A stretch of 64,000 nucleotides of DNA from Paeniglutamicibacter quisquiliarum. Lineage in GTDB: Bacteria; Actinomycetota; Actinomycetes; Actinomycetales; Micrococcaceae. Each line of letters begins with the position of its first letter. The first letter of the stretch is position 1. The notes beneath the pieces were generated by a model. The model was not told the origin of the DNA. It was given only the letters and a program-made list of their open reading frames with translations, and did no database searches. Below are positions 1-64,000 of this stretch, piece by piece. The position numbers were made by a program, and so were the translations under genes. The stretch spans positions 591,233 to 655,232 of the forward strand of contig NZ_JAHRED010000002.1 in NCBI RefSeq assembly GCF_019084045.1, given 5' to 3'.

Positions 1-1680
<1,680 letters not shown>

Positions 1681-1722
1681 CGCCGCCGGCTGTCGCCAAC
1701 CCGCTCCGGGCCAGATGAAAAG

Positions 1723-1768
1723 GGGGCTGCCCCGCCTTCCCGCATCCGTGGGTAGGCGGGGCAGCCCC
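1723..1768. terminator. Bidirectional hairpin terminator between thiC and trmD
   Basis: Perfect 15-bp inverted repeat (arms 1723-1737 and 1754-1768, GGGGCTGCCCCGCCT and its complement) with a 16-nt loop, between the convergent 3' ends of thiC and trmD. There is no long T tract, as is common in high-GC actinomycetes. Confidence 0.8.
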
Positions 1769-1786
1769 AACATTTTCCGGGCGGCC

Positions 1787-2599
1787 CTACTCGGGCGCGA
1801 TCTCGTCCTTGGGCACGATGCGCCCCTCGACGATGGCGAAGCCGTTGTGCCAGAGGGTGTCCCGGTCGTGGCGGTTCAGCGTGGCCGGATCCAGCTGCAC
1901 GATCAAGTCCGGGCGGCGGGCCGCGGTGCGCTCCAGCTGCTTGTTGCGGCGGAAGCGTGCGATCTTGCCGTGGTTGCCCGAGAGCAGCACCTCGGGAACC
2001 TCCCGGCCCTCCCAGGTTCCGGGCTTGGTGTACACGGGGTACTCCAACAGACCGTCGGAGTGCGACTCTTCCACCAGGGAGTCCGGGTTTCCGATGACCC
2101 CGGGGATCAGGCGGCCGATGGCCTCGACCATGGCCAGGACCGCCACCTCTCCCCCGTTGAGGACGTAGTCGCCGATGGAGACCGGGCGGACGTCGAATGC
2201 CTCGGCCGCGTGTTCCAGGACCCGCTCGTCGATGCCCTCGTACCTGCCGCAGGCGAAGGCCAGGTGCTCGGCCTCCGCCAGCTCGTAGGCCATGTCCTGG
2301 TTGAAGACGGCCCCGGCGGGCGAGGGGACGATGAGGATCGGCTTGTTGCCGCCGGCGCGGGAAACCGGGGACTCGGTGGCGATCCGGTCCAGGACCGCGC
2401 CCCAGGGCTCCGGTTTCATGACCATGCCCGCGCCGCCGCCGTACGGGGTGTCGTCCACGGTGCGGTGGCGGTCGTGGGTGTGGTCGCGCAGGTCGTGCAC
2501 GTTCAAGTCCAGCAGCTTTTCCCGCCGGGCCTTGCCGATCAGCGAGAGGTCCAGGGCCGCGAGGTACTCCGGGAAAATGGAGACAACGTCAATGCGCAT
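1787..2599 (-). CDS. trmD: tRNA (guanine-N1-)-methyltransferase TrmD
   Basis: Methylates G37 next to the anticodon, preventing +1 frameshifting; a SPOUT-fold enzyme that works as a dimer. The 270-residue protein starts [13 protein letters not shown] and carries [18 protein letters not shown], the knot signature [11 protein letters not shown], and [11 protein letters not shown], followed by [10 protein letters not shown] and the C-terminal domain. ATG at 2599 lies only 5 bp after the rimM stop, so the two are translationally linked in the rpsP-khpA-rimM-trmD operon. Length and motifs are normal for the family. Confidence 0.98.
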
Positions 2600-2604
2600 C
2601 GGGC

Positions 2605-3150
2605 CTAGGCTTCCTCTGCAGGCGCGTCGGTGCCCGCGGCGTCCTCGCGGTTGATCTCGAACAGGCCCTCCGGCGGGGTCATCAGGATGTAGCCGCCCTC
2701 GATGTTGACCTCGGGCACGATGCTCTCCACGAACGGCACGTAGATCTCGTCGCCCTCGGTGGATTCAACTACCAGCAGGTCCTGGACGTTGCCGGTGCGC
2801 AGTGCGGTGACCTTGCCGACGACCTTGTCGCCCACGCGTGCCTCGAGGTCCACGAGCTCGTGCTCGTACCAGCCCTCGCCGTCGTCCTCGACCTCTTCGG
2901 TGTCGATGAACAGCTTGGCGCCGCGCACCGTCTCCGCGGCGTTGCGGTCAAGCAGCTCCTCGAAGGCCAGCAGCAGGATTTCCTTGTTCCAGCGAGCGCC
3001 CTCGACGGTGAGCTGCTTGAAGGCAGGGTGCTCGACCTCGAACACGGCACCCGGGACAAAACGGTCTTGGGGTGCGTCGGTGAGGACCTGCACCGTCACC
3101 TCTCCGCGGATACCGTGCGGCTTGCCAATGCGGGCGACCTGGAGGCGCAT
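2605..3150 (-). CDS. rimM: Ribosome maturation factor RimM
   Basis: Assists maturation of the 30S head domain by binding ribosomal protein S19. The 181-residue protein has the N-terminal RimM barrel ([17 protein letters not shown]) and the C-terminal PRC-like barrel ending [26 protein letters not shown] chose ATG 3150 rather than an upstream start at 3171, because AAGGAG lies 7-8 bases in front of it and family members start at [10 protein letters not shown]. The acidic tail is a common actinobacterial extension. It lies between khpA (237-bp gap with a hairpin) and trmD (5-bp gap). Confidence 0.96.
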
Positions 3151-3320
3151 GCGTTTTCTCCTTGAGTACAAATCGGTGGGTTGCCGGCCTTCGCCGGCAG
3201 GGGTGTGCGTTCAAGGGATTCGCGTCCCTGGGCACTTTTCTAGCTTCAATCTTACGTGCGACTTGGTGGTTGCAGGCCCGGCGCCGTTGGTGGCCGCATG
3301 GCGCGCCGAGCCTTAAAGCA

Positions 3321-3359
3321 CTTTGGTCCCGCGATCCGTCATGGATCGTGGGACCAAAG
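3321..3359. repeat. 17-bp stem hairpin between khpA and rimM
   Basis: Inverted repeat: left arm 3321-3337 (CTTTGGTCCCGCGATCC), 5-nt loop, right arm 3343-3359, with one G/A position that pairs as a wobble. On the minus strand it is followed by TGCTTTAAGG. It sits in the only sizeable gap of the rpsP-trmD operon and could be an internal attenuator or a partial terminator that lowers rimM/trmD expression relative to rpsP. It may also mark a second promoter downstream of it. The function is inferred. Confidence 0.6.
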
Positions 3360-3387
3360 CTACACAAAAAATGTGTGGTGAGGCTGG

Positions 3388-3627
3388 CTACCGACGACGG
3401 TCCGTGTCAACTACGTCAACACGAATCGGTTCCTCCGCCAGTGCGGCAATCACGGTGCGCAACGCCTTGGCGGTGCGACCCTGACGGCCAATGACCCGAC
3501 CGAGATCCTCGGGGTGCACTCGCACCTCAAGGATGCCACCGCGACGATTCCCCTTCAACGCAACCTGCACGTCTTCAGGGGTGTCTACGATGCCACGTAC
3601 CAGGTGATCCAGCGCATCAACGAGCAC
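3388..3627 (-). CDS. khpA: KH-domain RNA-binding protein KhpA
   Basis: A 79-residue single-KH protein that binds RNA, usually as a partner of KhpB/Jag. The KH signature is at residues 43-50 (GRVIGRQG, with GRQG as the GxxG loop), followed by RTAKALRTVIAAL. It starts at GTG 3627, three bases after the rpsP stop, which is the usual actinobacterial arrangement rpsP-khpA-rimM-trmD. Likely roles are ribosome or cell-division related RNA regulation, known only from the family. Confidence 0.93.
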   Translation of the reverse strand: MLVDALDHLVRGIVDTPEDVQVALKGNRRGGILEVRVHPEDLGRVIGRQGRTAKALRTVIAALAEEPIRVDVVDTDRRR

Positions 3628-3630
3628 TGG

Positions 3631-4044
3631 CTACTCAGCCTCGGTTGCTTCTGCCTCGACCTCGGCCTCGGCAGCCGGCTTCTCGGCCTTCTTGGTGATG
3701 GCCTCGGGCAGGATGACCGAACCCTTCTCCGGAACAACGAATGCCGGCTTGGCTTCCTTGACGCGCAAGGTGCCTTCCTGGCCTTCGATGCCCTTGAACT
3801 TCTGCCAGTCACCGGTGATCTTCAAGATCGCGGCAACCTGCTCGGTCGGCTGGGCGCCGACGGAGAGCCAGTACTGCGCGCGGTCGGACTTGACCTCGAT
3901 GAACGAAGGCTCTTCGGTCGGGTGGTACTTGCCGATTTCTTCAATCGCACGGCCATCGCGCTTGGAGCGCGCATCCATGACGACGATACGGTAGTAAGGG
4001 GCGCGGATCTTGCCGAAACGCTTCAGACGAATTTTAACGGCCAC
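3631..4044 (-). CDS. rpsP: 30S ribosomal protein S16
   Basis: Component of the small ribosomal subunit, needed for 30S assembly. The conserved core [33 protein letters not shown] and [14 protein letters not shown] is present. The protein is 137 residues, with an Ala/Glu-rich acidic tail typical of actinobacterial S16. I start it at GTG 4044: family members begin at (M/V)AVKIRLKR and AGGAG lies 12 bases upstream. The longer frame reaching 4095 adds residues not found in S16. It is the first gene of the operon. Confidence 0.97.
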
Positions 4045-4411
4045 GGTAGTGGTCACTCCTGTTTTCTCAACATGTGCGAAGTCCTGTTTCTGCACCCGTG
4101 GGGCGGGCCATACCGCAGATCTTCAAAAGGACAGGATTCAACGCGGAGAGAGGGGCCACATCAAATCGAGTACCTGTCTATTATGCCAGAAAGTTTTGGC
4201 CGGATCGGACATGTCACCACAATTCCCTGAACCCGTGTCCGATTGCACATCAACCACGGCCCGGACCTGCGGAAACATGCGCCCGCAATTTCCGCTGACA
4301 AAGGGGATGATCGCCGTGCCCGCACCGTTCGGCGAGGCACCGACGTGAGATATTCTGTGTCCTTCCGGGACCGTTCAATTCCCGGGGAAACATGGCGAGG
4401 CAGGGAAATCG
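4045..4411. promoter_or_regulatory. Divergent intergenic region, rpsP promoter
   Basis: 367 bases without a gene, between rpsP (minus) and the first UDG-like gene (plus). It is less GC-rich than its surroundings. A CATAAT hexamer on the minus strand (4180-4185) is a plausible -10 for rpsP, about 136 bases before its start; no convincing -35 is spaced correctly. I see no riboswitch or small gene. Confidence 0.35.
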
Positions 4412-5041
4412 ATGGCACTGGCAGACAACTGGAAACGCGCCCGGCCCGGGGACCCGTTTTGGGACGAGCAGGCCGCAGGTCTCGGAGCCTCCCACGTGGC
4501 TCCGCTCAACGAGTTGATCGGACGTCTGGGCGATGCCGGCGGAGTCCGGCTCCCGCTGGCCGCACCCTGGCACGGCGGGATCCATGCCCCTGCCCTGATC
4601 GTCCTGAACGACGCGGGCGAGCCGAGCGACGAGCCCACGTACTTGTGCGTCAGGAACCCGGACCGGGCAGCGGAGCGCCAGCGCCACCTGATGACGGAGT
4701 TCGGCATCGACCCGGCGGACTTCTGCCCCTGGAACGGATATCCGTGGCCGCGCATCGACCCCAAGCGGGATCTGACACCGGAGCAGTCGCTCGAAGGCGG
4801 AAGGGCGCTCCTGGAGGTCATGGCCCTGATGACGGACCTGAAGATGCTGCTGCTCCTGGGACGAAAGGCCCAGGACGCCGCCGACGCCGTGTTGCCGGAC
4901 CTGGAGTCCGCATTCCCCGACTTGCACATCGTGCGTTCGCTTCATCCCCTGGGTGCCAAGCGGACCGTTGACAGGGTGGAGCAGAAGCGAGTCTGGGCAG
5001 GAATTGCCGATCGCCTACGGGAAGGCAAGCAGGGCTCATGA
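4412..5041 (+). CDS. Uracil-DNA-glycosylase-superfamily-like protein (first of a tandem pair)
   Basis: 209 residues, cytoplasmic, no signal peptide. The pattern SHVAPLNELIGRL near the N-terminus, an aromatic-rich NGYPWPR segment in the middle, a hydrophobic strand MLLLLGRKAQDA, and RSLHPLG near the C-terminus recall the UDG fold (a nucleotide-pocket loop and a late H-P motif). I do not see a canonical UDG catalytic motif (GQDPY or GEAPG), so glycosylase activity is not assured. A paralogue follows on the same strand. ATG 4412 has weak purines upstream (AGGGAAATCG). The function is unassigned beyond the fold suggestion. Confidence 0.6.
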   Translation: MALADNWKRARPGDPFWDEQAAGLGASHVAPLNELIGRLGDAGGVRLPLAAPWHGGIHAPALIVLNDAGEPSDEPTYLCVRNPDRAAERQRHLMTEFGIDPADFCPWNGYPWPRIDPKRDLTPEQSLEGGRALLEVMALMTDLKMLLLLGRKAQDAADAVLPDLESAFPDLHIVRSLHPLGAKRTVDRVEQKRVWAGIADRLREGKQGS

Positions 5042-5197
5042 CGTTCCCCGGCTGCTCCGCCGGCCGGCATCCCGGCTTCCACGAATCCATGGGCTGGCCA
5101 CAAACAATCCAGTGACGCCCGCTACGTCGGGCCACCGGGGGTATGGGATCGACTCCCGCCCGTGCCATGCTTATGGCTCGACCCCCTCGAAAGATTC

Positions 5198-6097
5198 ATG
5201 AGAGAACCCTTCATGCCCCGCAAAATGAACGACCCCGAATTCAGGAACTCGCAGGAATCGGGGTTGTGGGCCGAACACGTGGCACCCCTGAACTCCCTGG
5301 TCCAGGACCTCCGCGCCGATGCGCCAGGAGGCACCGGGACCCTTCCGTTCTTCGCGCCCCTTCATGGCGGCACCGACGCCACCATCTTGTGCCTGATGCC
5401 GGCTCCCGAGCTCGCCAACCGGGCCGAGGCCGGGGAGGACATCGTCTGCGCCGAGGATGACAATGCCGCCGCCGAGGCACTGGCCACGTTGCTGGAAGAG
5501 GCCGGGATCGACGCCAAGGAAGTCGTGCTGTGGCACGCCTACCCTTGGTACCGGGCCGAGGGCGCCTCCGGGCGCCTGACGGGTGCCGAGCAGAACGCCG
5601 GAGTCGATCCCATGGGCAAGCTGCTGCGCCTGGTTCCCAATCTCCGGGCGGTCATCCTGATGGGCAAGGGCCCGGAGGAATTCTGGGCCAAGGTCGCCAA
5701 GAAATCCCCGCAGGCGGTCTCACGCATCACTGCCATCCCCAGCTTCTCCCCCGCCCCGCTCTCACTGAGCGGCACCACGGCCCAGCGGGCCGAACGCATT
5801 GCCCGGCGTTCGGAGGCCATGCGCGAGGCCCGCAAGATCGTCCAGGCTCCCCGCGGCCCGGCCGGTCCCCGCCGCGAGACCATGGTCCGGGCCGAGGATC
5901 TTGGGCCGGAGCACCTGCGCCGGGTGATCGAGGTCAGTGACGGCAACCAGACCCTGCATGGCCCGCTGCTCAAGGCCTTCCAGCCGAGCCCCGAATGGCG
6001 GGTGACGCTGACGGTGGACGTGGCCGGCCAGCGCCGGGCACTTGGGGTCACGGCCGACACCTGGGTCCGGGTCTACCGCGGTGCCGGCATCCGCTAG
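5198..6097 (+). CDS. Uracil-DNA-glycosylase-superfamily-like protein (second of a tandem pair), with C-terminal extension
   Basis: 299 residues from ATG 5198; ATG 5213 is an equally possible start. Residues in the first two thirds mirror the upstream gene: EHVAPLNSLVQDLR, WHAYPWYR, a strand VILMGKGPEEFW, and a SPAPLS motif where the paralogue has HPLG. The last ~90 residues are absent from the first copy: a basic linker, then a small domain ending in VRVYRGAGIR. A hairpin terminator follows. The pair probably arose by duplication. No catalytic residue can be assigned with confidence. Confidence 0.55.
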   Translation: MREPFMPRKMNDPEFRNSQESGLWAEHVAPLNSLVQDLRADAPGGTGTLPFFAPLHGGTDATILCLMPAPELANRAEAGEDIVCAEDDNAAAEALATLLEEAGIDAKEVVLWHAYPWYRAEGASGRLTGAEQNAGVDPMGKLLRLVPNLRAVILMGKGPEEFWAKVAKKSPQAVSRITAIPSFSPAPLSLSGTTAQRAERIARRSEAMREARKIVQAPRGPAGPRRETMVRAEDLGPEHLRRVIEVSDGNQTLHGPLLKAFQPSPEWRVTLTVDVAGQRRALGVTADTWVRVYRGAGIR

Positions 6098-6123
6098 CGC
6101 CCCGCGGGCCGTACCCGCGCACG

Positions 6124-6170
6124 AAAATGCCTGTCCGTCGAAGAGTGTTCTTCCGACGGACAGGCATTTT
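6124..6170. terminator. Bidirectional hairpin terminator
   Basis: Near-perfect ~20-bp inverted repeat AAAATGCCTGTCCGTCG...CGACGGACAGGCATTTT with one extra base in the right arm. The flanking A and T runs make it an intrinsic terminator for both the UDG-like gene (plus) and the 42-residue gene (minus). Confidence 0.85.
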
Positions 6171-6217
6171 CACGTGTTCCCGAGGTGGCCAATTCGATCA
6201 GCCACGCCGCATGGCGG

Positions 6218-6346
6218 TTATTTCGAGACCTTGCGTACGGGATCAAGGATCGTTTCGCCCGCCGACTTCGTGCGCTTTTCGGCGCGCTTCTCCTTGATGG
6301 ACTTGGAAGGTTTCTTGGCCTCGGCCTTGCGTGGTGACTTCGACAT
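6218..6346 (-). CDS. 42-residue highly basic small protein
   Basis: A short frame from ATG 6346 to TAA 6218, preceded by AGGAC nine bases upstream and followed by a terminator (6124-6170). The protein begins MSKSPRKAEAKKPSKS and ends DPVRKVSK. About a third of residues are Lys or Arg and there is no hydrophobic stretch, so it is likely nucleic-acid associated or intrinsically disordered. Small Lys-rich proteins with an MSKSPRKAEAKK-like head occur in related actinobacteria as conserved hypotheticals (from memory, not searched). The good RBS, terminator and isolated position support a real gene. Confidence 0.7.
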   Translation of the reverse strand: MSKSPRKAEAKKPSKSIKEKRAEKRTKSAGETILDPVRKVSK

Positions 6347-6498
6347 TCTGTGCCGTCCTAGCTGGGAATGCTCGGCAATCCCAAAAGTTAGGGGAAAGTA
6401 CCCCTACCGCCACACCATACGCTGTATTGCTGCGAACTTGGCCGGCCTCGCCGGATTCCTCTCACGGCACCATGGGAATCCCGGGCCGGGGCCAAGGA

Positions 6499-7716
6499 TC
6501 ACTCGGCAAGCCATACCCGCGCTGCCGCCACCAGGGCCTCGATGCCCACGTCGAGGGTCGGCTGAATGAGCGGGGCAAAATGCGGCGAATGGTTCGACGG
6601 AATATCCTCGGGCATCCTGCCGGTGCTATCGAAGTTCTTGAACAGGCCCGGGTCCGCCCCGCCCAACAGCCAGTACACCAGGGGCACGCCGGCCGCCGTG
6701 GCGAGAACACCGACATCCTCGCTGCCTGCCACCGGACCCGGGTCAATGACCTTCCCCGCACCGAATCGCTCGACGAGCGCCGCGGTCACCCGCGCGGAAG
6801 CATCGAGGTCATTGACGGTCAGCGGGAAATGTTCCTCCAGCGTAATCACCGGTTCCCTGGGTGACCCCGAGGCCATGGCCTCCCCGCGCACGACCCGTTC
6901 GATGGAACTGAGCATCTTGGCGCGCACACTCTCGTCAAAGGTCCGCACGCTCAGGCCCAGGGTGGCCTGGGCAGCGATGATGTTGTTCTTGGTGCCGGCA
7001 TGGATCTGCCCGACGGTGAGCACCGCCTGATCGCTGGCGGCAATTTCCCGCGAGACGATGCCCTGCAGGCGCATGGTGGCGGCGGCCGCCAAAAGCACCG
7101 GGTCCACGGTGGTTTCGGGGCGCGAACCGTGCCCGCCGGATCCGTGCAGGGTGATGTTCAGCGAATCGGCCGAGGCCATGGCAACGCCGGGGCGCAGCCC
7201 GAGCCATCCGGCGGGGAACGGCGCCACATGTTGTCCGAGCACCACGTCCGGCGCGGGCACCTTGTCGAAGAGTCCGGCATCGACCATCGCCTGGGCCCCG
7301 CCGCCGGCTTCCTCTGCCGGCTGGAAGAGCGCCACTAGGGTCCCCGACCACAAGCCGCGCTCGGCGGCCAGCCGTTCCACGGCACCCAGCAGGCAGGTGA
7401 CGTGCACGTCGTGGCCGCAGGCATGCATCACGGGTACCGGACGTCCGTCGGAGTCTTTGCCCGTGGCGGTGCTGGCATATTCAAGGCCGGTCGCCTCCAG
7501 GACCGGCAAGCCGTCCATGTCCGCGCGCAGCATGACCGTGGGCCCGGGCCCGTTCGTCAGGACCCCGACCACCCCGGTGCCTCCGATGCCCTCCTGGACG
7601 TCCAGTCCCAATTCACGCAGGTGTCCGGCAACAATCCCGGCCGTGCGGTGTTCCTGGAAGGAAAGTTCGGGGTTGGCGTGCAGGTCGCGGTACAGGTTCT
7701 CGACGTCGATGCTCAT
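6499..7716 (-). CDS. M20 family metallo-amidohydrolase (N-acyl-amino-acid / hippurate hydrolase type)
   Basis: 405 residues, predicted to hydrolyse N-acyl amino acids or similar amides with two metal ions. Metal-ligand motifs are visible: MHACGHDVH, the catalytic Glu pair in FQPAEEAGGG, GQHVAPFP, the dimerisation-domain motif GSGGHGSRPE, and the C-terminal NHSPHFAP. The start MSIDVENLYRDLH at 7716 is where family homology begins; the RBS is weak. The minus-strand frame runs open far upstream through the potassium genes, but that extension is only antisense codon bias. It diverges from ktrB across ~170 bp. Confidence 0.93.
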   Translation of the reverse strand: MSIDVENLYRDLHANPELSFQEHRTAGIVAGHLRELGLDVQEGIGGTGVVGVLTNGPGPTVMLRADMDGLPVLEATGLEYASTATGKDSDGRPVPVMHACGHDVHVTCLLGAVERLAAERGLWSGTLVALFQPAEEAGGGAQAMVDAGLFDKVPAPDVVLGQHVAPFPAGWLGLRPGVAMASADSLNITLHGSGGHGSRPETTVDPVLLAAAATMRLQGIVSREIAASDQAVLTVGQIHAGTKNNIIAAQATLGLSVRTFDESVRAKMLSSIERVVRGEAMASGSPREPVITLEEHFPLTVNDLDASARVTAALVERFGAGKVIDPGPVAGSEDVGVLATAAGVPLVYWLLGGADPGLFKNFDSTGRMPEDIPSNHSPHFAPLIQPTLDVGIEALVAAARVWLAE

Positions 7717-7887
7717 GGGCACGAGTCTATGACCCCAATCCCCGACAGTGAATGGCAATGCCGTGTCGCCGCGCGTGGGCGTGTCGGCCACCGGATTCCC
7801 CGCAACACCGCGGCCGCACGCCACGGATTCGGGAGCACCAGCGGTCCGATCCGGGGATTCGGGCGTGCAGCGCATATTCTGGGTTCC

Positions 7888-9255
7888 ATGCCCCTCACCG
7901 TCAGCAAGTCCCGGGCCCTGGCCCGGGCACTGCTCCCCCGGCATCCGGCCCAGGGCATCGCGCTCGGGTTCGGAACGGCGATTGCCCTGGGCACCGCCGT
8001 CCTGATGCTCCCGATCGCCAAGGTCGGAACCGGCGGCGCCGCATTCCTCGAGGCCCTGTTCACCGCCACCTCCGCCGTGTGCGTGACCGGTCTGGCGGTC
8101 GTCGACACCGCGACCTACTGGACCCCCTTCGGGCAGGTGGCGATCCTCGTGCTGATCCAGCTCGGCGGCTTTGGCATTATGTCCTTCGCCTCGCTGCTCG
8201 GGGTGCTGATGGCCAGGCGGCTGGGGCTCAAGTCGCGCATCCAGGCCGCGGCGGAAACCAAGAGCACGGGCTTCGGCGACGTGCGCTCGGTGCTGCTGGG
8301 CGTCCTGCGCATCACCGTGGCAACCGAACTGGTCGTGGCCCTGGCGCTGACCGTCCGCTTCGCCGCGGGGCTGGGCAACCCGTGGGGCCATTCCCTGTAG
8401 CTGGGCGTTTTCCACTCCGTCTCGGCATTCAACAATGCCGGGTTCGCACTCTTCAGCGACAGCCTGATGGGTTTCGTGGGCGACCCGTGGATCTGCCTGC
8501 CAATCGCCGCCGCCATCATCGTCGGCGGCCTGGGGTTCCCGGTGCTCTTCGAGCTCGGGCGGCACTACCGCAGGCCGCTGCACTGGACCATGAACACCAA
8601 GCTGGTTGTCGTTGGAACGGCCGTCCTGCTGGCCGCGGGCACCGTGTTCATCTGCGCCCTCGAGTGGTCGAACCCCAGGACCCTGGGCGTGCTGTCCACG
8701 GCTGACAAGCTGCTGGCGGGGTTCTTCCAGTCTGTCATGACCCGCACTGCCGGATTCAACTCCCTGGACTTCGGCCAGATGGATCCGGCCACCTGGCTGG
8801 GCGTCGACATCCTGATGTTCATTGGCGGCGGCCCGGCCGGCACCGCGGGCGGCCTGAAGATCACTACGTTCGCCGTGTTGTTCTTCATCCTGGTCACCGA
8901 GGTCCAGGGCGGCACCGCGGTGAACATCTTCGGCAAGCGCCTCTCGCGTTCGGTCCACCGCCAGGCGATCACCATCGTGCTGCTGGCCGTGGCGCTGGTC
9001 ATCGGCTCCACCATGGCGCTGATGCTGATGACCGACTTCGGCCTGGACCGGCTGCTCTTTGAAACGATCTCCGCCTTCGCCACCGTGGGCCTGTCCACCG
9101 GCATCACCGCCTCCCTGCCCCCTGCGGGCCAGCTGCTGCTGGTGTTCCTGATGTTCATCGGGCGCCTGGGTCCGGTGACGCTGGCCTCCGCGCTCGCGTT
9201 GCGCGCCCGTCCCGTGATGTACGAATTCCCGAAAGAGAGGCCACTCATTGGCTAA
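7888..9255 (+). pseudogene. ktrB: Potassium uptake protein KtrB (TrkH family), interrupted by an in-frame TAG
   Basis: The K+ translocating subunit, normally an 8-12 helix membrane protein with four P-loops. All four selectivity loops are readable in one frame: SAVCVTGLAV, SAFNNAGFAL, MTRTAGFN and ATVGLSTGI. Codon 171 (8398-8400) is TAG, between GHSL and LGVFHSVSAF, where TrkH/KtrB proteins usually have Trp (TGG), so one G-to-A change explains it. The rest of the 455-codon frame is intact and it overlaps ktrA by 8 bp. Translation would yield a 170-residue fragment unless the stop is read through. It may be a recent nonsense mutation or a sequence error. Confidence 0.9.
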
Positions 9256-9946
9256 GCACCATCTGTTCACCCCCAAGTCGATGGAACGCATCGCCGAGGC
9301 CAACTCGGTGGTTGTCATCGGGCTCGGGCGCTTCGGCGGGGCCCTGGCCCTGGAGCTGGCCGCGGCCGGCACCGAGGTGCTGGGCATCGACAACGACGAG
9401 GACATCGTCCAGTCGTTCAACGGGCGGCTCACCCACGTGGTGCGCGCCGACTCCACCAAGGAGGAGGTGCTGCGCCAGCTCTCGGTGCACGATTTCGACC
9501 GGGCGGTGGTCGGCATCGGCAGCGACCTGGAGGCCAGCATCCTAACCACCTCGGCCCTGCTGCGCTTCAAGAAGCCCACGATCTGGGCCAAGGCGGTCAG
9601 TGCGGCCCACGGCCAGATCCTCGAGCAGCTCGGCGTGGAGCACGTGATCCGCCCCGAGCAAGACATGGGGCGCCGCGTGGCGCACCTGGTCCGCGGCGCC
9701 ATGCTCGACTACGTCGAATTCGAGGACGGTTTCGCGATGGTCAAGACCCGCCCGCCGAAGGAAGCGGTGGGCAAGGCCCTGGGAGACACCGGGATCAGGG
9801 CCAGGCACCATGTCACCGTCGTGGCCGTGAAGCGGCAGGACAGCGACTGGGACTACACCACCACCCAAACCGTGCTGCTCGAGGACGACGAGATCATCGT
9901 GGCCGGGGCGACTGCTGCCGCCGAACGCTTCGCCGCGCTGCTTTAA
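9248..9946 (+). CDS. ktrA: Potassium uptake regulatory subunit KtrA (TrkA family)
   Basis: A 232-residue cytoplasmic RCK protein that gates the KtrB channel by binding nucleotides. The Rossmann motif VIGLGRFGGALALELA and the acidic GIDNDED strand define an NAD(H)/ATP-binding TrkA-N domain. The C-terminal third (VGKALGDTGIRARHHVTVVAVKR) is a TrkA-C domain. The start is TTG 9248, eight bases inside the ktrB end, with GAGAGG upstream; translation is probably coupled to ktrB, so the ktrB nonsense codon could reduce KtrA as well. Confidence 0.93.
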   Translation: MAKHHLFTPKSMERIAEANSVVVIGLGRFGGALALELAAAGTEVLGIDNDEDIVQSFNGRLTHVVRADSTKEEVLRQLSVHDFDRAVVGIGSDLEASILTTSALLRFKKPTIWAKAVSAAHGQILEQLGVEHVIRPEQDMGRRVAHLVRGAMLDYVEFEDGFAMVKTRPPKEAVGKALGDTGIRARHHVTVVAVKRQDSDWDYTTTQTVLLEDDEIIVAGATAAAERFAALL

Positions 9947-10195
9947 CTGTGAATTGCCTTGGAAGATTCTCCGCGGACCGGGCTCGGGAAACGGGGCGCC
10001 AAAGGCGCAATGGCGCGCAGCTGGCCGCCCAGGCAGGCAAACGGGGTTCGGGCGGCGGACCCGGAGGCGAATAACCGGCGCCCCCGGATCCGCTAGAGTC
10101 TATAGGTACTATGGATGACCCCCCTTCCCACATGCCCTTGCCCCTCCGCCGCTGCGCCGGATTGAATCCGACAACCACCGGAGAGGGGCGCCTCC

Positions 10196-11536
10196 ATGTA
10201 TGAGTGGATCATGATCGGCATCGGCCTGGTCCTCACGGTTGGCACCGGATTGTTCGTTGCCTCCGAATTCGCCTTGGTCAACCTCGACCGGCACGAACTC
10301 GAGGCCCGCGCCGAGCGCGGCGAAAAGCGCCTGGGCACCACCATCAAGGCCCTGAAGATCACCTCGACACATCTCTCCAGCGCCCAACTCGGGATCACCC
10401 TGACCACGCTGCTGACCGGTTACACCTTCGAGCCAGCGATCAGCTCGCTGCTGCGCGGCCCCCTGCTGGGCGCCGGCGTCCCCTCGTCCGTGGTCCCTGG
10501 CATTGGCGCCGTCATCGGCATCTTCCTGGCCACCGTGTTCTCCATGGTGATCGGCGAACTGGTGCCCAAGAACTTCGCCCTGGCACTCCCGCTGGCCACC
10601 GCCAAGGTGGTGGTGCCCTTCCAGGCGGCCTTCACCGCGGTGTTCAAGCCGGTGATCCTGCTGTTCAACAACACCGCCAACTCCATCATCCGCTCCTTCG
10701 GCATCGAGCCGAAGGAGGAGCTCTCCGGGGCGCGGACAGCCGAGGAGCTCAGCTCCCTGGTCCGCCGCTCCGCGCTGGAGGGCATGCTGGATACCGACCA
10801 CGCGACGCTGCTGCACCGCACGCTGCGCTTCTCCGACCACACCGCGGCCGACGTGATGACCCCGCGCGTGCGCATGATCGCCGTCGAGGCGACGGCCAGC
10901 GCGCAGGACATCGTCAAGACCGCCACGCTCACCGGGTTCTCCCGCTTCCCCGTCATCGGGCGGGACCGCGACGAGATCCTGGGCGTCGTGCACCTCAAGC
11001 AGGCGTTCGCCATCCCCTTGGAGGCCCGCGGCACCGTGGCCGCCACCGCACTGATGAGCGCGCCGCTGATGGTGCCCGAATCCATGGGCGTCGACTCGCT
11101 GCTGGGGCGCCTGCGCAAGCACGGCCTGCAGGTAGCCATCGTCTCGGACGAGCACGGCGGAACCGCCGGCATCGTCACCCTCGAGGACCTCGTGGAGGAA
11201 CTCGTCGGCGAGCTCGAGGACGAGCACGACCGTGCCCGTGTCGGCGTGCTGACGACCGGGCGCTCGGTCACCTTCGATGCGTCGCTGCGCCCGGACGAGC
11301 TGCTGGACCGCACCGGCATCTCCGTGCCCGACGGCGAGGACTACGACACCGTGGCCGGCTTCGTCGCCGACGAGCTGGACAGGATTCCGGAGCCCGGGGA
11401 CGAGGTCCAGCTTGACGGCGGCACGCTGCGCGTCGAACGGGTCGTGGGCACCCACGTCCAGCGCCTGAAATTCACCCCCGACCCGACGCCCGGGAACCCG
11501 GCCGCGGACGAGACCACCCTGGAGCAGAGTCGATGA
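10196..11536 (+). CDS. CNNM/CorC-HlyC family membrane protein (DUF21 + CBS pair + CorC_HlyC)
   Basis: 446 residues. An N-terminal DUF21/CNNM domain (about residues 1-190) with membrane helices, e.g. IMIGIGLVLTVGTGLFVASEFALV, contains SSAQLGITLTTLLTGYTFEP and VIGELVPKN. A tandem CBS pair follows (HTAADVMTPRVRMIAVE; GGTAGIVTLEDLVEELVGEL), and then a C-terminal CorC_HlyC transporter-associated domain. Such proteins are linked to Mg2+/Co2+ homeostasis; the older name hemolysin is misleading. The RBS GGAGAGG lies 8-9 bases upstream of ATG 10196. It overlaps the next paralogous gene by 4 bp (ATGA). Confidence 0.93.
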   Translation: MYEWIMIGIGLVLTVGTGLFVASEFALVNLDRHELEARAERGEKRLGTTIKALKITSTHLSSAQLGITLTTLLTGYTFEPAISSLLRGPLLGAGVPSSVVPGIGAVIGIFLATVFSMVIGELVPKNFALALPLATAKVVVPFQAAFTAVFKPVILLFNNTANSIIRSFGIEPKEELSGARTAEELSSLVRRSALEGMLDTDHATLLHRTLRFSDHTAADVMTPRVRMIAVEATASAQDIVKTATLTGFSRFPVIGRDRDEILGVVHLKQAFAIPLEARGTVAATALMSAPLMVPESMGVDSLLGRLRKHGLQVAIVSDEHGGTAGIVTLEDLVEELVGELEDEHDRARVGVLTTGRSVTFDASLRPDELLDRTGISVPDGEDYDTVAGFVADELDRIPEPGDEVQLDGGTLRVERVVGTHVQRLKFTPDPTPGNPAADETTLEQSR

Positions 11537-12573
11537 GCGAGTACCTACCCGGAATCATCTGGCTGGTGGTGCTGCTGGTCATCAACGCGTTCTTCGTCGG
11601 CGCCGAGTTCGCCGTGATCTCCGCCCGCCGCTCGCAGATCGAGCCCAAGGCGGAGGCCGGCTCCAAGGCGGCCAAGACCACGCTGTGGGCCATGGAGCAC
11701 GCGACGCTGATGCTTGCCACCAGCCAGCTGGGCATCACCGTGTGCTCGCTGGTCATCCTGAACGTCTCCGAGCCGGCGATCCACCACCTGCTGGAAATCC
11801 CGCTGGGGTTCACCACGCTCTCGGCCGAGGCCATCGGCGTGATCGCCTTCATCACCGCTCTGCTGCTGGTCACCTTCCTGCACGTGGTCATCGGCGAGAT
11901 GGTCCCGAAGAACATCTCCTTCTCGGTGCCCACGCGCGCCGCCCTGCTGCTGGCTCCCCCGCTGGTGCTGGTGGCCCGCATCTTCAAGCCGGTGATCTGG
12001 ACGCTGAACGGCATCGCGAACTCCGTGCTGCGGCTCTTCAAGGTCGAGCCCAAGGACGAGGCCACCAGCGCCTTCACCCTCGACGAGGTGGCGGGCATCG
12101 TCGAGCAGTCAACGCGCGACGGGGTGCTCTCCGACGCCAGCGGCACCCTGGGCAAGGCGTTCGAGTTCACCTCCAAGAAGGTCTCCGACGTCGAGGTGCC
12201 GATCGGGGCCATCGTGTTGCTTCCCCAGGAATCCTCCCCGGCCGACATCCAGCGAACGGTGGCCAGGCACGGCTATTCCCGTTACATCCTGGTGAATCCG
12301 GAAGGCGAACCGTCCGGCTACCTGCACCTGAAGGACGTCATGGACCTCACCACCCCGCAGGCCTTCGCCGCCGCGGTCCCGGCCAAGCGCATCAGGACCC
12401 TGGCCTCCGTCTTCGGCGGAAGCGAGCTGGAGGATGCGCTGGCGGCCATGCGCCGCAGCGGATCCCACGTGGCCCGCGTGTTTGACGCCGAGGGCGCCAC
12501 CACCGGCGTGCTCTTCCTGGAGGACATCATCGAGGAACTGGTCGGCGAGGTGCAGGACGCCACCAGCGCCTAG
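11533..12573 (+). CDS. CNNM/CorC-HlyC family membrane protein (DUF21 + CBS pair)
   Basis: 346 residues, a paralogue of the upstream gene lacking the C-terminal CorC_HlyC domain. The DUF21 part has LVVLLVINAFFVGAEFAVIS, ATSQLGITVCSLVI and HVVIGEMVPKNISF. The CBS pair ends GVLFLEDIIEELVGEV. Start and stop overlap the upstream gene by 4 bp. The long-form/short-form tandem arrangement is common in actinobacteria and suggests hetero-oligomers. A strong terminator follows 30 bp downstream. Confidence 0.92.
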   Translation: MSEYLPGIIWLVVLLVINAFFVGAEFAVISARRSQIEPKAEAGSKAAKTTLWAMEHATLMLATSQLGITVCSLVILNVSEPAIHHLLEIPLGFTTLSAEAIGVIAFITALLLVTFLHVVIGEMVPKNISFSVPTRAALLLAPPLVLVARIFKPVIWTLNGIANSVLRLFKVEPKDEATSAFTLDEVAGIVEQSTRDGVLSDASGTLGKAFEFTSKKVSDVEVPIGAIVLLPQESSPADIQRTVARHGYSRYILVNPEGEPSGYLHLKDVMDLTTPQAFAAAVPAKRIRTLASVFGGSELEDALAAMRRSGSHVARVFDAEGATTGVLFLEDIIEELVGEVQDATSA

Positions 12574-12601
12574 GCAACCCCACCGCCGCTGCGGCAGCGA
12601 G

Positions 12602-12634
12602 AACGGCCCATCTCCCGATCGGGGATGGGCCGTT
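12602..12634. terminator. Intrinsic terminator shared by the CorC-like operon and pstS
   Basis: A 14-bp stem (AACGGCCCATCTCC paired with GGGGATGGGCCGTT, one wobble) followed on the plus strand by TTTTCGTTCG. It lies between convergent genes and can serve both. Confidence 0.85.
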
Positions 12635-12660
12635 TTCGTTCGTTCCGGTGCCGGGGGGAT

Positions 12661-13815
12661 TTACCGGCGCAGCGTGATCGAATCGATCGCCGCGGCTGCC
12701 TCGGTGGCAAGTTCCTTGGGCATCGGCGCGCTCTTGGCCGAATCGGCGGCGACCTGCTGGCCCTCGTCGCTGACGACGTAGTGGCCGAAGGCCTTGACCA
12801 ACTCCACCGTGTTCGGATCGGTGTAGCCGCTGCAGACGATGAAGTAGGAGACCAGGACCAGCGGGTAGGCTCCGGGCTTGGTGGTGCCACGGTCAAGTTC
12901 CAGGGCAATGTCGTTGGCGCCGCGGCCGGGGACCCGGTGCGAGGCGGTGACGGCAATTGCCGCCGACTCGCCGCTGACCGCCACGAAGGAATCGCCCACG
13001 CGCAGTTTTCCCTTGCCCAGGGTCTTGTCAACGAGCGAGTCATCGGCGTAGGTCACCGCACCCTCGGTGCGGGCCACCGTGGTCACGACGCCGGAGTTTC
13101 CCTGCGCCTGCTCGCTGCCCAGCCCGCCGGGCCAGGAGCCGGAGGGGTCATGCGTCCAGTTATCGGGGGCGGCGGCGTGCAGGTAGTCGGTGAAGTTCTC
13201 GGTGGTGCCCGAGTCGTCCGAGCGGGCGACGGCCGTCAGCGGGACATCGGGGATGGAAACGCCGGGGTTCAGTTCCTCGATGGCGGGGTCCTGCCACGAG
13301 GTGATCTTGCCGCTGAAGATCTTCGCGATGGTCGCGGCATCGAAGTTCAGTTCCTTGATGCCCGGCAGGTTGAACGCGACGGAAATCGGCGAGATGTAGG
13401 TGGGGATGTTGATGGCGCCTTCCGGCCCGCATATCTCCTGGGAGCGGGCCACTTCCGATTCCTTCAGGTAGGCGTCGGAGCCGGCGAAGTTGGTGGCGCC
13501 GGCCAACAGGCCCGCGCGTCCCGCACCGGAGCCCACCGAGGCGTATTGCACCTGCACCTTGGGGTGCATCGTGGCGAATCCGCCGATCCAGGCGTTCATG
13601 GCGGAGTTCTGTGCGCTGGAGCCGCCGCCGGTGACGGTGCCCGAGAGGTTGGAGGTGTTGTTCTCCGCCGCCTGGCGTTGTGCCTCGCCCAGCGGGTAGT
13701 CGGCGCCGCAGCCGGTGAGCACCAGGCCGAGGCCAAGAACCGCCGCAATCCGCCGCTTTGGCAGGGCATGGAATACGGGCACGGCGGCCATCGGGTTTTC
13801 AGCCTGGTGCGGCAA
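12661..13815 (-). CDS. pstS: Phosphate ABC transporter substrate-binding lipoprotein PstS
   Basis: 384 residues, exported and lipid-anchored: basic PKRRIAAVLGLGLVLTGC with lipobox LTGC, then the phosphate-binding fold (GTVTGGGSSAQNSAMNAWIGGF, FAGSDAYL, NLPGIKELNF, IFSGKITSWQDPAI, VARSDDSGTTENFTDYL). I use TTG 13815 because AGGAGG stands five bases before it. No pstC, pstA or pstB is adjacent, which is unusual, since pst genes normally form one operon. It may be an extra copy feeding a transporter encoded elsewhere. A clear PHO box was not found upstream. Confidence 0.93.
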   Translation of the reverse strand: MPHQAENPMAAVPVFHALPKRRIAAVLGLGLVLTGCGADYPLGEAQRQAAENNTSNLSGTVTGGGSSAQNSAMNAWIGGFATMHPKVQVQYASVGSGAGRAGLLAGATNFAGSDAYLKESEVARSQEICGPEGAINIPTYISPISVAFNLPGIKELNFDAATIAKIFSGKITSWQDPAIEELNPGVSIPDVPLTAVARSDDSGTTENFTDYLHAAAPDNWTHDPSGSWPGGLGSEQAQGNSGVVTTVARTEGAVTYADDSLVDKTLGKGKLRVGDSFVAVSGESAAIAVTASHRVPGRGANDIALELDRGTTKPGAYPLVLVSYFIVCSGYTDPNTVELVKAFGHYVVSDEGQQVAADSAKSAPMPKELATEAAAAIDSITLRR

Positions 13816-14043
13816 GGAGTCCTCCTGGTTAACAACAAATGATCAGAACCTAGTCGACCATAACTCGCCCGCTGTCCGCCAACTGAACTTGCAGGCGGTG
13901 AGTTCTATTAAGCAGGAACTATCCAGGGCGACGAAAATACCAAAGACACCACGTCAACTAGGTAATACCCAGCGGTCAACGGTTATGCCCAGAACGCTGG
14001 CCCAACGCGGCGACCAAAGTCGATGCGACAGTCCTGACGCCGC

Positions 14044-15478
14044 CTACTGCCGCCGACGGGGTGGCGGCGCGGATACCGGATGCACCCGGTAGTAGTCGGT
14101 GCCGGGCATCCGCGGTGCAGTGGAGGTGTGGACGTGGCGGCTGGAGGTGGTGACCCGCAGCGTATGCCTGTCCCCGGGGATCGGGGATTCCTCCCAACCG
14201 GGTGCCTCCTTGGTCGCATTGCACCAGGCGCACCGTGAACTGGCATTCTCCGCCCGGGTCGCCCCGCCGCGGGCGGATTGGACGACGTGGTCAAGGTGTT
14301 GGATCCGGCCGCCGCAGTACGGGGTGCGGCAGAACTGGTCGCGCACGTTGATGAACTGTTTCAGCCCGCCGGAAAACAGGCGGGTCTTCTGGTCCATGGC
14401 GACCAGGTCTCCGGTGCCCGGAGCGGTATAGAGGCGCGGACCAAGGAATCGAGCGGGTTGGCCGGATTCCCGGCGAACAGCTCACGTGCCTTTTGGGCGG
14501 ATATGATGCCGTAGCCCTGCAAGTACGCCGGTTCGGGATGCCCCTGGAATAGCGTCCGGTCGGTCATCACCACGCCCAATTGCACGGGAAAGCTGGCGGG
14601 ATCGCTGACGCCGGTCAGCGCTTCCAGCACGGTGTCGGCGGCGACTTGGGCACAGTTGCGCCCGTCGCCTGCGGCCTGTGCGCGGCCGGTTTCCCGGGCG
14701 AGGACCTGGGCAATCGCCACTCCGTATTCGGTGGGCAGTATTCCGACGAGCTTCATCCGGTGCGCGTCGAGCGGATAGATGTTGACGTAGCGATCCTTCA
14801 TCGCCTTGGCTGCCAGGTCCGTCTCTTTGTCGCTCACGTAGGCCAGGGCCCAGTGCCGGACCATCGAGGCAAGTTTCGTCCCGCCAAGCCCGAAGCAGGT
14901 GTGCACGTCGGTGAACAGACGGGCGTCGATCTCCCCCTGGCCGCCGGGTCCAGGTGCCGCGTTTCGCGGTAGATGATCTGCGCCTCGGCCGCATTGACCA
15001 CCCCGTATTTCAGTCCCTGCAGGGTGAAGGGCAGCCCGGAGACGAGCAGCCGGCAGAAGTTCACGTACTCAACCCCGGAACGCGGGGACTCGTGCCGCGC
15101 CATGGCTACATCGGCACCGATGCCCCACTCCGGGTGCTTCTGGCGCACCCCGCGCTCGGCGCGGTCCGAGGTGACGGCATCCACGTGGGCACAGGTGATT
15201 TCGGCCTGCACGGCGCCGGCGCAGGATTTCAGGGACTCCAGCGCGCCGATCCCCTCGACCATCTCGAATGGCTCGACCTCAATGGGGGTCCGGCCCAGCG
15301 CCAGTGTCACCGTGCGGATCCCGTCCACCCCGGTCAGGGCGAGGTACTCGGCAAGGAACGCGTCCATGTCCAGGCCGCGGCCCACCAACGCACCGTAGGA
15401 CAGCTCATCCGGCAGCACATCGGTACGAACAGCATCTGTGATGCTGCCGGAACCCGGGCCCGATGACGACGTTGCCAT
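14044..15478 (-). pseudogene. DUF222 / HNH endonuclease-like gene, broken by two frameshifts
   Basis: Three overlapping frames together make one DUF222 + HNH protein of the 13E12-repeat type common in high-GC actinobacteria. Segment 1 (15478 to ~14938) ends at ETRHLDPAARG. Segment 2 resumes in another frame with LFTDVHTCFGLGG and runs to LDSLVR. Segment 3 (LYTAPGTGDLVAMDQ onward) holds the HNH motif HLDHVVQSARGGATRAENA with RCAWCNATK. Shift 1 lies in a run of five G/C at 14933-14937; shift 2 is near 14429-14437. Each is explained by one missing base. Both could be homopolymer sequencing errors or genuine decay. Confidence 0.85.
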
Positions 15479-15606
15479 GAACCCAGTCTAGAAAAGCGCA
15501 CCGACAGTTTGGACTCCGAAAGTCGGCAGCCCGATGAAAACCTCGATTGACTTCGGTGCAGGCAAATTGAACCAGGACCTCGGCAAGCCGGCTCCGGAAA
15601 CCCTGG

Positions 15607-17052
15607 CTACTTGCCCTGGTCGCCCACCAGTTCGGCGTGGCCGTGCAGCGTTCCGGTGGCGAATCCGATGGACACCGGTTGCGGCCCGCAGCATGATTCC
15701 GCCTCGGCCTCGGGCGTCGGCGCAGTACATCCGGCGGCCTGTTCCCCGGTCGCCGGGGAGTCGCAGGAACCGCCCAGGTCGGTGGAGCAGACGCCGGTTT
15801 CGGGTAGCTGCAGTTCGAGATTGTCGGCGGCGTCCCGGTCCCCGGCCAGCGAGGCGGCGATCGAGCGCACCTGCTCGTATCCGGTGGCCATGAGGAAGGT
15901 CGGGGCACGCCCGTAGCTCTTCATGCCCGCAATGTAGAAGTCGGGTTCGGGATGGGCCAGGATGCGTTCCCCGTGGGCGGAGACCGTGCCACAGCTGTGG
16001 AACTCCGGATCGATGAGCGGGCCGAGCTTGCGCGGGGCCTCCACGATTTCATCCAGATCCAGGCGAAGTTCCGAAAGCATGGAAAGCTCGGGGCGGAACC
16101 CTGTGGAGGGCACCACCAGGTCGACCTCCAGCATCCGTCCGTCGGCGAGGCCGACTTCGAGTCTGTCGCCGCGCCCAAGGCTGGAGATTGAAACGTTTTC
16201 AAGAATCGAGATGTCGCCGTTTTCGACAAAGCGGCGCAGGGAAGTGCCCAGCTGGCCGCGGGCGGGCAGTTCGTCCGCCGCCCCGCCGCCGTAGAGGCGG
16301 ATGGGGTTGGCAACCCCGCGCAGGCCCCACAGGATTCGGGTGTCGGGGTGCCGCTGGCGCAGCCGGCCCAGGCTGATCAATGTGTTGGCAGCGGAGTGGC
16401 CGGAACCCAGCACCAGGACGGTCTTGCCGGCGAAATGCTCTCGGCCCGCCCCCAGCGGATCGGGAAGCGGGGAGGTGACGAAGCCCGTTGCCCGGGCTTC
16501 GGCCTCGCCGTTCGCCTCGATGCCGGAGCGGCCCACGGGGTTGGGGTTCCCCCAGGTTCCCGAGGCGTCGATGACGGCCCGGGCCAGCAGGTCCTCGGGG
16601 CCCCATGCGGTGGCGGTGCGCACCAGGAAGAGGGAGCCGTCGCGGCCGTGGGTGCGCGCCTTGTCAATCCCCCCACCGTCGGGCTGGATCCGGGTGATGG
16701 CGGTGACGCGGTGCCCATAACTGATCGTGGGCGCGATCCTCGGGTGGGCCGCCAACGGCTCGAGGTATTCCTCAACCAATTCCGCGCCGGTGGGGAGCCG
16801 GGTTTCGCGCGGTGCTTGCCAATCCCCGGCGTAGCCGTCCACGGGGGTTTCCAGCAGCCGACGGGACGCCGCATCAATGTTCCAGCGCCAGGTGGAGAAG
16901 AGCCTGATGTGCCCCCACTGCCGGATGGCCGCACCGGGGCCGCGCCCTGCCTCGAGCACGCGGACCTCCTGCCCGCGTTCGAGCAGGTGTGCCGCGGCGG
17001 CCAGCCCGATGGGTCCGGCGCCGATGACAATCACCGGGTAGGTCTCGTTCAT
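15607..17052 (-). CDS. FAD/NAD(P)-dependent flavoprotein monooxygenase of the arsenic locus, Cys-rich tail
   Basis: 481 residues. FAD-binding VIVIGAGPIGLAAAAHL at the N-terminus, a second dinucleotide motif VLVLGSGHSAANT in the middle, and a DLVVPSTGFRP ATG-box-like segment place it with two-dinucleotide-binding flavoproteins such as ArsO. The last ~70 residues are unusual: five Cys (VCST, SCD, GCT, SCCGP) followed by VSIGFATGTLHGH, suited to binding As(III) or another soft metal. ATG 17052 is chosen over 17067 because AAGGAG lies 7 bases upstream. It is divergent from arsR across an ArsR-type operator, so it is probably arsenic-induced. The substrate is unproven. Confidence 0.8.
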   Translation of the reverse strand: MNETYPVIVIGAGPIGLAAAAHLLERGQEVRVLEAGRGPGAAIRQWGHIRLFSTWRWNIDAASRRLLETPVDGYAGDWQAPRETRLPTGAELVEEYLEPLAAHPRIAPTISYGHRVTAITRIQPDGGGIDKARTHGRDGSLFLVRTATAWGPEDLLARAVIDASGTWGNPNPVGRSGIEANGEAEARATGFVTSPLPDPLGAGREHFAGKTVLVLGSGHSAANTLISLGRLRQRHPDTRILWGLRGVANPIRLYGGGAADELPARGQLGTSLRRFVENGDISILENVSISSLGRGDRLEVGLADGRMLEVDLVVPSTGFRPELSMLSELRLDLDEIVEAPRKLGPLIDPEFHSCGTVSAHGERILAHPEPDFYIAGMKSYGRAPTFLMATGYEQVRSIAASLAGDRDAADNLELQLPETGVCSTDLGGSCDSPATGEQAAGCTAPTPEAEAESCCGPQPVSIGFATGTLHGHAELVGDQGK

Positions 17053-17149
17053 GGGGTTCTCCTTCATTGGGGAGTCGACGGCTTGGCGGTGATGTGGTCC
17101 GCGTCGGCGGGCGTGGAGGTGGACTTCGGGGCCGTCCCTCTCCGGAAAT

Positions 17150-17208
17150 AATATATCGACGAACGTCGATATATTGAGTATCCTTGCCTATATCGACGAT
17201 TGTCAATC
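17150..17208. promoter_or_regulatory. ArsR-type operator region between the flavoprotein gene and arsR
   Basis: A perfect palindrome with 12-bp arms AATATATCGACG / CGTCGATATATT (17150-17161 and 17164-17175) separated by AA. A second, imperfect site TATATCGACGATTGTC follows at about 17190-17205. The AT-rich sites lie in the divergent promoter, as expected for ArsR repression of both transcripts. Confidence 0.85.
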
Positions 17209-17245
17209 TCCGCTGCGGAGTCGAAAAGAAAGCGACGGATGCCAC

Positions 17246-17632
17246 ATGTCCACAACGGTTGCCATCAATGCCCGCGAGGAAACCGCCTTGGTCTCCGCCG
17301 GCGACACGAACTCCCCTTGTTGCGTTCCCGCCCACGGGCAGGAAGCCCTCGAAGCCGCCGCGGCCGAGGCCCTCGCGGCGCGTTTCAAGGCGCTCGCCGA
17401 CCCCAACCGGCTGCGCATCCTGTCGATTGTCTCCTCGTCTCCCGAGGCCGAGACCTGCGTCTGCGACCTGTCCGAGCCCTTGGGACTGGGCCAGCCCACC
17501 GTCTCCCACCACCTGAAGATCATGGTCGAGGCCGGGCTGTTGAACCGCGAGAAGCGCGGCGTCTGGGCGTACTACTCGTTGGTTCCCGGCGCCCTGGACT
17601 CCCTGGCCGCAACACTCGCACCGAAGGCATGA
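17246..17632 (+). CDS. arsR: ArsR family metalloregulator
   Basis: 128-residue winged-helix repressor. The DNA-binding region reads ALADPNRLRILSIV ... LGQPTVSHHLKIMVEAGLL. Metal-sensing cysteines are at residues 71 and 73 (ETCVCDL, the classic As(III)/Sb(III) box). An extra N-terminal Cys pair at 25-26 (SPCCVP) could contribute a third ligand. ATG 17246 is preferred; the longer frame starts inside the operator. It overlaps arsC by 4 bp, so both are co-transcribed and autoregulated through the palindrome at 17150-17175. Confidence 0.93.
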   Translation: MSTTVAINAREETALVSAGDTNSPCCVPAHGQEALEAAAAEALAARFKALADPNRLRILSIVSSSPEAETCVCDLSEPLGLGQPTVSHHLKIMVEAGLLNREKRGVWAYYSLVPGALDSLAATLAPKA

Positions 17633-18093
17633 ACATGGAAGAGAGCGCACGCACACCCAGGAATCCGGCGGTCCTGTTCGTCTGCGTCAAGAACGGCGGC
17701 AAGTCACAGATGGCGGCCGGGCTCATGAGGCTGGAGGCCGGCAACGACGTAACCGTCAGCTCGGCGGGCACCAGGCCGGGGGCGGCAATCAATGCGCTTT
17801 CGGCGGAGGTGCTGGCGGACCTGGGCGTCGACATCAGTGCCGAGCGGTCAAAGGCGCTGACCGAGGAGCACATGCGCGAGGCCGGCCTGGTGGTGGTCCT
17901 GGGCGCCGAGGCCAAGGTTCCGGCACTCGACGGGGTCCGTGTGGAAACGTGGGAAACCGATGAACCGAGCGCCCGCGGCATCGAGGGCCGGGAGCGCATG
18001 GAATTGGTGCGCGATGACATCCACGCCCGCGTGAAGGACCTGGCGGCCCGGCTGCTGGGCAGCACGGGCCGCGAGGCGGGCCGGGGAGCCTAG
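17629..18093 (+). CDS. arsC: Arsenate reductase of the low-molecular-weight phosphatase fold (arsenate-mycothiol transferase type)
   Basis: 154 residues. The active-site loop CVKNGGKSQMAAGLM (Cys19) matches the actinobacterial ArsC1/ArsC2 type, where Lys replaces the Arg of the C-x5-R-S phosphatase loop; these enzymes conjugate arsenate with mycothiol for reduction by mycoredoxin. WETDEPSA carries the usual C-terminal Asp region. ATG 17629 overlaps the arsR stop (ATGA); ATG 17635 is an alternative. Its stop shares the bases CTAG with the convergent TetR gene. No arsenite efflux gene (acr3/arsB) follows. Confidence 0.9.
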   Translation: MNMEESARTPRNPAVLFVCVKNGGKSQMAAGLMRLEAGNDVTVSSAGTRPGAAINALSAEVLADLGVDISAERSKALTEEHMREAGLVVVLGAEAKVPALDGVRVETWETDEPSARGIEGRERMELVRDDIHARVKDLAARLLGSTGREAGRGA

Positions 18094-18767
18094 TCCCGGC
18101 CGATCCAGCGCGACAGGGATTCGAGAATCAACTCGAGGCCGATCGCGAATTCGTCGCCAAAGTCGTATCCCGGCTGCAGCACGTGTTCCGTGGCGATTTC
18201 CATCAGGTGCGGATACTGCCCGGTGGCAAACAACTGCACGATCGGATCGGTAATGCTCGCGGCGGTGTCGGGGCCGTTGAAGGGAAGCGCGGCCTCCTGC
18301 ATGGCAAAACCGTAGGTGTAGCTGTCCAGCAGGGCATAGGCATGGGCAGCGGCCTTCACCGAGAACCCGGCGCCGCGCAAGACGCCAAGGGTCGCATCGT
18401 GGTGGCGCAGCGTCGCCGGACCCGGCGCGGTGCGCGACTCCAGCAACCCGATGGCCCAGGGGTGGCGGCCCAGCGCGTCGCGCACCGAGGCCGCGCGGCG
18501 GCGCATTTCATCGTCCCAGTCCCCGTCGGCCGAGGGGACGTCGATCTCCGCATAGACCATGTCGACGATAGCGTCCAGGATCTCGCCCTTGTTCGCAACG
18601 TAGTAGTAGAGGGACATGGGCTTCACCTCCAGCGCCGCCGCCAGCGAGCGCATGGTCAGTGCCCCGATGCCGTCCCGGTCGGCAATCGAAACGGCGCAGG
18701 TGAGCACCCGTTCCCGGCTGAGCGGGATCCGCGCCGGTAATTTATCCTCTTTTTCCCTGGATTTCAT
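18090..18767 (-). CDS. TetR family transcriptional regulator (TetR_C type)
   Basis: 225 residues. HTH: LTCAVSIADRDGIGALTMRSLAAALEVKPMSLYYYVANKGEILDAIVD; then a C-terminal ligand-binding domain of the tetracycline-repressor class (HPWAIGLLESRTAPGPATLRHHDATLGVL, HAYALLDSYTYGF). Divergent from an NAD(P)-dependent alcohol dehydrogenase with 96 bp between them, which it most likely controls through repeats at 18788-18826. Confidence 0.9.
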   Translation of the reverse strand: MKSREKEDKLPARIPLSRERVLTCAVSIADRDGIGALTMRSLAAALEVKPMSLYYYVANKGEILDAIVDMVYAEIDVPSADGDWDDEMRRRAASVRDALGRHPWAIGLLESRTAPGPATLRHHDATLGVLRGAGFSVKAAAHAYALLDSYTYGFAMQEAALPFNGPDTAASITDPIVQLFATGQYPHLMEIATEHVLQPGYDFGDEFAIGLELILESLSRWIGRD

Positions 18768-18787
18768 GGCCCGATCCTATCGCATTT

Positions 18788-18826
18788 TCGTACTTTGTAA
18801 GTTAAGCTCTCGTACTAAGTAAGGTA
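18788..18826. promoter_or_regulatory. Repeated operator-like sites in the tetR / dehydrogenase divergent promoter
   Basis: Two direct copies of a 17-mer, TCGTACTTTGTAAGTTA (18788-18804) and TCGTACTAAGTAAGGTA (18810-18826), 22 bp apart. Each contains a small palindrome (ACTTTGTAAGT; ACTAAGT). The spacing of two helical turns fits two dimers of the adjacent TetR protein. Confidence 0.6.
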
Positions 18827-18863
18827 TCGACTGGCGAGGCCTTGCATACCGGAAGGAAACGCC

Positions 18864-19895
18864 ATGAACGGCGCCGAGCGACATCCAGCACGAGATCCCG
18901 AAACGGTTGCCGGCATGCGGCCCGAGGGGTCGATGCGTGCCATCGCGCAGGAACGCTATGGGAATGCCGAGGTGCTCCACGAGGCACGCCTCTCCGTCCC
19001 GCTTCCCCGCGACCACGAGGTCCTCGTGCGGGTGCACGCCGCCGGCCTGGACCGGGGCACCTGGCACGTCATGACGGGCACGCCGCTGCTCGTGCGCCTG
19101 GCACTGGGCATCCGCGCGCCCCGCAACCCGGTGCCCGGCCTCGACCTGGCCGGAACCGTGGCGGCGATCGGATCCGCCGTTACCCGTTTTGCCGTGGGCG
19201 ATGCGGTCTACGGCTTCGGGAGGGGAACCTTCGCCCAGTACGCGGTGGCCAGGGAGGACCGGCTGGCCCCGAAACCCGCAAGCCTCGACTTCGCCCGGGC
19301 GGCGGTGATGCCGGTGTCGGGCGCGACCGCACTCCAGGCACTGCGCATGGGGCGCCTTGCCGCGGGCCAGCGGGTCCTGGTCACCGGGGCCTCGGGCGGG
19401 GTCGGAAGCTACGCCGTGCAGCTGGCCAAGGCGCTGGGAGCCGAGGTCACGGGCGTCGCGGGGCCCGCCAAGCAGGACCTGGTCCTTGAACTGGGTGCCG
19501 ATCACGCCATCGACCACAGCCGGGAGGACTTTGCCGACGGAACCCGGCGCTACGACCTGATCGTGGACATTGCCGGGAACCCGAGCCTGGGCCGGTTGCG
19601 CCGCGCACTGACGCCCGGGGGCACCGCGGTGATCGTGGGCGGCGAGGGTACCGGAAGGTGGCTGGGCATGGGCAGGCAGTTCCGGGCCGTGGCGATTTCG
19701 CCGTTCATTGGCCAGCGCCTGGCGATGCTGGGTTCCGCACAGCGTGCCACCGACCTTCAGGAACTGGCGACGTTCGTGGAGTCCGGCGCCGTGAACCCGC
19801 ACATCGACAGGTCCTTCCCGCTGGCGCAGGCGCCCGAGGCCATGGAACACCTGGTGGCGGGCAGGGCGCGCGGCAAGATCGCCATCATCATCTAG
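18864..19895 (+). CDS. Medium-chain NAD(P)-dependent dehydrogenase / quinone-oxidoreductase-like
   Basis: 343 residues. GroES-like N-terminal domain (DHEVLVRVHAAGLDRGTWHVMTG; VPGLDLAGTVAAIG), then the NADPH-binding motif VLVTGASGGVGSYAVQLAKALG. The zinc-binding residues of classical alcohol dehydrogenases are missing, which points to the zeta-crystallin/quinone reductase branch. RBS GGAAGGAA precedes ATG 18864. Regulated by the divergent TetR protein, suggesting a detoxification enzyme for a quinone, enone or similar compound. The substrate is unknown. Confidence 0.88.
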   Translation: MNGAERHPARDPETVAGMRPEGSMRAIAQERYGNAEVLHEARLSVPLPRDHEVLVRVHAAGLDRGTWHVMTGTPLLVRLALGIRAPRNPVPGLDLAGTVAAIGSAVTRFAVGDAVYGFGRGTFAQYAVAREDRLAPKPASLDFARAAVMPVSGATALQALRMGRLAAGQRVLVTGASGGVGSYAVQLAKALGAEVTGVAGPAKQDLVLELGADHAIDHSREDFADGTRRYDLIVDIAGNPSLGRLRRALTPGGTAVIVGGEGTGRWLGMGRQFRAVAISPFIGQRLAMLGSAQRATDLQELATFVESGAVNPHIDRSFPLAQAPEAMEHLVAGRARGKIAIII

Positions 19896-19967
19896 CTTTC
19901 GCCCGCCCCTTCCCAGCCACCCCCGGACACCCGCCCCATCCACTTCGCATCGTGAAAGCCGAACGCC

Positions 19968-20882
19968 ATGACCGCCCAACCAGCACCCACCGCTCCTTCC
20001 CCTTCCGCCGGGCACATGTCCGGGATCCACCTGGCCCTGCTCCTGATGGGGGCGTTGCTGGTTCTCGCTTCCCTCGGATCCCTGGCCATTGGTGCCCTCC
20101 CCGACCTTGAACTGGCCCTCGCGGCCGTCCTGGCCGGGACGGGCCTGGGCATCGCGGCCATCCTCGTCGGCGCCGCGGGGCTGGGCCGCGGCATCGCGGA
20201 CGGCGCCCCGCGGGAGAGCGGCGAACCGGGGCCGGGCCAGGTAAGTCCCGTGCGGCTGTCCGGGCACCTCGACCCGGGTCTTTCGCGCTGGAAGTGGCTG
20301 GTTAAGTGGTTCCTGGCCATCCCGCACGTGCTGGTGCTTTTCCTGCTGTGGATCGCCTTCCCGGTGGTGAGCATCGCGGCCGGCCTGGTGATCCTGGCGA
20401 CCGGGCGCTATCCCGCCGCGTGGTTCCAGTACTGCGTCGGGGTGCTGCGCTGGCAATGGCGGGTGTCCTTCTACGCCTTCGGGGTGCTGGGCACCGACAG
20501 CTATCCGCCGTTCACCCTCGCGCGTGCGCCCTATGCCGCCCAATTCGATGTCGCCTATCCGGCACGGCTTTCGCGCTGGAAGGTGCTGGTGAAGTCCTGG
20601 CTGCTCGCGCTGCCGCACCTGTTGGTCATCGCCGCGCTGTCCGGGGGAACGTGGTCCACCGATTCGTCTGACGCCTCCGGCATCTCCCTGCTCGGCGTGC
20701 TGGTGCTGGTCGCCGGCGCCATCCTGCTTTTCACCGGCACATACCGCCAGGGTCTGTTCGACCTGCTGCTGGGGCTGAACCGCTGGATCCAGCGGACCGT
20801 GGCCTACACGGCCTTGCTGACCGATGCCTATCCGCCGTTCCGCCTGGACCAGGGACCCGAGGAGCCGGCGCCTTTCCGGTAG
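19968..20882 (+). CDS. DUF4389 domain membrane protein with two internal repeats
   Basis: 304 residues. After a Pro-rich head, two N-terminal helices (LALLLMGALLVLASLGSLAIG; LALAAVLAGTGLGIAAILVGAAG) precede two DUF4389 units. Each begins LSRWK-LVK (LSRWKWLVKWFLAIPH; LSRWKVLVKSWLLALPH) and ends in a D-YPPF element (TDSYPPFTL; TDAYPPFRL). The repeat structure is plain in the sequence. No catalytic residues are recognisable; the family function is unknown. It follows the dehydrogenase by 72 bp and converges on fdhF with 13 bp between stops. Confidence 0.85.
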   Translation: MTAQPAPTAPSPSAGHMSGIHLALLLMGALLVLASLGSLAIGALPDLELALAAVLAGTGLGIAAILVGAAGLGRGIADGAPRESGEPGPGQVSPVRLSGHLDPGLSRWKWLVKWFLAIPHVLVLFLLWIAFPVVSIAAGLVILATGRYPAAWFQYCVGVLRWQWRVSFYAFGVLGTDSYPPFTLARAPYAAQFDVAYPARLSRWKVLVKSWLLALPHLLVIAALSGGTWSTDSSDASGISLLGVLVLVAGAILLFTGTYRQGLFDLLLGLNRWIQRTVAYTALLTDAYPPFRLDQGPEEPAPFR

Positions 20883-20895
20883 GGGCGCCCGCCCC

Positions 20896-23202
20896 CTAGC
20901 CGAAGTCCGGCGCCGCCGCGGGTTCCAGGCGCACGATGATTGCCTTGGACACCGGGGTGTTCGATCCCTGGGCCGTCGCGGCCAGCGGAACGAGCACGTT
21001 GGCCTCGGGGAAATAGGTCGCCGCGCAGCCGCGGGCGCTGGGGTAGGAAATGATCCGCAATCCGCGCAGCACCCGATCCACCCCGTCGCCGGCTTCCGAG
21101 TGCACGTCCACGTAGCCGCCGTCGGCCAGGTGCAGCGCGGCGAGGTCCTCGGGGTTCACGAAGATGACGTTGCGTCCCTTATGCACCCCGCGGTACCTGT
21201 CGTTCAGCGAGTAGGTGGTGGTGTTGAACTGGTCGTGCGAGCGCAGGGACTGCAGGATCAGCCGATCCTTGGGCAGCTGGATGGTCGCCAGCTCGTTGAC
21301 GGTGATCACCGCCTTGCCGCTGGGGGTCGGGAAGCGCCGCTCGTCCCGCGGCGGGTGGGGAAGGACGAAGCCGCCGGGGCGGCGCGCCTTCGCGTTGAAG
21401 TCCTCGAAGCCGTCCACTACGTTCGAAATGTGCTCGCGGATCGTGTCGTAGTCTTCCTCGAATTCCTCCCAGCCGAAGGGGTGCTCGGGCCCCAGCACCC
21501 GGCGGGCCAGGCGCGAAATGATGGCAACCTCCGAGAGCATCTTGTCGGAGACGGGCATGACCCGGCCCTGGGAGGCGTGCACCGCGCAGACGGTGTCCTC
21601 CACGGTGACGAACTGGACCCCGGATTTCTGCACGTCGACGTCGCTGCGCCCCAGGGTGGGCAGGATCAGGGCGGCGGCCCCGGTGTAGGCGTGGGAGCGG
21701 TTGAGCTTGGTGGAAATCTGCACCGAGAGCCGCGTGGAGGCGATGGCCTCCTGGGCCGCGTTGGTGTCGGAAATGGCGTGGACCAGATTCCCGCCCAGGG
21801 CGATGAGCACCTTGATCCGCCCCTCGGCCATGCCCTGGATGCTCTGCACCGCGTCGCACCCGTGTTCCCGCGGCGGGTCGAAGTGGAACTCGGCGGCCAG
21901 CTTGTCCATGAAGGGGCGCGGCATCTGCTCCCAGATGCCCATGGTCCTGTCCCCCTGGACGTTGGAGTGCCCGCGGATGGGGCAGGGTCCGGCGCCGGGG
22001 CGCCCGATGTTTCCGCGCAGCAGCAGCACGTTCATGATCTCCTTGATCGTGTCCACCGCCTTGGTGTGCTGGGTCAGGCCCATGGCCCAGGTGATGATGA
22101 CGCGGTCGGCCAGCAGGTAGCGCCGGGCCAGGTCGTCGATCTGCGCGCTCTCCAGGCCGGTGGCGGCCAGCACGTCGGCCTCTTCCAGGGTGGACAGGTG
22201 GTCCCGGTAGGCCTGAAGCCCGATGCAGTGCTCCGCCAGGAAGTCGTGGGCCAGCACCGAGCCGGGAGCGGCGTCCTCGGCCTCGAAGACCCGCTTGGCC
22301 AGCGCCTGCATCAGCGCCATGTCCCCGGCCAGGCGGATCTGCAGGTAGGCGTCGGCCAGGTCCGTGCCCCGCCCGACCAGGCCGCGCGGGCGTTGCGGGT
22401 TCCTGAAGTTGATCAGCCCGGCCTCCGGCAGCGGGTTGATCGCCACGATGGAGGCCCCGGCCGCCTTGGCCTCCTCCAGCGCGGTGAGCATGCGCGGGTG
22501 GTTGGTGCCGGGGTTCTGCCCCATGATGATGATCAGGTCGGCCTTGGCGAAGTCCCCGTACGCAATCGCGCTCTTGCCCACCCCGATGCTTTCGGCCATG
22601 GCCACGCCCGTGGACTCGTGGCACATGTTCGAGCAGTCGGGCAGGTTGTTGGTGCCAAACGCCCGCACGAAGAGCTGGTAGGTGAAGGCAGCCTCGTTGC
22701 TGGCCCGGCCCGAGGTGTAGAAGGTCGCCTCGTCGGGGGAAGCCAGCGAGTGCAGTTCCCTGGCGATCAGGCCGAACGCGTTTTCCCAGGAGATCGGGCG
22801 GTAGTGTTCGCTGTCGGCGGGCTTGTAGACCGGTTCGACCAGGCGGCCCTGTTGCCCGAGCCAATATTCGCTGCGTTCCCTGAGCTCGGAGACCGGGTGC
22901 CCCGCCCAGAACGCGGTGGGCACCTTCAGCGGGTCGGCCTCCCAGGCCACCGCCTTGGCCCCGTTCTCGCAGAACTCGGCGACCTTGCGGTGCGGCGGAT
23001 CGGGCCAGGCGCAGCTCATGCAGTCAAAGCCGTCCTTTTGGTTCATGTGAAGCAGCGTGCCGGCCGCCCGCCGCGGGCCCATCTCCCCCAGGGCCAGCGG
23101 AATGGACGCCAGCAGGCCCGGCAGTCCCCCCGCGCTGCGCTTGGGCGGGCCCACCACCAGCCCCTCGTCGGTGACGTCGTCCTTCAGCGGCTTGCCTGCC
23201 AT
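20896..23202 (-). CDS. FdhF/YdeP family molybdopterin oxidoreductase (formate dehydrogenase-like)
   Basis: About 768 residues. YdeP-type head with FDCMSCAWPDPPHR (C-x2-C) and CENGAKA, then the bis-MGD-binding domains: SNMCHESTGVAMAESIG, IIIMGQNPGTNHPRML, GNIGRPGAGPCPIRGHSNVQGD, and C-terminal RSHDQFNTTTYSLNDRYRG. Homologues oxidise formate or take part in acid resistance; the true substrate is not readable. I prefer ATG 23202 (AAGGGGGA about 10 bases upstream) to ATG 23310, which lacks an RBS and adds a low-complexity Gly/Pro head. fdhD is not in the window. Divergent from an MFS gene. Confidence 0.88.
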   Translation of the reverse strand: MAGKPLKDDVTDEGLVVGPPKRSAGGLPGLLASIPLALGEMGPRRAAGTLLHMNQKDGFDCMSCAWPDPPHRKVAEFCENGAKAVAWEADPLKVPTAFWAGHPVSELRERSEYWLGQQGRLVEPVYKPADSEHYRPISWENAFGLIARELHSLASPDEATFYTSGRASNEAAFTYQLFVRAFGTNNLPDCSNMCHESTGVAMAESIGVGKSAIAYGDFAKADLIIIMGQNPGTNHPRMLTALEEAKAAGASIVAINPLPEAGLINFRNPQRPRGLVGRGTDLADAYLQIRLAGDMALMQALAKRVFEAEDAAPGSVLAHDFLAEHCIGLQAYRDHLSTLEEADVLAATGLESAQIDDLARRYLLADRVIITWAMGLTQHTKAVDTIKEIMNVLLLRGNIGRPGAGPCPIRGHSNVQGDRTMGIWEQMPRPFMDKLAAEFHFDPPREHGCDAVQSIQGMAEGRIKVLIALGGNLVHAISDTNAAQEAIASTRLSVQISTKLNRSHAYTGAAALILPTLGRSDVDVQKSGVQFVTVEDTVCAVHASQGRVMPVSDKMLSEVAIISRLARRVLGPEHPFGWEEFEEDYDTIREHISNVVDGFEDFNAKARRPGGFVLPHPPRDERRFPTPSGKAVITVNELATIQLPKDRLILQSLRSHDQFNTTTYSLNDRYRGVHKGRNVIFVNPEDLAALHLADGGYVDVHSEAGDGVDRVLRGLRIISYPSARGCAATYFPEANVLVPLAATAQGSNTPVSKAIIVRLEPAAAPDFG

Positions 23203-23414
23203 GAGAACCAGGTCCCCCTTCGTCGGACCGCCTGCGGCCCGGTTGGAATCCGCGCCGGCGCCGGGGCCGGTGCCATGTGCCTTCAGGTCTAGCACCGGGC
23301 AGGGAGGCATTCAAGGTCTCTGAGACGGAACCGGCCACCGGCCGCCGATGTGAAACACTGGAGCCCGGTGACCGGGATCCCCCGGAATGCCATACTGACT
23401 TGAGGAGAGCCTGG

Positions 23415-24644
23415 ATGAAGGAACCCGCCGGGCGGCCCGGATACTCCCTGCTGGCGATCCTGCTGGTCGCCGTCGGCATCGGCCCCCTGCTGACCTACGG
23501 GCTGAGCGCCGTCAGCGCGCTGGTCATCACCGAGCTGGGAATCAGCGAGGCGCAATTCGGCCTGCTCGCCACCGTCTGCTTCGGCGCGGGGGCCATCGGC
23601 AATGCTGCTTTTGGCCGCTTCACCGACCGGCAGCCCGATTCCCGCCTGTTGGCGCTGGTCTTCGCGCTGGCCACGCTGTCCCTGCTGCTCGCCGCGATCC
23701 CCGGCGGCTACGCGCTGCTGCTGGTGGCCTCGGGCCTTGCCGGCCTTGCCCAGTCCTTCCCCAACGGCGTCACCAACCGCATCCTGGCCGAACGCGTCCC
23801 GGAAAAACAGCGCATCGGCTGGATCGGCATCAAGCAATCCGGCGTGCAGGTCAGCCAGCTGGTGGCAAGCCTCGGCTTCCCTGCCCTGGCCGCCTGGATC
23901 GGCTGGCACGGGGCCAGCGGCGCGGGTGCCGCGGCCGCGGTGCTGCTGGGCGTGGTGTCGCTGCGCGTGCTCAAGGCCGTCCCGCTGCTGCCAAGGGTCC
24001 CGATACCCGTGGGCGACTTGCCCGCCGGCGGCCCGGCCCCGGCAGCGCCGAGCACCAGGTTCCTGATCTGGGCGCTCGCCGCCTTCGGCTTCGTCAACGG
24101 CATGGGCGTGCAGGCCACCAACGTCTACCTCTCGCTCTATGCGGTGCGCGAACTCGACTTCTCCCTGGTGCTCGGCGGCGTGGCAGCCGCTGCGGCCGGG
24201 GCGATCGGCGTGGCCGCGCGCGTGGGGTGGGGACGGATGATGTCCCGCGGCATGGCAGCCCCGCCGCTCCTGCTGCTGTTGGCGGGCCTGGCGCTCGCCG
24301 GGGCCGGGGTGTTCCTGGCCGCCGGCGCCACCGGGTCGGCGCCGCTGCTGTGGCTGGCCGTGGCCCTGCACGGGGCCTCTGCGCTGGGGGTCTCGGTGGT
24401 GCTGATGGCCGCGGTGGTGCGCAGCGTCCCGTCCTCCTCGATGGGCATGGCCACCGGGATGGTCACCGCAGGGCAGTTTGGCGGCTTCACGGTTGGCCCG
24501 CTGGTCATGGGGACCCTTGTCGGCTCGGCCGGCGGCTTTGCGCTGGGGTGGACGGCCGTCGCCGGGATCTACCTGCTCTGCGTGGGACTCGGGCTGTACC
24601 TGGTCCTGCGCCGGCGCCGGCGCAACCGGCGGGCCTCGGCCTGA
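23415..24644 (+). CDS. MFS transporter
   Basis: 409 residues and about 12 hydrophobic segments. Typical MFS loop FGRFTDRQPDSRLL between helices 2 and 3 and SQLVASLGFPALAAWIGWHGA at helix 5. The second half has NVYLSLYAVREL and TAGQFGGFTVGPLVMG. A poly-Arg tail (RRRRRNRR) follows the last helix. The RBS AGGAG stands 8 bases before ATG 23415, which rules out the longer frame. The cargo cannot be deduced; divergent placement beside the formate-dehydrogenase-like gene hints at a small organic acid. Confidence 0.85.
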   Translation: MKEPAGRPGYSLLAILLVAVGIGPLLTYGLSAVSALVITELGISEAQFGLLATVCFGAGAIGNAAFGRFTDRQPDSRLLALVFALATLSLLLAAIPGGYALLLVASGLAGLAQSFPNGVTNRILAERVPEKQRIGWIGIKQSGVQVSQLVASLGFPALAAWIGWHGASGAGAAAAVLLGVVSLRVLKAVPLLPRVPIPVGDLPAGGPAPAAPSTRFLIWALAAFGFVNGMGVQATNVYLSLYAVRELDFSLVLGGVAAAAAGAIGVAARVGWGRMMSRGMAAPPLLLLLAGLALAGAGVFLAAGATGSAPLLWLAVALHGASALGVSVVLMAAVVRSVPSSSMGMATGMVTAGQFGGFTVGPLVMGTLVGSAGGFALGWTAVAGIYLLCVGLGLYLVLRRRRRNRRASA

Positions 24645-24815
24645 GGCCACCCGGGAGCCGAAAGCCGGTGCGGGGAACCCCATTTCATGGGCGCTTTTCC
24701 CGGGCTTCGGCAACCCTCGCCCCAGGGTGGGGGAAGTCCTACAATGTGAGCATTAGGCGAGTGGCACCGCGGCCCACCGGACCCGGGACCCTCATCCCCG
24801 GACAAAGGAATGCTC

Positions 24816-26180
24816 ATGGGCACCACACCGACGGCCTCCCAGCGGATGACCCCCGAACAGCGCCGGGTGGCGGGGGCCACCATGATCGGCACCACGGTCG
24901 AGTGGTACGACTACTTCATCTACGCCAACGCCGCCGCCCTGGTCCTGGCCCCGCTGTTCTTCTCGCGGCTGGAGGGCACGCTCGCCTCGATCGTCTCGTT
25001 CGCCACCGTGGGCATCAGCTTCCTCTTCCGCCCCTTCGGCGCGGTGGTGATGGGCAGGATCGGGGACCGCTACGGGCGCCGGGTCGTGCTGATCATCACG
25101 TTGATCCTGATGGGTGCCGGCACCACCCTGATCGGCGTGCTGCCCACCTACGCCACCATCGGGGTGTGGGCTCCGATCCTGCTGGTGTTCCTGCGCATCG
25201 TCCAGGGATTCTCCGCCGGCGGCGAGTGGGGCGGGGCGGCGCTGATGGCCGTCGAGCATGCCCCGGCCCAAAGCCGCGGCAAGTTCGGGGCCTTCCCGCA
25301 GCTGGGTGTTCCCGCCGGCATGCTGCTGGCTGCCGGGGTCACGGCGATCTTCGCCGCGGCGCTGACCGAGGAGCAGTTCCTGGCCTGGGGCTGGCGGGTG
25401 CCCTTCCTGCTGAGCTTCGTGCTGATCCTGATCGGGCATTACATCCGCACCCGGGTCGAGGAGTCTCCGGTCTTCCACCAGATGGAGGCCACGAAGCAGA
25501 CCGAGACTGCGCCGCTGGCCACCCTCTTCCGCCACCACCCCGGCAAGGTCGTCCAGGCCACGCTGGTCTTCATGGGCAACAACGCCGCCGGCTACATGCT
25601 CACCGGCGGCTTCATTCTCGGCTACGCCACCAAGCGCCTGGGACTGGACGCCGGCACCATCCTGAACATCATCACTATCGGCTCGGTGGCCTGGCTGGTC
25701 TCCACCTGGGTCTCCGGGGTGGCCTCGGACCGCATCGGCCGGCGCAAGATGTACATCATCGGCTGGGTCGCCATGCTCGTCTGGCTCTACCCGCTCTTCC
25801 TGCTCATCGACACCGGGGACATCGCCATGGTTGCCCTGGCGCTGATCGTCTTCGGCGCGGTGATGGGCCTGTCCTACGGGCCGCTGCCGGCCCTCTATGC
25901 CGAGCTGTTCCCCGCCCGCATCCGGCTCAGCGGTTCCTCCATCAGCTACGCCCTGGGCGCGGTGCTCGGCGGGGCGTTTGCCCCCACCATCGCCACCGCC
26001 CTCGTGGGCTCGTTCAACACCACGGTCGCGGTGTCGACCTACCTGTTCCTGCTCGTCGCGGTTTCGCTGGTCGCCACGATCACTCTCAAGGACCGCACCG
26101 GCACCAACCTCTACCTCGGGGACGAGGAACTCAAGCCGCTGGAAAGCGACGAAACTCCCGGTCCCATGTACGACCCCTAG
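24816..26180 (+). CDS. MHS family MFS transporter (metabolite:H+ symporter)
   Basis: 454 residues. The metabolite:H+ symporter signature is clear: ATMIGTTVEWYDYFIYANAAALVL at helix 1, FLFRPFGAVVMGRIGDRYGRR in loop 2-3, and LRIVQGFSAGGEWGGAALMAVEHAP. Members move shikimate, citrate, proline/betaine or alpha-ketoglutarate with protons; specificity is not readable. I start at ATG 24816 because AAGGA sits 7 bases before it. It stands alone, with a possible TACAAT -10 at 24740-24745 upstream. Confidence 0.88.
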   Translation: MGTTPTASQRMTPEQRRVAGATMIGTTVEWYDYFIYANAAALVLAPLFFSRLEGTLASIVSFATVGISFLFRPFGAVVMGRIGDRYGRRVVLIITLILMGAGTTLIGVLPTYATIGVWAPILLVFLRIVQGFSAGGEWGGAALMAVEHAPAQSRGKFGAFPQLGVPAGMLLAAGVTAIFAAALTEEQFLAWGWRVPFLLSFVLILIGHYIRTRVEESPVFHQMEATKQTETAPLATLFRHHPGKVVQATLVFMGNNAAGYMLTGGFILGYATKRLGLDAGTILNIITIGSVAWLVSTWVSGVASDRIGRRKMYIIGWVAMLVWLYPLFLLIDTGDIAMVALALIVFGAVMGLSYGPLPALYAELFPARIRLSGSSISYALGAVLGGAFAPTIATALVGSFNTTVAVSTYLFLLVAVSLVATITLKDRTGTNLYLGDEELKPLESDETPGPMYDP

Positions 26181-26461
26181 GCGCTTGACGCGCCACCGAC
26201 CCCGGCGGACCGTGCCTGACGGCATGGCTCCCGGCGGATTCCGTGAACCACGCCCCGTGCCCCCAATCAGATCCCCCGCCGACCCGCGCAGGTTCCCAAT
26301 GGGGGCAACGTCTCCAGCCCCGCGGCGGCCCTTAATCGGTCTTCGGGAAATCTTGCCAGCCCATGGGCTGGAACTGTATGGTCGGCGCAACGGACGCTGC
26401 CAGCCGATGGCTCGCAGCGTACGGTTCGGATTCCGACAATGACGTCGAGAGGTACCGTTCC

Positions 26462-27082
26462 ATGTCATCTGAGAAGCTGCTCCGGTTAGCCGGTTTGGCC
26501 GCTATCGCGGCAGGGGTTCTTTCCGTCATCGGGGATGTGATGAGCCTGGTGGTCGACCTGGAGGCCGCCGAAGCGGCCGGCGGCGCCTCACAGAGAATCG
26601 TGTTTGGCTTCTACCTGCTCGGCACCGTGTTGCTGCTGCTCGGGTTGACCGGGCTGTACGCCAGTGAGTCCCGGGCCGCGGGGATTCTTGGCTTTGCCGG
26701 ATTCCTGCTCGCCTTCGCCGGGACCGCGCTGAGCGTGGGGGCGCTCTGGTTCGAGTTCTTCGTGGTCCCCGACCTGGCGGTCCAGGCCCCCGATTTGGCG
26801 ACCGGAGAGCTGGGATTCACGGGATTCGCACTCTCCTTCCTGCTCGCCGCCGTCGGCTGGGTTCTCTTCGCCATTGCGACACTCCGTGCCCCCGTCTATC
26901 CGCGATACGCCGCGGGACTTCTCCTCGCGGGCGCACTGGTCTCGTTCGTCCCGCTCTTCGTGCAGGTGCCGGCCACGGGACTGCTTCTCTCGGTTGCCAT
27001 CGTCGTGCTCGGATTCTTCCTCTGGCGGCGCCACGGGGCCCCGGCGCAGACGCCACTGCAGGTCGCGAATCCCGCCGATTGA
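26462..27082 (+). CDS. Six-helix membrane protein of unknown function
   Basis: 206 residues: six hydrophobic stretches, starting LAGLAAIAAGVLSVIGDVMS and IVFGFYLLGTVLLLLGLTGLY and ending LLSVAIVVLGFFLWRRHG. It resembles DUF4386-like actinobacterial membrane proteins, but no defining motif is present. ATG 26462 is chosen (GAGAGG upstream); the longer frame would add a hydrophilic head without an RBS. The 281 bp in front hold no gene and no clear promoter. Convergent with the DHFR-like gene. Confidence 0.7.
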   Translation: MSSEKLLRLAGLAAIAAGVLSVIGDVMSLVVDLEAAEAAGGASQRIVFGFYLLGTVLLLLGLTGLYASESRAAGILGFAGFLLAFAGTALSVGALWFEFFVVPDLAVQAPDLATGELGFTGFALSFLLAAVGWVLFAIATLRAPVYPRYAAGLLLAGALVSFVPLFVQVPATGLLLSVAIVVLGFFLWRRHGAPAQTPLQVANPAD

Positions 27083-27194
27083 CGGCCTGGGGCTCTCCCC
27101 TCAACGGGCTCTTCAACGGTGGGGGTGCAATCGCCTGCCGGATATCGGCCGTCGCCCCTGTCCCGGGGCTGCTTCGCGCACCTGCCCGCATCGG

Positions 27195-27776
27195 TCAACG
27201 GCGCACCACATAGTGCAGGTGCAGCACCCGGTTGCCCTGGATCACCACGTCGGGATCCCCCAACAGCTGCTGTGCATGGACCGACCCGAAGAAGCGCTTG
27301 CCCGACCCGAACACGACGGGTACGACATCCATGCGCACCTCGTCGACCAGGCCCGCGGCAAGCACCTGGCCCCCGACATCGCCAACGGAGACCTCGACGA
27401 TGCGTTCACCCGCGAGCTCCTGGGCCTTGGCCACGGCCGCCTCGACGCCGTCGACGAAGTGAAACGGCGCCTCCGGGTCCCAGCCCTCGGGCGCCGGGCG
27501 GTGCGTCACGACGACCACGTGGGCCACCCCGCCCGGAGGGATCCCGTCCCAGCCGTCCGTCATGTCAAAGACGTGTCGGCCGACAATGGTCGCCCCGATC
27601 CGGTCCCAGTACGCACGGGTGTAGTCGTAGGAGGCCTGCGACACCTTCAACACGCCGCCCTCGTCCAGCGGGACGTCGCCGCCGGTCAGCCAGTCGAACA
27701 GCGGTCCGGGCTGGTCGTTCCCGTCCGCGACGAAGCCGTCCACCGACACCGAGCCGTACATGACCACGTTGCCCAC
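27195..27776 (-). CDS. Dihydrofolate-reductase-like (RibD C-terminal) family protein
   Basis: 193 residues. MYGSVSVDGFVADGNDQPG, GATIVGRHVFDMTDGW, VVVVTHRPAP, VSVGDVGGQVLAAGLVDEVRMDVVPVVFGSGKRFFG are the hallmarks of the YwjB/YyaP-like RibD-C group of NADPH-dependent reductases. The natural substrate is unknown. It starts at GTG 27776, with AAGGAGAG four bases upstream, so the longer frame is unnecessary. Confidence 0.88.
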   Translation of the reverse strand: MGNVVMYGSVSVDGFVADGNDQPGPLFDWLTGGDVPLDEGGVLKVSQASYDYTRAYWDRIGATIVGRHVFDMTDGWDGIPPGGVAHVVVVTHRPAPEGWDPEAPFHFVDGVEAAVAKAQELAGERIVEVSVGDVGGQVLAAGLVDEVRMDVVPVVFGSGKRFFGSVHAQQLLGDPDVVIQGNRVLHLHYVVRR

Positions 27777-28114
27777 GGGTCTCTCCTTTGCCTTGGGGTG
27801 CCCCAGCTTAAGCGCAGGGCACTCGCCTTTCAAGTGGTCCCGTGGCCTGTCGTGACGGCCGGGAATACCCGGGGTGGTCGCGGTGGCCGCTGGCACGATC
27901 CCCGTTCGGCCCGGACTCCGTTGACGGTGCGGTCCACCGCCCGCCGGCGTACGCGAGTACAAGGAACGGGATCCCGGCGTTGGGCTCGCAGCGCACCCTG
28001 GCTACTTCGGTTGGGCGGTAGCGGAAAACCGAGAATCCCGATATCGGCGGATTTTCGACGTAGTGCCCGGTGACCCACAGCGGCAAACCGTGTCCGGCAA
28101 GGCGTAACACTAAA
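27777..28114. other. Gene-free stretch before the importer operon
   Basis: About 340 bases with no supportable gene on either strand, only short shadow frames. There is no obvious riboswitch fold or tRNA. The right end carries the promoter of the metal/siderophore-type importer. Confidence 0.4.
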
Positions 28115-28129
28115 GCGAATGATTCTCAT
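28115..28129. promoter_or_regulatory. Fur-family-like box in front of the importer operon
   Basis: The 15-mer GCGAATGATTCTCAT lies 20 bases before the permease start and contains the palindrome ATGA-TTC-TCAT. The identical 15-mer, inverted, occurs in the divergent precursor-peptide promoter at 40036-40050. Its core is the typical half-site arrangement of Fur/Zur operators (AATGAGAATCATT). A GATAAC at 28134-28139 may be the -10, placing the box upstream of or overlapping the promoter. Which metal regulator binds is unknown. Confidence 0.75.
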
Positions 28130-28148
28130 ATGCGATAACGTGTCGTGA

Positions 28149-29273
28149 GTGAATGCTTCCCCGATAACCACCCTGGACCCCCCGCGCCCCGCGGCCCCTT
28201 CCTTACAGCCCCCGCCGCACAGGCCCTCCGCCTGGCGGCGGCACGGCACCACCTCGCTGCTGGCCACCGGCATCGTGCTGGTCATCCTGCTCTCCGCCGG
28301 CACCGGCCCGCTGGCCACCAGCCTGCCCGAGGCCGCGAAGATCATCACCGGCCACCTCATTCCGGGCATGGCATGGATGAGCGACGGGTCCATCACCGTT
28401 TCGCAGGACCAGGCCGTCTGGAACTTCCGCCTGCCGCGCACCCTGCTGGCGGGCATCGCCGGGGCCTCCCTGGCCCTGGCCGGTGCGCTGCTGCAGACCA
28501 ACGTCCGCAACCCGCTGGCCGAGCCCTACATCCTGGGCGTCTCCGCCGGCGCCGGGGTCGGCGCGGTGCTGGCCATCGTCGCCGGCTCCACCGCCATGGC
28601 GGGCATCGGCCTAAATGCGGCAGCCTTCCTCGGCGCCGCCGGGGCCACCGTGCTGGTGTACCTGCTGGCCAAGCAGGGCGGGATCATCGCGCCCTCCCGG
28701 CTGATCCTCGCCGGCGTCGCCCTGGGCTCGCTGCTGGCGGCCATCACCAACTTCCTGACCATCACCACCGAGGCGCAGAACGTCTACTCCGTGCTCTTCT
28801 TCCTGCTCGGTTCCGTCTCCGCCGCCAGCTACGGCCAGCTGGTGCTGCCCGGGCTCGCGCTGGCGGTGGTGGGAATCTACGCGATGGCCCGCTCCCGCGC
28901 GCTGAACGCGATGCTGGCCGGGGACGAGACGGCCATCGCACTGGGCGTGAACGTCACCTCCATGCGCCGCACGCTGCTGCTCGCCACCGCGCTGCTGACC
29001 GCCACCACCGTCGCGGTGTGCGGCGGCATCGGCTTCGTGGGCCTGGTCGTGCCGCACGCGGTGCGCATGATCGTCGGCTCGGACCACCGGCGGATGCTGC
29101 CGCTGGTGGTGCTGGGCGGCGCGCTCTTCCTGATGCTCACCGACCTGCTGGCCCGCTCCGTGGCCCAGCCAGCGGAGATACCGCTGGGCATCCTCACCGC
29201 GGCGGTCGGCGCACCCTTCTTCCTCTGGCTCATGCGCACCTCCGGTGCCCGCGCGGCGGGGGTGGGACAGTGA
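28149..29273 (+). CDS. FecCD-type ABC importer permease
   Basis: 374 residues, about ten helices. Family motifs: RLPRTLLAGIAGASLALAGALLQ, NPLAEPYILGVSAGAGVGA, GFVGLVVPHAVRMIVGSDHR (the EAA-like coupling loop), EIPLGILTAAVGAPFFLWLM. Such permeases take up siderophores, heme, cobalamin or other metal complexes. GTG 28149 is used; no Shine-Dalgarno is visible, so the mRNA may be nearly leaderless. It overlaps the ATPase gene by 4 bp. Expression is probably governed by the Fur-like box at 28115-28129, tying it to the RiPP genes facing it. Confidence 0.9.
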   Translation: MNASPITTLDPPRPAAPSLQPPPHRPSAWRRHGTTSLLATGIVLVILLSAGTGPLATSLPEAAKIITGHLIPGMAWMSDGSITVSQDQAVWNFRLPRTLLAGIAGASLALAGALLQTNVRNPLAEPYILGVSAGAGVGAVLAIVAGSTAMAGIGLNAAAFLGAAGATVLVYLLAKQGGIIAPSRLILAGVALGSLLAAITNFLTITTEAQNVYSVLFFLLGSVSAASYGQLVLPGLALAVVGIYAMARSRALNAMLAGDETAIALGVNVTSMRRTLLLATALLTATTVAVCGGIGFVGLVVPHAVRMIVGSDHRRMLPLVVLGGALFLMLTDLLARSVAQPAEIPLGILTAAVGAPFFLWLMRTSGARAAGVGQ

Positions 29274-30100
29274 ACGTCTCCTTCGAAAACGTGTCCGTCG
29301 AGATCGGCGGCCGGCGGATCGTTGACAACGTGTCCCTGGCGGTGCCCTCCGGCACGGTGCTGGGAATCCTGGGACCCAACGGCTGCGGCAAGTCGACGCT
29401 GCTGCGCACCCTGTACCGCGCGCAAAAGCCCTCCGCGGGCGTCGTGCGGGTTGACGGGGAGGACATCAGGACACTGAACGGGCGCGAGGTGGCCCGGCGG
29501 ATCGCCGTGATGGCCCAGGAATCCACCCAGGAATTCCCGATCACCGTCCGCGAGATGGCGATGCTGGGGCGGGTGCCGCACCAGCGCGGCTTCGGCGCCG
29601 ACTCGGCCGCCGACCACGAACTGATCGACGCCGCGCTGCGCGAGGTCGGCGCCGCGCACCTGGCCTCGCGCTACTTCGCCGGGCTCTCCGGCGGGGAAAA
29701 GCAGCGCGTGCTGCTGGCCCGGACCCTGGTGCAGCAGACCCCGGTGCTGGTGCTCGACGAGCCCACCAACCACCTGGACATCGCCTTCCAGCTCGAGCTC
29801 ATGACCCTGGCCACCTCCCGCGGCCTCACGGTCCTCACGGCCCTGCACGACATGAACCTCGCGAGCGAATTCTGCGAGAACGTGGCCCTGCTGCGGGCCG
29901 GTCGGCTGCAGGGCATCGGCCGCCCGCACGAGGTGCTCGACGAGGAGACCATTCGCGCCGGCTTCGGCGTGGACTCTGCCCGGCTCGAGCACCCGCTCAC
30001 CGGCCGCCCGCTGATCGCCGTCGCGAAGCTTCGCGCCGAGGCGCCCGGCGCGCAACCACAAGCCAACCACCACACCGAACCACTCAAGGAACACGCATGA
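29270..30100 (+). CDS. FecE/BtuD-type ABC importer ATP-binding protein
   Basis: 276 residues. Walker A GPNGCGKSTLL, Q-loop VMAQESTQEF, signature LSGGEKQRVLLARTL, Walker B VLVLDEPTNHLD, and switch His in TALHDMNLA. Starts at GTG 29270, overlapping the permease stop (GTGA), and ends overlapping the binding-protein gene (ATGA): a tight three-gene import operon. The His-rich end (QANHHTEPLKEHA) is a minor oddity. Confidence 0.93.
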   Translation: MNVSFENVSVEIGGRRIVDNVSLAVPSGTVLGILGPNGCGKSTLLRTLYRAQKPSAGVVRVDGEDIRTLNGREVARRIAVMAQESTQEFPITVREMAMLGRVPHQRGFGADSAADHELIDAALREVGAAHLASRYFAGLSGGEKQRVLLARTLVQQTPVLVLDEPTNHLDIAFQLELMTLATSRGLTVLTALHDMNLASEFCENVALLRAGRLQGIGRPHEVLDEETIRAGFGVDSARLEHPLTGRPLIAVAKLRAEAPGAQPQANHHTEPLKEHA

Positions 30101-31092
30101 ACAACAAGACCCTGCCCCTGATTTCCGGCCTGCTGCTCGGCGGCACGCTGCTGGCCGGCTGCGGCCAGGCCGTCTCCGCCACCGTGCCCGCAGCCTCGGC
30201 CGGTGCCGCGACAACCATCGAGAACTGCGGCCGCACCCTGGACTTTGCCGGGGTTCCGCAGCGTGCTGTGGCCATGACCCCGGGCCAGTCCGAGATGCTG
30301 GTGCGCCTGGGCCAGGCGGACAAGGTGGTGGCCGAGGCACAAAGCAAGGGCCGGGAACTGATGCCCGAACTCGCGGACCTTGGCACCGCCACGCAGCTGA
30401 GCGAGCAGGGCCCGCCCTCCCGCGAGGTGCTGCTGGGCGTCGCCCCGGACCTGGTCTATTCCCCCACCAGCTACGAATTCACCGCCGAGCAGGGATTCGC
30501 CGGCATCGACCAGCTGGCGGCCGCCGGCGCGCAGGCCTACATTGCCACCGCCGGCTGCTCCGAGCGCCGCGGCAGCGCCGAGGTGAGCGACCTGCTCACC
30601 GACATCGAGAACATGGGGGCTGTCTTCGCGGCGCCGGATGCCGCCGCCAGGCTTGCGGCCGAGGCGAAGGGCGCGCTCGACGGCGTCGGCCAGCGTGTGG
30701 CCGGGCTGGCCAGGCCGACCGTGGCGGAACTCTTCGTGGAGGGCAACACGGTCTCGGCCATCGGGGCAGGCATCGAATACAACATGATCGAGGTCGCCGG
30801 CGGCGAGAACGTCTTCAGCCCCGACGACAAGGCCTTCGCCCAGTTCTTCTCCTCGGTCATCTCCCCCGAGACGCTCGTGGCGAAGAACCCGGACGTCATC
30901 GTCTTCACCACGCTCAACAAGGCCCACGAGAAGGCGACGCTCGACTTCCTGAAGGCCAAGTTCCCGCAGCTGGATGCGGTGAAGAACAACCGCCTGGTGC
31001 CAATCGACTCCGATGACGTCATGCCGGGAACCTGGGGCAACATCCGGGCCGTGGAGCAGATCGCCAAGGGGCTTCACCCCGACGCGTTCTAG
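30097..31092 (+). CDS. Metal-chelate-type ABC substrate-binding lipoprotein
   Basis: 331 residues. Lipoprotein signal MNNKTLPLISGLLLGGTLLAGC (lipobox LAGC), then a class III (helical-backbone) binding protein: ENCGRTLDFAGVPQRAVAM, EMLVRLGQADKVV, and APDLVYSPTSY. The ligand could be a siderophore, corrinoid, F420-0 precursor or peptide-metal complex; sequence alone cannot choose. Context (Fur-like box shared with a RiPP operon) favours the complexed product of that cluster. A strong terminator follows. Confidence 0.88.
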   Translation: MNNKTLPLISGLLLGGTLLAGCGQAVSATVPAASAGAATTIENCGRTLDFAGVPQRAVAMTPGQSEMLVRLGQADKVVAEAQSKGRELMPELADLGTATQLSEQGPPSREVLLGVAPDLVYSPTSYEFTAEQGFAGIDQLAAAGAQAYIATAGCSERRGSAEVSDLLTDIENMGAVFAAPDAAARLAAEAKGALDGVGQRVAGLARPTVAELFVEGNTVSAIGAGIEYNMIEVAGGENVFSPDDKAFAQFFSSVISPETLVAKNPDVIVFTTLNKAHEKATLDFLKAKFPQLDAVKNNRLVPIDSDDVMPGTWGNIRAVEQIAKGLHPDAF

Positions 31093-31119
31093 GCAGATCG
31101 ACCCGGCTGCGGCCGTGCA

Positions 31120-31150
31120 GGCAGGGCCCGTCCCCTCGACGGGCCCTGCC
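31120..31150 (+). terminator. Terminator of the importer operon
   Basis: Perfect 13-bp stem GGCAGGGCCCGTC / GACGGGCCCTGCC with a 5-nt loop, followed by GTCGTTTCC, 28 bases after the binding-protein stop. Confidence 0.85.
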
Positions 31151-31238
31151 GTCGTTTCCGGGAGCCGGCCTCCCGGGGATTCCGGGGACCTTGGTCCCAC
31201 CGTAAGGAGCGCGGGGCAGCCGGAATCGATTGGGGAGC

Positions 31239-31784
31239 CTAGGCGCGGGCCTGCACCAGGTTGGCGAACGGCAGCCTGCCGTGCGCTTGGCGGAATCGCG
31301 CATGGCAGTCGGCCTGGGCCGCGTTGAGCTCCTCGACCGGAAGTTCCTTCCAGGCCACCAGAAGGCTCCCGGCCTCCGCCAGCTGCCAGACCAACCGGCC
31401 GTCCCAGTGACCCGGCGGCTTTCCCTTGCCGAAGTCCACAAATTCCTGGATCTGGCGTCGAAGCCCGCGGTTTCCCTTGCTGCCCGGTCCTGCCTTGCCG
31501 ATGAAGAGGACCTCGGCGTCGTCCACCCATTCGGCGGCAAGCCCGGCCGCCGGAAGGGTGGGATTCTTCTTCTTGAAGATTCCGGCGGTGCTCCTGGCCA
31601 GGTACCGCGGCTCAAACCCCTCGGGCCGCAACACGGCGAACAGTCCCTGGTGTTGCGGAATCCGGTTGATCTCGAGGCCCGTGATGGGCCGGAATCCGGT
31701 GAACCCTTCGTCTTTGAGCGTTTTCTTGTTCAACTGGATCGGATTCCTTGGATCGGCGCGGCGGGAAGGTTGCTGCACATTCAC
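31239..31784 (-). CDS. Hypothetical protein with a GIY-YIG-like segment
   Basis: 181 residues. The central part AEVLFIGKAG ... GLRRQIQEFVDFGKGKPPGHWDGRLVWQL resembles the second half of a GIY-YIG nuclease fold (a YIGK-like strand followed by LRRR). The preceding GIY-like strand is degenerate (GLFAVLRP), so nuclease activity is doubtful. No RBS is visible before ATG 31784. It lies between the importer and the exporter genes on the minus strand, 185 bp after the exporter stop, and probably is not part of the peptide pathway. Confidence 0.55.
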   Translation of the reverse strand: MNVQQPSRRADPRNPIQLNKKTLKDEGFTGFRPITGLEINRIPQHQGLFAVLRPEGFEPRYLARSTAGIFKKKNPTLPAAGLAAEWVDDAEVLFIGKAGPGSKGNRGLRRQIQEFVDFGKGKPPGHWDGRLVWQLAEAGSLLVAWKELPVEELNAAQADCHARFRQAHGRLPFANLVQARA

Positions 31785-31969
31785 CCGCGGGCGCGGCGAA
31801 TTGCACCCTCCGATGCTACCCGCCCGGGCCCGGCAGCCGTGTGCCAGGCTCCCTCGGTGGGTGGCGGGGGCCGCCTGTCCACCCGGCGGGCCCGCCCGCC
31901 CACGCCGGCCGCCCGCACGGGGTACACCGCCAAGGCCCCCGGCCGGTCGAACCCGGAATCCGGGCCCCG

Positions 31970-33676
31970 CTATGCGGGCTGCGCCAGGGGCGCGGACTGA
32001 AGCCCGGCGAGCGCAACCCTGCGGTCGCAGCGCGCCAGCGTGGATTCGCGGTGCGAAATGGTGATGACGGTGGTGTCCCCGGCCAGCGCCGCCACCGCGT
32101 CGAGCAGGAGGGCCTCGGTTGCCGCATCCAGGGAGGCGGTGGTTTCGTCCAGCACCAGCACCCGGGGCCGCAGCAGCAGCGCCCGGGCCAGGGCGATGCG
32201 GGCGCGTTCCCCGCCCGACACCCCGGAGCCGGTCTCACCCACCATGCTGTGCACGCCGGCGGGCCAGCGGCCCGGCTCGAGGTGGAGTCCGGCGCGGCGC
32301 AGGGCTTCCCCGGCCTCGGCGGCCGTGGCGCCGGGAACCGCGAGGCGCATGTTCTCCAACAGGGAACCGTGGAAGATGGTGGCGTCCTGCTCCACCAGGG
32401 TGACCAGCGAGCGGAAGTCGTGCTCCTCGATGGACGCCACATCCACGGGCACACCAGTGCGCGGAACCAGGGCGATGCTTCCGGCATCCGGGGACCAGAG
32501 TCTCACCAGCAGCCGGGCCAGGGTGGTCTTTCCGGACCCCGAGCTGCCCGAGATGCCCAGGTGCTCCCCCGGGGCCACCGAGAGCCAGGTCGGTTCCAGC
32601 GCCGGCGCACCGTCGCGATAGGAGAAACTTGCGCCGTCGACCTCGAGCCCCAGCGGTCCGTCCGCGGCGAACGCGACGGGGGCAGTGGCCCGGGCCCCCT
32701 CCGCCGGCATGGAGATTCCCTCCAGCACGCGGGCCGCGCCGGCACGGTGCGGCTGCAATTGGGTGAGCACGGCAACGGCCTCCATCAGCGGGGAGAGCAG
32801 GGTGAGGGTGCCGGCGACCACCGCCGGGATCCACAGGCGGTCAAGCCCGGGCTGGTTCCAGGCCGCGAGGAACACCACGACCAGGATGCCCAGGGAGCAC
32901 AGTTCGCGCACGCTGGCCGCGGCGCTTTCCCGTGCCTTCAGCCGCCGCTCCGCCCGGGCGACGGTGCGGGTTGCCGCGGCGAGCTGGCGTTGGACCTGTT
33001 CCTGCAATCCGAAGCCGAGGATCTCGCGGGACCCGGCGAGCAGGTCGACGGCGAGGGCGGACTGGTCGGACTTGGCGCGCTGGACCTCCTGGCCCAGGCG
33101 GGCGTTGGAGCGCAGCCACGGCAGGGTGAGCAGCACCAGGGCGGCCAGGCCCAGCAGCCATCCGGCGGCCAGTGTGCCGCCGATCCGGTAGAGCGTCGCG
33201 GTGCCGCCGGCCAGCAGCACCAAGGCGCCGGCCAGCTGGGTGAGCGTGTGGGCGTAGAAGAACTCGAGCTTCTCGGTGTCCCCCATGGCGGTGGCCGCCA
33301 GCCGTCCGGTGTGCTGGCCGGGCGTGCGGGAGGGCACGCCGCGGGAGAACCCGTCAAAGAGGCCCATGCGCAGCGCCGCGAGCACGCGGTAGGCAATCGA
33401 GTGCGACAGGTCCATCTCGTGCCAGGTCAGCACCGCGCGCAGCAGCACCGCGGCGGCCCCGGCAATCCACCAGCCGCCCGGCGCCAGCCGCCCCTCGACC
33501 AAGGCGAGCGTCACAGCGTATGAGCCCGCCACGGCCAGGAAGACCAGGGCCAGGTTGTTTGCAATGCCCACCACTCCGGTCCAGGCCAGGGCGAGGCGGT
33601 GTTCGGCCAGGTGCGGGAGCAGCCCCCACAGCGGGTCGTGCCGGCGCGTGGACGTGTCGGTGTTCTGCGGACTCAT
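31970..33676 (-). CDS. ABC exporter half-transporter (CydC-like)
   Basis: 568 residues: six-helix membrane domain, then a nucleotide-binding domain with Walker A GSSGSGKTTLARLL, signature GVSGGERARIALARALL, Walker B VLVLDETTASLD and switch ISHRES. ATG 33676 overlaps the upstream exporter stop (ATGA), with GGAGG before it. The D-loop Glu is followed by Thr-Thr (ETTAS) rather than Pro-Thr. With its partner it forms a heterodimer of CydDC architecture, but no cydAB genes are present. In this operon export of the modified peptide is the natural reading. It is the last gene of the operon. Confidence 0.88.
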   Translation of the reverse strand: MSPQNTDTSTRRHDPLWGLLPHLAEHRLALAWTGVVGIANNLALVFLAVAGSYAVTLALVEGRLAPGGWWIAGAAAVLLRAVLTWHEMDLSHSIAYRVLAALRMGLFDGFSRGVPSRTPGQHTGRLAATAMGDTEKLEFFYAHTLTQLAGALVLLAGGTATLYRIGGTLAAGWLLGLAALVLLTLPWLRSNARLGQEVQRAKSDQSALAVDLLAGSREILGFGLQEQVQRQLAAATRTVARAERRLKARESAAASVRELCSLGILVVVFLAAWNQPGLDRLWIPAVVAGTLTLLSPLMEAVAVLTQLQPHRAGAARVLEGISMPAEGARATAPVAFAADGPLGLEVDGASFSYRDGAPALEPTWLSVAPGEHLGISGSSGSGKTTLARLLVRLWSPDAGSIALVPRTGVPVDVASIEEHDFRSLVTLVEQDATIFHGSLLENMRLAVPGATAAEAGEALRRAGLHLEPGRWPAGVHSMVGETGSGVSGGERARIALARALLLRPRVLVLDETTASLDAATEALLLDAVAALAGDTTVITISHRESTLARCDRRVALAGLQSAPLAQPA

Positions 33677-35370
33677 GGTGCCTCCGGGGACGTGGTCGGG
33701 ATGGTTTCGCGCAGGCTGCCCTCGTGCAGCCGCAGCACGGTGTCGGCAGCGTCCAGGGCCTCGGCGCGGTGGGCGATCATCACCACGATGCGGTGCCGGG
33801 CCTCGGCGCGCAAGGACTCCATGAGCTCGGCGGCCAGTTCCGGGTTCAGGGCAGAGGTGGGTTCGTCCAGCAGCAGCACCGGACGGTCGGCCAGGATGGC
33901 GCGGGCGACGGCCAGGCGCTGCAGCTGCCCGCCGGAGACCGAGTGCCCGGCCTCGGCGAGGACGGTGTCCAGGCCGGCCGGCCACGCGTCGAGCTCGCGC
34001 GCCAGCCCGGCCTTCGCCAGCGCGCCGCGCATGTCCGCCTCGGTGGCCCCGGGGCGCACGGCCGCCAGGTTCGCCCGGATGGTGCCGGGGAACATGTAGC
34101 TGTGTTGGGAGACGACGCTCACGTCCGCCGCTTGCAGCGGACGGCCGTCCAGCAGGCAGTGCCCGCCGGCGGGAAGGAAGCCGAGCAGGATGTCAAAGAG
34201 TGTGCTTTTCCCGGTGCCCGAGGGACCTGCAAGTGCCGTGATCCCGCCGCGTTGGATGCGCGCGGTGGCCCCGCGCAGCACCCAAGGCGCATCGGGGCCG
34301 TAGCGGAAGGACAGGTTTTCCAGCCCGAGCGTGTGCCCGCCGGCCCGCCGGTCGCCGGCGGTGTGGCCACCTGCCGCGGCCACCCCGGCCGGGGAGGCAT
34401 CGTTCTCGCCGATGGCAGCGTCGATGCTTCCCAGGGCGGAGATGCCGAGGTAGCCGGCGTGCCATTGGCGGGCCAGGTCGCGGACGGGCCGGAAGACCTC
34501 CGAGGCCAGGATGAGCGTGAAGAAGGTGAGGGCAGGTGAGCCGCCGAGCCCCGACGGCAGGGCCCCGAGGACATCGAGCGCGGTCAGCGCCGCGGCGGCC
34601 AGCAGCCCGGCCTGGATGCCGAGGTCCGCCAGGGCGGTGTCGGCCAGCGACACCCTCATGGTCGCGACGGTGGCGCGGTGCAGGGCGTCGGAGCGCGTCT
34701 GCAGCCTGGCCCGGAAGCGCGGGACCGCGTCAAGGACCTTCAGCGTGCGCATGCCCTGCAGTGCCTCGAGGAAGTCGGCGCCCAGGGCCTCGTAGGAGTC
34801 CCAGTGCGTGGATCCGCGCCGGGCCAGCAGCCTGCCCCACAGCCGCGGCGCGCCCACGGCGAGCACGACGGCGGCCAGGAGTGCCGCCGCCAGCACCGGA
34901 TTCAGCGCCGCCACCGCGGCAAGCAGCACCGGGCACAGGATCTGCAGCTGCAGCGCATGCGGGATGTACGCGGTGACGTAGGGTTCCACGCCGTCCGCGC
35001 CCTCGCTCAGGGCAAGCCGGCGCGCCCCGCCGCGTTCGGAGTTGTCGCGCAACCGCTGGGGGCTCAGCAGCGCCGCGGCCAGGGCGGCACGCAATTCCAG
35101 GCGCACCGCGGTGCCCAGTCCGCTGGCCAGCCGGGCCTGGACCTGCTGCAGTGCCGCCCGCAGCAGCCCGCAGCCGAGCACGGCCAGCAGGTTGTGCAGC
35201 ACCTGCACACCGGTGTTGCCCTGGCCGGGCAGCAGCCCGGCGAGCGCGCCGGCGAGGAACCATCCCTGCGCCCAGTAGCTGGCCGTGCCCAGGCAGAGCA
35301 CGGCGGTGAGCGCGTTTAGCCTCCGGCGGTGGCCGCGTGTCAGGGCCATCAGGCGCCTATTGACCAACAT
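33673..35370 (-). CDS. ABC exporter half-transporter (CydD-like)
   Basis: 565 residues. Membrane domain with LNALTAVLCLGTASYWAQGWFLAG at the start, RRGSTHWDSYEALGADFLEALQGMRTLK in the cytoplasmic loop, then the ATPase: GPSGTGKSTLFDILLG, QHSYMFPGTIRANL, HSVSGGQLQRLAVARAIL, VLLLDEPTSALNPE. ATG 35370 has AAGGAC 6 bases upstream and overlaps the dehydrogenase gene by 14 bp; the longer frame to 35469 is not needed. The partner gene follows with a 4-bp overlap. Confidence 0.88.
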   Translation of the reverse strand: MLVNRRLMALTRGHRRRLNALTAVLCLGTASYWAQGWFLAGALAGLLPGQGNTGVQVLHNLLAVLGCGLLRAALQQVQARLASGLGTAVRLELRAALAAALLSPQRLRDNSERGGARRLALSEGADGVEPYVTAYIPHALQLQILCPVLLAAVAALNPVLAAALLAAVVLAVGAPRLWGRLLARRGSTHWDSYEALGADFLEALQGMRTLKVLDAVPRFRARLQTRSDALHRATVATMRVSLADTALADLGIQAGLLAAAALTALDVLGALPSGLGGSPALTFFTLILASEVFRPVRDLARQWHAGYLGISALGSIDAAIGENDASPAGVAAAGGHTAGDRRAGGHTLGLENLSFRYGPDAPWVLRGATARIQRGGITALAGPSGTGKSTLFDILLGFLPAGGHCLLDGRPLQAADVSVVSQHSYMFPGTIRANLAAVRPGATEADMRGALAKAGLARELDAWPAGLDTVLAEAGHSVSGGQLQRLAVARAILADRPVLLLDEPTSALNPELAAELMESLRAEARHRIVVMIAHRAEALDAADTVLRLHEGSLRETIPTTSPEAP

Positions 35371-36631
35371 GGGTTTGTCCTTCCGATTCCTGCGCCCGGA
35401 AACCGAGCGCATGCAGCGTGGTGAGCCCGTCCAGGGTCCCGGTCCATCCGGCCACGGGGCGGAAGGCAAGCTCCCGGACGGTGGACAGGCAGGTGTAGAG
35501 CAAGTGGGCGGCGGCCCCGGCGGCCCACCTCATGGCGGCTTCGTCCGGTTCGGCCTGGGTGCGAAAGAGCAGCATCCCGTCCAGCGACAGGATCCATTCC
35601 TGTCGCGCGCAGTGCAGGTGCAGCTTCCGGTCGATGATTTCTTCCCGGTCCAGGACCACGTACCCGCACCCCGGCGGGGCGGGCAGCGGGTAACCGTCCA
35701 GCAGCCGCTCCCACACCGCCGGGTGTGGGAGGCGAACCGGGTGCGCGGCGCCGGAAACCGGCGGGATAAGTGGCAGGCTGCGCCGGCGCGAGAGTTCCAC
35801 CGCCCCGGGCGCGGGACCCTGCGTCATTTCGCGTTCAGGCCCGGGGTGGAGAAGCCCTGGTCCGGCGGCCCAGCGTTGAATCCAGGCCAAGGTGCGCGGT
35901 TGCCGCTGGGGGCATGGTTGCGGACGGCCGGCGGGCGCGGCAGCGCCGCCCCACCGGGCCAGGTCCGGCAGGTCACCGCCGGTGCCCACGGCCAGTGCGG
36001 CCAGGGGCAGTTCCGGTCCGGTGTCCGGCCAGTGCCGTTGCCACTGCCCATAGCCAGGGAGCCTGGCCGCGGCGGCCAGCGTGGCGGGATCCGCCGTGAG
36101 CCACCGGCTCTCCAGTCCGCGGGCTGCCGCATGGCGGGCCGCTCCCACCAGCGCGTAGGCGGTGTCGGCGAGCAGCAGCGGCAGCGCACGGTGGTGGTAC
36201 TTCGCCGCGGTGCGCTGCGGCAGCACGGTGAACACGAGGATGGCGCCGGCCGCGGCCGGCGCAGATTCGGCGCGGAGGTGCACGGTGGAGTCCCCGGCGT
36301 TGTAGGCGTGGATGCCCGGCGGCACATCGCAGTCGGTGCCGCAGAGCAGGTGCACCTGCACCGGATAGCAGGCCCCGGCGGAGGGGATGGCCCGTTGCGG
36401 GATGCTTCCCGGTGTCCCGCTGGCGGGGTCCGGGTGGAGGCCGCGGGTGGCCCAGAGAGTGTCGAGCACCGCGGCGACCGGCACCGGGGCGCCGGATCGG
36501 CCGGGGGCCGCCTGCGCGGGCGCGTCCCAGGTGTTGTGCCGGGGTCCGGGGTGCGTCATCGGCCCCGGCACCCGGCCGGACCAGGCGGCGGCGAATTCCC
36601 CGCCGGGGTGCGGGTGGCTATCGGGTGTCAT
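35357..36631 (-). CDS. SagB-type nitroreductase-like dehydrogenase (azoline oxidase)
   Basis: 424 residues. In azole peptide pathways SagB/McbC enzymes use FMN to oxidise azolines to azoles. The nitroreductase signature RAIPSAGACYPVQVHLL is at residues 80-96, followed by PPGIHAYNAGDSTVHLR (SagB-like) and HHRALPLLLADTAYALV (FMN-pocket region). The C-terminal ~150 residues (WERLLDGYPLPAPPGCGYVVL onward) form a second, more divergent unit. ATG 36631 has TAGGAA upstream, 5 bp after the YcaO stop. The huge frame extending to 37774 is antisense noise. Confidence 0.82.
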   Translation of the reverse strand: MTPDSHPHPGGEFAAAWSGRVPGPMTHPGPRHNTWDAPAQAAPGRSGAPVPVAAVLDTLWATRGLHPDPASGTPGSIPQRAIPSAGACYPVQVHLLCGTDCDVPPGIHAYNAGDSTVHLRAESAPAAAGAILVFTVLPQRTAAKYHHRALPLLLADTAYALVGAARHAAARGLESRWLTADPATLAAAARLPGYGQWQRHWPDTGPELPLAALAVGTGGDLPDLARWGGAAAPAGRPQPCPQRQPRTLAWIQRWAAGPGLLHPGPEREMTQGPAPGAVELSRRRSLPLIPPVSGAAHPVRLPHPAVWERLLDGYPLPAPPGCGYVVLDREEIIDRKLHLHCARQEWILSLDGMLLFRTQAEPDEAAMRWAAGAAAHLLYTCLSTVRELAFRPVAGWTGTLDGLTTLHALGFRAQESEGQTHVGQ

Positions 36632-36636
36632 GGTTC

Positions 36637-38025
36637 CTACATGTGGGGTGGCGGGGCGAGGGTGAAATGCCCGGGGGCGGTCGGCTGCACGTCCCGCCAG
36701 CCGCGGGACACCGCCGCCTCGGCGACGCGCGGGCAGCCCAGGTAGGCGAAGGCCGCGGGGGCGTTGGGCACCAGCCCGCCGACCACGACCCGCACCACGC
36801 TCAGCCCGGTCATCGCGACGTCCCGGGTGGTCAGCTCGCGGGTGTAGACCTCGTGTCCGGCGCGGGCCAGGCGCCGGTGGACCTCCTCCATGGGCACCGC
36901 GGCCACGGCCTCGATGTCCACCAGCCCGCCTGCCGGGGCCGTGAAGCGCTCGGCCAGCGCGTGCATCTGGGGATCGAGCCACACCTGCACATGGGCTCCG
37001 AGGTCCCGGACGGCCTCGAACTGCTCGCCGGCGTCCTGCAGGTAGCGGCGGTCCTCCCGGTGTTCCAGGTACAGGCCCCGGGCCATGAGTCCGGCCTCGA
37101 CGGCCTGGAAGACCCAGCCCTCGGCATCGGTGGTGCCCTGGGTGTAGATCCAGGTGTGGACCGCCTCGAGCACCGCCTTGCGGGCGGCCTCGGCCGGATC
37201 GTTCTTGCAGGAGAAACCGGCGGCGTAGAGCCCGGTGTCGGGGTCGAACACCAGCGCGGCCATGGACGGGGCGAATTCGCTGGGCATTTGGACCACCCAG
37301 TAGTGGAGCCGGCAGCCCTCCATGGACTGGGCCAGCCCGGGGATCGAGTCGGTGTTGATGCCCCGGGTGGGGCCGTCGAGGTGCCACCACAATTCCAGGG
37401 CGTCGCGTTCGACGGTTTCCAGCAGGGCGCGGTCGCGGGCGTCGGCAAACCCCTGCCCTGTGGCGATCCCGGCGTAGTTGAGGTGGTGGATTCGCGGCAG
37501 GTTGGCGAAGCGCCGTTGCCGCCAGTTCAGGTAGACCAGGCTGGCCGGTAGCCAGACCTCTTGCCCGTCGGCGTTCCGGCGGCAGGAGGTCCAGAGTGTT
37601 TCGGTGTCCTCCTCCAGGTTCCGGTAGGGAAAGTCGGGGCGCTCCAGCTGCCAGGGCGCGAATTGCGGAAGCTGCTGCAACGGGACGACGGAGTGCCCGG
37701 CTGCGCTGAGCTGCCGGGCGCTGCCGATGAAGTGCTCGGCGTCGGGGACCTCGGCCGGGATGAAGTTGCCGCAATAGCGTTCCATGCCCTCGGCCACCGC
37801 CGCGATCCAGGCCTGCCGCTCGTCCCCGAAGGTGGTGCCCAGTGACACGCGGTCCGCCGGCCAGTCCCCCAGCCAGCGGGCGTCGGAGACCTCGGCGGTC
37901 ATGGAGGTGTAGGCGGGAGGCGCGTGCTCGGGGGTGAGCACCGAGCGCACCCGGCGGATGATCCCGGTGTGTTCATCCACCAGGGTGTGCAGCGGCAACA
38001 GGCCAAGGTGTTCGGCTGTGGTCAT
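36637..38025 (-). CDS. YcaO-domain cyclodehydratase
   Basis: 462 residues. YcaO enzymes use ATP to activate peptide amides, making azolines from Ser, Thr or Cys. The ATP/Mg ligand helices are all visible: EGMERY (E79, E82, R83), ETVERDA (E203, E206, R207) and EAVHTW (E287), with FSCKNDPAEAARKAVLEA between. It ends LAPPPHM, a weak form of the Pro-rich C-terminus of azoline-forming YcaO proteins. ATG 38025 overlaps the upstream hydrolase stop (ATGA), deciding the start. Between the hydrolase and the dehydrogenase genes, it is the defining enzyme of the cluster. Confidence 0.93.
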   Translation of the reverse strand: MTTAEHLGLLPLHTLVDEHTGIIRRVRSVLTPEHAPPAYTSMTAEVSDARWLGDWPADRVSLGTTFGDERQAWIAAVAEGMERYCGNFIPAEVPDAEHFIGSARQLSAAGHSVVPLQQLPQFAPWQLERPDFPYRNLEEDTETLWTSCRRNADGQEVWLPASLVYLNWRQRRFANLPRIHHLNYAGIATGQGFADARDRALLETVERDALELWWHLDGPTRGINTDSIPGLAQSMEGCRLHYWVVQMPSEFAPSMAALVFDPDTGLYAAGFSCKNDPAEAARKAVLEAVHTWIYTQGTTDAEGWVFQAVEAGLMARGLYLEHREDRRYLQDAGEQFEAVRDLGAHVQVWLDPQMHALAERFTAPAGGLVDIEAVAAVPMEEVHRRLARAGHEVYTRELTTRDVAMTGLSVVRVVVGGLVPNAPAAFAYLGCPRVAEAAVSRGWRDVQPTAPGHFTLAPPPHM

Positions 38026-39053
38026 GGGGATACTTCGCATTCTGCTGGGACGGGTGGGTTGGTCGCGGCTCGCAGCCGCGCGCGCTCGGACGGTTCCCAG
38101 GGATCGGTGCCGATCCGGGACGGGTTGAAGTCAAGGGTGAAGGGGAGCGCCGCGGAACGTTCCAGGAACTCCCGGATCCTGGCCATCAGGCCGCCGTGGC
38201 CGCGCAGCGTTGACGCGGCGGAGGGGTCGAGGTCGGCGGTGAGCCGGTGGCCCCATGGGCCGGTGAGGAATCCGGTGTTGCCCGCATCCCAGGCGTCTGC
38301 CAGACCGAGCGCCTCGTGGACAAAGAAGTCCCGGTGCCCGGAGACCACCAGCAGCGGCGTTTGGCAGCTTCCGTAGCGGGCGGCCAGGTCAAGCCTTGGC
38401 GCCGACCACAGCCTGTCCCATTGGGCGGGTGCGTGGGCACCGTAGGTGTGCGCGGGCATCGCGCCGGCCACGCCGCGTTCCCTGGCCGCGCGGCACCGGC
38501 GGTCGAGCTCGGCGGGTGCCAGCGGCTCCCGGGATTCGGCGCCGAACCCGTGCATGTGCCACCAGCCGATGCGGTCGCGCAGGCGTGCGGTTCCGTCGGG
38601 GTCTCGGGCGGTCTCATGGAGGCCGAGGGCCGGGACCATGGCGACCACGGCCGCGGCACGCAACGGCCCCCCGCCGGTTTCGAGGCACCGGGCCGCCTCG
38701 AGGGCGCAGTGCGCATCGTAGGAGGCCCCGGCCAGGATCAGTCCGCCGTCCAGCAGGCCCCCGCGCTCCAGTAGGCGCGCGGTTTCGGCCCCGTCGCGCC
38801 CCTCGGTCGCGTAGGGCAGCCATGCTCCGGCGGAACCGTAACGGCCGCGGACGTCCTGGACGACCACTTCATGGCCCTGCGCCTGCCAGGCGCCTGCCTG
38901 GGCGCGGTATTGCCGCCGATCGTACGGAGTGCGGATCAGCACCGTTCCCCGCCCCGCCTCTTGGCCGGAGCGATAGTGGTCGCCCGCCAGCACGGTGCCG
39001 TCCTCCAGCGCGAGGTCGAGTCTTGTGGGTGCGGGACCGGAAGCGGGCTTCAT
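38022..39053 (-). CDS. CocE/NonD (S15) family alpha/beta hydrolase
   Basis: 343 residues. RTPYDRRQYRAQAGAWQAQGHEVVVQDVRGRYGSAGAW is the typical X-Pro dipeptidyl-peptidase/CocE opening. The triad is visible: nucleophile Ser111 (GASYD), Asp242 (GHRDFFV), His269 (GPWGHR). It lacks the usual C-terminal jelly-roll domain (343 rather than ~550-650 residues). Start 39053 and stop 38022 both overlap neighbours by 4 bp, so it belongs to the peptide operon. It may trim the peptide or hydrolyse an ester/amide in the product; a role in leader removal is possible. Confidence 0.85.
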   Translation of the reverse strand: MKPASGPAPTRLDLALEDGTVLAGDHYRSGQEAGRGTVLIRTPYDRRQYRAQAGAWQAQGHEVVVQDVRGRYGSAGAWLPYATEGRDGAETARLLERGGLLDGGLILAGASYDAHCALEAARCLETGGGPLRAAAVVAMVPALGLHETARDPDGTARLRDRIGWWHMHGFGAESREPLAPAELDRRCRAARERGVAGAMPAHTYGAHAPAQWDRLWSAPRLDLAARYGSCQTPLLVVSGHRDFFVHEALGLADAWDAGNTGFLTGPWGHRLTADLDPSAASTLRGHGGLMARIREFLERSAALPFTLDFNPSRIGTDPWEPSERARLRAATNPPVPAECEVSP

Positions 39054-39790
39054 CGTCGGGGACCGGGGCGCTTTGCCGGTTCGGCAAATCCCAGCACCGG
39101 ATGTTCGCTGCTGCACAATGTCCGGGTGTCGAACCGCCAGAGTGTGCGGCGCAGGGCGGCCAGCTCGCGCGTGTCGTATTGCCACGCGGCGACCATGGAG
39201 CGGATCCTGGCGCCAAGGAATTGGGTGGCCAGTGCGGGCAGGCCGTCGAGGGTTCCGTCACCGGGCCGGGCAGCATCAAGCCATCCGTCCAGTTCGTCGG
39301 CTGCCGCGGAGGCGGCCAGCCGGCGGCGCAGCACCTGCGAACCGCTGGGGTCGCCAGGGGCCAGCGCGAGTGGATCCACAAAGAGGATCTCGCCCTCGCG
39401 GTAGCAGCGCAGCACCGCGGTGCCGGCGTCCGGCAGGTCATCCAGGAGCCCGCGGTCCGCCGGGGTTGCGGCAACCTGGACAATCAACCCGCCTGTTGCC
39501 TCCGGTATCCCGCGATAGTCGAGGTTCTGTACGTCGAGCCCAGTCAGGGCCGTGCTCACCGGTTCCCATCCGGCTTCCGGGGCAAGCAAGGCAACACTTT
39601 CACGCCCGGTGCGCGGTTGCATTCTTTGGGCTGCCCGGGCCTCGAGTTGCTCGCGGATTTGGCCATGAAAGGTCTCCAGCATGGGTAGCGGCGCCCCTGT
39701 GGGCGCCTGCACGCGCAGGAAGGTGCCGTCAGGGGAACGCACCGTGGTGCGTCCGTTGAGCTCGAAAACCTCGACTGCCGGGATACTCAT
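39050..39790 (-). CDS. Putative leader-peptide-binding partner of the YcaO enzyme (TOMM/RRE-like)
   Basis: 246 residues with no clear similarity I can name. The N-terminus (AVEVFELNGRTTVRSPDGTFLRVQ) looks like the small beta-rich recognition element that binds RiPP leaders, and the C-terminal WRFDTRTLCSSEHPVLGF recalls the end of azole-pathway partner proteins (SagC / TOMM leader-binding type). There is no recognisable full ThiF/E1 domain and no Zn-binding CxxC pair. It is the first gene after the precursor and hairpin, has AAAGGA before ATG 39790 and overlaps the hydrolase gene by 4 bp. The assignment rests on position plus weak resemblance. Confidence 0.5.
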   Translation of the reverse strand: MSIPAVEVFELNGRTTVRSPDGTFLRVQAPTGAPLPMLETFHGQIREQLEARAAQRMQPRTGRESVALLAPEAGWEPVSTALTGLDVQNLDYRGIPEATGGLIVQVAATPADRGLLDDLPDAGTAVLRCYREGEILFVDPLALAPGDPSGSQVLRRRLAASAAADELDGWLDAARPGDGTLDGLPALATQFLGARIRSMVAAWQYDTRELAALRRTLWRFDTRTLCSSEHPVLGFAEPAKRPGPRR

Positions 39791-39823
39791 GGGTCCTTTC
39801 AAGAATGTTGGTTCGGGGGCGCA

Positions 39824-39862
39824 CGACTGCGGGGTGGATGCCAAACATCCACCCCGCAGTCG
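39824..39862. terminator. Strong hairpin between precursor peptide and biosynthetic genes
   Basis: Perfect 17-bp inverted repeat (arms 39824-39840 and 39846-39862, CGACTGCGGGGTGGATG and complement) with a 5-nt loop, 11 bases after the precursor stop and before the next gene. It lacks a T run on the minus strand, so partial read-through is expected. This would give far more precursor mRNA than enzyme mRNA, as in many RiPP operons. Confidence 0.9.
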
Positions 39863-39873
39863 CGAATGGGCGA

Positions 39874-39975
39874 TTAGTCGAACGGGTTCTCGACGAGCGC
39901 GTTCGAGTGGGTGGCCGACAGGTGGGCCAGCTGCTCGGTCTCTTCAACTTCTGCAAGTACCACGGTGTTTTCCAT
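39874..39975 (-). CDS. Candidate RiPP precursor peptide (33 residues)
   Basis: ATG 39975 to TAA 39874, with AAAGGAAACCCC directly before the start: an excellent RBS. Residues 1-17 are an acidic, Glu-rich leader (six Glu/one Gln, with LAEVEE in the middle). The tail HLSATHSNALVENPFD (18-33) is a plausible core, with heterocyclisable Ser20, Thr22 and Ser24, no Cys, and His18 and His23 framing them. A promoter with a Fur-like box stands upstream and a strong hairpin downstream, and the YcaO/SagB genes follow. No function outside this context is apparent. The leader/core boundary is inferred. Confidence 0.8.
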   Translation of the reverse strand: MENTVVLAEVEETEQLAHLSATHSNALVENPFD

Positions 39976-40000
39976 GGGGTTTCCTTTCGTAGGTGATGTC

Positions 40001-40051
40001 GTTGCCGTTCTGGCAACAAGAAGACACTATACTTAATGAGAATCATTCGCA
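40001..40051. promoter_or_regulatory. Divergent promoter with Fur-like box for precursor operon and propeller/peptidase operon
   Basis: The octamer ACTATACT (40026-40033) gives overlapping -10 hexamers on both strands: TATACT on plus and TATAGT (40026-40031) on minus. Immediately beside it is the palindrome AATGA-GAA-TCATT (40035-40047), inside the 15-mer ATGAGAATCATTCGC shared with the importer promoter. For the minus-strand promoter the box falls between -10 and -35 (TTTGCG region), a classic repression position. A small hairpin GTTGCC/GGCAAC (40001-40017) would lie in the precursor 5' leader. Confidence 0.8.
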
Positions 40052-40073
40052 AACAACACGTCATGGAGGCGTC

Positions 40074-41306
40074 ATGAAACAGGAAATACTCGTCGTGGCC
40101 GACCAGCGGGCCCACGCCATTGGCTTCATCGATCCCGCGTCCCGCGCGGTGACAGGCTGGATCCCCGGCATGGTCCTTGCCGAGCACGCCGGGATCCTGT
40201 CCCTGGGCAACGGCCGATGCGCCTGGGTGGACGATGCGGGCGGATCCCTCATCGTCATGGATCCCTTCGCCGCCACCGGCACGGAACCCGCGGCGGCGAT
40301 CGACCACCGGATTTCCGTCGCCATCCCGGGCGAGCACCTGGCCTGCGACCCCGCCGGCCGGTACATTGCCGTCAGCACGGGGCTAGGGCAATCGTGGGAA
40401 CCCTGGAGCGACGTGCTCAGCGTCGTGGACCTGCAGGCCGCGTCAGGTCCGTACTCCCGCCGGATCCGCACCCGGGCCGGCGAGCCCGGCGTCGTGGTCG
40501 CCGCCACGCCCGAGGGCCCGCGCGCGGTCTTGCGGCACCGCGAACCCGGAGCCATCGAATCCATCTCCGTCGATGACATCCTCACCCTTGGCGTACACAG
40601 CCCGGAGCTGCGCGGCGGGATCCACGAAGCGGTCGGGGCACAAGGCCACGGGGATGCCTACGACCCCGATACGGGCACCCTGTTCGTGGCCACCGAACGC
40701 GGACTCGAGTGCTTCGACGTGGGCGGACCGGTGCCGGAACCCCTCCCCATGCGGCCCTGGGAGGCGGCGGGCCGCGCCTACTTCCTGCGCCTTTGTACCC
40801 GGCGGCGCCTGCTGGTGGCCGTGCTGCGCGAAGGCGGGGAGCACCCGCGCAAATGGGACACCTGGGGCAATACGCTGTGGGTCCACGACATCGATGCCAA
40901 CACCTCGCGCACGGCGCCTCTGGGCGACGGGATGATCTTCCGCTTTGCGCTGACCGGCACCGCCATTGCCGTGGCCCGGATCCACCCGGACGGCGACGAC
41001 CTGCGCGTCTACGACACCGAAACCCTGCGCGAGCGTGGCCGTTGGACGCTGCCGCCGATGGACAAGGCGCCGCGCCGCGGCGCCGAACCGTGGGACGACG
41101 CCGACCGCCGGGCAATCGCGGCCTCGGGCGCCGATGAATGGGTCGCGGTGACCCGGGGCGGGCACGGCGAGGTGCACCTGGTCGACACCGGGGATCCCCG
41201 GTCCGTGCCGGTCACGGTGGAGGTTCCCACCCCGCTGGGCGACGGCGGCCACCTGGCATGGCTCGACCGCGCCGACGCCGGGCCCGGGGACCTGGTGGGA
41301 CGATGA
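40074..41306 (+). CDS. Cytoplasmic beta-propeller-like protein of the RiPP locus
   Basis: 410 residues, no signal peptide. Repeating blade-like segments (VVADQRAHAIGFIDPASRAVTGWIPG; RYIAVSTGLGQSWEPWSDVLSVVDL; GTLFVATERGLECFDVGG; TLWVHDIDANTSRTAPLGDGMIFRFALTG; DLRVYDTETL) fit a YncE/WD40-like propeller. No catalytic motif is recognised. GGAGG lies 4 bases before ATG 40074. It shares the Fur-box promoter with the precursor and overlaps the S9 peptidase gene by 4 bp, so it probably acts with that peptidase, e.g. as substrate adaptor. It is not a family I can name. Confidence 0.7.
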   Translation: MKQEILVVADQRAHAIGFIDPASRAVTGWIPGMVLAEHAGILSLGNGRCAWVDDAGGSLIVMDPFAATGTEPAAAIDHRISVAIPGEHLACDPAGRYIAVSTGLGQSWEPWSDVLSVVDLQAASGPYSRRIRTRAGEPGVVVAATPEGPRAVLRHREPGAIESISVDDILTLGVHSPELRGGIHEAVGAQGHGDAYDPDTGTLFVATERGLECFDVGGPVPEPLPMRPWEAAGRAYFLRLCTRRRLLVAVLREGGEHPRKWDTWGNTLWVHDIDANTSRTAPLGDGMIFRFALTGTAIAVARIHPDGDDLRVYDTETLRERGRWTLPPMDKAPRRGAEPWDDADRRAIAASGADEWVAVTRGGHGEVHLVDTGDPRSVPVTVEVPTPLGDGGHLAWLDRADAGPGDLVGR

Positions 41307-43120
41307 CCCGGGCCATCGACGCGGCCGGCCTGGAGCTGGGGGAAAAGCCCGCGCTCCACGGGTACTTTCGGACCCAATTGCTGCACTGGGACTCGGCGCC
41401 GCGGCAGGGCATGCCGCAGCTCGCCGGCGGCAACGCCGTCTTCACCTGGCGCAGCCCGGGGGAGGAATTCCCCGCGCTCTACCGGGTCGCCGATGACTGG
41501 CTGTGCCGGGCCCTGGCCCCGGGCAACGCGCCCGAGCCCCCGCCGGCCGGCTCCGCGCTGCCGGTGCCCGCGAACCGGGTGGTGCGCGGATTCGCCCTCG
41601 ATCCCTCCGGCACTCGGGTCGCCGCGCTGCTCGGCCCGGCGGACACCGAACTGGCCGAGGTCTGGCTGCTCGCTCCGGGCGCCGCTCCCGTGCAGCTTCC
41701 CGGCCCCCGGTCCTGGCATGCCGCCCCGGTGTGGTCGCCCGGTGGCACCTCGCTGTGGGTGCTCTCCGGAAGGCCGCCGGAACAAGCCATCTGGCGCTGC
41801 GGGTTTGGCGCGGACGGACCTGCCTCTCCCCCGGAGCCGTTTCCGTTCCCCGGGGAACTCGGAACCCCGGGGCCCGGGGAACGGCTGCGCCTGGGAATCG
41901 GGGACGGCACGCTGCAACTCACGGCTCGCGCCCCCGGAAAGGGTGCACGGCGCTGGCTTCTCCGGGACGGCGACTGGATCCTCTCAACGGCGCCGGACGC
42001 GGTCCACCACGAGGTCCCGGGGTGCAAGGTGCTGGCCCGGGTCAGTGGCGAGCACGGAAACCTGCTGGCCACGGAGGGTCCCACCGGCACCCGGGTGGCC
42101 CTGAATGGGGAAACGCTGTGGGAGCTGGAGGCCGCCGAGCAGCTCACGGCCCTGTCGGTGAGCACGCATCCGGACGGTGCTGCAGTGTGGATCCAGAGCG
42201 CGTCCCCGGAGCGGCCCTCGGGTGTCGTCTGCCTGCAACGCCCGGCAGCAGCCAAGTCCGCCACGCAGTTGCCGCCGCGCAGGAACCCGGCCGAGTTCAG
42301 GCACCTGCGCCTGCTGGCCCCGGCCCGGGACTCGGTGGAGATCCCGGTGATTCTCTCGGCGCGAGCCGGGGACCTGGCCGCGGACATGCCCCTGTCCCCG
42401 CGGCCGCTGCTGCTCTCCTGCTACGGGGGCTTCGGGGTCGTGCACCGCACCGAGCCCGAACCCAGCGTGGCCGCGTGGATTGCCGCCGGCGGAATCCATG
42501 TGGCGGCTCAGGTGCGCGGAGGCGGGGAACTGGGTCGGCAATGGCACGAGGCCGGACGCGGGGCCAACAAGTTGCGCGCCGTCCACGACCTGATCGACGT
42601 GGCCCGCTTCCTGGTGGCGCAGGGCTGGACCGGCGCCGCGGAACTCACCGCGGTGGGGGCCTCCCATGGCGGTCTGGTGGTCAGTGCCGCCGCATTGCTG
42701 GATCCCGGCGCGTTCGGCCGCGTGATAGCGGTGGCCCCGTTGCTGGATACAGTGGACCTGCAGCGGCACGGGCTGGGATCCCAATGGCTCCACGAGTTCG
42801 GTGCCGACGGGGAGACCTCCGAGCAACAACGAGCCGCCCACTCCCCGCTCCACCTCCTGGCCGCCCGGGAGTCGGCGGCTGATCTCCCGCCGCTGCTGTG
42901 CTGCGTGCTCGGCAGCGACGAACGGGTCGACAATGCCGCGGCCGTCGAATTCGTGTCGGGGATCCGGAGCCGGGGCGGCCGGGCCTGGCTGCGCCGGGAG
43001 GACGGCGGCGGACATGCCCAGCGGTCATCCGCAAGCCTGCTGGATTTCTCCGCCACTGTGCTCTCCTTCGCGGCCGGCAACGGGGACGGGTTGCCGCGGA
43101 ACCCGGCCTCCAGCCCCTAG
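41303..43120 (+). CDS. S9 family prolyl-oligopeptidase-like serine peptidase
   Basis: 605 residues: degenerate N-terminal propeller (~residues 90-320, e.g. WHAAPVWSPGGTSLWVLSG), then the alpha/beta-hydrolase domain. The triad is complete: Ser454 in GASHGGLV, Asp539 in GSDERVD, His571 in GGGHAQ. YGGFGV and QVRGGGELGRQWHEAG are hallmark prolyl-oligopeptidase (S9A) segments. No signal peptide, so cytosolic. Co-transcribed with the propeller gene from the Fur-box promoter opposite the precursor; leader removal or degradation of the imported peptide are the plausible jobs. Its stop shares CTAG with the convergent regulator gene. Confidence 0.9.
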   Translation: MTRAIDAAGLELGEKPALHGYFRTQLLHWDSAPRQGMPQLAGGNAVFTWRSPGEEFPALYRVADDWLCRALAPGNAPEPPPAGSALPVPANRVVRGFALDPSGTRVAALLGPADTELAEVWLLAPGAAPVQLPGPRSWHAAPVWSPGGTSLWVLSGRPPEQAIWRCGFGADGPASPPEPFPFPGELGTPGPGERLRLGIGDGTLQLTARAPGKGARRWLLRDGDWILSTAPDAVHHEVPGCKVLARVSGEHGNLLATEGPTGTRVALNGETLWELEAAEQLTALSVSTHPDGAAVWIQSASPERPSGVVCLQRPAAAKSATQLPPRRNPAEFRHLRLLAPARDSVEIPVILSARAGDLAADMPLSPRPLLLSCYGGFGVVHRTEPEPSVAAWIAAGGIHVAAQVRGGGELGRQWHEAGRGANKLRAVHDLIDVARFLVAQGWTGAAELTAVGASHGGLVVSAAALLDPGAFGRVIAVAPLLDTVDLQRHGLGSQWLHEFGADGETSEQQRAAHSPLHLLAARESAADLPPLLCCVLGSDERVDNAAAVEFVSGIRSRGGRAWLRREDGGGHAQRSSASLLDFSATVLSFAAGNGDGLPRNPASSP

Positions 43121-43701
43121 CCGATGGCCCCGGGCAGATGCATGTGGGCGCGTTCTCCCCCATGGTCAAGGATCGTCAGGATCTCCACCGGCCCCTCGTG
43201 GGCACCGACGCGGTGCGGGACCATGGTGGAGAATTCCGCGGCCTGGCCCTCGTGGACCAGGATCGTGCGCTCCCCCAGCACCAGTGACACGGTGCCCGAG
43301 AGGACCGTGAACCATTCACGTCCCGGATGCACGCTCATCCCCACGTCCGCCATCGAGCGCTCGGGGGTGATGCGCATCTTGGCCACGGTGGTGCCGTCGT
43401 GGGAATGTTCGCGTGAGAGCAGCCAGGTGGTGATTCCTGGCTGGTGTTCGGGCTCCGGCCGGATGACGACGTCCTCGTCCGCGGTCGGCTCGACCAATTG
43501 GTCAAGGGTGGTGCCCAGGGCCTTTGCCAGGGGAACCAGTTGGTCCAGGGCGATCCGGCGGTGACCGGTCTCGATGCGGCTCAGGGTCGAGGGGCTGAGG
43601 TAGCAGCGGGCGGCCAGGGCATCGAGTGACCACCCCTTGGCCAGCCGGAGTCCCTTGATTCACTGGCGGATCACGGTGTCCATGGAAAGATCTTGCGTCA
43701 T
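43117..43701 (-). pseudogene. XRE-cupin transcriptional regulator interrupted by an in-frame TGA
   Basis: From ATG 43701 the frame reads MTQDLSMDTVIRQ, then TGA at 43660-43662 (codon 14), then IKGLRLAKGWSLDALA, an XRE HTH (YLSPSTLSRIETGHRR), and a C-terminal cupin (GREWFTVLSGTVSLVLGERTILVHEGQAAEFSTMVPHRVGAH). An Arg codon CGA changed to TGA would explain it. No good alternative start lies between the stop and the HTH. The protein would be ~193 residues if intact. A palindromic operator covers its start codon. Either a recent nonsense mutation or a base-calling error. Confidence 0.85.
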
Positions 43702-43709
43702 ACGCAAGA
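43691..43709. promoter_or_regulatory. Palindromic operator covering the XRE-cupin start codon
   Basis: Perfect palindrome TCTTGCGT-CAT-ACGCAAGA (8-bp arms, 3-bp centre). The centre is the complement of the ATG of the regulator gene, so binding would block its own translation-start region or transcription. It is 40 bp from the divergent methyltransferase start, suggesting control of both. Confidence 0.75.
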
Positions 43710-43748
43710 GTGTATGCCAATGACGCAGGCAGTGGTTAGGCTGGATCC

Positions 43749-44624
43749 ATGACTACAGAGCATTCGCATGGAAGCGCCCACGGACACCACCACTCGGGAC
43801 AGGAGCACGGACACGCGCATGGCCACGACGACGACTCGGGCATGGCCGAGGTCCTGGACCTCGACGCCCTGTTGCTGCGCGACCACCTCCAGGAGATCTT
43901 TGACTGGACGGCCGCCCAGGCCAACAACCCACGCACGATTGTGGACCTGGGTGCGGGCACCGGCACCGGGACGCTCGGCCTGGCGCGCACCTTCCCCCGG
44001 GCGAGCGTGGTCGCCGTGGACCAGTCGGAGTTCATGCTCCAGCGGCTGACGAACAACGTGGGCACCCACCAACTTGAAGGCCGCGTGTCAACGCTGCAGG
44101 CAGACCTCGACGTGGCGTGGCCCGAACTGGCCGACATCGGTCTGGTGTGGGCGGCATCCTCGATACACCACATGAAGGACCCGGCCCGCGTCTTTGGCGA
44201 GATCCGGACAAGCCTTTCCCCGGAAGGAGTGTTCGTGGTCGTGGAAATGAATGCGCTTCCGCGCTATCTCCCGACGGATCTCGGATTCGGCACGCCGGGC
44301 CTGGAAGAACGATGCCACCGGTTGCTCGACGAGGCAGGCTGGAACGCCCACCCGGACTGGAGTGCGGATCTGGAGGCCGCCGGCTTCACCACCGCCGCCA
44401 AGCAGAAGTTCGACTATGCGCCGGAGGCGGACGGGGAACTTCTGCTGCGCATCACCCACACCTTCCTGTCCCGCATGCGCACCGGCCTGGCCGGGCAGCT
44501 GTCCACCGAGGACCTGTCCACCCTCGACCAGTTGCTGGACCTCGATGGCCCGCGCGGACTGGCACGACGCAGCGACCTGTCCATGCGCGGCAGCCGCACA
44601 GCGTGGGCGGTGCGCCCGCGCTGA
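43749..44624 (+). CDS. Class I SAM-dependent methyltransferase with His-rich N-terminus
   Basis: 291 residues. SAM motif I IVDLGAGTGTGTLGLAR, motif II acidic strand VVAVDQSEFML, and later LVWAASSIHHMKDPARVFGEIRTSLSPEGVFVVVEM, typical of Methyltransf_11/25-type enzymes. Residues 5-27 hold about ten His mixed with Gly, Ser and Asp (HSHGSAHGHHH ... HGHAHGHDD), a likely metal-binding head rarely seen on this fold. Substrate unknown. Divergent from the XRE-cupin regulator, which probably controls it. Confidence 0.88.
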   Translation: MTTEHSHGSAHGHHHSGQEHGHAHGHDDDSGMAEVLDLDALLLRDHLQEIFDWTAAQANNPRTIVDLGAGTGTGTLGLARTFPRASVVAVDQSEFMLQRLTNNVGTHQLEGRVSTLQADLDVAWPELADIGLVWAASSIHHMKDPARVFGEIRTSLSPEGVFVVVEMNALPRYLPTDLGFGTPGLEERCHRLLDEAGWNAHPDWSADLEAAGFTTAAKQKFDYAPEADGELLLRITHTFLSRMRTGLAGQLSTEDLSTLDQLLDLDGPRGLARRSDLSMRGSRTAWAVRPR

Positions 44625-44640
44625 GGCCGGAGATCCCAGG

Positions 44641-45195
44641 TCAGGCGCCGAAGTCCACGTCCTGCGTGCTGGTGACCGCCGCTGTGCGCTCCGGCGCCCC
44701 CTGGAATTGCCAGTAGAGGTTGATGTGGGCGATGGCGACCTCCGGCGGCGGGGCGCCCCACTGGGTCATGTCGCTGGTGGTGTGCGCATCTGACACCAGG
44801 GTGACGTCGTAGCCACGGGTGAAGGCGCCGTGGACGGTCGAGCGGATGCACGCGTCGGACTCGGCGCCGGACACCACCAGCCGGCCGACGCCGGCTGCGG
44901 AAAGCACCTCCTCGAGGTTGGTGGCCTCGAAGGAGTCCCCGTAGATCTTGTGGATCACCGGTTCCCCGGCGGCCGGTGAAAGCTCGGGCACGATCTGCCA
45001 GGCGTCGCTGCCCTGCTCCATTTCCTCGTCGGAGTGCTGCACCCACACCACCGGCGCCCCGGATTCGCGGGCACGGGACACCAGCGCTTTGATGTTGCCC
45101 AGTGTTTCCTCGCGCAAGTGGGCATTGGCCACCACGTCGTTCTGGACATCGATCACCATCAGGGCGGTGCGGGGCCGATCGACAAATGTGCTCAT
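44641..45195 (-). CDS. Isochorismatase-family cysteine hydrolase
   Basis: 184 residues. Catalytic triad candidates: Asp in ALMVIDVQNDVV, Lys in VIHKIYGDSFEATNL, Cys in GAESDACIRSTVHGAFTRGYDV. Family members act as nicotinamidases or other amidases; the substrate is not readable. ATG 45195 follows AAGGAA closely; the longer frame to 45291 is discarded. Convergent with the methyltransferase, 16 bp between stops. Confidence 0.88.
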   Translation of the reverse strand: MSTFVDRPRTALMVIDVQNDVVANAHLREETLGNIKALVSRARESGAPVVWVQHSDEEMEQGSDAWQIVPELSPAAGEPVIHKIYGDSFEATNLEEVLSAAGVGRLVVSGAESDACIRSTVHGAFTRGYDVTLVSDAHTTSDMTQWGAPPPEVAIAHINLYWQFQGAPERTAAVTSTQDVDFGA

Positions 45196-45437
45196 GGGGT
45201 TTTCCTTCGCGGAGCTGACGGAGTTTTTCCACGACCCAACATACTCCGCGCCGCCAACGATTGGGAATGGAACCAGCCAATCCCCGCACAACTCTTGGCC
45301 ACGGTTCTTCTCTTGCTTGCCGGCCCCAGTGACCTCACCGGTGAACGTCCGAAACGAGCGTGCCCGCTGCCCACTGCATCACGAGCCATGCGGCACGGGG
45401 GGCAATGGACTGCGGGCAGCCTTAGGGGTTGGGGTTT

Positions 45438-46571
45438 CTAGCAGGGCTTCCAGGTCTGGCCGCCGGGCGCGTAGCAGCGCGGGCCGGTGTACCCGGGATA
45501 CGGATTGCTGCTGACCTTGGGTTTAGGCTTTGGGGCCGGAGCCCGATAGGTCTGCTTGGGGATCGACTGGCGGCGGCGTTCGGCGGCCCTCCTGCTTGCC
45601 GCCGCTTCCCGCTGGGCAGCGGCCCGCCGCTCGGCGGCGGCCGCGGCGTTTGCCTTGCGCGTTGCCTCGGCCTTCGCCTTCGCCTTGGCCTCAGCGGCGG
45701 CCTTGGCGACCGCCTTTGCCTTGGCGTCGGCTTCCTTCTTGGCCCGTGCCAACGCCGTCTTCTTGGCGGCCAGCTTTTTCTCGATTGCCGTGGCCCTGTC
45801 AAGGGAGGCTGCCAGCTGTGGTGCATATGTGGCCTTCCGCGCAGACCAAATCGCCGCGTCCACCACATTGCCGGCGGTGTCGAGTCCCCGAAGCGCTGCG
45901 CTCTTCGCCTTGCCCGCCACGATGGCGGCTGTCACCACGGCGAGGGCGGAACCCACCGCCTCGGCGTTCGCCGGAACGGTGTCCTCAACGGCCTCCATGC
46001 CCGCAATGGCGGCCACCGCCCTGGCTGGAATCGTGCAGTCGATCGCCGCGCTGTAGAGTCCCTCGCTGGATTCCTGAGCCCGCTGCTCTGCGGCAAGGAC
46101 CTCGGGATAGAACCGCTCGTTGGGCTGGAACAGCACCGCAACGCCGAGTCCGGCGGCGGCGATATCGGCGTTGACGAGACTTCCGTCCTTGTAGACGCCC
46201 GCCAGCGTGCGGCCGTACGGGTCCAGGCGCTGCACGTCGTAGGCCAGCTCGATCCGGTCCCCCGGCGCCAAGAGTGACTTGGTGTAATCGGCTGCCTCCA
46301 CCCCGAGGCACTGCACCGGCTTGTCCGGGTGCTTGGTCTCCGGCGTATCGATGTTGAGCAGACGGATGGTGGTTTCGGCGCCGGACAGGTCCGCCACAAT
46401 GGTGTCGCCGTCAATCACCCTGACAACGGTGGCGCCATTGCGGTCACTCGCTGTCTGTGACGCCGGTGCCTGTGTGCAGGCAGTGGCTACAAAACCGAGC
46501 GCTACCGCTCCCGCGACGATCCTTGCCACGCGACCTGTAGCCAGCGCGGCCAAATTGGTTCCCCCGAACAA
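45438..46571 (-). CDS. Exported thermonuclease-family (SNase) protein with Ala/Lys/Arg coiled coil and Excalibur motif
   Basis: 377 residues. N-terminal hydrophobic segment ending VATAC (possible lipobox). The SNase domain carries VVRVIDGDTIVADLSG, IRLLNIDTPE and YGRTLAGVY (the Arg/Glu/Arg catalytic set). From about residue 240 a long Ala/Lys/Arg/Glu-rich helix (coiled-coil-like) leads to a Pro-rich hinge and the C-terminal Excalibur calcium-binding-like motif CYAPGGQTWKPC. It starts at TTG 46571 with GGGGAG upstream. Likely a secreted or surface-held nuclease for DNA scavenging. Confidence 0.88.
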   Translation of the reverse strand: MFGGTNLAALATGRVARIVAGAVALGFVATACTQAPASQTASDRNGATVVRVIDGDTIVADLSGAETTIRLLNIDTPETKHPDKPVQCLGVEAADYTKSLLAPGDRIELAYDVQRLDPYGRTLAGVYKDGSLVNADIAAAGLGVAVLFQPNERFYPEVLAAEQRAQESSEGLYSAAIDCTIPARAVAAIAGMEAVEDTVPANAEAVGSALAVVTAAIVAGKAKSAALRGLDTAGNVVDAAIWSARKATYAPQLAASLDRATAIEKKLAAKKTALARAKKEADAKAKAVAKAAAEAKAKAKAEATRKANAAAAAERRAAAQREAAASRRAAERRRQSIPKQTYRAPAPKPKPKVSSNPYPGYTGPRCYAPGGQTWKPC

Positions 46572-46762
46572 TGAAACTCCCCATATTTAAGTTGAAGCTG
46601 CGAGTAAGCAAATTTCACCATAGCCCCGGGGGCAGACAGTTGGGCAAGCATCGTTCGATTGTGACTTCCACCGGCCCTGCCATCAGACCACCGGGTAATT
46701 TGGTTTAATTCCTCGGGCGAGCGCAAAGCCGTACACTGCTTCGGTTTCGCTAGGCTGGTCAA

Positions 46763-47230
46763 ATGACTGGCTACACAAACACCAACCCTTCATCATTTCG
46801 CTCCCGACTTGGCAATGCCGCGGGAACCGGCGTGGCCAGCGGCCTCCTGACGCTGGTTGACCCTGCCAAGCTTCGACCCTCGACCAGGAGGTCCTTGTAT
46901 GTGGGAACGGGTGCCGCCGCGGGGCTCATCGGATGGTTCGCCACTGCCCCCGGCGAGGATGCCAAGCCCGGGAAGAAGTTCCGGGCCGCCGTTGCGTTGG
47001 GACTGGGCACCCTGAGTGCCGCCGGCACGAAGCTTGGATTTGTCATCGATGCGAGGATCCACCAGGCCCTGTTGCGCAGGGGCATTGAAAACCCGCGCCC
47101 GCTCATGGCCATTGGCTCGGCGGTCATCACCGTTGGAATGGTATTGCTCGAGCCCCCGCGGCATGAGGATGACGAGTCACTGTCCCCCGTGGATTCCGGA
47201 GTTGGAGCGCTCGAACGACCCCGGCACTAA
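46763..47230 (+). CDS. Conserved hypothetical membrane-associated protein
   Basis: 155 residues. Ser/Asn-rich head, then hydrophobic segments GTGAAAGLIGWFATAP, AAVALGLGTLSAAG and LMAIGSAVITVGMVLLEPP, with a positive loop RIHQALLRRGIENPRP between. It ends in an acidic tail. No family recognised; similar small proteins occur in Micrococcaceae as hypotheticals. ATG 46763 lies after an AT-rich intergenic region likely to hold its promoter. Confidence 0.6.
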   Translation: MTGYTNTNPSSFRSRLGNAAGTGVASGLLTLVDPAKLRPSTRRSLYVGTGAAAGLIGWFATAPGEDAKPGKKFRAAVALGLGTLSAAGTKLGFVIDARIHQALLRRGIENPRPLMAIGSAVITVGMVLLEPPRHEDDESLSPVDSGVGALERPRH

Positions 47231-47296
47231 GGTGCAGGCTTCACCGTCGCGCATCCGCGCCCACTAACTGGATCCAGCCCGGCCTACCATGGACCC

Positions 47297-47698
47297 ATGA
47301 AGCGCTTCGTGATCGATCCGGCAGCACTGTTGCATCTTGCCGACAACCGATACCAGCCGAATCCGGACCATCGACTCGTCGCACCGAACTCGATCCGTTC
47401 CGCGGCCCTGGACCTGTTGCTGAAGGGCGTGCTCGGCGGCGAAATCACCGAGGCAGCGGCGATGGACCTCCACGAGCGCATCACCGCTGTGAAGGTCCGC
47501 CTGCTCGGCGACCGGGTCTCACGGCGCACCGCGTGGAAGATCGCACGCGAGCATCAGTGGGACAGCATCGGGCACGCGGAATACCTGGCTGTCACGATGC
47601 TGCAGGCCGATGCGCTCGTGGCGCTCGACCCGGACCTCGCCGCGAGGTCGGAGGGAATCGTGCCACTGGCCTCGATCTCCGAGCTCCTAGCCCCATAG
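47297..47698 (+). CDS. PIN-domain (VapC-like) protein
   Basis: 133 residues. FVIDPAALLHL with the first acidic residue, a middle EITEAAAMDLHERI helix, and the late AEYLAVTMLQADALVALDPDLA segment match a PIN ribonuclease fold, the last part carrying the conserved acidic residues. No antitoxin gene is adjacent, which sets it apart from a standard vapBC module. Nuclease activity is plausible but unproven. Confidence 0.65.
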   Translation: MKRFVIDPAALLHLADNRYQPNPDHRLVAPNSIRSAALDLLLKGVLGGEITEAAAMDLHERITAVKVRLLGDRVSRRTAWKIAREHQWDSIGHAEYLAVTMLQADALVALDPDLAARSEGIVPLASISELLAP

Positions 47699-47716
47699 CG
47701 CTCCGGACCCGCTGCC

Positions 47717-48058
47717 TCAGGCGGTGAGATCGTACGCTTCGCGGATCCAACCCAACAGCTCCGGATCGAGCGCAGCGGTGTCCAGCAGGATGATCTCGTT
47801 GTGCCACCGGTTCGCGGATACTCGCCCCGTACGAAATACCCGCGGGGATTCGAGCTGCCGGGTGAGAACGATGTTGACCAGGATCCCGCCGCGGCGGGGA
47901 TGGATGCCAAGGAAGGCGCGCCCGCGCGCCACATGGAACGACGAGGCATTCTCCTGGATCTCGCACCCCGGCAATGCGGAGATCCGCTCCATGAGCACAT
48001 CGTGGATGGTGGATGAGGTCGGGTCACCGGTGATGCGTTCCCTTGCAGTGCGAGCCAT
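47717..48058 (-). CDS. DUF5655-like domain protein
   Basis: 113 residues: TIHDVLMERISALPGCEIQENASSFHVARGRAFLGIHPRRGGILVNIVL, then RWHNEIILLDTAALDPELLGWIREAYDLTA. This is the pattern of DUF5655 / YdhG-like small domains whose role is unknown. Convergent with the PIN gene (18 bp apart). No membrane segment. Confidence 0.75.
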   Translation of the reverse strand: MARTARERITGDPTSSTIHDVLMERISALPGCEIQENASSFHVARGRAFLGIHPRRGGILVNIVLTRQLESPRVFRTGRVSANRWHNEIILLDTAALDPELLGWIREAYDLTA

Positions 48059-48113
48059 TCAGCCATCATACGGCCGAGTCGCCAAAGGCACGTTGGTCTC
48101 CGGCCGAGGTGGC

Positions 48114-49184
48114 TTAGAGCCCCTTGCCGCTGGGCGAGACGATGATTTTGACCGCCGTCTCATTGTGGTTGATCAGCGTGTCGAATCCCTTGTCGATCAG
48201 GTCCTCCAGGGCGATGCGCCCGGTGATGAACGGCTTGAGGTCGATCTTTCCGCTTCCCACCAGCTCGATGACCTCGGCGTGGTCGCGCACGTAGGCGATG
48301 GTCCCGCGCACGTCGATTTCCTTGAGTACGATCTTCTGCATGTCCACGGTGGCGGGCCGACCCCAGATGGAGACGTTCACCAGCACCCCGGTGGGCTTTA
48401 GCGCATCGAGCAGGGTGTCGAGCACCGCGTTGACTCCCGCGCACTCAAAGGCGACGTCCGCCCCGATGCCATGGGTGATTTCCATGACCCGTTCCCTGAC
48501 GTCCTCGACGCCGGGGTCAAGCACGTGGTCTGCAACCCCGCTTTCGCGCGCCTTGTCCTTGCGTGCTGCCGAGAGTTCGCTGACGATGGTGGTGACGCCC
48601 ATGCCCTTAAGCACCGCCGCGGTGAGCAGGCCGATCGGGCCTGCTCCGCCGACCAGCGCATACTGCCCCGGCAACACGCCGCTGCGCATCACCGCATGGT
48701 GCCCCACCGAGAGGGGTTCGATCAGCGCCGCCTCGTCCAGCGGAATGTCCCCGATGCGGTGCACCCAGCGCGCGTCGACCACGATCTTCTCGCCCAGTCC
48801 CCCGCCCCCGCCGGCCAGGCCAATGAAGCCCATCTTGACGCACAGGTGGTAGTTGCCCGCCTGGCAGGAGGCGCACTGGCCACAGGTGAAGTAGGGCTCG
48901 ACCACGACGTTCTGCCCCACGGCCAGGTCCAAGACGCCCTCGCCGACGGCCGTGATGGTGCCGGAGAACTCGTGCCCCAGTGTCACCGGCGCCTCTTCCC
49001 CCGAGAGCGGGTGCGGGTGCCCGGGCGCAGGGACGAAGATCGGGCCCTCGAGGTACTCGTGCAGGTCGGTGCCGCAGATGCCGCACCAGGCCACATCGAT
49101 GGCCACCGCGCCCGGGCGCAGTTCGGGCTCGGAGATCTCCTCGATGCGGATGTCTTTTTGTGCGTAAAAACGTGCAGCCTTCAT
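48114..49184 (-). CDS. 2,3-butanediol dehydrogenase / acetoin reductase (zinc MDR)
   Basis: 356 residues. Interconverts acetoin (or diacetyl) and 2,3-butanediol with NAD(H). CGICGTDLHEYLEGPIFVP, GHEFSGTITAVGEGV (catalytic zinc: Cys, His, Glu), four structural-zinc Cys in CGQCASCQAGNYHLC, and GGAGPIGLLTAAVLKGMG for NAD. The DLHEYLEGPIF pattern is specific for the Bdh1/BdhA subgroup. ATG 49184 lies after a GGGACATGCC context with only a weak RBS. Stands alone on the minus strand. Confidence 0.9.
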   Translation of the reverse strand: MKAARFYAQKDIRIEEISEPELRPGAVAIDVAWCGICGTDLHEYLEGPIFVPAPGHPHPLSGEEAPVTLGHEFSGTITAVGEGVLDLAVGQNVVVEPYFTCGQCASCQAGNYHLCVKMGFIGLAGGGGGLGEKIVVDARWVHRIGDIPLDEAALIEPLSVGHHAVMRSGVLPGQYALVGGAGPIGLLTAAVLKGMGVTTIVSELSAARKDKARESGVADHVLDPGVEDVRERVMEITHGIGADVAFECAGVNAVLDTLLDALKPTGVLVNVSIWGRPATVDMQKIVLKEIDVRGTIAYVRDHAEVIELVGSGKIDLKPFITGRIALEDLIDKGFDTLINHNETAVKIIVSPSGKGL

Positions 49185-49381
49185 GGCATGTCCCTTCTCG
49201 AAAGACCGGACGCGGCGACTCGCGCCGGCACGGAAGCCGCTCCTCGAGGCGCAGGCGGCCGCGGGGACGGGCTCCGTTCACGTTCGACGCTACCGCCGCC
49301 CCGTGCCGGATGGCTAGGGTTGTGCCTTCCGGCGCCCCCACTCCTTGGGGCGGCATGCGGGAGGCGGGAAGCAACGTTTCC

Positions 49382-50215
49382 CTATTTGCGCCCGGTGAAG
49401 TGCTCCATTGACTTGTAGACGCCGAATACGCGCCCGGCCACCGCGTCCCAGGCGGCAATCGGCAGCACGCCCCGCAGCGCGGAGCTCAGCTTCACTGTCC
49501 AGGGCATCAGGAGCATCGGCTGGCCATCCTTCATGGCCCGCCAGACGCGCTCTGTCACCGGCCCGGGCTCCAGCAGCGGGGTCAGCAGCGGACCGCGGGC
49601 TCCGTCGAACATGCCGGTCTTGATGTAGGAGGGGCAGAAGGTGGTCACCTTGATGTGGTGGTGCCCGGCCTGCGCCAGTTCCAGGCGCAGCGAATCGCTC
49701 CACCCGATGACCGCCCACTTGGAGGATGAGTAGACGCTCATCCTCGGGTTGGCCAGCAGCCCGGCGGCGGAGGCGACGTTCACGATCCGCGAGGTGCGCC
49801 CGCGGGAGATCATGGAGGGCAGGAATTCGCGGGTGATGTGCATCAGCGCGAGGGTGTTGATGTTCATGGTTTCGGCGATGTCGGCGCGCTGGTCGTGTTC
49901 CCAGAAGTACTTCCCGCGCACGATGCCGGCGTTGTTGATGAGGATGTCCGGGGCCCCGACGCCGTCGCGCACCACCTGGGCGGCTTCCTCGATGGACTCG
50001 AGCCGGCCCACGTCCACCACCTGCGTGTGGATCTCGCTGCCGGCCCCGCGCAGTTCCGCGGCCGCCTCCTCGAGCTGCCCGGCATTGATGTCCCAGAGAA
50101 TCACGTGGCTGGCGCGGTCCTTGACGGCGAGGCGGGCATACATCCTGCCCATGCCCATGGCGGCCCCGGTGATCAAGACGGTCGATCCGGCCAGTGTTCC
50201 GATGGTGGGGTTCAT
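49382..50215 (-). CDS. Short-chain dehydrogenase/reductase
   Basis: 277 residues. Cofactor motif TGAAMGMGRMYA (TGxxxGxG), NNAG, catalytic Ser in VNVASAAG and YSSSK (Tyr-x3-Lys). The C-terminal extension (AIAAWDAVAGRVFGVYKSMEHFTGRK) has a hydrophobic stretch seen in membrane-associated SDRs. Overlaps the FAD oxidase gene by 4 bp (ATGA), so both act in one step sequence, probably on a glycerolipid or fatty compound. Substrate inferred from context only. Confidence 0.88.
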   Translation of the reverse strand: MNPTIGTLAGSTVLITGAAMGMGRMYARLAVKDRASHVILWDINAGQLEEAAAELRGAGSEIHTQVVDVGRLESIEEAAQVVRDGVGAPDILINNAGIVRGKYFWEHDQRADIAETMNINTLALMHITREFLPSMISRGRTSRIVNVASAAGLLANPRMSVYSSSKWAVIGWSDSLRLELAQAGHHHIKVTTFCPSYIKTGMFDGARGPLLTPLLEPGPVTERVWRAMKDGQPMLLMPWTVKLSSALRGVLPIAAWDAVAGRVFGVYKSMEHFTGRK

Positions 50216-51918
50216 GGCTGCTCCTTGGTTGCTGTTGCGTTGGAAGGCGTTGCGTTTGCGGGTGCGGGGATGAGTTTTCCCGGGTTCATGATCCCGCTCG
50301 GGTCCAGGGTTGCCTTGATGCCCCGCAGGACCTCGATCCCCAGGGCACCGATTTCCGCCTCCAGGTAGGGCGAGTGGTCGGTGCCCACGGCGTGGTGGTG
50401 GGTAATGGTGGCGCCGGCCGCGACGATGGCCTCGGAGGCCGCCTTCTTCACGCGGGCGTTTTGTGCCTGACCGTCCGGCTCGAGCCCGCCGAGGAAGGTG
50501 AAGTAGAGGGAGGCGCCGTCCGGGTAGACGTGGGAGATGTGGGCCTGTACGTACCCCGTGCCGCCGCGGGCCTCCAGGGCGTTGAGAATGGCACCGCGGA
50601 CCGCGGTGTAGGTGGCATCGAGCCTGGTCCAGCTGGCGGCGGTTTCCAGGGTCTCGACGTACACGCCGCGGGTCAGCAGCTCGTCGCGCAGGTACGGCCC
50701 GGAGAAGCGCCCGCGCTCCCAGGCCCGCGCCGGGAGCGGGCCGAGGCGGATGCCGCCGGCGGCGCGCAGGATCCGCGCGCTGCGTCGCCTGCGGGCGGCG
50801 GTTTCGCGCTTTGGTCCTTCCCAGAGGAACAGGGCCAGTGCGGGTGTCTTGTGTCCGCGGAGCCCGAGGTACCTGGCCATGGCGGCGGTCTTGGGGCCAC
50901 CGAGCCTGAAGGTCGCCGCGGTCTGGTCGGTGTCGCTGAGCCTGCAGACGTGGGGCATGTCCCCGCGGACGCCCTCGTGGCGCAGCCGGCGCAGTGCCTC
51001 GGCCCCGGCGGCGAAGGATTCGAAGGACCAGGCGCCGTGGCTCCTGGCTGCGGGCAGCGGGTGGATCCGCACCGTGGCGGAGGTGATGACCCCCAGTGTG
51101 CCCTCGGATCCCACGACGACGTCCAGCAGCCTGGGCCCGGCGGCGCTGCCCGGGGCGGGCGAGCCGACGTCCATCGGCCCGGCGGGCGTTTCGAGGTGGA
51201 CGGACTTGACCAGGTCGTCGGCGCGGCCGTATCCGGTGGAGGCCTGCCCGGCGGAGCGCGTTGCCACATAGCCGCCGAGGGTGGCCTGCTGGTGGCTTTG
51301 CGGGAAGTGGCCGAGCGTGAAGCCCAGCGGTTCCAGCGCCGCCTCGATGGCCGGACCGCGGATGCCCGCCTCGAAGGTGGCGGTGTGCGAAAGTGCGTCG
51401 AGGTGCAGCAGCCCGTCCATGCGCCGCAGGTCAACGGCGATCACACCGGAGAACGGGCCGCGCTCCGGTTCGACTCCCCCGACCACCGAGGTTCCCCCGC
51501 CGAAGGCGACCACGGCCAGGCGCCGGCGCACGCAGAATTCCAGGACCTCGCGCACTTGCTCGGCACTGCCGGGGAAGAGAACCGCATCGGGTGCCTGCGC
51601 CGCGTCCCCGGCGCGGATACGCAGCAGGTCGGGGGTGCTCTTGCCACCGGCGTGGAGGATGCGTTCGGCGCGTTCGGTGGAAACGTGTGGGGCACCGCAG
51701 ATCCCGCGCAACTCCCCCAGCACCTCGTCCCCCAGGGCCACCGGCCCGACCCTGACGTCGTCGAAGTCCACGGGCGGATGCACGGCTTCGACGCTGTCCA
51801 GCCCCAGGGTGGTGCGCAGGTATTCGAGCCCGCCCGCCCCCAGCGGCTTCGCCCGCGCAGGGTCTCCCCAGCCGTACCAAACGGAGTGGGGAATCTTCTC
51901 TGTGTTCTGCGTCACCAT
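50212..51918 (-). CDS. FAD-linked oxidase, alkyldihydroxyacetonephosphate-synthase-like
   Basis: 568 residues. Starts KIPHSVWYGWGDPARAKPL as in alkyl-DHAP-synthase-like flavoproteins; FAD (PCMH) domain VAFGGGTSVVGGVEP, GRADDLVKSVHLETPAG and VVGSEGTLGVITSATVR; late GTDHSPYLEAEIGALG and IKATLDPSGIMNPGKL. ATG 51918 is chosen: a longer frame runs into the divergent regulator. It may form ether bonds in lipids or oxidise a glycerol-derived substrate. Divergent from tetR-glpD-dagK. Confidence 0.87.
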   Translation of the reverse strand: MVTQNTEKIPHSVWYGWGDPARAKPLGAGGLEYLRTTLGLDSVEAVHPPVDFDDVRVGPVALGDEVLGELRGICGAPHVSTERAERILHAGGKSTPDLLRIRAGDAAQAPDAVLFPGSAEQVREVLEFCVRRRLAVVAFGGGTSVVGGVEPERGPFSGVIAVDLRRMDGLLHLDALSHTATFEAGIRGPAIEAALEPLGFTLGHFPQSHQQATLGGYVATRSAGQASTGYGRADDLVKSVHLETPAGPMDVGSPAPGSAAGPRLLDVVVGSEGTLGVITSATVRIHPLPAARSHGAWSFESFAAGAEALRRLRHEGVRGDMPHVCRLSDTDQTAATFRLGGPKTAAMARYLGLRGHKTPALALFLWEGPKRETAARRRRSARILRAAGGIRLGPLPARAWERGRFSGPYLRDELLTRGVYVETLETAASWTRLDATYTAVRGAILNALEARGGTGYVQAHISHVYPDGASLYFTFLGGLEPDGQAQNARVKKAASEAIVAAGATITHHHAVGTDHSPYLEAEIGALGIEVLRGIKATLDPSGIMNPGKLIPAPANATPSNATATKEQP

Positions 51919-51935
51919 GCGATACAGTGTGACAC
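51919..51935. promoter_or_regulatory. 17-bp divergent intergenic region, likely leaderless promoters and TetR operator
   Basis: Only 17 bases separate the start codons of the FAD oxidase and the TetR gene. TACAGT (51923-51928) is a good -10 for transcription starting at the A of the regulator ATG. GTGTGACAC (51927-51935) is a short palindrome fit for the regulator. No Shine-Dalgarno fits on either side, consistent with leaderless mRNAs. Confidence 0.6.
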
Positions 51936-52538
51936 ATGAAGTCACAACGTACCACCGGCCCCGGCGACGAAAAGCTCCTGCTCGCCACGCGGGAATCGGT
52001 GGTCCTGCACGGGGTGCGCCGCACGACCGCCAACGACATTGCCGAACGGGCGGGGATCTCCCGCATGACGTTCTACCGCCGGATGGGCTCGGTGGAACAC
52101 GCGGTGCTCGCGACGCTGACCCGCGAGTTCCGCACCGCCGCGGCCGATGTCCGCTCCGCATGCCCCGCCGGCACCGGGCGCGAGCAACTGGTGCACTTCG
52201 CCATCCAAAGCGTGCGGGTCTTTGCCACCTCGGAGCTTCTGGCCTCGATTGCCGAGCGGGACCCCGAGTTCCTCATCCCCTACGTCACCGACAGGTTTGG
52301 CGCGAGCCAGCAGCTGATCCTTGATGAGCTCGAGGGGCTGATTGCCGCCGGCCAGGCGGACCACAGCATCGAGGCCACCGCCGCCACCGCCACCACGCTG
52401 CTGCTGGCCCTGCAGGGCGTGGCGCTCTCGGCGCGGCTGCTGCGCAAGACCGGCGCCTTCGAGCAAACACTCGCGGAGCTCGAACGGATGCTTCTGCGGC
52501 ACCTCACCCCGGCGGGCACCGCAGGGAACGGATCATGA
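51936..52538 (+). CDS. TetR family transcriptional regulator
   Basis: 200 residues. HTH at the N-terminus: LLLATRESVVLHGVRRTTANDIAERAGISRMTFYRRMGSVEHAV, then an all-helical ligand domain. First gene of a three-gene operon (overlapping glpD by 4 bp) and divergent from the FAD oxidase/SDR pair, so it likely controls both transcripts from the 17-bp intergenic site. Confidence 0.9.
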   Translation: MKSQRTTGPGDEKLLLATRESVVLHGVRRTTANDIAERAGISRMTFYRRMGSVEHAVLATLTREFRTAAADVRSACPAGTGREQLVHFAIQSVRVFATSELLASIAERDPEFLIPYVTDRFGASQQLILDELEGLIAAGQADHSIEATAATATTLLLALQGVALSARLLRKTGAFEQTLAELERMLLRHLTPAGTAGNGS

Positions 52539-54109
52539 CCACGCGGGATCCGACCTGGATCAACGACGCCACCCGGCGGCTATCCCTGGATCACGTGCGC
52601 ACGCACACCGTGGACGTGGCGGTCATCGGCGGCGGGATCACCGGGGCCGGGGTGGCGCTGGATGCGGCAAGCCGCGGGCTGTCCGTGGCGTTGCTGGAGG
52701 CCCGGGACTTCGGCTCCGGGACCAGCGGATACAGTTCCAAGCTCGTCCACGGCGGCCTGCGCTACCTGGCCAGGGGCGACTTCCCGGTCGCCTGGGAATC
52801 GGCGGTGGAGCGGCGCCGGCTGATGGAGACGATCGCCCCGCACCTCATCCGCCCGCTGGGGTTCATCATCCCCGACACCACCGGCGCCCGGCGCCGGGAC
52901 ACCGCCGCCGCCGGGGCGGGCGTGGCGCTCTATGACCTGCTGCGCCGGGCCTCGGGCCTGGGAAGCGGCGTGCTGCCGCGGCCCCGGCTGCTTTCCAGGC
53001 GGGCCGTCGCGGACCTGGTGCCGTCGCTGGACACCCCGGCGCTGCGCCGCGGGCTTCTCTACTGGGACGGGCAGCTCATTGACGATGCCCGGCTGGTCAT
53101 CTCCGTGGTGCGCACCGCCGCCGGGCTCGGCGCTCAGGTGCTGCGCGATGTCCGTGCCACCGGGATCACGGCGGACGCCGTGGAGGCGGTTGACACGCGC
53201 ACCGGGCAAGCGGTCGCGGTGCGCGCGAGGAGCGTCATCAACGCAGCCGGGGTCTGGGCCGCCGATTTCGATGGCACGCTGAGCGTAACCCCGAGCCGCG
53301 GCAGCCACCTGGTGGTGCGTGCCGAACGCCTGGGCAACCCGCGGGCCGCCCACACGGTGGCTGTCCCCGGCCATTTCGGCCGGTACGTGTTCGTGCTGCC
53401 CCAGCCCGGGGGCGTGGTGTACATCGGGCTCACCGACGAGGAGGACCGCGACGCCGACGGCCACCGCCCCGCCGTTCCACAGCACGACGTCGACTTCCTG
53501 CTCGAGGTCGTCAACCGCGTGCTCGACCGGCCACTGGTCCGCGACGACGTGGTCGGGTCCTTCGCCGGACTGCGGCCACTGGTCGGCTCCCCGCACGCCG
53601 GCGGGCTGGAGGGCACCGCGGACGTCTCGCGCCGGCACCTGGTCAAGGACGTTCCCGGGGAACCCATCACCGTGGTGGGAGGGAAACTGACCACCTACCG
53701 CCGCATGGCGCAGGACGCGGTGGACGCAGCAGCGGCACGGCTCGGCGTCACCACACCGAGCCGCACCACGAAGCTTCCGCTGGTCGGCGCCGCAAGCCGC
53801 ACGGCCCTGGCGGCCCTCGACGCCCCGGCCCGGCTGGTGGCCAAGTACGGCACGGAGGCGGTTGCGGTGCACCGGCTCGGCGGCGAGCACCCGCTGCTGG
53901 CCGAACCGCTCTTTGACTCAAGCCCCATCACCGGCGCGGAACTGCTCTTCGCCATTCGCGCCGAAGGGGCAACGAGCATCGAAGACCTGCTGGAGCGCAG
54001 GACCCGGCTGGCCCTGGTGCCCGCCGACGCGGACCGCGCCCGCGACCGCGCCGCCCGCATCCTGGCGATGGCCTCCGAGTCACCACCCGTGGAAGGACCC
54101 ACCCCGTGA
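52535..54109 (+). CDS. glpD: FAD-dependent glycerol-3-phosphate dehydrogenase
   Basis: 524 residues. Oxidises sn-glycerol 3-phosphate to DHAP at the membrane, passing electrons to quinone. FAD motif VAVIGGGITGAGVALDAASRGL, then SSKLVHGGLRYL and WESAVERRRLMETIAPHLIRPLGFIIP (both family hallmarks), LTPSRGSHLVV-like TPSRGSHLVV, FAGLRPLVG and VVGGKLTTYRRMAQDAVD. Start overlaps tetR and end overlaps the kinase gene (4 bp each). Order TetR-GlpD-DAG kinase with a divergent flavoprotein resembles M. tuberculosis Rv2249c-Rv2252. Confidence 0.94.
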   Translation: MTTRDPTWINDATRRLSLDHVRTHTVDVAVIGGGITGAGVALDAASRGLSVALLEARDFGSGTSGYSSKLVHGGLRYLARGDFPVAWESAVERRRLMETIAPHLIRPLGFIIPDTTGARRRDTAAAGAGVALYDLLRRASGLGSGVLPRPRLLSRRAVADLVPSLDTPALRRGLLYWDGQLIDDARLVISVVRTAAGLGAQVLRDVRATGITADAVEAVDTRTGQAVAVRARSVINAAGVWAADFDGTLSVTPSRGSHLVVRAERLGNPRAAHTVAVPGHFGRYVFVLPQPGGVVYIGLTDEEDRDADGHRPAVPQHDVDFLLEVVNRVLDRPLVRDDVVGSFAGLRPLVGSPHAGGLEGTADVSRRHLVKDVPGEPITVVGGKLTTYRRMAQDAVDAAAARLGVTTPSRTTKLPLVGAASRTALAALDAPARLVAKYGTEAVAVHRLGGEHPLLAEPLFDSSPITGAELLFAIRAEGATSIEDLLERRTRLALVPADADRARDRAARILAMASESPPVEGPTP

Positions 54110-55008
54110 AGGCTCCCGTCGCCAGCCCCGCCCTGCTGCTGGTCAATCCAACCTCGGGACGCGGACGCGGCCTGAAGCTCTGGGAGGAAACCGCCGGCGC
54201 CCTGCATGCAGCGGGGTTCGCCCCGGTCGTGCACCTGACCGAAAGCCTGCAGGAGGCCACCGACCGGGCGCGCGCCGCCGCGCCCGGATCCCTGGTGGCG
54301 GTTTTGGGCGGGGACGGGTTCCTGGGCGCCGCCGCAGCCGGGGCCAGGGACTCCGGTGCCATCCTGCTTCCCCTGGCCGGGGGCCGGGGCAACGACACCA
54401 TCCGCCGCATCGGGCTGGACCTGAACCCGGTCAAGGCCGTGGGGAACCTCTCGCGGCTGGTGGTCCGGGAGCTGGACCTGGGCCTGGTCAACGGCCGCCC
54501 CTACTTCGGCGTCGCGAATGTCGGCTTCGACGGACTGGCCAATGAGTACGGGAACAGCGCCCGGCTCAACCTCGGCCCCTTCGTGTACCTCTACGGCGGG
54601 CTCAAGGCGTTCCTTCAATGGCGCAACGTCACCTTCACGCTGAAGGTGGAGGGCGTGGAGAGCAGCGTTCCGGGCTGGTTCGTCGCCGTGGGAAACGTCG
54701 GCCAGTACGGCGGCGGGCTGCACATCTGCCCACGGGCCAGGGCAGACGACGGCCTGTTGGACGTGGTCTCCCTGGGGAAGGCCTCGATCCTGGGCGTGGC
54801 GCTGACCTTCCTGCGTTCCTACCGCGGCACCCACCTGCGCCAGCAGAACATCTCCTTCACCCTCGGCCGGGAGATCACCATCAGCGCCAACCGGCCGCTG
54901 ACCATCTATGCCGACGGGGAAAGGGTCGGGGCCCTGCCGGCAAGGATCACGATAGTCCCGGCCGCGGTCAAGGTGCTGGTTCCCGCGGATTCACCGGTGT
55001 TCGGCTAG
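54106..55008 (+). CDS. Diacylglycerol kinase family lipid kinase
   Basis: 300 residues. LLLVNPTSGRGRGLKLWE, the nucleotide motif VAVLGGDGFLGAA (GGDG), LPLAGGRGNDTIRRIGL, and VGFDGLANEYGN define a DAGK-catalytic protein; it phosphorylates diacylglycerol or a related lipid. GTG 54106 overlaps the glpD stop. In mycobacteria the homologous gene (Rv2252) supplies phosphatidic acid for phosphatidylinositol mannosides; the same is possible but not shown here. Confidence 0.9.
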   Translation: MKAPVASPALLLVNPTSGRGRGLKLWEETAGALHAAGFAPVVHLTESLQEATDRARAAAPGSLVAVLGGDGFLGAAAAGARDSGAILLPLAGGRGNDTIRRIGLDLNPVKAVGNLSRLVVRELDLGLVNGRPYFGVANVGFDGLANEYGNSARLNLGPFVYLYGGLKAFLQWRNVTFTLKVEGVESSVPGWFVAVGNVGQYGGGLHICPRARADDGLLDVVSLGKASILGVALTFLRSYRGTHLRQQNISFTLGREITISANRPLTIYADGERVGALPARITIVPAAVKVLVPADSPVFG

Positions 55009-55095
55009 GAATGCGCAGACCACCTGGCAGCGGCCGCGGTGCCCGGCGGGGATTTTCCGAAAAAACGGTGCCACCCCTGGCCAGCGCCGTCGATG

Positions 55096-55436
55096 CTACG
55101 CGGTTCGGGATCCGACGGGCCGTGGGGCCAGGCGGCCGGCCGCAGGTGACCGTGCGACCAGATGCCTTCCGAACAGGATGAACCACACGGGCATGCCAAC
55201 CCAGCCGGTAAGCCCGACCACGCCACCGATGCCAAAACGCTCCACTGCAGCCATCCCGCCGGTACCGGCAAACCGGCGGCCACGATTGCGCACCCGGCCA
55301 GGAAGCTGCCACCGAGCACCATGCCTCCGCGAGCCAGTCGGGACGGGATGGCGCCGCTCGCCAGCACCACGGCGAAATCGGCCGTAACCCGCCGGCAATC
55401 CGCACCACGTTTACGTGGTGTCAGCCGTCGACCCAT
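55096..55436 (-). pseudogene. Possible remnant of a small two-helix membrane protein (frameshifted)
   Basis: This 539-bp gap (55009-55547) has no intact gene. On the minus strand a frame from ATG 55436 encodes a basic head and one hydrophobic segment (VLGGSFLAGCAIVAAGLPV). A second hydrophobic segment (FGIGGVVGLTGWVGMPVWFILFG) lies in a neighbouring frame and ends at 55096. A single shift near 55240-55265 would join them. It may equally be non-coding; codon evidence is weak and no RBS is convincing. Confidence 0.25.
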
Positions 55437-55547
55437 GGGTTTATGATGCGCCGACGGCGGCGATTGCGCATCCGTGGAACCACGCATTCGGCGGCCGGTT
55501 TCCGGGCCGCACGGCCCGCTGCCGCATGCACCGGTTCCGCGCCACGT

Positions 55548-56342
55548 TCAGGATGAGGCGCCGTCGAACGAGGAAGCTACGGCCGCGGCCAGCTCTCGGC
55601 CTGTGACCGTCTCCGGCTCGAAGGGCTCGATGGCCCCGGCCTCGATGAGGCCGATGGCACCGCGGGCGAACTCCCCCGGATCCCTGACGTCCAGCTGGTT
55701 CAAGGCGGTTGGTGAATAGTTCCACCAGGCGCTGCGCTGCAATTCGCTGGCCGTGTCCTCGTCGAAGCGCTGCCGGATCACCTTGGCGGGAACCCCGCCA
55801 ACCACCGCGTAAGGGGGCACGTCCTTGGTGACGACCGCGTTCGAGGCCACCACGGCCCCGTCGCCGATGTGCACTCCGTGGCCCAGCGTGACGTTCTCCC
55901 CGATCCACACGTCGTTGCCGATCACCACGGGATCGGGTGCGTGGTCGAACGTCCGGTAGGCGGGCGTCTCGCCCCGGTCGCGCTCGAAGGTTTCCATCAT
56001 GAGCCGGCGGTTGTAGAAGACCGGGCTGGTGGAGGCCCACTCGTGCGGATGCCTGGCCCCCATGACCTTCACGCCCTTGGCGATGGAAGTGTACCGGCCC
56101 ACCCGGGCCGAAAGCGGCAACCTCGAATGCGTGTAGGAAAAGGAGCCCAAGCTCACCAGGTGGCGCCCGCTGCCCGCCCAATAGGTGGCGTAGGGCTCCA
56201 GACGCAGGTCCGGCGCGAACTTGAGCTGGGTGTCGTCGCCGTAGCTGGCCCCGGTGGTCTCAATGGTCTTGGCCCCCGGTCCCATCAGGAAGATGCGGCT
56301 TGAGACCAGGTGCGGGCGTAGTTCGCTGAGGCGTAATTGCAT
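55548..56342 (-). CDS. Left-handed beta-helix O-acetyltransferase (CatB/VatD-like)
   Basis: 264 residues. Hexapeptide repeats [51 protein letters not shown] and the xenobiotic-acetyltransferase loop [17 protein letters not shown] (catalytic His in the RHPHE region). It acetylates hydroxyl groups of sugars, antibiotics or similar; the target is unknown. ATG 56342 is used: the longer frame to 56516 passes through the divergent promoter. Divergent from an MFS exporter. Confidence 0.88.
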
Positions 56343-56514
56343 CGTTCGACCGTAACGAAACAATCCGACGGTTTCATTGGCGGTTGCTGGCAAAACCATG
56401 GCCGTGGCGGTCCCCGGTAGCCTCCGCGGGGAGCCGGCGGCCAAGCCATACCCCGTCAGTGGTAGGAAAACCCGGGAACTGGTTGAACCTTCACGCATGT
56501 CGGAGGATGGGAAC

Positions 56515-57708
56515 ATGAGACTTCCGATTTACGCCCTGGCGCTGACATCCTTCGCCCTGGGCACCGCCGAATTCGCCCCCAACGGGCAGCTGCTTTCCGC
56601 CTCCGCCGATTTGTCGGTGTCCGTCGCCGATTCCGGGCTGATCACCACGGCCTTTGCGCTGGGGGCGAGCGTGGGAGGGCCGTTGATCGCCGCGGCCACG
56701 CTGCGCGCGGACCACAAGCGGCTGGCCCTGTGGCTGGCGGTCATCTTCCTCCTGGCGAACGTCGCCACCGCGCTGGCCCCGACCCTGCTGCTGGCGGTCG
56801 CCAGCCGGAGCGTTGCCGGGGCCATGCTCGGGGCCTTCCTCGGGGTGGCTATCACCATTGCCAGCAACCTCGTGGTGTCAGAACGCCGTTCCGCGGCGAT
56901 TGCCACGGTGTTCCTTGGTTTCACGGCCGCAAACGTGCTGGGTGTCGTCGCCGGGAACCTGGCCGGGGATGCATGGGGGTGGCGCAGCGTTTTTTGGCTG
57001 GTCGCGGGCCTGAGCGTGGTCGCACTGGCCGGGATGTGGCTGGCGTTGCCGCAGGGCTCGGAGACGGGTGCCGCCAGCGGCACGGCCCGCGCGCTGCGCA
57101 CCGGCAGGCTGTGGGTGGCCTTCCTGGCCATTGCACTGGGCTACGGGGGCCTATTTGTGATGTTCACCTATATCGCGCCGATCCTGCAGGACGCGGGCGT
57201 GCCTGCCCACCTGGCGGTGTGGTTCCTGCTGGCCTTCGGCGTGGGCCTGGTGGTGGGAAACCATGTTGCCGGGCGCCTGGCCGATATCTCGATCCCGAAA
57301 ACCACCGTGGTCGCGTTGCTGCTGCTGATCGCCGCGCTGGGCGCCTTCGGCCTCTTCGCAGGGAACGTGCCGGCCGTGGTGGTGTTGCTGGTGTTGCTGG
57401 GCGCTGCGGGATTAGGCCTGGTACCGCCGTTGCAATCCTTTGTGCTGGAGATCGCCCGGGTGATCTCGCCGGTGGTCTCGGCGCTTGCCGCGGCGGCATT
57501 CAACGCCGGGGTCGCCCTGGGCTCGGCCGTCGGCGGGTCGGTGGTGCGCGACGGCGCCGCCTACGGACAGCTGGCCACCATCGGTTCGCTGGTGAGCCTG
57601 GCGGGCCTGGCGGTGTTTGTGCTGGCGGTCTTCCTGCAGAAACGCGCCACTCGCGTCGAATTCCCGGCCCAGGACCGTTCAGCCCTCGGCGCCGGGACCC
57701 TCGTGTAG
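56515..57708 (+). CDS. MFS drug/arabinose-efflux-type transporter (DHA1, AraJ-like)
   Basis: 397 residues, about 12 helices. [25 protein letters not shown] at helix 1, [23 protein letters not shown] at loop 2-3, [33 protein letters not shown] at helix 5 are characteristic of AraJ/YdhP-type DHA1 exporters. GGAGG stands 8 bases before ATG 56515. Its end overlaps the convergent regulator gene by 30 bp. Substrate unknown. Confidence 0.88.
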
Positions 57709-58590
57709 GCCCTGGCGGATCCCGGGCACGCCCGGTTCCGGGAGGCCGGACCCCCGGGGCGCCCCGAGCAGGGCGTTGATCCGGCCGGCGTCGGGGTAAC
57801 TGTAGATCTCGATGCGGTGCTCGGGGTTGCTGGACTGGGCCCAGAGTTGGAAATCCACACACAGCTCCCCGATGGCCGGGTGCAGCAGCGGCTTGGTGCC
57901 GGAGATGCATTCACCCACCCGCCCGGTGGCCCAGAGCCTGGAAAAATCCTCGTCCTTGATCAGCAGCTCACCGACCAGGGAGGTCAGGGCCGCGTCCCGG
58001 GGATATTTGCCGGTGATGAACCTCAGGTAGGCGACGTAGTCCGCGGCCTCGGTCTCCCAATCGGCAAAGAGACCTCGAAACACCGGATCCAGGAACAGCA
58101 TGCGCGGCAGCGAGGGCCGGCGCATTTCATGCGCGGGGGCGTCGAAGGGCAGGTGGGGCGCGATGAGGGCGTGGCCCAGGCTGTTCCAGCCCAGCACGTC
58201 GTTGCGCCGGCCCAGGAGCACCGCGGGACGGTCGGTGATGAAACCGAGCATGTCGAGGGACCGACGGTCCGGGGTCTCGAGGACCGCGGCCGCGTGGGGC
58301 CCGGAATTCGTCTTGCTCCGGGCCAGGTCAAGCAGGTGCTCGGTTTCCGTCACCCGCAACTGCAGGGCGTTGGCCAGGGCCAGCAGGACTTCGTCGGAGG
58401 CGTGCCTGCTGTGCCCCTGCTCGAGGCGGGTGTAGTAGCTGACGCTGACCCCGGCTAGCTGGGCCAGCTCCTCCCGGCGCAGGCCCTTGACCCTGCGGCG
58501 GCTGCCGAAGGCGGCCAGCTGCGTCTGGGCGGGCTGCAGTTCCGCGCGCTTGGCGCGCAGGAATTCGCCGAGGGGTCCGGGGTTGTTCAC
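57679..58590 (-). CDS. XRE-type regulator with MmyB-like ligand-binding domain
   Basis: 303 residues. HTH: RRVKGLRREELAQLAGVSVSYYTRLEQGHSRHASDEVLLALANALQL; C-terminal PAS-like MmyB domain with GRRNDVLGWNSLGHALI and RMLFLDPVFRGLFADWE, a group that binds fatty-acid-like ligands. I start at GTG 58590 (residues VNNPGPLGEFLRAKR); the longer frame adds an unlikely head. Unusual 30-bp tail overlap with the MFS gene. Confidence 0.85.
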   Translation of the reverse strand: MNNPGPLGEFLRAKRAELQPAQTQLAAFGSRRRVKGLRREELAQLAGVSVSYYTRLEQGHSRHASDEVLLALANALQLRVTETEHLLDLARSKTNSGPHAAAVLETPDRRSLDMLGFITDRPAVLLGRRNDVLGWNSLGHALIAPHLPFDAPAHEMRRPSLPRMLFLDPVFRGLFADWETEAADYVAYLRFITGKYPRDAALTSLVGELLIKDEDFSRLWATGRVGECISGTKPLLHPAIGELCVDFQLWAQSSNPEHRIEIYSYPDAGRINALLGAPRGSGLPEPGVPGIRQGLHEGPGAEG

Positions 58591-58676
58591 ACACCAACCG
58601 TACAGCCCCGCCCGGTCCACGCCGCTTCCCTGGAGGGGAATGGGGTGGACCATGGCCGGGAGAATCCGCGGGGACC

Positions 58677-59546
58677 TTAGCCCACTGCCACGCGGATCTT
58701 GTTGGCCCAGGGGTCATCGAAGCGCAGTTCGGCACCGGTGTGGTGGCTCGCGATCCCGGCGACCGTCAGGCGATCGGCCAGGGCGCCGACCTCGTCGGCG
58801 TTCGGCACGGTGATGACGACCTCGCCCAGGCCCAGGGTGTCCTTGCGGGGCCCGGCGCCGCGGGAGTTCCACACATTCATGGCCATGTGGTGGTGGTAGC
58901 CGCCCGCCGAGACGAAAAGCGCCTGGCCGTGGAAGTTCGTGGTCTTGGCGAAGCCCAGGGTGTCGACGTAGAACTTCTCGGCGGTGGCAACGTCGCCGAC
59001 CTGCAGGTGCACGTGGCCGATGCCGGCGTTCGCCGCAGTCAGGCCGGTGACGGATGCCTCGTTGACGTGCTTGTTGAGGTACTGGTTCGGGTCCAGGTAG
59101 ATGGTGTCCATGGCCACGGTGTCGCCGTTCCAGGTCCAGGTGTCACGTGGGCGGTCGAAGTAGAGCTCGATGCCGTTGCCTTCGGGGTCGTTGAAGTAGA
59201 AGGCCTCGGACACCAGGTGGTCGGAGCTGCCGGTGAACAGCGAACCGTCGTACTGAGCGGCGGAGAGCACGGTGGCGGCCAGGTCGGACTGGGTGTCGAA
59301 GAGCAGCGCGGTGTGGAAGAGTCCGGCCTCGCCGCGGCTTGGCAGGTTCAGGCCCTTGCCGTCGGCGAGGTGGACAAGTTCGACTCCGCGGCGGCCCAGA
59401 CCGGTGCCGGCAGGGCCTTCGGAGAGCACCTCGAGGCCCAGGGCCTTCTGGTAGTAGTCGCTCATCTTCTTCATGTCCCCGACCTTGAGCATGACGGTGC
59501 CCATGGCCAGTTCTGCGGACAGTTGATCTTGGGTGGTGACGCCCAT
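58677..59546 (-). CDS. Two-domain VOC / catechol-2,3-dioxygenase-like protein
   Basis: 289 residues, two vicinal-oxygen-chelate modules: VMLKVGDMKKMSDYYQKALGLEVL with FHTALLF and YFNDPEGNGIELYFDRP; then IGHVHLQVGDVATAEKFYVDTLGFA with HHHMAMNVWNS. The metal ligands (His ... His ... Glu) are visible. This is the CatE-like group of ring-cleavage or thiol-conjugate enzymes. AAGGAG precedes ATG 59546 by 8 bases. Regulated by the palindrome at 59586-59615. Confidence 0.9.
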   Translation of the reverse strand: MGVTTQDQLSAELAMGTVMLKVGDMKKMSDYYQKALGLEVLSEGPAGTGLGRRGVELVHLADGKGLNLPSRGEAGLFHTALLFDTQSDLAATVLSAAQYDGSLFTGSSDHLVSEAFYFNDPEGNGIELYFDRPRDTWTWNGDTVAMDTIYLDPNQYLNKHVNEASVTGLTAANAGIGHVHLQVGDVATAEKFYVDTLGFAKTTNFHGQALFVSAGGYHHHMAMNVWNSRGAGPRKDTLGLGEVVITVPNADEVGALADRLTVAGIASHHTGAELRFDDPWANKIRVAVG

Positions 59547-59585
59547 GGTGGTTACTCCTTGGATTGCGGCTGAGGATTGTTCTTG

Positions 59586-59615
59586 CTTCAAGTATTGCAT
59601 TATTTACTTGAAGCT
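59586..59615. promoter_or_regulatory. Palindromic operator upstream of the VOC dioxygenase gene
   Basis: Perfect 10-bp arms GCTTCAAGTA / TACTTGAAGC, 10-bp AT-rich centre, 40 bases before the dioxygenase start. The TTCAAGTA half-site resembles operators of MarR-type repressors (MhqR/CatR-like) that govern such dioxygenases. No marR gene is in the window. Confidence 0.75.
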
Positions 59616-59770
59616 ACAACGATTAAATGTGTTCCGCTCGTCACCCCGACCCCATTCCGTCATTTCCCGGTTCAATTTCGTCGATCGATCGGCCCTTCGG
59701 GGGACGATGTCATGGACCGGGCTTCGCGAACGGACGGGCCAACGAGTCACCACGGATCCTCCAATCGCTG

Positions 59771-61264
59771 TTAAGGCGCCACCGCCTCGTGCGCCTGGAA
59801 GGCCAGCCACAGCTGGGCGACCGAGGATGTTTCGGCCAAATCAAGGCCGGTGAGTTCGCTGATCTTGCGGATGCGGTAGATGATGGTTTGCCGGTGCACG
59901 AAAAGCAGTGCGGCGACCTTTTGGGCCGAACGCTGGTTTTCCAGGTAACAGCGCAGGGTTGCCATGAACTCCGTTCCTTGGAGCCGGTCATGCTCAATCA
60001 CCGGGCCCAGCAACCGCTGCACGAGCTCCGCGCCGTCCCGATGGCCGCCAATCCCAAACCAAGGAACATCCTCTGAGTATCCAACCAGCCGCACTCCCCG
60101 CGCGATCGCCTGACCCAGTGCCCACAGGGATTCGCGCAATCCACGCTGCATCGCATCAACACCCACGGGCGTACTCAGTCCCATGGGCAGCGAGGCGTCG
60201 AAGACGTGCAGCAGCAAGTCTTCCGGGCACCCTGAGGAGACCATCAGATGCAATTTTCCCCCGCCCACCACGCAGAGGCTGTTGATGCCGTGGCGCCACA
60301 GCGCGCGGTGAACCTGGGGCAAACCCACTTCCGCCTGTGCAGGGACCGAAACCAACCGCAGGTCGCCGCGCGGAAAGCCGAATTCCTCAAGGCGACGGGC
60401 GGCCTCGGCGGCCCCAATGCGCCCTTCAAATGACTGCAGCAGGAATTCACCGCCGGAGCGGTAGCGGCTTTCCATCGCAAGGGCCGAACGCGAAAGGCCC
60501 AACCCCAATACGGTGGCCGAGTGCAACAAGACAACCCCGTCCGGCTGCATTTGGTCATCGGGCAAGATGACCAGCAGCGCATGGGGATGGGTAGGAATTT
60601 CCATGATCAGCATGGACTCCGCCCCGTCGGCGCTCCACAGGAAGTGTCGGGTTTCCGCCGTGGATTCCGAGCCGACCCTCCTCACCCGCGCCAGCACGTC
60701 CTGGGGCAGGGCGGTGTCTCCGGGTTGCCACGGATGCAGGCACCGGTCATCAACCACGTATAGCCTCGCGCGGATTTCCTTGCCGATCGCCGTCAAAAGC
60801 TGGGTCCAGGTCTCCCCGGGCGTTGTCGCCTTGCGCAGCAGGTCGTAGATGCGGGCGGTTTGCTTGATCCGCCGCGACTCCTCGAGCAGGCTCGCCTCGG
60901 CAATTGACCGCGAAATGGCCATGAAAGGCAACGGGTAGGGTACGGAAACCAAGGGCAGCGGAAGTGCATCGCAGGTCGCGAGGAATTGATCGGACAAATC
61001 CGGGGCATGCATCTTCTCGCCCACCGCCAAGGCGACCGCGCCGGCCGCCACCAGCGAGCGGGCCAAATGGACCTGCGCCTCGGGTTCGGCCGGGATCGAG
61101 AGCCCGTTGGTCATCAGTAGCACGCCGGGCGAGACCCACTCCCAGAGTTGGGGAAGGTCCGAGGTATGGGACCAGGTAATGGGATGCCCCAACCCGTCGG
61201 CGCCGGCGAGCAGCCGCAGACCAAGCTGCGGCTCGTCCAGCAATTCCTTGACTGTCATGGCCAT
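59771..61264 (-). CDS. PucR family transcriptional regulator
   Basis: 497 residues. N-terminal purine-catabolism-regulator domain (MTVKELLDEPQLGLRLLAG ... SHTSDLPQLWEWVSPGVLLMTNG) and C-terminal PucR HTH (LRCYLENQRSAQKVAALLFVHRQTIIYRIRKISELTGLDL). Such regulators activate nitrogen-compound catabolism. ATG 61264 has AAAGGGGAA upstream; the longer frame to 61327 is discarded. Divergent from an MFS/agmatinase-family operon, its presumed target. Confidence 0.9.
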   Translation of the reverse strand: MAMTVKELLDEPQLGLRLLAGADGLGHPITWSHTSDLPQLWEWVSPGVLLMTNGLSIPAEPEAQVHLARSLVAAGAVALAVGEKMHAPDLSDQFLATCDALPLPLVSVPYPLPFMAISRSIAEASLLEESRRIKQTARIYDLLRKATTPGETWTQLLTAIGKEIRARLYVVDDRCLHPWQPGDTALPQDVLARVRRVGSESTAETRHFLWSADGAESMLIMEIPTHPHALLVILPDDQMQPDGVVLLHSATVLGLGLSRSALAMESRYRSGGEFLLQSFEGRIGAAEAARRLEEFGFPRGDLRLVSVPAQAEVGLPQVHRALWRHGINSLCVVGGGKLHLMVSSGCPEDLLLHVFDASLPMGLSTPVGVDAMQRGLRESLWALGQAIARGVRLVGYSEDVPWFGIGGHRDGAELVQRLLGPVIEHDRLQGTEFMATLRCYLENQRSAQKVAALLFVHRQTIIYRIRKISELTGLDLAETSSVAQLWLAFQAHEAVAP

Positions 61265-61360
61265 TGAACGTTCCCCTTTCACACATTCAGGCATCCAACG
61301 CATTTCCGCCGGACACTCGTCAATCAAACGCGATCATTCATACAAATGTCTAGAGCGAGT

Positions 61361-61392
61361 CTGCGATAGTTGACAGTTGTCGATTGTCGCAG
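61361..61392. promoter_or_regulatory. Imperfect palindrome in the pucR / transporter divergent promoter
   Basis: CTGCGATAGTTGACA (61361-61375) and TGTCGATTGTCGCAG (61378-61392) match as an inverted repeat at 12 of 15 positions. It sits midway in the 207-bp divergent region, a reasonable PucR site. Confidence 0.5.
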
Positions 61393-61471
61393 TGATGACG
61401 ATCACCAATGATTGGATTACACCAAAAGCCAGCCCGGATTTCCCGGGCACCTAGAGAGAAAAGAGCCCGCA

Positions 61472-62869
61472 ATGAGCACCTCCGTTCGCCTCATTGACGA
61501 TGCGCCATTAACCCGGTTCCACAAGAAGTTGACCGTGTTTTCCTCCGGCGGACCCTTCATAGACGGCTACGCGCTATCCATCATTGGCATCGCCCTAATC
61601 ACCATGACCCCGGCCTTGGACCTGGGCCCCAAGGAAATCGGCATGGTCGGCGCAGCCAGCCTGGTTGGCATCTTCTTCGGCGGCGGCGTCTTCGGCTGGG
61701 TGACGGACAAGGTCGGCCGGCACACCATGTACATCCTGGACCTGATCGCCCTGGCGGTCTTCTCCATCCTCAGCGCCTTCTCCACGGACATCTGGCAGCT
61801 GGTGCTCTGGCGTTTCCTGCTCGGCGTTGCCATCGGCGCCGACTACCCGATTGCCACGTCGCTGTTGGCCGAGTTCCTTCCCCGGAAGCACCGCGGCCGG
61901 CTCCTGGGTGCCACCTTCGTGGTCTGGGCCGTGGGCGCGGCGGCCGCATTCGCCGTTGGGTACGCCATGCGCGGCGTCGGGCCTGACGCCTGGCGCTGGA
62001 TGCTTGCCAGCCCGGCCATCTTCGCCATCATCACCCTGCTCTTCCGGCTGGGCACCCCCGAATCCCCGCGCTGGCTGCTCTCCCGCGGCCGGGTCGACGA
62101 GGCACGCACCGTCATCAAGAAGGTCTACGGCAACGAGTACGACGTCGATTCGCTTGGCGAGGACGAGGACACCGGCAAGCGCGCAGCCACGTTCACCGAC
62201 ATCTTCAACAAGAAGTTCTGGCGCCGCACCCTCTTCGTCTCGATTTTCTGGACCGCCCAGGTCATCCCCCTCTTCGCGGTCTACACCTTCGCCCCGGAGC
62301 TGCTCGCCTCCTTCGGCCTGGACGGGGATGCCAACCTATACGGCGGGTCGCTGCTGATTTCCCTGCTCTTCGTCGTCGGCGGCATCCCGGGCCTGTGGCT
62401 GGTCGAGCGCATCGGACGGCGCAAGCTGCTGCTGTGGACCTTCGGCATCATCGTCCTGGCCCTGGCCGCCCCCGCCTTCATCCCCGGCGTTGGCCCCAAG
62501 ACCCTGTTCACCGCCCTGGCGATCTTCGCCCTGGCCTCCGGGGCCTCCAGCTTCCTCGAGGTTGTCTACCCCAACGAGCTTTTCCCCACCGAGATCCGTG
62601 CCACCGCCGTCGGCTTCGGCACCGCGATCAGCCGGGTGGGCTCGGCGGCAAGCACCTACCTCATGCCGGTTGCAATCATCAGCTTCGGTGCTTCCGGCGC
62701 CCTGTTGATAGGCGCCGGGATCTCCCTGGTGGGACTCATCGCCACCTTCATCCTTGCCCCCGAAACGGCCAACCGCTCCCTGGCCGACATCTCAGGGGAC
62801 GGCAACAAGAAACACACCAAGCCAAACGGCAAGATCGCAGAAACGACAGTCAAAGGAACCCTCGTATGA
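61472..62869 (+). CDS. MFS transporter (sugar-porter-like), linked to guanidino-compound hydrolase
   Basis: 465 residues, 12 helices. FSSGGPFIDGYALSIIGIALITM at helix 1, VFGWVTDKVGRHTMYILD loop 2-3, RFLLGVAIGADYPIATSLLAEFLPRKHRGR at helix 4-5, TPESPRWLLSRGRVDEA in the central loop, and ERIGRRKLLLW in the repeat. The PESPRWL and D-x-GR motifs are sugar-porter like, but overlap with an agmatinase-family gene (ATGA) suggests uptake of agmatine, 4-guanidinobutyrate or similar. ATG 61472 chosen over 61412 (GAGAGAAAAGAG upstream). Confidence 0.87.
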   Translation: MSTSVRLIDDAPLTRFHKKLTVFSSGGPFIDGYALSIIGIALITMTPALDLGPKEIGMVGAASLVGIFFGGGVFGWVTDKVGRHTMYILDLIALAVFSILSAFSTDIWQLVLWRFLLGVAIGADYPIATSLLAEFLPRKHRGRLLGATFVVWAVGAAAAFAVGYAMRGVGPDAWRWMLASPAIFAIITLLFRLGTPESPRWLLSRGRVDEARTVIKKVYGNEYDVDSLGEDEDTGKRAATFTDIFNKKFWRRTLFVSIFWTAQVIPLFAVYTFAPELLASFGLDGDANLYGGSLLISLLFVVGGIPGLWLVERIGRRKLLLWTFGIIVLALAAPAFIPGVGPKTLFTALAIFALASGASSFLEVVYPNELFPTEIRATAVGFGTAISRVGSAASTYLMPVAIISFGASGALLIGAGISLVGLIATFILAPETANRSLADISGDGNKKHTKPNGKIAETTVKGTLV

Positions 62870-63864
62870 GCAAGCACCAGCCCATCGGCCCCGTCGAGGC
62901 CACCAAGGTCCCCCGGTTCGCCGGGCTTGGAACCTTCGCCCGCCTCCCGCAGATCGATGCCGTCCCCGACTACGACATCGCAGTGCTCGGCGTGCCCTTC
63001 GACGGCGGAACCTCTTTCCGCCCGGGCGCCCGGTTCGGGCCGGCCGCGGTACGCGAGGCCTCCCGCCTGCTGCGCCCCGGCTACCACGTCGAGCTCGACG
63101 TCACCCCCGTTGAGGCGGTCCAGGTCGTGGATGCCGGAGACGTGGCATGCACGCCATACGACATCGGCAAGGCCGTTGAGCAGATCGAGGAACAGGCCCT
63201 GCCGCTGCTGGCCAAGGACAAGCGGGTCATCGCCATAGGCGGGGACCACACCATTGCCCTGCCGATGCTTCGGGCGGTCAACAAGATCCACGGACCGGTC
63301 GCGCTGCTGCACTTCGATGCGCACCTGGATACCTGGGACACCTACTTCGACGAGCCGATCACCCACGGCACGATGTTCCGCAGGGCCTTCGAGGAAGGCC
63401 TGCTGATCGAGGACAAGTCGATGCACGTGGGCATCCGCGGCCCGGTCTACGACCAGGACGACTTCCTGCGCGACCACGAGTTCGGCTTCCAGATCATTCG
63501 CTCCACTGACATCGACGAGATCGGGGTCCAGGCGGCGATCGCGAAGGTGCGCGAGCGCCTGGGCGACACCCCTGTCTACCTCTCGGTGGACATCGATGTG
63601 CTGGATCCGGCCTTCGCACCGGGCACCGGCACCCCGGAAATGGGCGGCCTGCACTCCCGGGAACTGCTCCGCCTGTTGCGGGGGCTCAACGGCATCAACA
63701 TCGTCGGCGCAGACGTGGTGGAGGTCGCCCCGGCCTACGACCACGCGGACATCACCTCGCTGGCTGCGGCCACCGTGGTCTTCGACATGATGGGCCTGAT
63801 GGTCAACTCCGGCAACCTCCGTGGCTCCGAAGCCGAACACGTTCTTGAAGGAGCCTCGGCCTAA
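62866..63864 (+). CDS. speB: Agmatinase / guanidinobutyrase-family ureohydrolase
   Basis: 332 residues. Splits urea from a guanidino compound with two Mn ions. Metal motifs: IAIGGDHTIALP, LLHFDAHLDTWDTY and VDIDVLDPAFAPGTGTPE; substrate loop FDGGTSFRPGARFGPAAVREAS. Whether the natural substrate is agmatine, 4-guanidinobutyrate or 3-guanidinopropionate cannot be read from motifs alone. Co-transcribed with the MFS gene under the divergent PucR regulator, giving a uptake-and-hydrolysis unit. Symbol is by family. Confidence 0.92.
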   Translation: MSKHQPIGPVEATKVPRFAGLGTFARLPQIDAVPDYDIAVLGVPFDGGTSFRPGARFGPAAVREASRLLRPGYHVELDVTPVEAVQVVDAGDVACTPYDIGKAVEQIEEQALPLLAKDKRVIAIGGDHTIALPMLRAVNKIHGPVALLHFDAHLDTWDTYFDEPITHGTMFRRAFEEGLLIEDKSMHVGIRGPVYDQDDFLRDHEFGFQIIRSTDIDEIGVQAAIAKVRERLGDTPVYLSVDIDVLDPAFAPGTGTPEMGGLHSRELLRLLRGLNGINIVGADVVEVAPAYDHADITSLAAATVVFDMMGLMVNSGNLRGSEAEHVLEGASA

Positions 63865-63894
63865 GGCTGCACAAACCGGTCCCCCACCCCACGA

Positions 63895-63927
63895 GGCCCG
63901 GCCAGCGATCCGATCGCTGGCCGGGCC
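63895..63927 (+). terminator. Terminator after the ureohydrolase gene
   Basis: 16-bp perfect arms GGCCCGGCCAGCGATC / GATCGCTGGCCGGGCC around one C. No T tract, but the stem is very stable and 30 bp after the stop. The last ~70 bases of the window show nothing else. Confidence 0.6.
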
Positions 63928-64000
63928 GCTGCCGCGTGCGAAGCATCAATCCGTCGGCCCTACGGCCCGCCGTGCCACAGGACGCCGGGGCCCGCCCAAA

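Follow-up and report, generated by a model that had tools for sequence, protein, structure and literature searches.

The 64 kb window of Paeniglutamicibacter quisquiliarum DNA contains a streptamidine-family RiPP gene cluster, a kind already published, the operons of which carry 7-1-7 boxes that match the Zur (zinc) operator. Zur control is strongly supported by the sequence and, given that the operons carry Zur-matching sites, zinc starvation is the likely trigger of the cluster's expression. It is suggested, as a reading that is rather probable than certain, that the peptide is secreted to carry zinc and would be taken up again through the chelate-type importer encoded in the cluster. The gene system itself is not new; the new element of this analysis is its Zur-box switch. 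The locus consists of the following features, given by position in the window:

28114-28128, Zur-type importer box, AGCGAATGATTCTCA, with 2 mismatches to TGANAATNATTNTCA, located 20 bp upstream of the permease start
28149-29273, plus strand, importer permease of the FecCD family (PF01032, 288.9 bits; best NCBIfam model TIGR03869, 256.1, below its cut-off of 437.35)
29270-30100, plus strand, importer ATPase (PF00005, 116.3 bits; best NCBIfam model TIGR03873, 281.4, below its cut-off of 372.4)
30097-31092, plus strand, metal-chelate-class (BtuF/FecB-like) binding lipoprotein of the importer (PF01497, Peripla_BP_2, 76.4 bits)
31970-33676, minus strand, ABC half-exporter, AmiT2-like (CydC/CydD-like, below cut-offs)
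33673-35370, minus strand, ABC half-exporter, AmiT1-like (CydD-like, below cut-off)
35357-36631, minus strand, AmiE-like dehydrogenase, weakly SagB-like (TIGR03605, 27.5 bits, cut-off 78.4)
36637-38025, minus strand, AmiD, YcaO protein (PF02624, 157.3 bits; TIGR03604, 214.5, below its cut-off of 219.25)
38022-39053, minus strand, AmiC-like CocE/S15 hydrolase (TIGR00976, 77.5 bits, cut-off 66.3; Pfam PF02129, Peptidase_S15, 64.1)
39050-39790, minus strand, AmiB-like protein without family (AlphaFold model, pLDDT 81.8)
39874-39975, minus strand, amiA, precursor, MENTVVLAEVEETEQLA-HLSATH-SNALVENPFD (NF040714, 65.9 bits)
40026-40031, minus strand, amiA -10-like TATAGT, assigned by eye, 5 bp from the box
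40037-40051, Zur-type box between amiA and the propeller gene, TGAGAATCATTCGCA, 1 mismatch to TGANAATNATTNTCA
40074-41306, plus strand, predicted propeller protein ("propeller" being a reading by eye)
41303-43120, plus strand, S9 peptidase (PF00326, Peptidase_S9, 94.4 bits)

All of the parts listed in the initial annotation lie where it had placed them. The NCBI streptamidine model NF040714 matches the 33-residue precursor well above its cut-off of 40 bits, the HLSATH core is the same as that of streptamidine, and the order amiA-B-C-D-E-T1-T2 is present, with AmiB and AmiE identified from where their genes lie and from their resemblance to relatives. Profile searches gave no family for the AmiB-like protein, nor was a convincing solved relative found. 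The SagB-type oxidase of the initial annotation is present as a gene, its SagB assignment being weak. Residues E79/E82, E203/E206 and E287 of the YcaO protein, which we take to be those of the ATP site, are invariant among 25 aligned sequences. The precursor was detected in 73 of 80 relatives gathered via AmiD, down to ~60% identity, and six of the remaining seven loci are cut by contig ends, which upholds the RiPP assignment; in even draws, amiA is carried by 3/396 genomes of the phylum and 6/396 of the order.

The layout had been thought undescribed; it is, save for its importer, the ami cluster of Streptomyces albidoflavus J1074 described by Russell et al. in 2021 (PMC8442711; MIBiG BGC0002115), with which the window shares the precursor family, the core, the gene order and a Fec-type importer. 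In that study, no peptide family was found more often near standalone YcaO proteins of actinobacteria than precursors of this type. The J1074 cluster has the four genes fecBCDE, whereas the window has a three-gene, one-permease importer standing apart, an S9 peptidase, and a propeller gene divergent from amiA. Given that the gene content of ami clusters varies (PMC8442711), the missing fecBCDE is regarded as a variant and not as an exclusion. The azole product initially assumed was rejected on the NF040714 match and the published structure for the identical core, an amidine in which Ser and Thr are unmodified (PMC8442711). A streptamidine-family product from the window would carry a six-membered amidine ring. 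Klebsazolicin and bottromycin also contain amidine rings made by YcaO, but from precursors other than that of the window, and klebsazolicin blocks the ribosome whereas streptamidine is reported to lack antibacterial activity (PMC8442711).

The 15-mer of the initial annotation, GCGAATGATTCTCAT, occurs at 28115 and on the opposite strand at 40036, and the view that a metal-type operator precedes both importer and precursor was borne out: the sites at 28114 and 40037 are the only two within the 64 kb that match TGANAATNATTNTCA at up to 2 mismatches. Conservation was recounted with fewer fixed letters, the first search string having imposed part of the motif. Upstream of amiA, 68 of 73 relatives have a site with no more than 2 mismatches and the other five have one with 3 mismatches; dinucleotide shuffles gave such a site (at most 2 mismatches) in 20 of 7000. 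Across 18 representatives the box holds 1.42 bits per column, compared with 0.39 (maximum 0.55) for shuffled sequences, and since part of this gain stems from the pattern-based alignment, the shuffled null was aligned identically to correct for it. One amiA copy has no box and another only a 3-mismatch site. In all 42 Streptomyces-type loci the box lies between the propeller gene and the importer, and where importers of the window type stand apart, seven of eight have their own box at up to 2 mismatches and the eighth has one with 3. Overall, ami loci totalling 1.51 Mb contained 138 box sites, and 1.6 Mb of control sequence contained 8. The ami loci are related sequences whose counts are not independent. 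The 80 control stretches come from three genomes only; in one of these, which carries an ami cluster, the regular spacing of the stretches was adjusted to avoid that region.

The box agrees with the Zur ChIP motif of S. coelicolor reported in PMC5472717. In the accessible text of PMC8442711 neither a regulator nor a Zur box is named for the ami cluster. Similar boxes lie upstream of aztD, MRF-like and CobW-like genes in the window's genome, and of 12 sites in four other genomes, 10 are at ami or zinc genes. Such boxes also precede aztD, znuA-type, MRF-like and ribosomal S14/L31B genes across several genera, and zinc-starvation-type genes occur in the flanks of 19/80 ami loci compared with 0/80 control stretches. 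At one mismatch a looser pattern found 2 places in the window's genome and its reversed control found 3; it is therefore the placement of boxes there, and not their number, that is informative. The metal-type link of the initial annotation was kept, and the metal, which it had left open, is on the sequence evidence very probably zinc, via Zur.

Zinc-controlled biosynthesis, as read from the sequence, occurs together with an exporter and a chelate-type importer, a combination expected of a zincophore system. The binding lipoprotein has profile matches to proteins that bind iron complexes, haem or B12. The best NCBIfam models for the importer, albeit under cut-off, are of a putative F420-0 transporter, which was counted against the zinc-carrier reading. 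The window-type importer occurs in 28 of 80 relatives; in Streptomyces-type loci, where the S9 peptidase was not found, the importer lies directly upstream of amiA. The propeller and peptidase genes of the initial annotation are both in place, the peptidase by its Pfam match and the propeller by eye only, given that no Pfam or NCBIfam match above cut-off and no convincing solved relative among the structures searched were obtained for the latter. Across 22 relatives, six His columns of the propeller protein show 86-100% conservation, and the gene for this protein occurs in the same 3/396 genomes as amiA. A relationship to AztD was rejected because its comparison with the AztD of the same genome was not significant (E 0.87).

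A zinc cycle can be proposed from this arrangement, in which we infer Zur binding, the zinc response, the product's binding of zinc and what the propeller protein and peptidase do. When zinc is sufficient, Zn-Zur would occupy both the importer box and the box next to the amiA -10 element; zinc shortage would lift repression from the importer and from the two divergent operons. AmiA would then be cut and cyclised by AmiB, AmiC, AmiD and AmiE, and the cyclised peptide would leave through AmiT1/T2. Once loaded with zinc it would be caught by the lipoprotein and imported, whereupon the propeller protein and S9 peptidase would assist in zinc release and in trimming of the peptide.

Any zinc-carrier role has to account for published negative tests. 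The authors of the 2021 study suspected metal import and left the role of streptamidine unknown; none of the seven metal ions offered to purified streptamidine, zinc among them, was bound, and an amiD mutant grew as wild type under metal starvation (PMC8442711). The peptide metallophore of the initial annotation must, against these results, be put more cautiously than it was. Streptamidine may, however, be only a spent fragment: it is tentatively proposed, with the odds somewhat against it, that the cluster makes the first ribosomal-peptide zinc carrier, in a Zur-controlled cycle of synthesis, export, re-uptake and digestion, and that the 2021 compound is what is left, zinc-free, of a larger peptide after import and trimming. 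The larger, active peptide would keep the SNALVENPF part and an oxidation added by AmiE. This would explain four observations: that AmiE is essential yet streptamidine is not oxidised, that importer deletion abolished streptamidine, that HLSATH, HLSAT and HLSA were seen as a ladder, and that the fragment does not bind metal. The loss on importer deletion could also be a polar effect, given the position of the importer directly upstream of amiA in Streptomyces-type loci.

Signalling or development was suggested as the role of streptamidine in the same study (PMC8442711), and together with the absent metal binding this raises the possibility that the peptide is a zinc-starvation signal or developmental cue, Zur-controlled and retaken by the importer but carrying no zinc. 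Zur control is equally compatible with such a signal. This is nevertheless unlikely, if not remotely so, for two reasons: first, the binding lipoprotein of the importer is of the metal-chelate class. Second, ami is coupled to two distinct chelate-type importers, with ~60% and ~33% identity to the window permease.

Palindromes of the 7-1-7 form are common across the Fur family, and the window's genome has two Fur-family genes, so that the box might be read by another member (FurA/CatR-like) with a signal other than zinc. This is very improbable given the zinc genes that bear similar boxes in several genera, the presence of such genes beside ami in the 19 loci, and the location of one of the two Fur-family genes beside znuCB-like genes. 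An iron siderophore system, to which only the published gene family names fecBCDE, the 'iron transporters', point (PMC8442711), is the least credible reading and was dropped: the box is Zur-type, the CAS assay of the 2021 study was negative, and a scan of the 300 bp upstream of amiA in 70 loci with a DtxR consensus detected no DtxR-like box (best 8-10/19 mismatches; shuffles 6-11).

In the main group neither of the findings that the initial annotation named as damaging emerged, homologous loci without importer and box or relatives without the precursor; in the more distant motif-B loci the importer is kept (7/7) but the same box is near the precursor in only 1/7. A related palindrome, cGGAAATGGTTTCCg or near it, was seen by eye in a similar place in five of the seven. 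Scans of four motif-B genomes for this palindrome gave no znu or ribosomal gene among the matches examined, the sole tie being a CooC/ArsA-like ATPase gene that bears a Zur-like box in S. calvus.

Methanobactin and bufferins are metal-binding RiPPs, ribosomal peptides tied to the handling of copper, whose modifying enzymes are unlike those of the window; in contrast to them, AmiA of the window has no Cys. Closer in regulation are coelibactin of S. coelicolor and EDDS of Amycolatopsis, the products of actinobacterial biosynthesis described as under a Zur box (PMC5472717, PMC12161575), although these zinc carriers are not ribosomal peptides and the zinc-carrier role in the window is putative. 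The conserved Zur-type operator makes the open role of streptamidine directly testable. If the carrier role is true, bacterial zinc carriers would include ribosomal peptides alongside opines, EDDS and non-ribosomal peptides, and zinc-starvation proteins would gain a new member in the propeller protein.

The precursor MENTVVLAEVEETEQLAHLSATHSNALVENPFD encoded in the window scores 65.9 bits, against a cut-off of 40, with NCBI's 'streptamidine family RiPP' model NF040714. Russell et al. 2021 (PMC8442711) named matching genes amiA-E and amiT1-T2, and those of a four-gene importer amiF1-F4, and they describe the product of the identical core HLSATH as a six-membered amidine. It is near certain that the window cluster is of a known kind, the streptamidine family. 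Given the model match, the published genes and the amidine product, two proposals of the initial annotation, an azole-type pathway and a layout not described before, both fall. The gene list it gave was right, and all of the genes are seen in the window:

Minus strand: 33-residue precursor (amiA), first gene from the divergent promoter
Minus strand: 246-residue protein without a family
Minus strand: CocE/S15 hydrolase
Minus strand: YcaO protein (amiD)
Minus strand: dehydrogenase, weakly SagB-like
Minus strand: two ABC half-exporters
Plus strand: predicted propeller protein
Plus strand: S9 peptidase
28149-31092, convergent: three-gene importer (permease, ATPase, binding protein)

The YcaO protein shares 90% identity with that of an Arthrobacter. 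For the importer at 28149-31092 the top NCBIfam models, below cut-off, come from the 'putative F420-0 ABC transporter' set; some genes carrying that name may actually be peptide or chelate importers. A 181-residue ORF adjoining the exporters (31239-31784) has no family match and was not found in 80 relatives, and upstream (15607-23310) lie, by eye, arsenic-type genes (FAD oxidoreductase, arsenate-reductase-like) and a formate-dehydrogenase-like gene.

The 15-mer shared by the importer and amiA promoters belongs to a 7-1-7 palindrome. For comparison, the best 80 of 202 stretches encoding a relative of the YcaO gene were used; amiA was found in 73 (70 at the first search, three added later), and of the remaining seven, six are cut short at a contig end and only L010 lacks it otherwise. 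Over the stretch from 40 to 130 bp upstream of amiA, the closest match to TGANAATNATTNTCA differs from it at no more than two positions in 65 of the first 70 loci (none in 8, one in 29, two in 28) and in all three added later, and at three positions in the other five; dinucleotide shuffles reached two mismatches or fewer in 20 of 7000 cases and one or fewer in 0 of 7000. Across 18 representatives from 16 named genera the box carries 1.42 bits per column, compared with 0.33 and 0.41 in its two flanks; since the sites had been aligned on the pattern, a shuffled-sequence null was run for this measure, giving a mean of 0.39 and a maximum of 0.55 (300 trials). Outside the 80 loci, seven of nine further amiA places, some possibly from the same species, have a box with at most two mismatches, and another of the nine (L109) has one with three. 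L107, the last of the nine and the third amiA copy of one genome, has no box and lies close to a contig end beside propeller fragments. Three amiA copies (L133-L135; C5:68941, C5:7758 and C1:9259) occur in G143, a genome of the order Micrococcales, whose third copy, near a contig end and with the propeller gene beside it only as fragments, is without a box. A complete-looking cluster on the Rhodococcus rhodochrous plasmid pNit (L108) has its box at -94 before amiA.

The Zur ChIP motif of S. coelicolor, tGaNNatSatNNtCa, is likewise a 7-1-7 palindrome (PMC5472717), and a 21-bp version is reported from C. glutamicum and other Actinobacteria (PMC2823685); by its sequence, the box belongs to the Zur kind. 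DtxR-type boxes were looked for in the 300 bp before amiA in 70 loci and were absent. The genome of the window has two Fur-family genes, one of which adjoins znuCB-like genes (by eye), and nine places within two mismatches of TGAGAATNATTCTCA, against two for the reversed control: two are the ami boxes, two form a tandem pair upstream of aztD (403.6 bits with NF038015, cut-off 400), one precedes an MRF-like and one a CobW-like gene, and for three no tie to zinc was found. The aztD pair is spaced by 50 bp (L142:6143-6207; G000:C1:575142 and 575192). A looser pattern with one mismatch gave two places here against three in the control, and therefore the number of sites alone proves nothing in this genome. 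Applied to the genomes of S. griseus, S. calvus, Nocardiopsis metallicus and Microbacterium oxydans, the looser pattern gave 12 places against four in the reversed control. Five of the 12 belong to ami and two precede ZnuA-type genes (one recognised by family scan, the other by eye); a single place precedes the gene of a further zinc-type binding protein, another lies between a Fur-family and an MRF-like gene, another falls among genes for MRF-like, L31B and S14 proteins, and two are elsewhere. The names ZnuA-type, MRF-like and CobW-like denote best matches under curated cut-offs, and AztD, S14 and L31B exceed theirs. In S. calvus a Zur-like box also accompanies a CooC/ArsA-like ATPase gene, and such a gene in a motif-B genome carries a similar palindrome (L102; L147).

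Of 80 ami loci, 19 have zinc-starvation-type genes (MRF, S14, L31B, CobW, ZnuA or AztD; tblastn, E 1e-10) within the flanking sequence retrieved: one Streptomyces group on its left side, another on its right, plus several isolated cases. The 80 control stretches, each of 20 kb and taken from three genomes, have none. In six of the 19 (L007, L011, L042, L058, L070, L081) the match is weaker or partial, at 27-43% identity or over a short stretch, and, the loci being related, fewer than 19 events lie behind the 19 cases. Counting boxes with at most two mismatches gives 138 across the 1.51 Mb of ami loci (none in 20, one in 62, two in 56) and eight, all with two, across 1.6 Mb of control.

The box follows the operons through rearrangement. 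An importer of the window's type is found in 28 loci: in 20 it lies behind propeller and peptidase on one strand, with the box preceding the propeller gene, and in 19 of these it has no box of its own. In the other eight (L002-L005, L007, L010, L012, L018) the importer stands apart, as in the window, whose boxes have one and two mismatches; seven of these importers carry a separate box with at most two mismatches, and that of L018 carries one with three. Streptomyces-type loci have another importer, four-gene and Fec-type (~33% identity), between propeller and amiA, with a box of at most two mismatches in the propeller-importer gap of all 42 and a second before amiA. With all locus types pooled, 68 of the 70 loci that could be tested have such a box at the propeller gene. 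In one locus a mismatch-free box (L017:15989) precedes a second chelate-type binding protein (by eye) directly after the exporters. Taken together, Zur control of ami is predicted with high confidence from these sites. Seven loci of the more distant motif-B group, obtained by sampling 394 genomes of the class, all have a FecCD-type importer; given that just one of the seven has the box near the precursor, the zinc claim is limited to the motif-A group. A related palindrome occupies a similar place in five of the seven.

Metal import was suspected in PMC8442711 from the Fec-like genes. However, of seven metal ions tried there none was bound, and an amiD mutant had no phenotype under metal starvation; these published tests count against a simple zinc carrier, and the authors left the role of streptamidine open. 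The same paper reports a ladder-like series of HLSATH, HLSAT and HLSA, and a dehydrogenase that is essential, yet streptamidine is not oxidised. We infer that streptamidine is a trimmed fragment, which would reconcile a zinc carrier with the negative tests. Among 80 precursor copies, with 11 distinct 19-residue stretches, the two His and Ser3 of the core are invariant, as are the SN and NPF that follow, and core position 2 varies; the search string fixed ALV and P only, the copies having first been chosen by a slightly longer motif. The more usual reading would make the conserved part a recognition follower. Two tandem core copies occur in the amiA of L009, L013, L015, L017, L019, L020, L026, L030, L032 and L034, mostly Nocardiopsis.

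The propeller protein was found in three of 396 genomes, which are also the three with amiA, and six of its His columns (H38, H88, H155, H192, H304, H393) are 86-100% conserved in 22 relatives; that it binds zinc is a guess. From its place in the Streptomyces-type loci covered here, the propeller gene may correspond to amiX, the gene that PMC8442711 places upstream of the importer in S. albidoflavus. A literature search, mostly without subscription papers, found none on streptamidine and Zur together; among the matches listed, only PMC8442711 takes streptamidine as its object, and none, by title or abstract start, concerns a RiPP zinc carrier. Regulator sites help to connect metallophore clusters to a metal, as argued in PMC12161575. 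Given that a biosynthetic cluster under a Zur box here includes a dedicated exporter and an importer with a binding protein of the chelate-binding class, the simplest reading would be a zinc-carrier system, and such a role for the ami peptide is somewhat favoured.
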